A stretch of 29,468 bases of DNA, taken from IMG/VR virus record IMGVR_UViG_3300037117_000014, positions 1 through 29,468 of that record. The stretch is one strand, 5' to 3'. The notes under the pieces are model-generated. The model was given only the letters and a program-made list of their open reading frames with translations, was not told where the DNA came from and did not search any database. Position 1 is the first letter of the stretch; every line of letters starts with the position of its first letter. The translations under genes and the position numbers were made by a program. Source of the stretch: a virus. Shown in pieces: positions 1-29,468 of this stretch.

Positions 1-200
1 GGAACATCTGTGTAAATTCCGGGCGTTCCGCCCGCGCCGCCAGCATGGATCGCAACGCCGCCGATCATACCCTGAATTCCAGTCGTGGCCTGGAAACAAC
101 TTTCAGCTTCAGGTATTTGAACGGCCTGCGACCACGCAATTTTCGATTGCGAAATTAAGAGAGCGATAGCGCAAAGAGCTATTGCTTGTAGTTTCCGCAT
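1..200 (-). CDS. Exported phage fibre-like protein, 5' part only
   Basis: This open frame starts at an ATG (198-200) and runs off the left edge without a stop, giving 66 residues. It begins MRKLQAIALCAIALLIS, a basic n-region plus hydrophobic core typical of a Sec signal peptide, with likely cleavage near residues 24-26 (AWSQA). The mature part contains GGTPGIYTDVP, which resembles the start of glycine-rich beta repeats (GTYTNVPLTGG type) that I associate with phage fibre or adhesin-like proteins; this is recalled similarity, not a search. One cysteine is visible in the mature part. No clear Shine-Dalgarno site precedes it. It is divergent from the plus-strand gene at 217, so the 16-nt gap would have to hold both starts. 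The remainder of the gene is outside the window. Confidence 0.7.
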   Translation of the reverse strand, partial: MRKLQAIALCAIALLISQSKIAWSQAVQIPEAESCFQATTGIQGMIGGVAIHAGGAGGTPGIYTDV

Positions 201-216
201 ATGGTATCTGGTTTTC

Positions 217-867
217 ATGAGACGATATGACCCCATCAAGTGCGGCGACGTTTTCGGGCGTCTAACTGTTACAGACCTTATGCTCCCTAGAGCCAAGCTC
301 AATGGGAGAAATGTTTATCAAGTTATTGCCAAATGTGAATGCGGAACATCTTCCGCATTCAACGAGTTTAAGCTTAGAACTGGACATACTAGATCGTGTG
401 GTTGTCTTTCACGGGAACACGCTAAGAACAATCTGCCAAAAGGTCATGGTCACGCAAAACATGGCAATCTAAGCCCAACTTATGTGAGTTGGAAATCAAT
501 GATAGGTCGCTGTTATTATCCATGCGTAAACGGATTTAAGCTATATGGCGGAGCAGGAATAACGGTATGTGACAGATGGCGTAATAGTTTCGAAGCGTTC
601 CTAGAAGACATGGGGGAGCGCCCAAAAGGGATGACATTAGACAGGATCAAAAATGAACTAAATTATGCGCCCGACAATTGCCGGTGGGTGACTTGGCGAC
701 AACAAGAGGGCAATAGGCGCGATAACATATGGGTCATTGTCAATGGTGAGGCGATGATAACAGCTGAAGCAGCTCGCCGGTTTAACATGCCTGATTACGC
801 ATTCCGTCGCTTTTCTAAAAAAGTTGGCGGGTATCAAATCGCCGTGGACATTCTGGTTAGTCGTTAA
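217..867 (+). CDS. HNH-type homing endonuclease-like protein
   Basis: The 216-residue protein has the layout of free-standing phage HNH/AP2-style endonucleases. The N-terminal part has GDVFGRLTV and a four-cysteine zinc-binding module (C40, C42, C61, C63, the last two in RSCGC). A second part (about residues 88-160) has YVSWKSMIGRC, LYGGAGITVCDRW and LDRIKNELNYAPDNCRW, the signature of this nuclease family. Such genes usually spread by cutting cognate DNA lacking them. The gene is on the opposite strand to nearly everything else and is visibly AT-rich against a GC-rich background, so it was probably acquired. No strong Shine-Dalgarno site is visible. The classical HNH histidines are not all obvious, so catalytic activity is uncertain. 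Confidence 0.8.
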   Translation: MRRYDPIKCGDVFGRLTVTDLMLPRAKLNGRNVYQVIAKCECGTSSAFNEFKLRTGHTRSCGCLSREHAKNNLPKGHGHAKHGNLSPTYVSWKSMIGRCYYPCVNGFKLYGGAGITVCDRWRNSFEAFLEDMGERPKGMTLDRIKNELNYAPDNCRWVTWRQQEGNRRDNIWVIVNGEAMITAEAARRFNMPDYAFRRFSKKVGGYQIAVDILVSR

Positions 868-885
868 CAACTGGAGTTGGCTATC

Positions 886-1167
886 ATGATTAGTTTTGTA
901 ATTTCAACAATTCTTTGGGCAATAGGACTAACACTGTTGCTAGAACTTATAACGATCATTATAGTATTTTTAGCGTGGATTTGCTACGTTTTAGAGCAAT
1001 TCTGGAAACTTGACTGGTTTCTAGGACCGACAACGCCTGATCATAAACCTATCTTGCCAGAGCATTCACCCGCTGTTGATTTAGAGGAACGCCCTGACGA
1101 ACGAGAGCATTGGACACTCCCGCAGTTGGAGTTGTGGATAGCGGAGCGGCTCGCAAGCTACGATTGA
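886..1167 (+). CDS. Small membrane protein, unknown function
   Basis: This 93-residue protein starts at ATG 886, preceded by GGAG at 873-876; the upstream in-frame TTG at 877 sits too close to that site. Residues 2-46 are strongly hydrophobic (one long or two short membrane spans, with a glutamate in the middle), followed by a charged cytoplasmic-type tail ending IAERLASYD. It follows the HNH-type gene by 18 nt and shares its AT-rich composition, so the two form one cassette. Its last 119 nt overlap the 3' end of the convergent ejection-protein gene, in a stretch that returns to the GC-rich phage composition. A role in lysis or membrane modification is possible but nothing in the sequence establishes it. 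Confidence 0.55.
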   Translation: MISFVISTILWAIGLTLLLELITIIIVFLAWICYVLEQFWKLDWFLGPTTPDHKPILPEHSPAVDLEERPDEREHWTLPQLELWIAERLASYD

Positions 1168-3334
1168 GAAGCTGATTCGCCATCCAATTCGACCGCAAAG
1201 CGCTACCCATCCCGCGCCCTAGGCCGGCGACGCCGACTCCCGTCGCAAGCCCGGTAAGCAGCGCCGGGTTGTGAAACACATCCGGGTTAGCGAGATAGCT
1301 TGCAACGCCTCCAGCGCCCGCGCCGCCTGACAGAGCGTTATAGACAAGGCTCCGTTCAGCAGTTCCGCTGCTCGGCGGTTCCTTTAAGAACTTCTGCCCG
1401 ATGCGTGCGATTTCTCCAAGATCGCCACCACGTCCGAACGCCATTCCGTTGCCAGTTTGGCGATTGACGGCACCGGCGAGCAACGAAGAGCTTATGTCCC
1501 CTGTGGGAGCTTTAGCGACAAGCGGCTGAATAGTTTTGAGCGACGCCCATTGGCGCTTAGCCGTAGTGAGCAAATCCTGCATCTCGGGAGGCGCGGAACG
1601 CGACAGGGCTTCATCCAATGCCGATTTGATCTTGTTGGCGTAGAAACTCACATTTGAGTTTTCGCTGTCCGTCAATTTGTCAAGTGGAGAATTGGTCTTC
1701 GTAAGCGCTTGATATTGCGCGCCAGAAATCTTACCTGTGTTTCTGTCAACTTTATCCAAGATGTTTTGAACATTATGGATAAGCGGCTCATATTCTCCTT
1801 TGGAGATAACGAGACCCGCTTCATTCAACGCGGCATGAATATCGGTCATCAAGGCGGCGTCGGCGTTCAAGTCCGTCGAATTCGCGACCGTATCAAAGTA
1901 ACCGCCGATGCGCAGCCGAGCGGTGTTCATGACCTTCGGTGTCAACTTTTCCGCATCTTCGCCGATTGTCTTCGCCACGTTCCGATTGACGCCGGCTTGA
2001 ATAGCGGCGGTGTCCGCCCCCGCGCCAGAAAACGGCAATTTATTGAGCGCGGAACTTGTGAAGCGCACGCCCGGCGATTCCGACATTTGGCCGGTGTTTA
2101 CCGGAATACCCATCGCTCTGGCCCTTTCGGCAAGTTGCGCGGTTTCTTCTGGTAGTGTTCCAATCGTCGCATTGCCGACTCCTCGACCGAATGCCGCGAC
2201 ACCCTGACCGATAAGAGGTGCCGCTGCCCCAAGTCCGCCGCCCCACAGCGCGCTATTTTTAACATCTTCGGCATTGCCGCCACGGGCCGCGACATCGGCT
2301 GCTGATAGCCCCGCGCCAGTTCCGCCACTTAGCGCGGCAGCGGCGAGCGGGTTCGCGACACCGACACCAAATGCGGCGGGAGCGGCGACCATGCCCGCGC
2401 TTGTGCCGAGCAGGCTGCCAGCAATGTTCGATGCGGCGGTTGTTTTCGGGTATTCCTGCGCGCTGGCGTTCGTCACATCCTGGAAGCCCGCTAGGCTCGG
2501 CTCATATGGCGCTCCGCCCATGAGCGCATTCGCCGCCGCCGCGCCGTGCTGCACTCCAGACACAAGCGAAGGGCCGACAACCGGAACGCCGCTCAAGACG
2601 CCAGTCGTCGCTGCTAGAGCCTGTGACGTCGGCTGTTGCGCGAAGGGCTTTCCGGCGATGACGAGCTCATTCGTCTTTGGATCTCTGCCGCCATCAGGTC
2701 CCCACCGCAAGCCCATGTCGCCGACGGCACCGGTCGTGTTCGGTTGGCTCCCTTGTGTTGCAGCTTTTGGCCCTGCCCACAATGCATCGATTTCCTGGTC
2801 GGCGAGCGTCTTATCAGCGGTTCTCGGTCCACCCCATGACGCGCTGATTTCGTCATCGCTCAAGGGTGTTTGCTTGCCGCCAAAGAACAAATGTCCGCCA
2901 ATCTGCTGCCCGGTTCCGTCATCCCATTTGGGGGGTGCGCGGCCGAGTGCCTTTTGCGCGACAGGGGCATAAAACTGTGTAGCCCCGTTCGTGGGGTCGG
3001 AGATCTTGCCGGAGATAACACCGTCGACGATCTTCGCCGCGCTTTTATATGCCGGGTCCGCCGGCTTATAACTCATCAATTCCTGTTGGCGCGATGCCCA
3101 GGGCTCGAACTGGTCAGGCGCCAGAACCGTGTCGGTTGCCGACGCCTTATTTTGGCGCATTCTGTTCGCGATGACATGCGCGACGCCGGGTGCGCTCGGA
3201 TCACCATTCGCTTCGCCGATGACCGTCCGAACCCACATATCCCGATCGGCAGGCGAAACCGTAGGAAGTGCCGAAGCCGTTCCCGCATCGGAAGGAGCGT
3301 CCAGATATGAAAGCGTGCCCGCGCCGCTAGCCAT
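1049..3334 (-). CDS. Ejection protein with N-terminal SleB-type cell-wall hydrolase domain
   Basis: The 761-residue protein is the last of the ejection-protein cluster and fills the position of P22 gp16. Residues about 31-151 match the SleB/Hydrolase_2 family (RTVIGEANGDP, VAHVIANRM, NGATQFYAP), with E41 as the probable catalytic glutamate of a lytic transglycosylase. The middle (about residues 295-400) is a long Ala/Gly-rich hydrophobic stretch, as in internal virion proteins that insert into membrane. The C-terminal half is helical and soluble. Such proteins leave the capsid with the DNA, open the peptidoglycan and form part of the channel across the envelope. It starts 3 nt after the stop of the upstream gene. 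Its 3' end overlaps the plus-strand membrane-protein gene, so the last ~40 residues may differ from the ancestral end. Confidence 0.8.
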   Translation of the reverse strand: MASGAGTLSYLDAPSDAGTASALPTVSPADRDMWVRTVIGEANGDPSAPGVAHVIANRMRQNKASATDTVLAPDQFEPWASRQQELMSYKPADPAYKSAAKIVDGVISGKISDPTNGATQFYAPVAQKALGRAPPKWDDGTGQQIGGHLFFGGKQTPLSDDEISASWGGPRTADKTLADQEIDALWAGPKAATQGSQPNTTGAVGDMGLRWGPDGGRDPKTNELVIAGKPFAQQPTSQALAATTGVLSGVPVVGPSLVSGVQHGAAAANALMGGAPYEPSLAGFQDVTNASAQEYPKTTAASNIAGSLLGTSAGMVAAPAAFGVGVANPLAAAALSGGTGAGLSAADVAARGGNAEDVKNSALWGGGLGAAAPLIGQGVAAFGRGVGNATIGTLPEETAQLAERARAMGIPVNTGQMSESPGVRFTSSALNKLPFSGAGADTAAIQAGVNRNVAKTIGEDAEKLTPKVMNTARLRIGGYFDTVANSTDLNADAALMTDIHAALNEAGLVISKGEYEPLIHNVQNILDKVDRNTGKISGAQYQALTKTNSPLDKLTDSENSNVSFYANKIKSALDEALSRSAPPEMQDLLTTAKRQWASLKTIQPLVAKAPTGDISSSLLAGAVNRQTGNGMAFGRGGDLGEIARIGQKFLKEPPSSGTAERSLVYNALSGGAGAGGVASYLANPDVFHNPALLTGLATGVGVAGLGRGMGSALRSNWMANQLLNRSLRAAPLSTTPTAGVSNALVRQGVPLNQQRVNALAR

Positions 3335-3337
3335 TAG

Positions 3338-4630
3338 TTACTGCCCATTGTAATAGGAACCGGGGCCGGCCACATGGCCGCGCTGTTTTGCTTCGTTCAC
3401 TTTCGCGATGAATTGCCGCTGTTCAGGGCCGGACATCCCCTTGATTGTCTTAGAGAAATCCTCTCTTGACATATATTGTGCTTGGAACACGCGAGGATCA
3501 AATTTGCTGTTGAATTCCGCCGCGAACTGAGGATATGAGTTTGGTGGATTTCCTTGTTTCTGCCATTCCTGCCAAGCGTTATTCTTGGCTTGAATAGCAT
3601 CTTCGTTGCCCTTCAAAAGTCGGATAATCCCCTTGTTACCAAGATTTGATAAGGCGTCATTCGGATTGCTTTTGAACGCGGAACCAAACTTGGCGTCCGT
3701 GCCCGTTCCTCCAATCGCGGCAAATTGCTGTTGAGCAAGTTGTTCAGCCTGCTTCGTAAAGGCTTCCTGACTGGCGATTGATGTCGGGTCGAATTGCATT
3801 CCAGACGGGAGAATGTTGCGGTTCGCCCATGCCTTTCCGACCTTCTGCCAGTCAGCGGATGGGCCAGACGTGAACGCATTCAAGTCGCTTTCCAGATTAC
3901 CGAGCATGCCCTTGCGGATAGGCGACGTATCGGCCGCTTTCCCGAGATCGACCGCTTGTGCCGCACTGGCCACGCCTGCCGCCCCTGCTGCTTGTTCATA
4001 GCCGGGAGCCAGTCCAGCCTGATAGCCGCCGCCCCCTGCTGTCGTCGCGCCAAGCGGGACGCGATATTGCGCACCTTGGGGACCAATCGCGGGCGTCGTG
4101 GCCTGCGCCGCCGTCCCTGGGCCCATCACAGTGTTCGCTACGTTTCCGATTACGTTCTTTCGGTCGCTCATCGGCCGCGCGAGCAAATCTTGTCGCATGC
4201 CATTGATCGTCGAAGGGTCAATGCCGGCGCGCGCCATGCTCGTCGACCACTGGCGAATCTTGTCGTCGGACGGGTTCGGGTCTTGTGCGAATCCGGCGAG
4301 CAGGCGTTGCGCCTCTTGGTTTTGCGCAGCCTGCAACCCGAATTGAGCCGTCGAATTGGAAATTTGCTTGCCGCGCGCATCGAGCAGCGTCCCGACAGCC
4401 TCAGGAGCGCCCCAAGCCGCATCTGGATTGCTTTTGATCGCTTGCGCAGCCGCTACCGGGTCGAATTGGCCGTTCGCGCCAATAGCGCCCTGAAAGGCCC
4501 CGCCGATCGCCTGCTTCGAGCGCAGCGCATTGATGCCTTGCATCAAGTTTACAATGGCCCCTGGGTTCGAAGCCAGCGAATTTTGCTGTTGCTGCGGGGG
4601 TTGTGGATAGAGCGAAGACGCGTCGACCAT
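3338..4630 (-). CDS. Internal virion/ejection protein (gp20-like position)
   Basis: This 430-residue, Gln/Ala-rich, mainly helical protein lacks motifs I can tie to an enzyme. It lies between a gp7-like protein and the SleB-domain protein, the position of ejection protein gp20 in P22. The N-terminus is rich in Pro and Gln (LYPQPPQQQQ), and residues about 170-235 are a Gly/Ala-rich low-complexity stretch. The ATG at 4630 overlaps the previous stop (TGATG) and is preferred over the TTG one codon upstream. Role as a component ejected with the genome is inferred from position and composition; sequence identity to gp20 is not apparent by eye. Confidence 0.65.
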   Translation of the reverse strand: MVDASSLYPQPPQQQQNSLASNPGAIVNLMQGINALRSKQAIGGAFQGAIGANGQFDPVAAAQAIKSNPDAAWGAPEAVGTLLDARGKQISNSTAQFGLQAAQNQEAQRLLAGFAQDPNPSDDKIRQWSTSMARAGIDPSTINGMRQDLLARPMSDRKNVIGNVANTVMGPGTAAQATTPAIGPQGAQYRVPLGATTAGGGGYQAGLAPGYEQAAGAAGVASAAQAVDLGKAADTSPIRKGMLGNLESDLNAFTSGPSADWQKVGKAWANRNILPSGMQFDPTSIASQEAFTKQAEQLAQQQFAAIGGTGTDAKFGSAFKSNPNDALSNLGNKGIIRLLKGNEDAIQAKNNAWQEWQKQGNPPNSYPQFAAEFNSKFDPRVFQAQYMSREDFSKTIKGMSGPEQRQFIAKVNEAKQRGHVAGPGSYYNGQ

Positions 4631-5139
4631 CAAGCGTTGCCTTTGTATTGCGCCGCGAGCCCGTTCATGGTGCTGAGATGGCTGGCATTGTTCGGGGGCG
4701 TCATGTCAACATCCTGGCCGGCAAAGGCAGCCCCGTGATGGCCGAGCACGCCGTCAGCCGCTTGAACAGTTTGCGCCAGATGCGATTCAAGCCACTTCTT
4801 TTGATCGAAGGGCCGTTCGGGAACCGTGGCTAGCTCCGTGATCGCGGCGGCTGGCGTTAGAAAACCGCCCGCCACGAGTTTCGTCACACCGTCGATAATT
4901 TCCGACTTCATGTCCGCGCGACCAAGGCCCGGATCTTTGAGCAGAACCGTCAATTCCTTTTCGATGGCGTCGAAATGGCGTAGGGCTACGACGGTCTGTT
5001 GATGGTTCGGCGGCGGAGGCGGCGATTGTTGCGACCCCGGACCTTGCGCGCCCATCGTCTGCGGCATTTGATTGCCGAGCGGCGAAGGATTGGGCGCCGG
5101 GGGCGTGCCGCCGATAGCGGAAGAAAGGGCGTTGGCCAT
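4630..5139 (-). CDS. Small structural protein of the ejection module
   Basis: The 169-residue protein has a Pro/Gln-rich disordered N-terminal third (including a run of five prolines), then a helical segment (about residues 47-130, DAIEKELTVLLKDPGLGRADMKSEI) and a Gly/His-containing tail. It starts at ATG 5139 behind a strong GGAGG (GGAGGTTAAA spacing). It is embedded between two ejection-protein genes with no gap, so it is probably a virion component or its assembly helper. I do not recognise a family. Confidence 0.6.
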   Translation of the reverse strand: MANALSSAIGGTPPAPNPSPLGNQMPQTMGAQGPGSQQSPPPPPNHQQTVVALRHFDAIEKELTVLLKDPGLGRADMKSEIIDGVTKLVAGGFLTPAAAITELATVPERPFDQKKWLESHLAQTVQAADGVLGHHGAAFAGQDVDMTPPNNASHLSTMNGLAAQYKGNA

Positions 5140-5140
5140 T

Positions 5141-5854
5141 TTAACCTCCTGGAGCCCCGGTCACGCCACCGGCGCCAAGACCCATGATGTTTCCATATAT
5201 GCCGTTCCCGTTCGCATTTTGGCCCCCTTGACCGAGAAGGCTGTTCAAGAGCGTTGCGCTGCTGAGCGCGCCCGTCGCGCCAGACAACCCGCCAGACAAA
5301 GCATTCGCGGAGCCGAGCATGCCGGAGGCTTGCGCGCCGCCGATGTTGCCAGCCGTGCCAGCCATCGCATTGCCTGAGCCGATGGCGTTTCCGGCGAGCG
5401 ATGAAGCCGCACCAGAACCCATATTGGCATAGTTTTGCAAGGCGTTAACCGAATTCTGGTAATAAGTGCCGGCAAGGCCCTGATTATAATTCGAAACCGC
5501 CACGGCGAGCGGGCCGCCGGAGCCACCGAGACCTTGCGCGGAAAGTGCATTTTTCGCCGCCATTGTGCCGTATTGCGACTGAAATTGGAACCCTGGCATT
5601 TGAGCAAGCTGATTTGCCGATTGACCCGGCGTCAGCAAATTTTGCAGGGTCGGAAGGACGTTTTGACCAGCCTGAACGTAAGGCTCGAGCGCATTTTGCG
5701 CTGTCTGAAATTTCTGAGCCTGAAGCATCAACGCCATTTCTTGCGATTGAGCTTGTTGATTAGATGCTTGCTTAGACGCATTCGCGGCGATCAGAGAGCT
5801 TCCGATCGATCCAACGGCGCCGAGCCCTCCCATAATGCCCGCTGTCAGGCCCAT
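5141..5854 (-). CDS. gp7-like DNA transfer (ejection) protein
   Basis: This 237-residue protein begins with a Gly/Ala hydrophobic segment (LTAGIMGGLGAVGSIGSSLIAA), then a Gln/Ala helical stretch (ASKQASNQQAQSQEMALMLQAQ), then long Gly/Ser/Asn/Ala-rich sequence. This architecture is typical of the P22 gp7-type proteins that are ejected first with the phage DNA. The gene order (gp14-like, then this, then gp20-like and gp16-like proteins) matches P22. The start overlaps the upstream gene by 10 nt. The C-terminal third is almost pure small residues, and is likely flexible or membrane-interacting. Confidence 0.7.
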   Translation of the reverse strand: MGLTAGIMGGLGAVGSIGSSLIAANASKQASNQQAQSQEMALMLQAQKFQTAQNALEPYVQAGQNVLPTLQNLLTPGQSANQLAQMPGFQFQSQYGTMAAKNALSAQGLGGSGGPLAVAVSNYNQGLAGTYYQNSVNALQNYANMGSGAASSLAGNAIGSGNAMAGTAGNIGGAQASGMLGSANALSGGLSGATGALSSATLLNSLLGQGGQNANGNGIYGNIMGLGAGGVTGAPGG

Positions 5855-6606
5855 TTGATGACCTTGAATGTTTGGCCGTCGAGGAATTGGAGGACGGCGG
5901 TTCCAAGGCTGATAACGAGCGGGTTTCGGGCGATCAGCGACATCGAGGCGGTCGGGCCGAGACCAGCGAACCGAGCAAAACGATTATAGAGCACGACACC
6001 CTTTTCTGGTTGGCCCGCGTAAATCATTTCGATCGCCGAGCCGATATGAAGCGCGTTCGCGGGCTCAATCGCGATGTCGTCGCATTCGGCCCCGTGCCGC
6101 CGCGCTTCTTTTTTGAGGTTGCCAAAGAAGTCCGATCCCGTGACCGCTAACTCTCGGGTTTTCTTAACCCAATCGCTGTAATGCAAAGCCAAAAACGACA
6201 TATCGACAAGACCGTCTTTCGTCGGCCAGACCTCTTTGCGGTCGAACTGTTTGGTCGCGCCGAGACCCTCGCAAAATCTCTCGACTTCCTTCGAGCATGC
6301 TGGAATTCTCGTCAGCACGGTCATGCAATCGGTATTGACGAACATCCAATGAAGCGCCTCGACGTTCACGCCAAACGCATGCTTCCCGCGATGGCCTTCC
6401 AGAAAATGTGCGTGCGCATCATAAATTCCAGGCTCAACCCAAAGAAAGATAACGCCACCGCCTTCCGCCATGATGAGGACGTTGCGCGGATCGGCAACGA
6501 TTTGCGTCACGTCAATTCGCTCAATCCCCGGCGTTTCGATACGCGCGAAAACCTCCGGGTCGTTGATGATCGCATTGATTTCGTCGGCGTCGAACGAGCG
6601 CCTTAT
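5845..6606 (-). CDS. gp14-like/GNAT-fold head assembly protein
   Basis: The conserved sequence starts around RRSFDADEINAIINDPEV and continues with VLIMAEGGGVIFLWV, GIYDAHAHFLEGHRGKHA and NVEALHWMFVNTD, which has the look of a GNAT acyltransferase fold. Similar proteins sit next to gp7 in P22-like phages (gp14/DUF2824 type, from memory). The C-terminal half (NALHIGSAIEMIYAG onward) looks like a separate domain. The frame is open up to 6891, but that would overlap the upstream gene by 289 nt. No ATG, GTG or TTG lies near the junction. An ATA codon at 6606 overlaps the upstream TAA as ATAA, mirroring the ATGA couplings elsewhere. The next conventional start is GTG at 6510, which would cut the conserved N-terminus. 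The start is therefore uncertain. Confidence 0.65.
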   Translation of the reverse strand: MRRSFDADEINAIINDPEVFARIETPGIERIDVTQIVADPRNVLIMAEGGGVIFLWVEPGIYDAHAHFLEGHRGKHAFGVNVEALHWMFVNTDCMTVLTRIPACSKEVERFCEGLGATKQFDRKEVWPTKDGLVDMSFLALHYSDWVKKTRELAVTGSDFFGNLKKEARRHGAECDDIAIEPANALHIGSAIEMIYAGQPEKGVVLYNRFARFAGLGPTASMSLIARNPLVISLGTAVLQFLDGQTFKVIKWA

Positions 6607-7424
6607 CTTCGGCGCCGCGCCCCGAGAAACCCGTAGGCGCTCAATGTCGAAACTAAGAACGTCACATTCGCGCTCAGATAAACCGTTGTCGGGGCCGCCA
6701 GCGACAGCCGCATTGACGGAATTCCCAGCACTTGAGGCAGGCCCGCCGGAATCGGTAGCGTCAGCATCGCATAACCCCCGTTGTTCGGGGGCGTCGGGTT
6801 TGTGGCTGATACCGTGTTGAGCCACGCCAATATCGCGCTTTGCGTGGTTGTTCCTGCCGGTGCGACCGCGAGATTTCCCCATACGTCCCAATCTCCCGGC
6901 GACAAGACTATTGTCGCGATGTCTTTTGATACGCCGCTTGCGAGGGCGACGGATGAGCTCGAGGGAACTTCATCGAAGATGAATTCTCCGATGTTGCCGG
7001 CTATCGCATCATCGTTCGTCGCGGTTCCTGGATATTGACCGCTGATCGATGAGAAATCCGAGGCTTGCAACGGTCTGAATGTTGGATACGCCGCCGCTCC
7101 GCTCGCCGGTCCGGCGAAAACCAAATTCACATTTTGCGCCGGGAAATTTTGCCCTGTCAAAAGTCCCCAATCCGGGAACTCGACGCCCATCTGCATGACT
7201 GAATATTGTGGCCCCGGATCGAGGCCAACCCATTCAATCGAATTTTGATACAGCGTCGCGCCGGCATTGGATGAAATGCCGTTTAAGACGATACCCGGCG
7301 AGCCGTTCGCGCCGCCCGTCCGGTTCCAAAGGTTGATGAAAAACGAGAACCAAGGGCCGGTCGGAGCGCCGTTTTTGTCGACGAGAGGCGGCCCAGGGAC
7401 GCCTTGCTGAAAGGAATTCGCCAT
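6603..7424 (-). CDS. Tail protein with C-terminal beta knob (needle/fibre position)
   Basis: The 273-residue protein starts MANSFQQGVPGPPLVDKNG and has the N-terminal PWFSFFINLWNRTGG segment common in small podophage tail proteins. The last ~110 residues (WDVWGNLAVAPAGTTTQS ... RLSLAAPTTVYLSANVTF ... LSAYGFLGARRRR) look like a beta-sandwich knob often found at the ends of phage fibres. The gene lies between gp10-like and gp14-like genes, where P22 encodes its tail needle gp26. It may plug the tail or bind the host surface; sequence alone cannot choose. Its ATG overlaps the previous stop (TAATG). Confidence 0.65.
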   Translation of the reverse strand: MANSFQQGVPGPPLVDKNGAPTGPWFSFFINLWNRTGGANGSPGIVLNGISSNAGATLYQNSIEWVGLDPGPQYSVMQMGVEFPDWGLLTGQNFPAQNVNLVFAGPASGAAAYPTFRPLQASDFSSISGQYPGTATNDDAIAGNIGEFIFDEVPSSSSVALASGVSKDIATIVLSPGDWDVWGNLAVAPAGTTTQSAILAWLNTVSATNPTPPNNGGYAMLTLPIPAGLPQVLGIPSMRLSLAAPTTVYLSANVTFLVSTLSAYGFLGARRRR

Positions 7425-8917
7425 TACGCGCTATGCTCGACGACATCCACGTAAGCCCCCTGGAGGGCAGATGAACCCGCATAAGACCACATGAGCTCAA
7501 AGACGAGATCGCGGCCCATTCCGAGCCCGCGCCAGCGCATCATCGATCGGTATTTCCCGCTGCTGGCGAATTGTTTGGGCCGATAGTTGCCAAAAGACGC
7601 GCCGCCGTTCTTCGAGCAGCGCATAAACACCGTCGGCGGCCCGCCGAGAGCCGTCGCCTGATCGCCCACGCCGGTTATGCCACCAGTCTCGAAATCCGCC
7701 ACGAAGGCCGCTGGCGTCAATTCGTTCAGGCTTTTCAGCACATGCGGGAAGCTGCGGCGAAAAACGATCGGTTTGCCGTTGTCGGTGTAGAACTGCTCGT
7801 CAAGCGCGTAAATCTGGCCGGTCGCATGGTCTTGGGCGACTATCGTCTTCGGGTATCCCCCTGAAGGATCGACCGCTGCATAAAAAGACGATCTAGCTCT
7901 ATGCGCGATTCCGTTATGGTCGGTCCACGTCCATCGAAACCACTGTTTTGTGGCGAGATCGTAGACCCAAGTTTTATCAGCGCCGGGGAAATGGAACAAA
8001 ATGAACGTATGGCCGCCTTGCTGAAACGTCCCGCCGATGCAATCCGAGACGGTTTGATAAGTGGACCATTCATATTCTAGGCCACGATTTGAAATCGCGA
8101 CGACGCCATAACCATTCGTTTTGACGGCTATCGCCGCGCCTTGGTCATTCTGCGAAATCCAAAATAGATCGACATCGGCGCGAACGAGGCTGTAAACCGC
8201 CGCGCATCCATATTGGATAAAGACGTTTGGCCATTCCTGATAGGGGAAAGGCGAGTTGCCCGCGTTGTACCAGACCTCGGAATTTTTCGTTCCGAGCAGC
8301 CAGACCTGCCGAATGCTGCAGGCAAAAGTCTGGATAGGGTCGGGCGACGAGTCTTTGTTGGCTTGGGCCAATGCGTTGAACACGACCTGATCATTGAGCG
8401 ACACGTACCACATATTCGTGCCGGGGGCGTTGAAAATCAGGAACGTGTCGGCATAGTCAACCCGCGTCGAGCCGATGAAAAGGCCGGTCGGATCGACCAA
8501 AGGCGCGAACACAATTCCGTTGCTGGCCAGCGTAATCGTATAGCCATTCGGCGAGCCGTCGACCAATACACCTGTTATGCCGTTATCCGACATCGAAACA
8601 GGCGTTTGCAGATTGGTGATCGGGCCTAACAGGTTCCAAACCCAATTCGGATCGATGTAGTAAAGCGCCGCGCCGACGACGCCGAACAGCGCGCCATTCG
8701 ACAACGTGAACAAACCGCGCCCCGTTCCCGGAACTGGCGGCGCGGAAAGCGGGCGCTCGCCGGCTCTCGGGTAGTGGGAGACCGCGACGTCAGGATCAGT
8801 CTCTTCCGGGTTGATTTCTGGGAAGATATTCTCCGAAATCTGGAAATTGCCAATCTTCGACCGCGCAGAATAGGCGCCTGAATTGAGCGGGATAAGATTC
8901 GGGCTACGGCTGGCCAT
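7424..8917 (-). CDS. Packaged DNA stabilisation protein, P22 gp10-like (tail hub)
   Basis: This 497-residue protein has the features of the P22 gp10 family, the tail hub that closes the portal after packaging. These include the N-terminal LIPLNSGAYSARSKIGNFQISEN, GERPLSAPPVPGTGRGLFTLSNG, and a series of beta segments with aromatic turns (VWLLGTKNSEVWYNAGN, FILFHFPGADKTWVYDLATKQWF). Length is close to gp10 (about 470). It lies downstream of the gp4-like gene as in P22. The start overlaps the small upstream gene by 14 nt. Confidence 0.85.
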   Translation of the reverse strand: MASRSPNLIPLNSGAYSARSKIGNFQISENIFPEINPEETDPDVAVSHYPRAGERPLSAPPVPGTGRGLFTLSNGALFGVVGAALYYIDPNWVWNLLGPITNLQTPVSMSDNGITGVLVDGSPNGYTITLASNGIVFAPLVDPTGLFIGSTRVDYADTFLIFNAPGTNMWYVSLNDQVVFNALAQANKDSSPDPIQTFACSIRQVWLLGTKNSEVWYNAGNSPFPYQEWPNVFIQYGCAAVYSLVRADVDLFWISQNDQGAAIAVKTNGYGVVAISNRGLEYEWSTYQTVSDCIGGTFQQGGHTFILFHFPGADKTWVYDLATKQWFRWTWTDHNGIAHRARSSFYAAVDPSGGYPKTIVAQDHATGQIYALDEQFYTDNGKPIVFRRSFPHVLKSLNELTPAAFVADFETGGITGVGDQATALGGPPTVFMRCSKNGGASFGNYRPKQFASSGKYRSMMRWRGLGMGRDLVFELMWSYAGSSALQGAYVDVVEHSA

Positions 8918-9110
8918 TTAGCACTTCGTCCGCTGGCAAAGGGGGATACCATAGCACTTGCGCGCGTCGGCGCTCCGCAAGAGCTAGCACATCTTCCTTG
9001 CTCGCCAAGGCGATTGAAGGGCGAACCGGCGCGTCGGGCGGGTAGTTGCTCAAGCGAAACTCGCCCGTGCGCGCGTTATGCCAGCCGAACAAGGTTCGCT
9101 TGGCCCTCAC
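8904..9110 (-). CDS. Small structural-module protein, unknown
   Basis: The gene encodes 68 residues, starting at GTG 9110, which overlaps the upstream TGA as GTGA. The longer frame upstream (to 9305) is only a shadow of the exported-protein gene. The sequence (AKRTLFGWHNARTGEF, PVRPSIALASKEDVLALAERR) is charged and soluble. It is translationally coupled to both neighbours, so it is probably a small tail-completion or assembly factor. No family was recognised. Confidence 0.6.
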   Translation of the reverse strand: MRAKRTLFGWHNARTGEFRLSNYPPDAPVRPSIALASKEDVLALAERRRAQVLWYPPLPADEVLNGQP

Positions 9111-9580
9111 TTGACGATCCACACGCCATTCTTGGCGCACCAGAACGTGTCGGCCGCATAGGTGGTGATCGTGGTGCTCGTCGCCTGCGAACCGACAAGA
9201 ATCACGTCCTGCGCACTTGTTATTGGGTTGTTGGCGATGCTCGGGTAAACGGTGATCGTGTTCGCGGTGTTGTTGCCGAGGATCAGCGAAGACCCCTGCA
9301 AACAAGACGGAAGCGCGACGCCGAGGCCAGTCGATACCGTGGACGTGTCGACTTCTTCAAGGAAGATGCCGGCGGAAAGCTGCGTCGAAGTGGCCTGAGT
9401 GGTTCCAGCCGCCGAGATACCCGACTTATAAGTCCAGTTAAAGCCTTGAACGATGCCTAACAGCCATTTACCCTCGGGAAGTTCGAAGCCCAATTGAGGT
9501 GCTAAGCCTTGGGCAGCAAAAGCGGGGAGCGGGGTCGCCAGCGCGAGGGCCAGCACGAGGGAAGCGATTTTCTTGCGCAT
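9107..9580 (-). CDS. Exported two-cysteine protein with phage beta domain
   Basis: The 157-residue protein starts at ATG 9580 behind AAGGA; an upstream in-frame start at 9628 would hide the signal peptide. MRKKIASLVLALALATPLPAFA is a textbook Sec signal with AxA cleavage after residue 22. The mature part has exactly two cysteines (PSCLQG and FWCAKNG), set in beta-type sequence (SLILGNNTANTITVYPS) of the sort seen in phage surface/tail proteins. It sits between gp4-like and gp10-like genes, where one expects cytoplasmically assembled virion parts, so a signal peptide is surprising. It resembles the layout of the exported protein at 18822-19169. Possible roles include a periplasmic factor, superinfection exclusion or receptor masking; none is shown. 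Confidence 0.75.
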   Translation of the reverse strand: MRKKIASLVLALALATPLPAFAAQGLAPQLGFELPEGKWLLGIVQGFNWTYKSGISAAGTTQATSTQLSAGIFLEEVDTSTVSTGLGVALPSCLQGSSLILGNNTANTITVYPSIANNPITSAQDVILVGSQATSTTITTYAADTFWCAKNGVWIVK

Positions 9581-9617
9581 GGTGGGTTCCTTAGTTGACT
9601 TGGTTCCGCGAAAAATA

Positions 9618-10547
9618 TTAGGAGCCATCCCCGCGGTAATCGTAAGCGCGCTGATTTCTGCGAAGAAACGGCGGCATTCTGAGTGTAGACATGGCTTGGT
9701 TGCCGAGCCTTATTGTGTTCAGGCCGTTGCGCGCGAGGCCGTCGATCGCCGGATCGGCCGGCATTTGATAGCTAGCGCGAAGCCGGCGCGCTCCGGCCCA
9801 ATTGAGGGCCATCTCGTACTCCGGCGGGAAGTTGATTTTCTGTTGCAACGATTGGAAGCGCGGCAACACGCACTTGAACCCCACGTGAATTTCATAAATC
9901 GTCGCTTGCGGGACCGGCCAAGGCCGTAATAGCCCGATCGGCCAGGCCGGATCGTAGAAAATCTTCCAGGCCAGCGTGCCGATGTTTTTAACCGTGATCC
10001 GCGAATAGTCTTCGTGCGACGGGATTATTTCGAGCTGGATGTCAACAAAAAACGGCCCTTGCGAGACGGCAACCGCGCCCGGGTTTCCGCCTCCAGGGTT
10101 CCCTCCACCGGTGCCACCACCGCTCTGGCCGCCGTTCCAATCCGCGCTCCAATCACGCGCATTGAAGTCCCCACCGCCGCCACCGCCACCTCCGCCTCCG
10201 GCCGGCGCGTTCCCCCCTGGATACTGGCCCGTGTTGTTGTTCAAAAACCGGAGAAACGCATATTCGAGACGATCCGGGCGCGGGTTGATATTGACCGTCT
10301 GAGCAAGCCCGACCGTATAGGCTCTTTGGCCCGTGCAGACGAAATGATAATCCTGGATTCTATAGACGAGCCAGCGCTTGCGCGCCCATTCGTCGATGAT
10401 CCAATTAACCTGCCGGAAAGCCCTGTTCAGGATCGCTGGCTCTATCGCTTCGTCGATGCCAACGATACCGGCGTCGACAAGCATGTTCGTTATCAAATCT
10501 TGAACACTGTCGATCGTCAGCGCCGGTTCGTTGGGGGCTTGAATCAT
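9618..10547 (-). CDS. Head-tail adaptor, P22 gp4-like tail accessory factor with Gly-rich insert
   Basis: The N-terminal ~105 residues (TIDSVQDLITNMLVDAGIV, AILNRAFRQVNWIIDEWARKRW, YTVGLAQTVNINPRPDRLEYAF) match the helical gp4 tail-accessory family, which binds under the portal after packaging. The C-terminal part (PPEYEMALNWAGARRLRASYQ, DGLARNGLNTIRLGN) also fits. P22 gp4 is about 166 residues and this is 309. The extra length includes a glycine-rich stretch at residues 111-157 with ten consecutive glycines at 117-126, followed by a beta segment (FFVDIQLEIIPS). It lies upstream of the gp10-like gene as in P22. Confidence 0.8.
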   Translation of the reverse strand: MIQAPNEPALTIDSVQDLITNMLVDAGIVGIDEAIEPAILNRAFRQVNWIIDEWARKRWLVYRIQDYHFVCTGQRAYTVGLAQTVNINPRPDRLEYAFLRFLNNNTGQYPGGNAPAGGGGGGGGGGDFNARDWSADWNGGQSGGGTGGGNPGGGNPGAVAVSQGPFFVDIQLEIIPSHEDYSRITVKNIGTLAWKIFYDPAWPIGLLRPWPVPQATIYEIHVGFKCVLPRFQSLQQKINFPPEYEMALNWAGARRLRASYQMPADPAIDGLARNGLNTIRLGNQAMSTLRMPPFLRRNQRAYDYRGDGS

Positions 10548-10550
10548 AGG

Positions 10551-11342
10551 TTAGGCTGCCTTCTCGATCTCGGCTTTGATCCGCTCGACAGACCATCGGC
10601 CGTCGACCTTCAAGCCGCGCTGCTCGGCGTCTTCCCGCCACATGGAGAGCTCTTGGTCGTGGGAGAGGCCGGTCGCCAAGGCGTTCGAATCCTGGGCCTT
10701 CTCCGCCTGGTGAACGATGACCTCTTGCGACTTCTTCCACGCGATGTATTGCTGGAACTCGGCCCATTCGCCAGCATCCACGTTCGCGGGCGCATTCGGG
10801 CGGGCCGTTCCCAGCGCCTCGGCCACGGCTCGCGCGACCTCGGGGATAAGCGCGCGGACGAGCTCGTTCTGCGCGATCACGGGGTTCGGCGCCGAAAGGA
10901 TGACGGTCTTCCCGGTTCCGGGGTTTTTATGGTCGAACTTCTGCGTCCCCGGATAAGGCTTCGGCCGCCATTCGGATTCAGGGCTCCAATCCCAAACGTC
11001 ATGATTGCCATAGCGCGCAACTTCGTCAGAGTTGGCTTTGCGATAAACGACGCCAAGCTCGAAACCCTCTTCGGCGTTTTTGACCAGCCGGGGCGCTTCG
11101 GTTTGGTGATAGAGCCAAGCCGGCCAAGGCGAGAAACCGGTTCTGTTGAAGTATTTGCGGATGCTCTTGATTTCCGAGAAATCAGGAACAATCGGCTTCG
11201 CCGGTGGCGGCGTCCAACTGACGACCTCACCGTCGCTGTGGATGACCTGCTGGCCCTCGCCCGCGATTTCCGGGTCTAGGTAGCCGACTTCGGACTTCGG
11301 CGGATATTTCGCGAATTCGCCCTTACCAAAAAAGCCGCTCAT
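10551..11342 (-). CDS. Hypothetical structural-module protein
   Basis: The 263-residue soluble protein starts MSGFFGKGEFAKYPPKSEVGY. Middle motifs include FSPWPAWLYHQTEAPRLVKNAEEG and YGNHDVWDWSPESEW. The C-terminal third is helical and charged, and the last ~40 residues (LSMWREDAEQRGLKVDGRWSVERIKAEIE) look like a small SAP/HeH-type helical motif. It is coupled to its upstream neighbour by TAATG and sits between coat and gp4-like genes. I do not recognise a family; a virion or assembly role is inferred from position. Confidence 0.6.
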   Translation of the reverse strand: MSGFFGKGEFAKYPPKSEVGYLDPEIAGEGQQVIHSDGEVVSWTPPPAKPIVPDFSEIKSIRKYFNRTGFSPWPAWLYHQTEAPRLVKNAEEGFELGVVYRKANSDEVARYGNHDVWDWSPESEWRPKPYPGTQKFDHKNPGTGKTVILSAPNPVIAQNELVRALIPEVARAVAEALGTARPNAPANVDAGEWAEFQQYIAWKKSQEVIVHQAEKAQDSNALATGLSHDQELSMWREDAEQRGLKVDGRWSVERIKAEIEKAA

Positions 11343-11827
11343 TAGGTGTGCCCCTTGTCATTCGCCGGCGCATAACCAGCAGCGATAGCCCGAGCGCGGA
11401 ATTCTTCATCATCCTTGGCGATACCAAGCGCGCGAGCATAGCCTTCATCAAGAACCCGCTCGTCAGACGGTGAGGGTTCCGGCGAGAAAGCAGCACCCTT
11501 GTCAGGCTCGTAGTTGTCCGACGCCTGCTCGGTGTGTTCGACAGCAGCGCTAAACGCCATGGCTTCCTCGTCGGCGTCGTGGACGAGGACAGTCACTTCG
11601 CCGTCATGGCGCCGAATGTAGAATTCGGGAAAGCTCGGGACCGCGACATTGCCGAAGGCGTCGCGCACGATATGGCTGGCATGCGGGAGCACCCACTTGG
11701 GCCATTCGTGGTCGTCACTGACACGAAGGACGGGCTTGGGGACGAGGCCGGTCGGATGGCCGGTCTCGCGGTCGACGATGAAGCCGGTTCGCGGGTCGAT
11801 TTCATGCCGTTCGGGTTCAAAGGCCAT
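11342..11827 (-). CDS. Hypothetical protein downstream of coat
   Basis: This 161-residue acidic protein starts at ATG 11827 behind a strong GGAGG (GGAGGAACCTCAA). The longer frame to 11902 would run through the stem-loop and lacks a ribosome site. It has FEPERHEIDPRTGFIVDRETG, EWPKWVLPHASHIVR and a C-terminal ALGIAKDDEEFRARAIAAGY helix. It is probably a small virion or head-completion protein. No family was recognised. Confidence 0.6.
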   Translation of the reverse strand: MAFEPERHEIDPRTGFIVDRETGHPTGLVPKPVLRVSDDHEWPKWVLPHASHIVRDAFGNVAVPSFPEFYIRRHDGEVTVLVHDADEEAMAFSAAVEHTEQASDNYEPDKGAAFSPEPSPSDERVLDEGYARALGIAKDDEEFRARAIAAGYAPANDKGHT

Positions 11828-11843
11828 TTGAGGTTCCTCCAAA

Positions 11844-11896
11844 AAGAGTGCGCTTGCTAAGAGTGCGCCGGGATGCGAATTAACTCCCGGCGCACT
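11844..11896 (-). terminator. Strong stem-loop after the coat gene, possible terminator/attenuator
   Basis: On the minus strand a perfect 12-bp stem (11885-11896 pairing with 11862-11873, 11-nt loop) lies 21 nt after the coat stop. The end of its 3' arm (GCGCACTCTT) is repeated 15 nt further on (11844-11853), and that second copy is followed by a run of five T. The 5' arm could therefore pair either with the first copy (no U-tract) or, more weakly, with the second copy followed by a U-tract. It may reduce transcription downstream of coat, or stabilise the coat mRNA 3' end. Confidence 0.55.
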
Positions 11897-11916
11897 ATGC
11901 ATCAGTCATTGATTTA

Positions 11917-13176
11917 TCATGGTGTGCTATCAGCGCACTGCACGATCCATTCCGGTCTTGGAGTGCCCGAACCGAACAAGATATCCAATCTATCAATCGG
12001 TTGGTCGGTGCTAGGTTCGTAGACGACCAAACTTCGCATGCTCAACTGATCATACTCATGCCGGGCCGCATCGATGACGCCCCGACCCGAGGGCGGAATC
12101 CACAGCGGCGCGACGACCAGGGTAATCGCGTCGGGCGCATAGGCGAGGTTTTCGCGATAGGTCGTCGAGGCGTTGGCGAACGGCGTGATAACCGCGTTGG
12201 CCGCCGGGCTGGCGGTCACGGTCATATATTGCTGCGGGGTGTAGGGCAGGCCGGCGTAGGGGACGGCGCTGGCCGGCGGGATGATCGGCGGATAGATCGA
12301 AATCGAAGTCGCGCCATTCTGCGCCGGATACGTCACAACGAACTGAGACGGCGTGCCGAGCGACTGATAGTTGACGCGGTTGACGGCGTTGACACCGGGA
12401 ATCGTGATAACGTCGCCCGCGTTCAGCGTTCCCGCCAAGGCATTGACGAGCAGCACGTTGCCCGTCTGGCCCGCGCCGTTCACCGTCGCCGTCACCAGCG
12501 AGCCCGTGGTGTGAGACACAACCGACTGGTCCTCGAACCAGCGGAATTGAAGCGCCTCATACATCATGCCCGTATTGTACTGACGGGAAATCGCTTCCAC
12601 GGGGTTGAGCAGGCCGCGCAAGGCAAGCTGAACGCGAGTGTCGGAGCGCGGCGCGAGGACAACCTTGCGGATACCCATTTCGCCGAAGTTAGGAGCCGAA
12701 TTCTCCTCCAGGATGGCGCGCGCCAAGGCGAAAGGCGAATCCGTCACGGGAAGGATGTTGTTGTTCGCGTCCACGTTGGCAACGATATTACGCACGGTTG
12801 GAGCGGTGTTCGCCATGACCTGAATGGCCACGTTCCCCGCCAGCGCGTTCACGCGAGGAAGGACGATGCGCTCCATGTAGTCGTCAATATCGAGCGTGGT
12901 TTCCGCCGAAGTGAAAGCAACGTCGACATGGCGCTGCGTCGCGACAGTAAGCAGAAATTGCTGCTCCGTCGTGTCCTGGATCGCAATGCCGGGGCCGTCA
13001 GTAACCGTATACTGATTGGCGTAACGGATGCGGAGTTGCGCGCCGATACGAGCACCTTCGTTGCCGAATTGAGACTCGAATTGTCTTGACACGTTTTGTA
13101 AAAAGTAATTTGTATTCAAAAACATGCGAATCGAGTAACGCGTGATCATAGAGGGGGTCAAGATGTTGTTGCTCAT
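11917..13176 (-). CDS. Major capsid protein, P22 coat (gp5)-like
   Basis: The 419-residue protein matches the P22 coat family along its length. Matching segments are SMITRYSIRMFLNTNYFLQNVSRQFE, FGNEGARIGAQLRIR, YTVTDGPGIAIQDTTEQQF, VATQRHVDVAFTSAETTLDIDDY and ERIVLPRVNALAGNVA (quoted as separate short motifs). P22 gp5 is about 430 residues with an HK97 fold plus an insertion domain; the region about 230-310 here is the likely insertion. It follows the scaffold gene, as in P22. The start ATG 13176 has a good AGGAG Shine-Dalgarno, which lies in a potentially inhibitory structure. A single cysteine near the end contrasts with the exported proteins. Confidence 0.92.
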   Translation of the reverse strand: MSNNILTPSMITRYSIRMFLNTNYFLQNVSRQFESQFGNEGARIGAQLRIRYANQYTVTDGPGIAIQDTTEQQFLLTVATQRHVDVAFTSAETTLDIDDYMERIVLPRVNALAGNVAIQVMANTAPTVRNIVANVDANNNILPVTDSPFALARAILEENSAPNFGEMGIRKVVLAPRSDTRVQLALRGLLNPVEAISRQYNTGMMYEALQFRWFEDQSVVSHTTGSLVTATVNGAGQTGNVLLVNALAGTLNAGDVITIPGVNAVNRVNYQSLGTPSQFVVTYPAQNGATSISIYPPIIPPASAVPYAGLPYTPQQYMTVTASPAANAVITPFANASTTYRENLAYAPDAITLVVAPLWIPPSGRGVIDAARHEYDQLSMRSLVVYEPSTDQPIDRLDILFGSGTPRPEWIVQCADSTP

Positions 13177-13404
13177 AGTATAGGCTCCTATTTATTACTG
13201 CTCCTTTTCTTAGGAGCGCATGATGCATTCATTTTGTTTCTCCAATGTCGAGTTGGATGATACGGCTATAGCCTTTCGGCCCTCCGGGTTAACGCATCCG
13301 GGCGCGGGTAATATTACCAGTGACGATAGCGAAGCGCCGCTGTCGAACCGTTCAAATCGCCATTTGACGGATGTTTTAGGCTATAGGAGCCTGCCTAATT
13401 CCTT
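13177..13404 (-). promoter_or_regulatory. 228-nt coat leader with two sequences complementary to its Shine-Dalgarno
   Basis: This is the longest gene-free stretch in the window. The coat Shine-Dalgarno region on the minus strand (ATAGGAGCCT, 13182-13191) has a perfect 10-nt complement (AGGCTCCTAT, 13383-13392) just after the scaffold stop. It also has a 7-nt complement (GCTCCTA, 13211-13217) 20 nt upstream. That second element can instead form a 6-bp hairpin with AGGAGC at 13200-13205. Other elements are a TCAAAT/ATTTGA 6-bp hairpin and a GGCTATAGCC palindrome (13264-13273). Alternative pairings could mask or free the ribosome site. No convincing promoter was found. Confidence 0.45.
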
Positions 13405-14196
13405 CTATCGGCGAGCGCCGCGCTTCGCCATGCGCTCATTGAACTGGCGCGTGAAATCCTCGTCCGACGCTTCATCCGAGTAGCCGTCGACGATCTTCAC
13501 CGCGCCGGGGTCGATCTTCGGCGGCGGCGCAGGAGCCTTGCTGACGGTCTTCGGCGGCGCGACGGGCGGCGCGGGTTCGGTCTTCGTTGCGGCGGTGGCG
13601 ACTGACATCCTGGTAATCTCCGCAATGCGTTGGCGAGAAGACATGGCGGCCAATGTCGCGGCGCGCTCCGGGTCTTTCGCGATCTGGTCGAAAATCTTGT
13701 GAGCGTTGGCCTTATCCACAGCGAGAACGTCCGAAACAAAATCGTCCGTCACGGCGCCAACGGCGCTCAAAATTCCAAGGCTCTCGACGAAAGACGCGCC
13801 ATATTCGGCGATACCGCGATTGCGAACGTCCATGCTATCTTCGGCGAGGCGCTGTGCGGCGGCCTCGCGCCGGATTTCGGCTTGCCTGTCGGGCTCTTGG
13901 GGACGCTGTTGCGGCTCTTGGCGCTGCTGGCGATCTTGGCCAGCGTCGGCTCTGAGGCGCTCGGCGAGGGCTTCCGCATCGGCCGCGCGGCGCTCAGCGG
14001 CGGCGAGCTTCGTCGAGGCTTCCTGGGCCCGCGCGCTCTCTTGGGAGATGCGCTCCAGATACCACGGCTTTTTGGCCGGGGCGGCAGGAGGTTCAGGCGC
14101 GGGAGGCGGTTCGATAATCGTGGCGGGGTCGACGACCGCCAATGCGTTCGGGTCGACAACCGACTCGGTCGTGTCGATAACAGGGGCGTCGCTCAT
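13405..14196 (-). CDS. Capsid scaffolding protein
   Basis: The 263-residue protein lies directly upstream of the coat gene, the position of scaffold gp8 in P22. It starts with an acidic and proline-rich segment (residues 1-45) and continues with a long predicted coiled coil (about 50-130: ASTKLAAAERRAADAEALAERLR). A helical middle and a Pro/Ala linker follow, then a short C-terminal segment ending FTRQFNERMAKRGARR, a basic helix like those by which scaffolds bind coat. No enzyme motif is visible. Sequence identity among scaffolds is low, so the call rests on architecture and location. Confidence 0.8.
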   Translation of the reverse strand: MSDAPVIDTTESVVDPNALAVVDPATIIEPPPAPEPPAAPAKKPWYLERISQESARAQEASTKLAAAERRAADAEALAERLRADAGQDRQQRQEPQQRPQEPDRQAEIRREAAAQRLAEDSMDVRNRGIAEYGASFVESLGILSAVGAVTDDFVSDVLAVDKANAHKIFDQIAKDPERAATLAAMSSRQRIAEITRMSVATAATKTEPAPPVAPPKTVSKAPAPPPKIDPGAVKIVDGYSDEASDEDFTRQFNERMAKRGARR

Positions 14197-14203
14197 ATAA
14201 TCC

Positions 14204-14659
14204 TCAATGGCTCATGCGGGAGATTTGCGCCACGCTGTTCAACAGACCGGCGCGAAGGTTCTGTTTCTTGCCGAAATTTTCGAGAATTTTCTTGTTCGCG
14301 CGCTTGTCGCCTTCGAACTGTTGACTATTCGGCGCGAGTTGCAGCCGGTTGTCTTTTTCTTGGCCATGTCCGACCATTTCCTGAAGCACGATGGCAAGGT
14401 GCATCTTACGCGCTTCCTCGGGCGGTGTCTTCGGGTCGCCGAGGCGCTGCGCATAGAGAGATCGAGCCGCTTCAACGAAAGACTTCCAATTAGCGTCGAC
14501 AAAATTGTCTTGGCTGGGCCAATTGAGACGGAACTTCTCGCTGCGATCCATATCGTAAAACTGGCCCGCGATTTCCCCGGCGTCGTGAATCAGCATGGAG
14601 ACCAGATCATCAGCTTCTTTGGTCGAGATGACTTGGCCGGCGACATCTAGAGTCTTCAT
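14204..14659 (-). CDS. Hypothetical protein between portal and scaffold
   Basis: This 151-residue, mostly helical protein has features such as NWPSQDNFVDANWKSFVEAARSLY and PPEEARKMHLAIVLQEMVGHG. Its ATG overlaps the stop of the tiny gene upstream (ATGA). Its position in the portal-scaffold interval suggests a head assembly or virion accessory role. No family was recognised. Confidence 0.6.
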   Translation of the reverse strand: MKTLDVAGQVISTKEADDLVSMLIHDAGEIAGQFYDMDRSEKFRLNWPSQDNFVDANWKSFVEAARSLYAQRLGDPKTPPEEARKMHLAIVLQEMVGHGQEKDNRLQLAPNSQQFEGDKRANKKILENFGKKQNLRAGLLNSVAQISRMSH

Positions 14660-14823
14660 TTCTTGCCCTTCCGCGACGCTTTGTGGCCCTCGGAATAGCC
14701 GATCGCCAGCGCTTGCGCCTTGGATTTGACCTCCGGGCCTTTCTTGGATCCGCTATGGAGCTCTCCCTTGGAATATTCGCGCATGACCTTGCCAACCTTA
14801 GCTTCGACCTTGGCCTTGCTCAT
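14656..14823 (-). CDS. Tiny basic protein, DUF6496-like
   Basis: A 55-residue frame starts at ATG 14823 and ends at TGA 14656, coupled on both sides by ATGA overlaps. The sequence has KVGKVMREYSKGELHSGSKKG followed by a KAQALAIGYSEGHK segment (given as separate motifs). That combination (VMxEFxxGxLxSGSKKGPxVxxxxQAxAIAxSE) is what I recall for the DUF6496 family, common as tiny phage genes with no known function. It is strongly lysine-rich and may bind DNA or a virion surface. Confidence 0.7.
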   Translation of the reverse strand: MSKAKVEAKVGKVMREYSKGELHSGSKKGPEVKSKAQALAIGYSEGHKASRKGKK

Positions 14824-14969
14824 TTGCGCTTTCCTCGAAGAGCCTTGTCCTTATCGAACTTTGGCTCTTTGCCTTCGCCGCTGTTCTTCCCGTCGCCTTT
14901 CTTGGCGCCAGTCTTGAGCGGACCCGAGGACGAAGCGGACATGGCATTGCCGGATTTCTTGCTGGCCAT
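14820..14969 (-). CDS. Tiny lysine-rich protein
   Basis: A 49-residue frame starts at ATG 14969, overlapping the portal stop as TAATG, and ends at TGA overlapping the next ATG. It is almost entirely Lys, Gly, Ser and charged residues (SKKSGNAMSASSSGPLKTGA, then GEGKEPKFDKDKALRGKRK). It has no hydrophobic core, so it is probably disordered. The perfect coupling at both ends is the main support for translation. Confidence 0.55.
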   Translation of the reverse strand: MASKKSGNAMSASSSGPLKTGAKKGDGKNSGEGKEPKFDKDKALRGKRK

Positions 14970-17164
14970 TAAGAGCCTTCACTTTCAGTATTGGCCGCGC
15001 CCTGCTGCGACAACTCGGCCGCATTGGCCTGCGAAACAGTATCATACACAAAATCGTGCGATTTCAACTCGATTTCGTGCTCCATCTGCGCCCGCTGTTG
15101 CGGCGTGAGAGTAAGGCGGGCCAGCGCTTCGATCATGACCTTCATGCGCTCGGTGTCGGCCTTCTGCGCATTCACGTCCCGCTGTTCGTCTTTACCCTTC
15201 AGCGCAATCTCTTTCAGAGACAGCTTTTGCATTAGCTCGGCGTTAAGCGCCGTAAGCCTCTGCGTTTGCTGCTGGAGCGAAACGATTTGCGGCTCCATCT
15301 TCTCGTCGAACAGGTATGGCTTGTTCGCCTTGATCTCTTTTTGCAAGCGCTCCATAATCTTGTCGGCGCCGGGGAAATCGCCATACTTAAACAGCAAATC
15401 CCCAATAACGCCCGCAAGTTCCATGTTCTCTTTCAGGATCATGGACATAGCGTCCCATGCTTCCTGCCGCTGCGTCGCATAGTCGGGACCAGGATCGGAC
15501 ACGCACTCGAATTCACCAAGCGACGGGTTAAACGAAAGCCGAATAGCTTCTTCGTCATCCTTAGAGTATTGCTCGTCTTGAACCGCGGCGGCTTGCGTCG
15601 GGTCGATATTGATCCAAAACTTCTCGCCGTCTTCGCCGATCACATGCAAAGCGCGCTTGGTGTCGTAAATCTTGGGATAGAGGTCGAGCAGCGCCATGCC
15701 GATCGCTCGAAGCATGTCGGCTTGATGCTCGGGGAAGTGATAGGTCGCCGTATCGCCCTGTTGCTTACGCTCGCCGATCGCTACACCGCTCGCCGCCGAT
15801 TGCGTGTCGTTTTCGCCCATTTGGGCTTGAAACTGGCCAGAAATCATCATCATTTGGCGTTCGGCGTTCTGCATCGCTTGCATATACGCCGGGTTTCCCT
15901 TCGGCGGGTCTATCCGCTGCGGAGGTTGGACTTGCTGCATACCCTCCGGGGCTTCCTCGTCAAGGTCGTTATAGAACAGCACGCCGTAGTTATTGATATT
16001 GGCGTCTTTCCACTGCTCTTGGCCTTCGGTCGCGCGCGCCGGCGCCAACCATGGGGCTTTAGGCTGCAACGCATTGACTTGGACATCGGTTGACGCGGCG
16101 TAATTCAGCATGCGCTGCGGGTCGATCAGCGGCCGAGTGTGGCCCTTGCGGTCCAACCGATTGTCAATGACGATCTCGCGGCCTGGGCAGCGAAAGATCG
16201 GGATATATTTCCCCGCCCATTTGCCTTTGTCGACGACAATGTTGCCAGCGATCAGGAACCATTCAACCTCGTTGTCCGTCACCTTGCGCATGCGTCCGTC
16301 GACGCGGCCCGCTTTGATGTCTGCGACAAGCGCCTTGAACAAATCCTTACCAGCTTCGTCTTTGATTTCAGAGGCCAGCTTTTCAATCTCTTCGCCGTCT
16401 TCCTCTGGCTTGTAAGAGACCAGCGTGTCCTTCCGCTCTTTCTTGCGGAAGTATTTGGCCACCATAATTTCTTTGTCCGTGATCCAATCTGCGAACATTG
16501 AATCCAGCGGAGCCTTACCGACTTTCCCGACATAATCCGGGTATTTTCGGTTGAATTCCTTGATTGGCAGGCGATCGAAAACGAAGCCAAAATTGGCATC
16601 TAGGCCGTCTTGCTGCTTAATCCACGGGTCGAGATAGACGCCAGTCGGATCCCGCGCGGCCTTGAGCCAAATATCCTGATCGAACGAGCGTTCGGACACG
16701 TAGTCCGTTTCGAGCAGAATGTAGCCTATGCCGCCGTCAACTTGATGCTCCGCCACCTTGCGATATTGCGTCGTGGCGCGGGAGATTGTCTCAGTTCTCC
16801 GGATCAGCGTTTGCATCATTCCCGCTGATTTGTAGCTCGCCTTTCCCCCGCTCGGCCGAACCTTGATCGCGAAGCGATTCTTCGACATGGAATTGATAAT
16901 CATGTCGTTATGCGTTCTGGTGTTATTGATCGTCAGGCAAGGCAAATCCTGGCCAGGTGATGTCCGATCATCATAGGTTCGCTCTGGCCACTGCCAAGCG
17001 TTGCGCGTGTCGCCATTGGCGAACTTGATGTCTTCACGGCAGCGCTGATCTTCGACACCTTGCCAATCTTGACACGCCTTCCACCGGTCGACAGCCTCGC
17101 GGACAACCTCTTCGTCGGTTCGCGCCGGCTTGGCGTCATCGAGCATGGTGACGGGAGAGACCAT
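14969..17164 (-). CDS. Portal protein, P22 gp1-like
   Basis: The 731-residue protein starts at ATG 17164, which overlaps the terL stop as TAATG; an upstream in-frame TTG (17179) is less likely. P22 gp1 is 725 residues. The P22-type portal features include CLTINNTRTHNDMIINSMSKNR, HQVDGGIGYILLETDY, DPTGVYLDPW, DWITDKEIMVAKYFRKKER, and ATYHFPEHQADMLRAIGMALLDLYP. The C-terminal ~130 residues form a long helical, Gln-rich segment (IVSLQQQTQRLTALNAELMQK), matching the barrel of P22 portal. It forms the dodecameric DNA entry vertex and docks terminase. Confidence 0.92.
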   Translation of the reverse strand: MVSPVTMLDDAKPARTDEEVVREAVDRWKACQDWQGVEDQRCREDIKFANGDTRNAWQWPERTYDDRTSPGQDLPCLTINNTRTHNDMIINSMSKNRFAIKVRPSGGKASYKSAGMMQTLIRRTETISRATTQYRKVAEHQVDGGIGYILLETDYVSERSFDQDIWLKAARDPTGVYLDPWIKQQDGLDANFGFVFDRLPIKEFNRKYPDYVGKVGKAPLDSMFADWITDKEIMVAKYFRKKERKDTLVSYKPEEDGEEIEKLASEIKDEAGKDLFKALVADIKAGRVDGRMRKVTDNEVEWFLIAGNIVVDKGKWAGKYIPIFRCPGREIVIDNRLDRKGHTRPLIDPQRMLNYAASTDVQVNALQPKAPWLAPARATEGQEQWKDANINNYGVLFYNDLDEEAPEGMQQVQPPQRIDPPKGNPAYMQAMQNAERQMMMISGQFQAQMGENDTQSAASGVAIGERKQQGDTATYHFPEHQADMLRAIGMALLDLYPKIYDTKRALHVIGEDGEKFWINIDPTQAAAVQDEQYSKDDEEAIRLSFNPSLGEFECVSDPGPDYATQRQEAWDAMSMILKENMELAGVIGDLLFKYGDFPGADKIMERLQKEIKANKPYLFDEKMEPQIVSLQQQTQRLTALNAELMQKLSLKEIALKGKDEQRDVNAQKADTERMKVMIEALARLTLTPQQRAQMEHEIELKSHDFVYDTVSQANAAELSQQGAANTESEGS

Positions 17165-18825
17165 TAACGGCTCATCCAACCGGTTCCGCGATTAGCCCCG
17201 CGATCTGGCGCGGAAATTTTTGGCAAATTCCCAGCTAGCCCGCGTTCGTGAGCCTTAATCGCCGCGATGATGGCTTTATTCCCTTCCGACCAAGCCATTA
17301 TCACGGCGTCTCCCCTATCCGGCGAACGCCCCAAGCGCTCCGGCTTTTTAAGATCTTCTTTGCTTTCGATTTGAATGCCTCGGCTGGCCATTTTCCAACG
17401 AGGAGCAGTCAAATCAGCAGCCATTTGCGGGTCTGGCGGGAGAGCGATCGTCGCGCCGCCAGACTGGTCCGGGTCTAGCGCCTCGCGGAACCGCCAATGT
17501 GCTTCAGCCCGCTTATTCACGAATGGAAGCTGCTTGTCTTTCGTTCGCATGCCGGATTCACCGGCGCCGTTGAACGGATGCACGCGAATGTCATTCTCGA
17601 CAAGGCGCTCTCTTACGCCTCCGCCATAACCGCCGCCCATGTCGACGACAACCGCCGCGCTGTTTCTCCGATGCTTGACTACCAGTGCCGCGACGTCGGA
17701 AGGATTTGGCGTCCTAATCCCCGGCTCTTGAATGAGCGGGGCGTACCAGTGCCCATAACGCGGGGCCAAGACCGTATCGTCTCCGCCGCCTTGCGCCACG
17801 TCGACGCCAATCGCGGACATTACCGTTCCACCTGGTGGTTTTTCTGTCCATCGCTGCTGAGCAGCCTTCACCCACGCGCTTGGGATGACTTGCCATTCGT
17901 GATCTTGGCGCCCGGCAAGAAAGTCCCCATGCAGCATTTGAGAACGGAGCGGCTCAGGGAGTGCCTGCAACTGCGCCCGATACCCTGTCTCGCGGAGGTA
18001 GGGGTTATCCTCTAGTTTGCCCGGAATAAACGTTCGCGTCATTGGGCGCGTTATTTCGACACCTAACTCGCGAGCTCTCTCCGGGGTAAAAGTGATCTCT
18101 TCCTTGGTCGCGATGCGATAGTCGCGCCCGTCCACGAAAACGATTGGCGCGCTATTATCGAGCCAAACCGTAGTTCCTTCGATGTCCGGGGCGGTCGCCG
18201 CCCATCGAAGTTCGCCCGAGCACGCCTGATTAGCGAACTGAGGATCGAGCCAAGGCGCGAACCACTCCATAAGCCATTCGCCGTCGCCGCCTGTCGGGGG
18301 GTTGGAGGCGATGACAACGCGGCGGCGCTGCTTCGGATCGGCGGAGCGCAACCAGCCCATAACAAATTGAACTTTGGCTCTCGAAAGCTGGGCACCTTCA
18401 TCGAACCCGATGAAATCATGCGGCCGGCCCTGCCATGACTTTTCCGATCCGGGGTTACTCAAATGGCCTAATTCAATGATCCTATCAAGGCGGCGCAAAA
18501 TGCTGTCCTGACCGTTCCACCCGTCGCGTCCGCAAACCTCTAACAAATACTCCTCGACGCCGCGAAGGTCGACAGATTTAGACCGAAATATCACAGTGCG
18601 ATAATGGCATGTCGCGGCGAGACCAACCAAGAGCGAGGTCTTACCGGAGCCTGCAGCGCCGCCATAAAGCAGCAAATCAGCTTGCGAGTAATACGCGGCG
18701 ACTTGTGGCCTATTGCGGAAGTCCGGCAACCAAAGCGCCGTCAGTTCCGGCAAAAGCATCTTGTCGAGGTCGGCCTTGGCTTGCGGACTCAAACCCTCGA
18801 CATAGGCTCTAACGTCTCGGATCAT
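17164..18825 (-). CDS. terL: Terminase large subunit (packaging ATPase and nuclease)
   Basis: The 553-residue protein has the ATPase and nuclease signatures of TerL. The Walker A motif is GGAAGSGKTS (residues 55-64), Walker B with catalytic Glu is IGFDE (139-143), and the coupling motif is VIASNPPT (171-178). The RNase H-like nuclease aspartates are D342 (IGVDVAQGGGDDT), D395 (VVVDMGGGYG) and D503/D506 (RSPDRGDAVIM). It drives DNA into the prohead through the portal and cuts concatemers. The start overlaps the previous gene by ATGA with no clear Shine-Dalgarno, so translation is probably coupled. Unusually, it is about 2.7 kb away from the small subunit gene. Confidence 0.95.
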   Translation of the reverse strand: MIRDVRAYVEGLSPQAKADLDKMLLPELTALWLPDFRNRPQVAAYYSQADLLLYGGAAGSGKTSLLVGLAATCHYRTVIFRSKSVDLRGVEEYLLEVCGRDGWNGQDSILRRLDRIIELGHLSNPGSEKSWQGRPHDFIGFDEGAQLSRAKVQFVMGWLRSADPKQRRRVVIASNPPTGGDGEWLMEWFAPWLDPQFANQACSGELRWAATAPDIEGTTVWLDNSAPIVFVDGRDYRIATKEEITFTPERARELGVEITRPMTRTFIPGKLEDNPYLRETGYRAQLQALPEPLRSQMLHGDFLAGRQDHEWQVIPSAWVKAAQQRWTEKPPGGTVMSAIGVDVAQGGGDDTVLAPRYGHWYAPLIQEPGIRTPNPSDVAALVVKHRRNSAAVVVDMGGGYGGGVRERLVENDIRVHPFNGAGESGMRTKDKQLPFVNKRAEAHWRFREALDPDQSGGATIALPPDPQMAADLTAPRWKMASRGIQIESKEDLKKPERLGRSPDRGDAVIMAWSEGNKAIIAAIKAHERGLAGNLPKISAPDRGANRGTGWMSR

Positions 18826-19169
18826 TCGGACGAGGCGGCAAAGGCCTGCGTCGCCGTCCCTGTTATCTCAATCAGCGAGACAATCGTGTACATCGAATTG
18901 TTGCAATAGAACAAGGCGTAAGGCAGTAAAATGAAAATCGTGGTTCCGTTCACACGCACGTTCATGTTGGCCGCGCCCTGATTCTGGATGTCGCAACCGA
19001 CGCGATTGGTGTTCGCTGGGAACACGGTCTGATAGACGCCAGTGCTTGCGATCGTGCCGGAGACGTCGCCGCTGTTGCGCGGGTTAGCCTGAAGCACGCC
19101 CATTCCATCGGCGAAAGCCAACGAAGGAGCGAGGAACGCGAGCGCGCCCGCTAAGATAAGTTTGCGCAT
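18822..19169 (-). CDS. Small exported two-cysteine protein
   Basis: The 115-residue protein begins MRKLILAGALAFLAPSLAFA, a clear Sec signal with AFA cleavage after residue 20. The mature ~95 residues carry exactly two cysteines (NRVGCDIQNQ and LFYCNNS) and a beta segment NQGAANMNVRVNG. The xxxRxxCxIQNQG pattern resembles a small beta domain widespread in phage structural proteins (ARKGLxIQNQS type). The start has AAGGGGA upstream. It is coupled to terL by ATGA. Exported and disulfide-capable proteins are not expected in a packaging operon; function unknown. Confidence 0.75.
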   Translation of the reverse strand: MRKLILAGALAFLAPSLAFADGMGVLQANPRNSGDVSGTIASTGVYQTVFPANTNRVGCDIQNQGAANMNVRVNGTTIFILLPYALFYCNNSMYTIVSLIEITGTATQAFAASSE

Positions 19170-19190
19170 TGTCGCGTTCCCCTTGCCGAA

Positions 19191-19379
19191 TTACTTCTTT
19201 TTTCCGCCCGTGCCGTTCAGCGGCACAGGAACGAGCCCGGGCTTGGTCGGCTTGGTACCGCCCGGGTCTTTGCTGCCGCGCGGAGGCAGCGGATCATGAG
19301 CTCCATCTCCGCCACCGCCATTGAACTGAGTCGAAAACCCGCCCACGATAGGCTTGGTGTCGCCGATTGAACTTCCCAT
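19191..19379 (-). CDS. Small Gly/Pro-rich protein
   Basis: A 62-residue frame begins at ATG 19379 (MGSSIGDTKPIVGGF), 4 nt after the upstream stop. The longer frame to 19433 only runs back into its neighbour. It has GGGGDG and a Pro/Lys/Gly-rich tail ending GTGGKKK and looks disordered. Its place in a tight operon supports it; no function can be assigned. Confidence 0.5.
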   Translation of the reverse strand: MGSSIGDTKPIVGGFSTQFNGGGGDGAHDPLPPRGSKDPGGTKPTKPGLVPVPLNGTGGKKK

Positions 19380-19383
19380 TTTC

Positions 19384-19584
19384 TTATCCCTTCTCTTCCG
19401 CATGCGCCGGTTCGACTTGGCACATGACCGCATGTTCGAATTTATATTCTGGAACGCCGTTTACGTCAGTTCCCGAACGAATGGCGCGGGTTAACACGAC
19501 CCGCATTCGCAGCCGAGAACCATCGGCAAGCTGATAGGCGTTCCACGCTTCATGCTCTATGGCGTAGTCGACCGCCTCGCTCAC
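19384..19584 (-). CDS. Small protein, unknown
   Basis: A 66-residue protein starts at GTG 19584, overlapping the previous TGA as GTGA. The longer frame (to 19680) is antiparallel reading inside its neighbour. The sequence DYAIEHEAWNAYQLADGSRL, RMRVVLTRAIRSGTD and EYKFEHAVMCQVE suggests a compact alpha/beta protein of the small-barrel type, as seen in many phage and host hypothetical proteins. Function unknown. Confidence 0.6.
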   Translation of the reverse strand: MSEAVDYAIEHEAWNAYQLADGSRLRMRVVLTRAIRSGTDVNGVPEYKFEHAVMCQVEPAHAEEKG

Positions 19585-21092
19585 GGCATAGCCGAAGCGG
19601 AGATAATGCCAGTCGAGCCCGAAGTGCCGAGCGACATCCACTCGTTCGCCGTTCCGGCAGCGCCAACCGACGCTGTGCAAAGCATCAGGAAGCCCGTGTT
19701 GTTAGAGAACGAAGCAAGAGAGGTCGACAGCGAGTTGGCCGTGCAAGCGCTCACGCTCGTCTCTGCGACCTGTGCGAATGCCTGGAAGCCCGCCGTGAAC
19801 TGGAGAGCCGGGGCAATACGCATCGCAACCGGATAAGCGACAACGCAGTTCGCCGTCGTGGTCGCGACATTCTCGCACGAGCCATTGGCCGTGAGCCCAA
19901 GGGTTTGCTGCTCGTAGTTATAATAGAGGTAGGAATAATCGAGCATCGCTTCCAACGCGGGATAGCGGCGTTCGAAGGCCTTGGGCGAGACGATGCCGTT
20001 GGGGAGCGCTGTCGTGATGACGGCGGAAGCCGGCTCAAGCTGCAAGCCCTGAACCTCGAACCAATCGGTCGTGACCGACGTGGTTGCGGTAAAGAGCCCA
20101 CAAATCTGAACGCTGACATTGGTGACGGCCGTCGTGGTTCCCGGCACATTGACGGGGATCGGCGCCGCGATCGAATAGCGGCCCCATGTCGCCGAGACCG
20201 GAATGGAAACGACGCCCGTGGTCGCGACCGTTCCGACAGTAGCCGGCGAAAGAACCGGCGTCGCGACCGTGTAATTGGTCGGGCCGCCCGCCTGGCCAGA
20301 GCCCGCGAGCGCGAACTTCGAACCATTGCCGCCGGCATAACCCATTCCAGCCTGCGTGCCGACCGCATCCGCCGCCGACGAATAGGCAATCTGCGCCGTC
20401 AACACGCCGCCCACCGGAGAGAATGTAGCGCCGGTCAGAGCATAAAACGAGAAGACGGCATTGTTGCCAATCAGCGGAGACGCGGCGTTCACGTCGAGCG
20501 TCTGGCCGATACAGGTTGCGCCGGACGGCGTAGCTGCGGACGGGCGCGCGACGCGCAACGCCTTGGTCGTGTTCAATGCGGGAAGAACTTCAGTCGTCCC
20601 GCTTGGAATAGTGAAGGTCGCCGTCGAACCCGTCGAATAAGCCCACCATCCATCTGAAGTGATAATGGCGGGAGCGATGGTCGCGCCAGCAAGCGCTGCG
20701 ATACCCTTGGTCGTGGATAGGCGCTGCGCGAGGCTCGTGTTCAAGTCACCGCCGATAAGGCGGTTCGTCGACTGCCCAAGCAAGCCGGATGGAACAACCG
20801 CCGACTGAACAGGCGTTCCCGTGTTGCCTGTGTTCAAGTCAAGCGGAATGAGCTCGGAGCCGGTTAGAGCGGCCGGACCCGCCGGAACAAGCGTCTGGCA
20901 GATATAACCGATAGCGCCCTGGCCCTGGCCGGTGATTCCACCGAGATTGCCCGTTCCCGTGACGATGGAGGCGCAAAAGGCAGGCCCGCCGATGACGGAC
21001 CACGTAGACCACATACCCGCGCCCATGACGGCGACGGGAATCGCCAGCGCCGCGAAGGCGGCGGCGAGCCCGATCTTATGCTTCAGTTTCAT
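19581..21092 (-). CDS. Large exported beta-rich surface/fibre-like protein with eight cysteines
   Basis: The 503-residue protein starts at ATG 21092 behind GAGGT; the upstream in-frame GTG (21104) contains that site. Residues 1-25 (MKLKHKIGLAAAFAALAIPVAVMGA) form a Sec signal peptide. The mature part is Thr/Ser/Gly/Ala-rich, beta-type, and contains a carbohydrate-binding-like middle (SATWGRYSIAAPIPVNVPG, WFEVQGLQLEPAS). It then has FERRYPALEAMLDYSYLYYNYE, a motif I associate with phage fibre and appendage proteins just before the C-terminal domain. There are eight cysteines, an even number. It lies between terS and terL, outside the usual tail-fibre location. An export signal on a fibre-like protein is odd: it may be displayed on or released from the infected cell. 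Confidence 0.75.
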   Translation of the reverse strand: MKLKHKIGLAAAFAALAIPVAVMGAGMWSTWSVIGGPAFCASIVTGTGNLGGITGQGQGAIGYICQTLVPAGPAALTGSELIPLDLNTGNTGTPVQSAVVPSGLLGQSTNRLIGGDLNTSLAQRLSTTKGIAALAGATIAPAIITSDGWWAYSTGSTATFTIPSGTTEVLPALNTTKALRVARPSAATPSGATCIGQTLDVNAASPLIGNNAVFSFYALTGATFSPVGGVLTAQIAYSSAADAVGTQAGMGYAGGNGSKFALAGSGQAGGPTNYTVATPVLSPATVGTVATTGVVSIPVSATWGRYSIAAPIPVNVPGTTTAVTNVSVQICGLFTATTSVTTDWFEVQGLQLEPASAVITTALPNGIVSPKAFERRYPALEAMLDYSYLYYNYEQQTLGLTANGSCENVATTTANCVVAYPVAMRIAPALQFTAGFQAFAQVAETSVSACTANSLSTSLASFSNNTGFLMLCTASVGAAGTANEWMSLGTSGSTGIISASAMP

Positions 21093-21111
21093 TTTAGACC
21101 TCACTTAAGAA

Positions 21112-21155
21112 GCCGGCGCGCCGGCGATGGTCCTGCGAGAGGCGGCAGGCGCGCC
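21112..21155. repeat. 14-bp palindrome with repeated GGCGCGCC core between divergent genes
   Basis: A perfect palindrome (GCCGGCGCGCCGGC, 21112-21125) is followed by a second GGCGCGCC at 21148-21155. It lies in the ~100-bp gap between the minus-strand exported protein and the plus-strand small gene. It could be an operator or a leader stem in the minus-strand mRNA. No promoter could be placed confidently. Confidence 0.35.
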
Positions 21156-21194
21156 ATTCTTGCATTAGTGCCGAATTGATGCCATAAAGGTGAC

Positions 21195-21530
21195 ATGGCT
21201 ATCAAATTCGAGGATGAAAAACCAAATGGCGACAGACGGGTGGAGGAGAGACAGCCCACTAAATTGGGGACTTTACCCCGGATATTGGGAAGCAGTAGCT
21301 CGGGAAGAAACTCGGGTTCTCCTAGCGCTGCAAGCACAAATAAACGAGAGCCACAATCGCATCAGACCATTTGTAAACGTGGACGGCCTCGACTCGAAGA
21401 CGCCGCGTCCACACTGGAAGCAACCCGGCCTTGGGTTGCGCTCGGAATGAGCCGAAGGACGTGGTTTAGACGGCAGCGAGAGGCTAAACTTTCCCGGCCG
21501 TCTTCTCCAAAAACGCCGTCAGAGCCCTGA
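21195..21530 (+). CDS. Small basic putative DNA-binding protein on the opposite strand
   Basis: A 111-residue frame starts at ATG 21195 with a well-placed AAAGGTG just upstream. The first 60 residues are polar and low-complexity. Residues about 61-95 have KRGRPRLEDAAS and ALGMSRRTWFRRQREAK, a compact HTH-like segment (G-M-S-x-R-T-W-F-x-R) that I recall from small alphaproteobacterial and phage proteins. Its last 47 nt overlap the 3' end of terS in antisense. It interrupts an otherwise minus-strand operon, between terS and the exported protein. Regulatory function is inferred only. Confidence 0.55.
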   Translation: MAIKFEDEKPNGDRRVEERQPTKLGTLPRILGSSSSGRNSGSPSAASTNKREPQSHQTICKRGRPRLEDAASTLEATRPWVALGMSRRTWFRRQREAKLSRPSSPKTPSEP

Positions 21531-21963
21531 TACGGGCTTCGTCGCTGTATTCCACCTTGACTTCGCCTGAGTGCTCTACATCCTGCTTATCGCGCCACTC
21601 AGCCTTGCGGCGGTTTTTAAGCCAGAAAATCATTGCGGTTGTATCAGGTGGAACATGCTCACGATATTGCGCGTAAACAGGGTCTTGCGCGCCAGCAGGC
21701 ATGAAAATCTTAACTGCATCGAACGTGTAGCCTGTTGCTTTCTCATAAAGAGACCGCTCGACTCTATCGTCTGCGATATCCTTGCCTGCCTTTAAGGCGG
21801 TATGAAACGCTGGATGAACGGATTTCCACGACTTGATCGCTGTTATCGAAACTTCAAAATAATCAGCCAGTTCCGCATCAGTCGCGCCATTATTGCAAAG
21901 CTCTTTGGCTTTTTCAGCATATTCTGGCCTGTAAAGGCTAGGGCGTCCGACTGCCAATTTCAT
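21484..21963 (-). CDS. terS: Terminase small subunit
   Basis: The 159-residue protein has the typical small terminase layout. An N-terminal helix-turn-helix (YRPEYAEKAKELCNNGATDA, then ELADYFEVSITAIKSWK) recognises the packaging site. A helical oligomerisation segment follows (HTALKAGKDIADDRVERSLY), and then the family hallmark ATGYTFDAVKIF and TTAMIFWLKNRRKAEWRDK. It oligomerises, binds pac/cos DNA and stimulates TerL. The start overlaps the upstream gene by 26 nt. The packaging site may lie nearby, often within terS itself. Confidence 0.9.
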   Translation of the reverse strand: MKLAVGRPSLYRPEYAEKAKELCNNGATDAELADYFEVSITAIKSWKSVHPAFHTALKAGKDIADDRVERSLYEKATGYTFDAVKIFMPAGAQDPVYAQYREHVPPDTTAMIFWLKNRRKAEWRDKQDVEHSGEVKVEYSDEARIRALTAFLEKTAGKV

Positions 21964-22156
21964 TCCTCATTGTTCGTTCGCTCTCAAGCTCTTGAACGCG
22001 GCGTTGGAGATTGCAGATTGTTTCATCTTGGCTTTGCTGTCCTGCGCACATTTCAGCGAGGGCGGCGGTTAACCGTTTATTTTCATGCTTGAGACCAGCT
22101 ATTTGATCCGATCGAATTTCTAATTCCAACAAGCGTTTATGCAGTTCACGCGACAT
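21938..22156 (-). CDS. Small coiled-coil protein
   Basis: The 72-residue protein starts at ATG 22156 behind GAAGG; the longer frame to 22354 overlaps the NusG-like gene and lacks a site. Almost the whole protein is a charged heptad-type helix (ELHKRLLELEIRSDQIAGLK, ENKRLTAALAEM, CNLQRRVQELESER). It probably dimerises. It lies directly before terS, so it could be a packaging or regulatory accessory, but this is only context. Confidence 0.6.
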   Translation of the reverse strand: MSRELHKRLLELEIRSDQIAGLKHENKRLTAALAEMCAGQQSQDETICNLQRRVQELESERTMRNEIGSRTP

Positions 22157-22226
22157 TTTTTCGCCTTCGCTGCATTTTGTTGTTGACTGTTCTGACGCTA
22201 GAGCTAGCGGAATAGCTTTCGCACGG

Positions 22227-22829
22227 CTAGGCCGATACTCTGGCCATACCGTGGATCGTCTTTTTGCCGCCCGGCGTAGCCTGAGCTGACACCAAAGAGA
22301 CGGACCCTGGCTCAATGATGATACGAACCACCGCACCAGAAGTCCCTTTAACATCTACCTTGAGAATACCTTTCTTGTCAACGTCCAAGATGCGCCCGCT
22401 CAACTCGGCAAAAGGATGACCTTCATTTATTCGAACTATGGCTCCTGTCTTGAATTCCATATTTTCAACCTTTGGTGGCGTATAGTCTTGATAATATTGT
22501 ATTTCTTTTTCGCTCACGGTCGGCGGTCGATCCATCAATGACGCGCAAAGAAATCCTCGAACGCTTGGCGTGTTGGCGATCGCATGGCGCAAACTATCCG
22601 TCAAAACGCAGTGGACAAACATATACCGCCCGAAGCGAGGGATTTTCGAGACCTCGAAGTCAAAAGACTTGTTACGGTCTCCGCCGTGGCGCTTGGATGC
22701 GCGCTTTGGATCGAATGGCCTCCAAACCTTGAAGCCTGGAACCATCGATAGCGCCGCCGCGAGCCGCAGATAAGCGTCAGCGTCCTTGCCCTCCCAGCTT
22801 TCCACGACATACCAAGCTGCATTGCTCAT
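22227..22829 (-). CDS. NusG/RfaH-like transcription factor (possible antiterminator)
   Basis: The 200-residue protein has an N-terminal NGN-type domain (AAWYVVESWEGKDADAYLRL, FKVWRPFDPKR, IPRFGRYMFVHCVLTDSLRHAI, NTPSVRGFLC) and a C-terminal KOW-type barrel (FKTGAIVRINEGHPFAELSG, RILDVDKKGILKVDVK). NusG and RfaH bind RNA polymerase and raise processivity or couple it to ribosomes. A phage copy at the early/late boundary, just before the packaging and head genes, suggests it lets host polymerase read through the long late operon. The start is ATG 22829 with AAGGA upstream. The insertion RASKRHGGDRNK in the NGN domain is phage-style. Confidence 0.85.
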   Translation of the reverse strand: MSNAAWYVVESWEGKDADAYLRLAAALSMVPGFKVWRPFDPKRASKRHGGDRNKSFDFEVSKIPRFGRYMFVHCVLTDSLRHAIANTPSVRGFLCASLMDRPPTVSEKEIQYYQDYTPPKVENMEFKTGAIVRINEGHPFAELSGRILDVDKKGILKVDVKGTSGAVVRIIIEPGSVSLVSAQATPGGKKTIHGMARVSA

Positions 22830-22839
22830 GGGTCAATCC

Positions 22840-23058
22840 TTATTGTCCAGGCTTCCAAAACGACGGGATGAAGCCATAGCTCGACGAACGATGTTGCCGT
22901 GCCATGTCCGCCGCCATTCCCGATAGAGGCTCCACATGTGGCTTCTCTGGCGATTTGGATGGCCTTGCTGCTTTGCGGGCTTCGCGTCGTCCCGGCGGAA
23001 TGGCGCGTCGCTCGACCGTGAAGCTTGGACGATCATTCCAATTGCGATATTTATTCAT
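22840..23058 (-). CDS. Small basic protein, unknown
   Basis: A 72-residue frame starts at ATG 23058, overlapping the upstream stop as ATGA. It is Arg/Pro/Ser-rich (RRAIPPGRREARKAARPS) with a C-terminal YGFIPSFWKPGQ. An overlapping frame (22833-23036) of similar length exists; the ATGA coupling favours this one. Function unknown. Confidence 0.45.
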   Translation of the reverse strand: MNKYRNWNDRPSFTVERRAIPPGRREARKAARPSKSPEKPHVEPLSGMAADMARQHRSSSYGFIPSFWKPGQ

Positions 23059-23444
23059 CGCCCGGCCCGCCGATCAGCCAGGCGGTAGAACCGTCCCGCC
23101 GCGAGAATATCTCCCGAGACCTTGGCCCTCGGCTCTCGGTCATTCTTGATTGCCGATCGTTCCTCTTGCCGCTCTTTTCGCAGCCGAGATGTCCGTTTTT
23201 CCAATCCACCAGCGGCTAGATACCTCCGGTTTTTTTGTGCTTGGTATTCCACGAATCCAGGGTCAATCTCCGCCCGAACCGCCCAGATGGTCACGTCCAA
23301 AGCCTCCGAGATCAATCGCCACGACATGCCGTCTAGGCGCATTTGCTTGGCGGGTTGAAGCCGGTCGGGTGGGATATAGGTGGTCGCGGCCTTCATCGCT
23401 TGGGCCTCGTCGAGGAGCCATGCGGGTGGATTGCGGGTGATCAT
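23055..23444 (-). CDS. Small HTH-type DNA-binding protein
   Basis: The 129-residue protein overlaps the helicase stop by ATGA. Residues about 31-66 (QMRLDGMSWRLISEALDVTI, then WAVRAEIDPGFVEYQ) look like the helix-turn-helix of small phage proteins that count through GxSWxxIaxxLgvs. The rest is very basic (RRYLAAGGLEKRTSRLRKER). It may regulate transcription or assist replication; the exact role is unknown. Confidence 0.6.
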   Translation of the reverse strand: MITRNPPAWLLDEAQAMKAATTYIPPDRLQPAKQMRLDGMSWRLISEALDVTIWAVRAEIDPGFVEYQAQKNRRYLAAGGLEKRTSRLRKERQEERSAIKNDREPRAKVSGDILAAGRFYRLADRRAGR

Positions 23445-26224
23445 CTGGCGTCCTCATATTGAAAGATGTCTGAATATCTTCCGGTCAGACGATTATAACT
23501 AAGTGACACAACACCCTTTGAGCCCACATACTTGAACCGGCATTTCTTGACATGAATGTCGGTATTCGTGGTTTCCTCGTTCCGATATACGACTATCCCA
23601 AGGTCGGCTTTGTTTGCCCAATTAGCTGAGTTGCCTGAAACGCTCGCGCGCCCATTCCGACGCGTGAAATATGCTCCTGTCGGAACTGTCAGGCACCACA
23701 CGTATCCTTCATATGGCTCACGGGTCATATTCCTATATGTGCGTAGCGCTGTCTCTGTCCTTCCTTCTGACCCAAAGGAAAGCTGCCAACTCGCCGAATG
23801 GTTCTCGGAAACAACAGGCCGTTCATGCCAACAGCACGAAATACCTAGCTCAATTGCTAACGCCTGGAGGTCGTCTCTGAGTTGCAAACTTGTCGTCGCT
23901 GCGGAATACGTCCCGTTCGAACGAAGGTGGCCATCTCCCTTAAGAAAAGCTTCAACGAAAGCTATCTTCAAGGAACGCGATCCACGTTTGATCGCCAATG
24001 GTATTTTCTTGTTTCGTGAGCCGCATCCGCACTCCGATTTAAGCCAATCGACGACTTCTCTCGCCCCACGAACCCCAATATAAATCGAGCACATAGGCAA
24101 CTTTCCGCCCTTGCCGCCGGGAGCGCTATGCGTCACATGGAATACGATCCCCATTTCGTCTAGCAGCCGTTGAATCTCGTCGCACATTTCCCCGGCGGCT
24201 TGTGAAATTGAGACTCCACAACTCATGGGGCAACCTTCCGACGCATACCAGCCGGCGAGACGCGCCAAGAGAACTGTTATCACGCTCACGCCATTATCGG
24301 GCAATGGCGCGGCGATCGGGAGAGAGAACGGGGCGCTAGGGACTTCTTCGGCATTACAAAATGACCATTTATTTTTTGGCCAACGAATTGGACGACCAAG
24401 GCCTGTGCTTTTTTGCGTTCCAACAGGTTCATCCCATTCCGGCCTCAAAAGCATCCGATGATCCGGCGTAACTAGTTGGTCATATCCATAGCCTTTGAAC
24501 TTAAACATCTCTCCAGAGAATGTCTTTTTGATTATCCTGGTCGGGTTGTCATAAACGAGATTGCCTGTTTCTTTATCGAAACAACCTATCTCGTCTGCTT
24601 TTGTCAGTTCTGCATGGCGAATCCACCCACGCGTCGTCAAAACCTCTGTATCGTCAGAGTGGCACCCGCTGATATCGTAAAGCGAAGGGACTGGCGTTGC
24701 TTTACCAGCTTCCCCATGAATCTTAGAAGGATGAGCGACAACCCAAACATGCACGCCGCGTTGCGCAGCAAACCTTTTTATCTTCGATAACGATTGCCCG
24801 ATGTATTCTGTTTCTGTCATGTTGTTTGGACGCTGATGCTCGATTTCGTTCCACGGGTCGATGACGACGCCTCGCACGCCGTAGCGCATGACAGCCGCGC
24901 CAGCCTTTTCGAGAATCCAATCGAGCGTGGTCAAAACCTTGTCGCCATCGGCGCGGATGAATGTGAAATAGCCTTGTGCCCAATCGAGCGCGCGTTCGAG
25001 GCCAGGCTCGCTCATGCGGGGCGTCGGTCCATCCCAAAACGGCGCATCGAGATATTTCTCCGCGAACTTGGATAGATGCTCGGCCGGCGGATTCTCAAAG
25101 CTGCAAATCGCGAATGACCATCGATATTTTAGCGCCATGTTGACCATGATGGCGTCGACAAACTCGCTTTTACCGCTATTCGGAATGCCAGTGACGATCG
25201 ACAGTTGCCCTTCGGCGATGGTCATGTGCTTGTCGAGGTTATCCCAGCCCGTGGACAGCGCACGGCCGCGTCCGACGCGGTAAAGCTCCAGAACCTCTTG
25301 GCGGTAGTCGTCAGCCTCGTGTAGTCCGGTGATCGGCCACGGCTTGGCGCGGACGAGTTCGTTGCCCAGCGCCTCGGCACCGTCTTGAACCAAAACCTCG
25401 TTGGCGTCCTTTCGCCCTTCAGGCCATGTCACGCGCCAGCATTTCTCTCGGCCAAAGCGCCGCGCCAGCTCTTCGGCGAGGGCTTGGCCTGGCCCATCCG
25501 CATCTGTCGCTAGGATGAACTTTTCCACCGTCGCCAGTTCATCGCGGCAGTTCCAGACGTAGGAGAATTTCACATCTTCGTCAGGATTGATCGGCTCATC
25601 GCGAACATTTTTTGGGGCTCCATCGGGAACGGAAAGAACATTCGCGAATCCGATCTCCCGGAGGCTCAATGCATCGATCTCGCCTTCGACGATGTAGATT
25701 TCCTTGGCGCCGCCGATTAAATCAAGGCCGTAGAAAACCTTTTCGGCTCCTTTTTCCTGTCGGAACCGCTTGTCTTTCGTGCGGTATTTGACGTTTACGA
25801 TCTCGCCGTTGCGGATGTAGGGGAACGCAATCGCCGCGCTGCGCTGTCCCGGTTCATCGCCTGGCATCCACGTTTCGAGCCGAGAAACACCGGCGCGCGC
25901 GATGGTCGCGGCGCTGATCCCTCGAAGGGCGAACCATTCGATTGTCGTGTCGGTCGCGCCTTGCGGAATGAAACTCGGTTTGACAGGATCGGGCCGACGC
26001 CTTGGCACATGGTAGTCATCGTGACGACGGTCGGAAACACCGCCTGCCCATTCGCAATTATGGCAAAGCCACGTAGCCCCGTTCGGCTCGATTGTCACGG
26101 AAAGGCACGGATCGGTTTTCTTTTTCCGGCTCGCGCTGCATTTCGGGCAGAGCATCTTCGTCGTGCCTAGACGGCTAGATTTAACTCGAATTCCTTCGGA
26201 AAAAAGCAGGTCTTCGATTGACAT
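23441..26224 (-). CDS. Primase-helicase (T7 gp4/Twinkle type) carrying an intein
   Basis: The 927-residue precursor splices to 582 residues if the intein is removed. Order: zinc-binding primase finger (C26, C29, C54, C57; CPKC and CHNC), Toprim fold (VEGEIDA with E180 and D184; ATDADG with D241 and D243), linker, then RecA-type helicase with Walker A GIPNSGKS (346-353) and Walker B VVIDPWNEIEH. After the Walker B region, VWVVAHPSK and YDISG lead into the intein. The extein resumes SANWANKADLGIVVYRN, equivalent to T7 gp4 DLRGSGALRQLSD near helicase motifs H3/H4. It synthesises primers and unwinds DNA at the fork. The insertion is at a conserved DNA-binding motif, so splicing is needed for function. 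Confidence 0.92.
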   Translation of the reverse strand: MSIEDLLFSEGIRVKSSRLGTTKMLCPKCSASRKKKTDPCLSVTIEPNGATWLCHNCEWAGGVSDRRHDDYHVPRRRPDPVKPSFIPQGATDTTIEWFALRGISAATIARAGVSRLETWMPGDEPGQRSAAIAFPYIRNGEIVNVKYRTKDKRFRQEKGAEKVFYGLDLIGGAKEIYIVEGEIDALSLREIGFANVLSVPDGAPKNVRDEPINPDEDVKFSYVWNCRDELATVEKFILATDADGPGQALAEELARRFGREKCWRVTWPEGRKDANEVLVQDGAEALGNELVRAKPWPITGLHEADDYRQEVLELYRVGRGRALSTGWDNLDKHMTIAEGQLSIVTGIPNSGKSEFVDAIMVNMALKYRWSFAICSFENPPAEHLSKFAEKYLDAPFWDGPTPRMSEPGLERALDWAQGYFTFIRADGDKVLTTLDWILEKAGAAVMRYGVRGVVIDPWNEIEHQRPNNMTETEYIGQSLSKIKRFAAQRGVHVWVVAHPSKIHGEAGKATPVPSLYDISGCHSDDTEVLTTRGWIRHAELTKADEIGCFDKETGNLVYDNPTRIIKKTFSGEMFKFKGYGYDQLVTPDHRMLLRPEWDEPVGTQKSTGLGRPIRWPKNKWSFCNAEEVPSAPFSLPIAAPLPDNGVSVITVLLARLAGWYASEGCPMSCGVSISQAAGEMCDEIQRLLDEMGIVFHVTHSAPGGKGGKLPMCSIYIGVRGAREVVDWLKSECGCGSRNKKIPLAIKRGSRSLKIAFVEAFLKGDGHLRSNGTYSAATTSLQLRDDLQALAIELGISCCWHERPVVSENHSASWQLSFGSEGRTETALRTYRNMTREPYEGYVWCLTVPTGAYFTRRNGRASVSGNSANWANKADLGIVVYRNEETTNTDIHVKKCRFKYVGSKGVVSLSYNRLTGRYSDIFQYEDAR
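23630..24664 (-). mobile_element. Intein with LAGLIDADG homing endonuclease in the helicase gene
   Basis: Residues 521-865 of the precursor form the intein (345 residues). It begins C-H-S-D-D-T-E-V-L-T with Cys1 and ends S-V-S-G-N with the next extein residue Ser (+1). Block B has TPDH (T66, H69 of the intein). Two LAGLIDADG blocks are present: LAGWYASEG (136-144, E143) and FVEAFLKGDG (236-245, D244), so the endonuclease may be active. Block F is VWCLTVPTGAYFTRRNG. The penultimate residue is Gly, not the usual His. Clean YDISG/SANWANKAD extein junctions support the ends. Confidence 0.92.
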
Positions 26225-26236
26225 GGTTGCGCTCCG

Positions 26237-27088
26237 CTAGATTGCCCATTCGCTTCGACGAAAACCCTTGTTCGTCGGTCCAGCACGGGCGTCTTCGTGC
26301 ATCCACTCCGGCTTGAACCCCGTCCATCCGCGAAGCAGCATAGCTTGCGCTGCCTTCTCAGGGTCGCCATAAGCGCGAAATGCTTCAACAAGCAGTCTCG
26401 CGGCCCGGGACGTGATCGGGCTTCTCTTCGCCTTTCGGTGAGCGATTAAATCCGCCGTCGTTTGCTCGGAAAGACATTCGGATAAAATTTCGCGGGCCGA
26501 AGGCTCGCGACTGGCGCCAGTCGTCCGTTTGCCCGGCTTCGGCGCATCAAGCGGAGCGGATAGTTCCGTCTGGGTAGAATCTTGGGAAGTAGGTTCTTCT
26601 TCCTTCCTCCTACATCCTTCCTCCTTCATCTGCGGCGGATTTTCGGTAGGAGTTACGAAGTCGTTCGGAAGTCGTTCGGAATTATCTTTAGCTGGAGGCC
26701 GCCCAGTTCCGCTATGTGGCCGCCTTCCGTCGCTTTCAAAGCCAGCAAATGCTCGGCTTTCCGAAGTGAAGGGATGCGAGTCGATCGGAGCCTTCGGACG
26801 TTGGAATTTTACGAAGTTGCGGATAACGCCGACCGGCCGACCGTCAATTTCGAAGCGCATGATGAAGTTCGCGGCGACCAGCACGGCGAGTAGCGCTAGT
26901 GTGTCGCACGTCGCGGCCGGCAGCACGCGCGCCTTTAGTGTGAGCGGCTTCCATTCAAAAGAGCCTGAATCGTCCGCTTCGGCCCATAATCCAAGCAAAA
27001 GCGGAATAGCCAGCGGGCATTCAACGGTGAGGCCCATGAAAGCCTCATCCGTGAAAATTCCTGGATGTATCGAGCGTATGCGCGCCAC
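26237..27088 (-). CDS. Phage replication initiator-like protein
   Basis: The 283-residue protein starts at GTG 27088 (overlapping the upstream TAG) and has the N-terminal fold of phage replication proteins. MARIRSIHPGIFTDEAF is followed by IPLLLGLWAEADDSGSF and WKPLTLKARVLP, then a winged-helix-like section with VIRNFVKFQRPKAP. The middle is a charged linker. The C-terminal segment (ARLLVEAFRAYGDPEKAAQAMLLRGWTGF) is a small domain typical of such proteins that may contact a helicase. It lies immediately upstream of the primase-helicase gene, fitting an origin-binding/helicase-loading role like lambda O/P. Short repeats in the linker-coding region may be the origin. Confidence 0.75.
   Translation of the reverse strand: MARIRSIHPGIFTDEAFMGLTVECPLAIPLLLGLWAEADDSGSFEWKPLTLKARVLPAATCDTLALLAVLVAANFIMRFEIDGRPVGVIRNFVKFQRPKAPIDSHPFTSESRAFAGFESDGRRPHSGTGRPPAKDNSERLPNDFVTPTENPPQMKEEGCRRKEEEPTSQDSTQTELSAPLDAPKPGKRTTGASREPSAREILSECLSEQTTADLIAHRKAKRSPITSRAARLLVEAFRAYGDPEKAAQAMLLRGWTGFKPEWMHEDARAGPTNKGFRRSEWAI
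26601..26681. repeat. Direct repeats inside the initiator gene, candidate origin iterons
   Basis: Two tandem 11-bp copies of GAAGTCGTTCG (26657-26667, 26668-26678) plus a third partial GAA are followed by AT-rich GAATTATCTTTAG. Two copies of TCCTTCCTCC (26601-26610 and 26615-26624, period 14) lie about 30 bp away in a pyrimidine tract. The 11-bp period is not a multiple of three, so the repeat is at the DNA rather than the protein level. Iterons next to an AT-rich stretch within the initiator gene are the arrangement of lambda ori in O. Confidence 0.45.
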
Positions 27089-27849
27089 TATTCAACCGCC
27101 ATATCTCTGGAGACCATAGCCGCCCATCTGATTATTTCATCGGCGCAAGCGCACGGGTCGCGCCAGATTTCAGAGCCCGTGAAGGGGAAAAAGCTAAAGC
27201 CTTCAGCCTGGAAACCGCGCGCTCTGGCTTTATCTCGCGTCGACTGCTCCTTCGTTTTCTCATGGAACTCATGGCCGTCGCACTCAACGATCATGAATTT
27301 TTCCCCGTCGGCGCCGCGCGTAGAGACGATGAAATCAGGACGCATGCCGGTAAGTTCAATCTGGCTTTCAATCGCCAGAATCGACAGGCCGGCCGGAGCG
27401 GCGGCCCAATCGAACCTAACGCCGCGCGCGGGCGTCTCGACAATATCGAACGCTAACTCACCCGATGTCGCTTCGACGTAAAGCGCGGCGAACATAGCGA
27501 TCTCGATTGGCGAGTCGCCACGTCCGACCGCCAAGGGACTTTCGACAGTTTGCGCAATCAGCAACCGCTTCAACGAGTCGACAGTGTTGCGCCGCACGCG
27601 ATAGTAGATTTTCGCGAACGGAGCATAGAAGAACGAAGGCGCTTTGGTTTTGGCTAATCCGCAATAATGGGTGAGCGCGTCAAGCGTTCTGGCCTTTTCG
27701 TGCGGGGATTGGCTGATCTCAGATAGAAGATGCGCTAAAAGATCAGGGCTATCGGTCCAGAGTGTCGTCACGTCGTCGCGGAACCCCATGTCTTGATAGA
27801 GGGGAGATTCGGATTGGTCATTGGGAATTGACGGGCGAGCGTCAGTCAT
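27088..27849 (-). CDS. PD-(D/E)XK nuclease, DUF559/Vsr-like
   Basis: The 253-residue protein starts at ATG 27849 behind GGAGGGAGGG; the longer frame to 28125 lies over its neighbour. Residues 113-116 SPIE, 171-172 PD (MRPDFIV) and 189-193 ECDGH (IVECDGHEFHEKT) give the alpha-helix Glu, Asp and ExD active-site pattern of the PD-(D/E)XK fold. Then follow DKARARGFQAEGF and FTGSEIWRDP, as in the DUF559/Vsr family. The N-terminal ~100 residues are helical and contain several cysteine and histidine residues. It is beside the replication genes, and could be a recombination or repair nuclease or act on host DNA. Cleavage specificity cannot be told. Confidence 0.8.
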   Translation of the reverse strand: MTDARPSIPNDQSESPLYQDMGFRDDVTTLWTDSPDLLAHLLSEISQSPHEKARTLDALTHYCGLAKTKAPSFFYAPFAKIYYRVRRNTVDSLKRLLIAQTVESPLAVGRGDSPIEIAMFAALYVEATSGELAFDIVETPARGVRFDWAAAPAGLSILAIESQIELTGMRPDFIVSTRGADGEKFMIVECDGHEFHEKTKEQSTRDKARARGFQAEGFSFFPFTGSEIWRDPCACADEIIRWAAMVSRDMAVE

Positions 27850-28516
27850 CCCTCCCTCCATTGGTGGGGGCCTTCCAAATGCGGCGCAAATCGACGACGG
27901 CCGCGCCAGCCTCGCGCGTGTTCGACACAAACCCGTCGCCGTCGATGGCTGAGAATAATCGCTCCAGCGCCTTGATAAACTCACCGGCCGACGCGGGCGC
28001 CACGGGAATAAGTTCTGCCACATCGGCGGCATCCGCTGTCTTGGCTGCGGAACGGGCGCGGATGAGGGAGGCCATATGCTTCCCTGGATAGTTTCCAGTT
28101 CCACCATACCAAAGCTCAGTCTCACATCTTACCGCGCACGCCTCACGCTCGTCCGCGACAGCATCGGCGATAAGCTGATCATGAGCCGCTTCGATGGCGT
28201 CATGTTTGATGCGCAATCGATCGATTGCGGTAGACATGGCGGAGCGGGCGCGGCGAAGGTCCCCATACGTGAGATCCATCGCGTCGGTCTCCCAAAGAGG
28301 CCAGTGGTCTTTGTCGTCATCCTCGATATCGACAGCGGCCTCGGCAAACGGCGCTAGGGCAGACTTAAGCTCTTCGATATAGGAAACAGCGTCAGCCAAA
28401 ATACGACTCACCGCTTCCTTTGCGCTTAGGTTCGGTTCATCGCGCCATTCGTTAGACCAATGGCTCATACAGTCCATGAGCTGCTGCGTCGCGACATCGC
28501 GTGTTGAGTCAATCAT
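27842..28516 (-). CDS. Hypothetical protein, helical
   Basis: The 224-residue protein starts at ATG 28516 (MIDSTRDVATQQLMDCMSHW) behind GGAGGGG. The upstream in-frame ATG (28552) lies in the previous gene. The protein is rich in acidic helices (AVSRILADAVSYIEELKSAL, DLRRARSAMSTAIDRLRIKH) with EACAVRCETELWYGG, a pattern of small phage proteins with a conserved ECAxxxE-type motif. It may be an early regulatory or nucleotide-related protein. Its 3' end codes for KAPTNGGRDD, which includes the shared pre-start box of the nuclease gene. Confidence 0.6.
   Translation of the reverse strand: MIDSTRDVATQQLMDCMSHWSNEWRDEPNLSAKEAVSRILADAVSYIEELKSALAPFAEAAVDIEDDDKDHWPLWETDAMDLTYGDLRRARSAMSTAIDRLRIKHDAIEAAHDQLIADAVADEREACAVRCETELWYGGTGNYPGKHMASLIRARSAAKTADAADVAELIPVAPASAGEFIKALERLFSAIDGDGFVSNTREAGAAVVDLRRIWKAPTNGGRDD
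27854..27868 (-). promoter_or_regulatory. 15-nt shared translation-initiation box, copy 1
   Basis: The minus strand reads CCCACCAATGGAGGG just before the nuclease ATG. The same 15 nt occurs before the gene at 28516. It contains the Shine-Dalgarno and the end of the upstream reading frame. Confidence 0.5.
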
Positions 28517-28907
28517 TTTCCCCTCCATTGGTGGGAGAGGAGGCGTTGTCATTGTCCGACGGGAACACTAATCCGTCGAATAAATTCTCCGGGCATTCGA
28601 ATGCCTGTCGCGCGCCTGGGTTATCCATCCATGTCTTGTGAATGCTCTTGAAAAACTCAGAGCTTACTCCGAAAGCGACCGCCAAGCGTTCGCAAACATC
28701 TCCAAGCAACATACTTTCGCTTTGCACCGCGAGAATAAGATTCACGACGCCGACGTTTGTGGCGTATTTTCCCGGCATCCGCGCCGCGACATCAACGGCG
28801 GTAAAGCCTCTCGCCTGCATTTCGCCAGCAATTATTTCCGCAAGGCAGAAAACCATGACTGGCTTGATTTCTGGCGGATTTTGGGTTTTGATTGGATCGG
28901 TCTTCAT
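28509..28907 (-). CDS. XRE/HigA-like HTH regulator
   Basis: The 132-residue protein starts at ATG 28907 (MKTDPIKTQNPP) with a GGGG-containing site; a frame to 28991 is longer but lacks support. Residues about 23-90 (LAEIIAGEMQARGFTAVDVA, LAVQSESMLLGDVCERLAVA, FGVSSEFFKSIHKTW) match the XRE/HigA helix-turn-helix, in which the family consensus has LILAVGDPNMLLGD and AFGVSPEFF. It is likely a transcriptional repressor or antitoxin-like regulator of early genes. No toxin gene is adjacent in recognisable form. The C-terminus (SSPTNGGEND) contains the shared start box of the next gene. Confidence 0.7.
   Translation of the reverse strand: MKTDPIKTQNPPEIKPVMVFCLAEIIAGEMQARGFTAVDVAARMPGKYATNVGVVNLILAVQSESMLLGDVCERLAVAFGVSSEFFKSIHKTWMDNPGARQAFECPENLFDGLVFPSDNDNASSPTNGGEND
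28521..28535 (-). promoter_or_regulatory. 15-nt shared translation-initiation box, copy 2
   Basis: Identical minus-strand CCCACCAATGGAGGG lies upstream of ATG 28516 at nearly the same spacing as copy 1. Both lie at the 3' end of the upstream coding frame, giving each upstream protein a PTNGG tail. Confidence 0.5.
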
Positions 28908-29056
28908 CGAGCTACCCCACAAGTGGTTCGGTTTAGGCAAGTCGTCGCGAGGATCGGAAGTCCTCGCGCCGGCGCGTATTGAACATAGCACGAACGCGAG
29001 TTTTCACGAAGCGTTTTCCCGCTTGACTCGCATGTATTTCGGGGAGTTGCGGTCAT
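28904..29056 (-). CDS. Possible 50-residue cysteine-containing protein
   Basis: A frame from ATG 29056 (overlapping TGA of the upstream gene) to TGA 28904 (overlapping the ATG of the XRE gene) fills the interval exactly, with ATGA at both ends. It would encode four cysteines and many Thr, Arg and Ser residues. Its codon use looks unlike its neighbours, so it could be chance in a short intergenic region. A weak promoter might lie here instead. Confidence 0.3.
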   Translation of the reverse strand: MTATPRNTCESSGKTLRENSRSCYVQYAPARGLPILATTCLNRTTCGVAR

Positions 29057-29370
29057 CCGTCGCTCCCTTTGAAAGCGGATCTGTCGCGAATGGCGGCGGC
29101 AGTTTCTTTGCAGCCTGCACGGAATCCCATACGACCGGCTTCGCCATCGGAAACAAGATAATCATTTCCAGAGACGGCTTCAGCAGTTGATGCGCACTCC
29201 TCGCGCTCCGCCTCGAGAGCCGCATCCAGCTCCGCGATGCGCGCCTTCATGGAGATGGCTGTTACGATGCACCTGTCTAATTCCAAGCGATAATCTGGCT
29301 TGTCAACATAGCGCCGAGCATGATGCAATTCAGAGATAAGTTCCTCGATATCTTCCGGTTTAACGCTCAT
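29053..29370 (-). CDS. Hypothetical helical early protein
   Basis: The 105-residue protein starts at ATG 29370, overlapping the upstream stop (ATGA). It has helices (DIEELISELHHARRYVDKPD, ITxAxMKARIAELDAALEAE-like) and then EECASTAEAVS and GRMGFRAGCKETAAAIRDRS, a C-terminus common to small phage proteins that bear a terminal basic helix. It competes with an overlapping antiphase frame (29004-29225) that I rejected. Function unknown. Confidence 0.6.
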   Translation of the reverse strand: MSVKPEDIEELISELHHARRYVDKPDYRLELDRCIVTAISMKARIAELDAALEAEREECASTAEAVSGNDYLVSDGEAGRMGFRAGCKETAAAIRDRSAFKGSDG

Positions 29371-29468
29371 CTCGCCATCCTCGCTTTGATAAACGCCACG
29401 GCCTCATCGCGCAGCAATCCGCCCGGCAGAAGGTTCGCGCACTTGCCCAGCAGCTCCAGCGCCAGCCG
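29367..29468 (-). CDS. 3' end of an upstream gene
   Basis: The frame open at the right edge ends at TGA 29367. The last 33 residues include RLALELLGKCANLLPGGLL and RDEAVAFIKARMAR. The stop overlaps the next ATG. The rest is outside the window, so its function cannot be judged. Confidence 0.6.
   Translation of the reverse strand, partial: RLALELLGKCANLLPGGLLRDEAVAFIKARMAR

Follow-up and report, generated by a model that had tools for sequence, protein, structure and literature searches.

We found that, across a clade of P22-type phages, export signals and paired cysteines are repeatedly associated with tailspike and tail-fibre proteins, an association that is well supported by the comparisons below. 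Export of these proteins, as read from their signal peptides, is likewise well supported. We think it rather probable that these phages export their tailspikes and fibres, disulfide-bond them in the periplasm and dock them at lysis. We are more tentative, and slightly inclined to doubt, that the virion as a whole is built in two compartments, with cytoplasmic heads and periplasmic disulfide-bonded receptor-binding appendages joined only at lysis.

Gene layout and host

The window, that is the whole stretch of DNA analysed, comprises 29,468 bases of linear viral contig from IMG/VR, with the late genes on the minus strand (Table 1). It is a P22-type podophage, with a P22-type portal, coat and gp10-type head closure all present. 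A relative of its coat at 84% identity was found in a Beijerinckiaceae MAG and another at 45% in a Devosia MAG. Because the coat relatives sit in those MAGs, the host is probably an alphaproteobacterium of the Beijerinckiaceae/Devosia kind, with binning errors in the MAGs being possible. No isolate belongs to the clade. Closest to it among isolates is Pseudomonas phage PAE2, with a coat at 46%, for which the survey gave no signal peptides.

Some further features of the DNA were seen in passing. The helicase/primase-like gene at 23441-26224 (-) seems to bear an intein-like insertion (SGCHSDDTEVLTTRGW ... NGRASVSGN), and the terL of the relative G003 (29969-32167) has an intein-bearing look too. 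An HNH-endonuclease-like ORF at 217-867 (+) adjoins the truncated tailspike gene on the opposite strand.

Table 1. Positions of the genes of the window discussed in the text
Position	Strand	Feature	Evidence
1..218	-	5' part of the gene for a predicted exported tailspike (P22 gp9 slot), truncated by the contig end	SP ~126-200, then IPEAESCFQATTGI
1049..3334	-	injection protein (gp16-like slot) bearing a cell-wall hydrolase domain; the tailspike gene follows directly downstream	PF07486, 1e-10
6603..7424	-	fibre-like protein, gp26 (needle) slot, without SP	phrog_11393 tail fiber, 4.6e-15
7424..8917	-	gp10-like head-closure protein (tail hub)	phrog_578, 2.9e-74
9107..9580	-	small predicted exported appendage protein between gp4-like and gp10-like genes	SP 9515-9580; mature part 9110-9514, 2 Cys
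9618..10547	-	gp4-like tail adaptor	position, and orthologues in the same place in relatives
11917..13176	-	P22-type coat, 1 Cys, no SP	PF11651, 4.8e-23
14969..17179	-	P22-type portal	PF16510, 1.9e-129
17164..18825	-	terminase large subunit	phrog_979, 5.3e-34
18822..19169	-	predicted exported 115-aa protein upstream of terL	SP 19110-19169; mature part 2 Cys
19581..21092	-	predicted exported tail-fibre homologue	SP 21021-21092; mature part 8 Cys

Four genes of the window carry Sec signal peptides

The initial annotation had proposed Sec signal peptides (SPs) for four genes. We recovered each of the four ORFs, and using a heuristic predictor (charged n-region, hydropathy of the h-region and the -3/-1 rule; not SignalP) we found SPs at the starts of exactly 4 of about 25 genes in the window. 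Among real genes only 1-200, 9107-9580, 18822-19169 and 19581-21092 passed; the one extra pass was a spurious ORF within the hydrolase gene. When the heuristic was calibrated on 42 E. coli K-12 proteins, 11 of 12 exported proteins passed at the cut-off, as did 1 of the 30 others, an inner-membrane protein. It misses some SPs, for example that of L045:16673-17956 (MIAFLLLLLLALPAEA), and the gene caller of the relative surveys is crude. A ribosome-binding-site-like sequence precedes all three complete SP genes, and the cleavage-like sites of the four SPs are AFA-A, AFA-D, AWS-Q and VMG-A (cut at the hyphen). The Cys counts of the three complete mature parts (2, 2 and 8) are even, as had been claimed, and the coat, with its single Cys, has no SP.

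Neither a lipobox nor a membrane anchor was seen in the four proteins, and for lack of a lipobox we rejected reading them as lipoproteins, including a superinfection-exclusion lipoprotein of the T5 Llp type. When their own N-termini were shuffled, 7-19% of the shuffles passed for the four SP genes and at most 3.3% (g5141) for the other genes, most of which gave none. What counters the idea of chance hydrophobic N-termini is conservation and the Cys data, not this shuffle count. The SP set is more than chance because the SPs recur at the same loci, are confined to one part of the coat tree and go with a strong bias in Cys parity. The SP and Cys observation is no artefact.

SPs recur at the same loci in relatives

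We surveyed related phages and found SPs at the equivalent loci; several relatives hold further SP-bearing genes in those places. Where coat identity was at least 75%, 48 of 658 late-strand genes had a called SP, versus 1 of 407 at 40-48%. On the coat tree all SP-bearing loci fall within a single half; support is weak for the division into halves and strong for the inner clades of 33 and 7 rows. Four families, namely the 9107 family, the tailspike head-binding domain, the L013/L093 fibre and the L016/L122 protein, hold homologues both with and without an SP, and the SP-less start coincides with the cleavage point of the SP-bearing form. These comparisons are compatible with gain or loss of the SP and do not prove a direction.

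Among the other SP-bearing proteins of the clade there are matches to families of tail fibre, tail collar, tailspike pectate lyase and head decoration proteins, and L094 has a pectate-lyase-like one. In G001 (39.8 kb) the sole large receptor-binding candidate found by inspection bears an SP, and the needle slot holds a 163-aa coil-like protein. Late-region genes of L016 (7639-8289, MNRRQFLKRASG) and L068 (16037-16567, MINRREIIKKSA) have twin-arginine-like signal sequences; Tat export may be in use in this clade as well.

SP-bearing proteins mostly have even numbers of cysteines

An even-Cys bias serves as a mark of disulfide-bonded exported proteins. The 71 non-redundant complete SP-bearing proteins comprise 61 with an even, non-zero number of Cys, 5 with an odd number and 5 with none, and the 488 SP-less proteins comprise 125, 179 and 184, respectively. 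Among Cys-containing proteins the count is thus even in 61 of 66 with an SP versus 125 of 304 without (Fisher p=1.7e-15, a guide, as the clusters are partly dependent). L091:2478-3641, a membrane protein, and L127:8706-9815, an Ala-rich artefact, look like false SP calls and were retained in the count. The term even-Cys bias appears in PMC7678975. The earlier view of a coordinated, exported, disulfide-capable set within the virion module is strongly supported.

The truncated gene is probably a tailspike gene

The start codon of the gene at the contig end is at 200, or at 218 in frame, and either gives an SP. The gene comes right after 1049-3334, as its counterparts in G001-G004 follow theirs, and it matches long SP-bearing proteins encoded directly after the hydrolase/injection gene in relatives, which is the gp9 slot of P22. 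It is homologous to a 609-aa SP-bearing protein of L038 (E=1e-10). Its full-length relatives carry the podoviral tailspike head-binding domain known from solved tailspikes; the SP-less form matches 7eeq (7e-8) and the Pan3 tail spike (1.7e-8), and the SP-bearing form matches 7eeq (2e-4; SP+ profile 1.6e-3). The domain opens with MATLLPxGKQxF in SP-less proteins versus TLLPPGKMC directly behind the SP in the others. Two of its positions are Cys in 5 of 5 complete SP-bearing proteins versus 0 of 10 SP-less ones (p=3.3e-4). The window gene is cut after the first strand of this domain, IPEAESCFQATTGI, so that the first of the two Cys is visible before the contig end.

Like P22 gp9-type podoviral tailspikes (head-binding domain as in 7eeq; cyanopodophage Pan3 tail complex, 9vyg/9vyh), those of the clade occupy the slot after the injection genes, have a homologous N-terminal head-binding domain and have modular C-terminal parts. 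Unlike them, they carry a Sec SP and two Cys in the head-binding domain, and 4 of 5 complete SP-bearing proteins have a Gly-rich insert of about 75 aa.

In PAE2 (OK041467, our L051) the deposited annotation gives no same-strand CDS to a 669-aa ORF (14864-16873) for a tailspike that has a head-binding domain and a beta-helix. By eye only, an acyltransferase-like membrane protein, possibly a surface-modifying gene, adjoins the exported tailspike of G001 (3151-4860, +), and G003 (42691-43599) and G004 (2960-4021) have a sulfotransferase-like part followed by an acetyltransferase-like part inserted among the injection-protein genes, also by eye.

The other SP-bearing proteins of the window

Searching the phage collection, Pfam and PHROGs with the sequences of 9107-9580 and 19581-21092 yielded no usable result, and their homology links came via relatives and fold. 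Relatives of 9107-9580 lie in the same place between the gp4-like and gp10-like genes, usually with an SP, and SP-less orthologues occupy this slot too. The AF2 model of 9107-9580 has a mature core with pLDDT of about 90-97, and in VIA-align it matched a phage tailspike domain with Z 11.4 (1.5 A over 83 residues), followed by a baseplate protein (9.5), TSP4 of CBA120 (8.7), T4 gp9 (7.7) and a capsid spike (7.7). As modelled, the mature protein folds like tailspike and baseplate domains. The predicted fold is common to T4 gp9/gp10, TSP4 of CBA120 and the Solidus tailspike domain; unlike these, proteins of the 9107-9580 type are small stand-alone exported proteins with an SP and usually one Cys pair. 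The family profile had no matches among PDB sequences.

Even Cys counts were found in 23 of 24 SP-bearing versus 0 of 4 SP-less members of this family (p=2.4e-4). Its paired Cys positions shift together, ~71/123 giving way to ~123/133 or ~53/75; in L090 the last two pairs occur together. SP state changes at least 3 times on the family tree, which does not supply enough independent pairs for a phylogenetic test. The SP-less members (L078, L038, L081 and L114) each begin at the cleavage point and are a natural control set for experiments.

We delimited the family of 19581-21092 by the N-terminal domain; its genes are located between terS and terL, and all complete members found bear an SP. In the family alignment the Cys-containing N-terminal domain (about residues 25-100) is conserved and the C-terminal fibre domain is variable. 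The protein is homologous to an SP-less protein of L093 (E=3e-17), which matches the tail fiber family phrog_4492 at 1.5e-34; the SP-bearing homologue in L013 does so at 1.1e-23. By itself the window protein has no PHROG match, and its AF2 model (pLDDT 40) was set aside. The orthologue of 18822-19169 in L031/L056 has an SP and 2 Cys at 79-82% identity. A common layout suggested initially for the two small proteins found no support in homology.

Proposed assembly of exported spikes and fibres

The SP set appears to consist mostly of virion appendages. Three ideas for it had been put forward. The best fit is with appendages added outside the cytoplasm, since these are homologues of tailspikes and fibres and retain virion-attachment domains; receptor masking and superinfection exclusion fit less well with late-operon genes whose products show no lipobox or membrane anchor. 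We propose that this clade has diverted its tailspikes and fibres through the periplasm: they carry Sec SPs where their SP-less homologues begin, together with cysteine pairs. The spikes and fibres would be translocated to the periplasm, where we infer that they are cleaved and disulfide-bonded, and would wait there during cytoplasmic assembly of heads, portals and tail hubs. Lysis would then mix the compartments, and the spikes and fibres would dock, through their retained attachment domains, onto the tail hub of DNA-filled heads.

P22 tailspikes bind finished heads in vitro. Incorporation of the exported proteins into virions is our reading of these data, and assembly at lysis would be the most likely consequence of the clade-wide association of export signals and paired cysteines with tailspikes and fibres. 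In favour of docking are the retention of the attachment domains and the SP on the one large receptor-binding candidate seen in G001. Counting against this explanation, P22 itself mounts its tailspikes without export, and the SP-less fibre at 6603-7424, by its sequence a cytoplasmic fibre and an internal contrast within the window, could be the main receptor binder. The likely advantages would be disulfide-hardened spikes and the keeping of receptor-binding or glycan-cleaving proteins out of the cytoplasm. A possible second role would be periplasmic trimming of nascent surface glycans.

The exported spikes might instead not be virion parts, and act in superinfection exclusion or receptor removal by masking receptors or trimming surface glycans at the periplasm or outer membrane. 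The tailspike-fold enzyme WceF of Pantoea, which has a Tat signal (PMC7949094), and the SP-bearing GH66 glucanase in the structural module of Acetobacter phage phiAX1 are precedents for it; we nevertheless hold it to be unlikely, as such a role has no need of the head-binding domain that the SP-bearing tailspikes retain, G001 has no visible large SP-less spike or fibre to serve the virion, and the four window proteins have no lipobox. A role as free enzymes or adhesins is less likely again; these would aid release or dispersal, for instance through breakdown of the exopolysaccharide that surrounds the lysing cell. The same phiAX1 protein and the pectate-lyase-like protein of L094 would suit this, but export also takes in small appendage domains with no enzymatic character, such as 9107-9580, and the head-binding domains are conserved.

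Tailed-phage virion proteins are normally assembled in the cytoplasm, and on that ground the hydrophobic N-termini could be virion-association segments of proteins that remain there. We regard this as very improbable given the Cys parity, the conserved cleavage sites and the SP-less homologues whose start matches the site of cleavage. Docking of exported appendages at lysis remains our preferred explanation.

Comparison with known systems

WceF of Pantoea stewartii (PMC7949094) is likewise a tailspike-like protein bearing an export signal, but it is a bacterial exopolysaccharide enzyme with a Tat signal and lies outside any phage late operon. The authors of that paper speculate that WceF might cut exopolysaccharide during periplasmic transfer. 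Phage phiAX1 (LC644973) shares the P22-like portal and coat and has two SP-bearing proteins between its gp4-like and gp10-like genes, one of which is a GH66 hydrolase (2.9e-84). It differs in being distant (coat 37%) and in that its SP-bearing proteins have no visible homology to 9107-9580. According to PMC8566455, phiAX1 is mitomycin-inducible and was rated incomplete by the prophage caller used there; mass spectrometry and SDS-PAGE had no match in the text of that paper. The deposited start of the GH66 protein (L052 26349-28274), at 26454, lies downstream of an in-frame SP-bearing start at 26349. Filamentous phage coat proteins are also virion proteins made with signal peptides; unlike the present phages, filamentous phages are extruded through the membrane and are not tailed with cytoplasmic heads.

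In the open-access papers searched, we came across no account of tailed phages exporting tail proteins through Sec. To our knowledge, the accepted view is that tailed phages make and mount their receptor-binding proteins in the cytoplasm. If true, an exporting clade would alter ideas on the order of tailed-phage assembly and would reveal a route to disulfide-stabilised spikes. It would also warn that annotation pipelines may label such spikes secreted hypothetical proteins.
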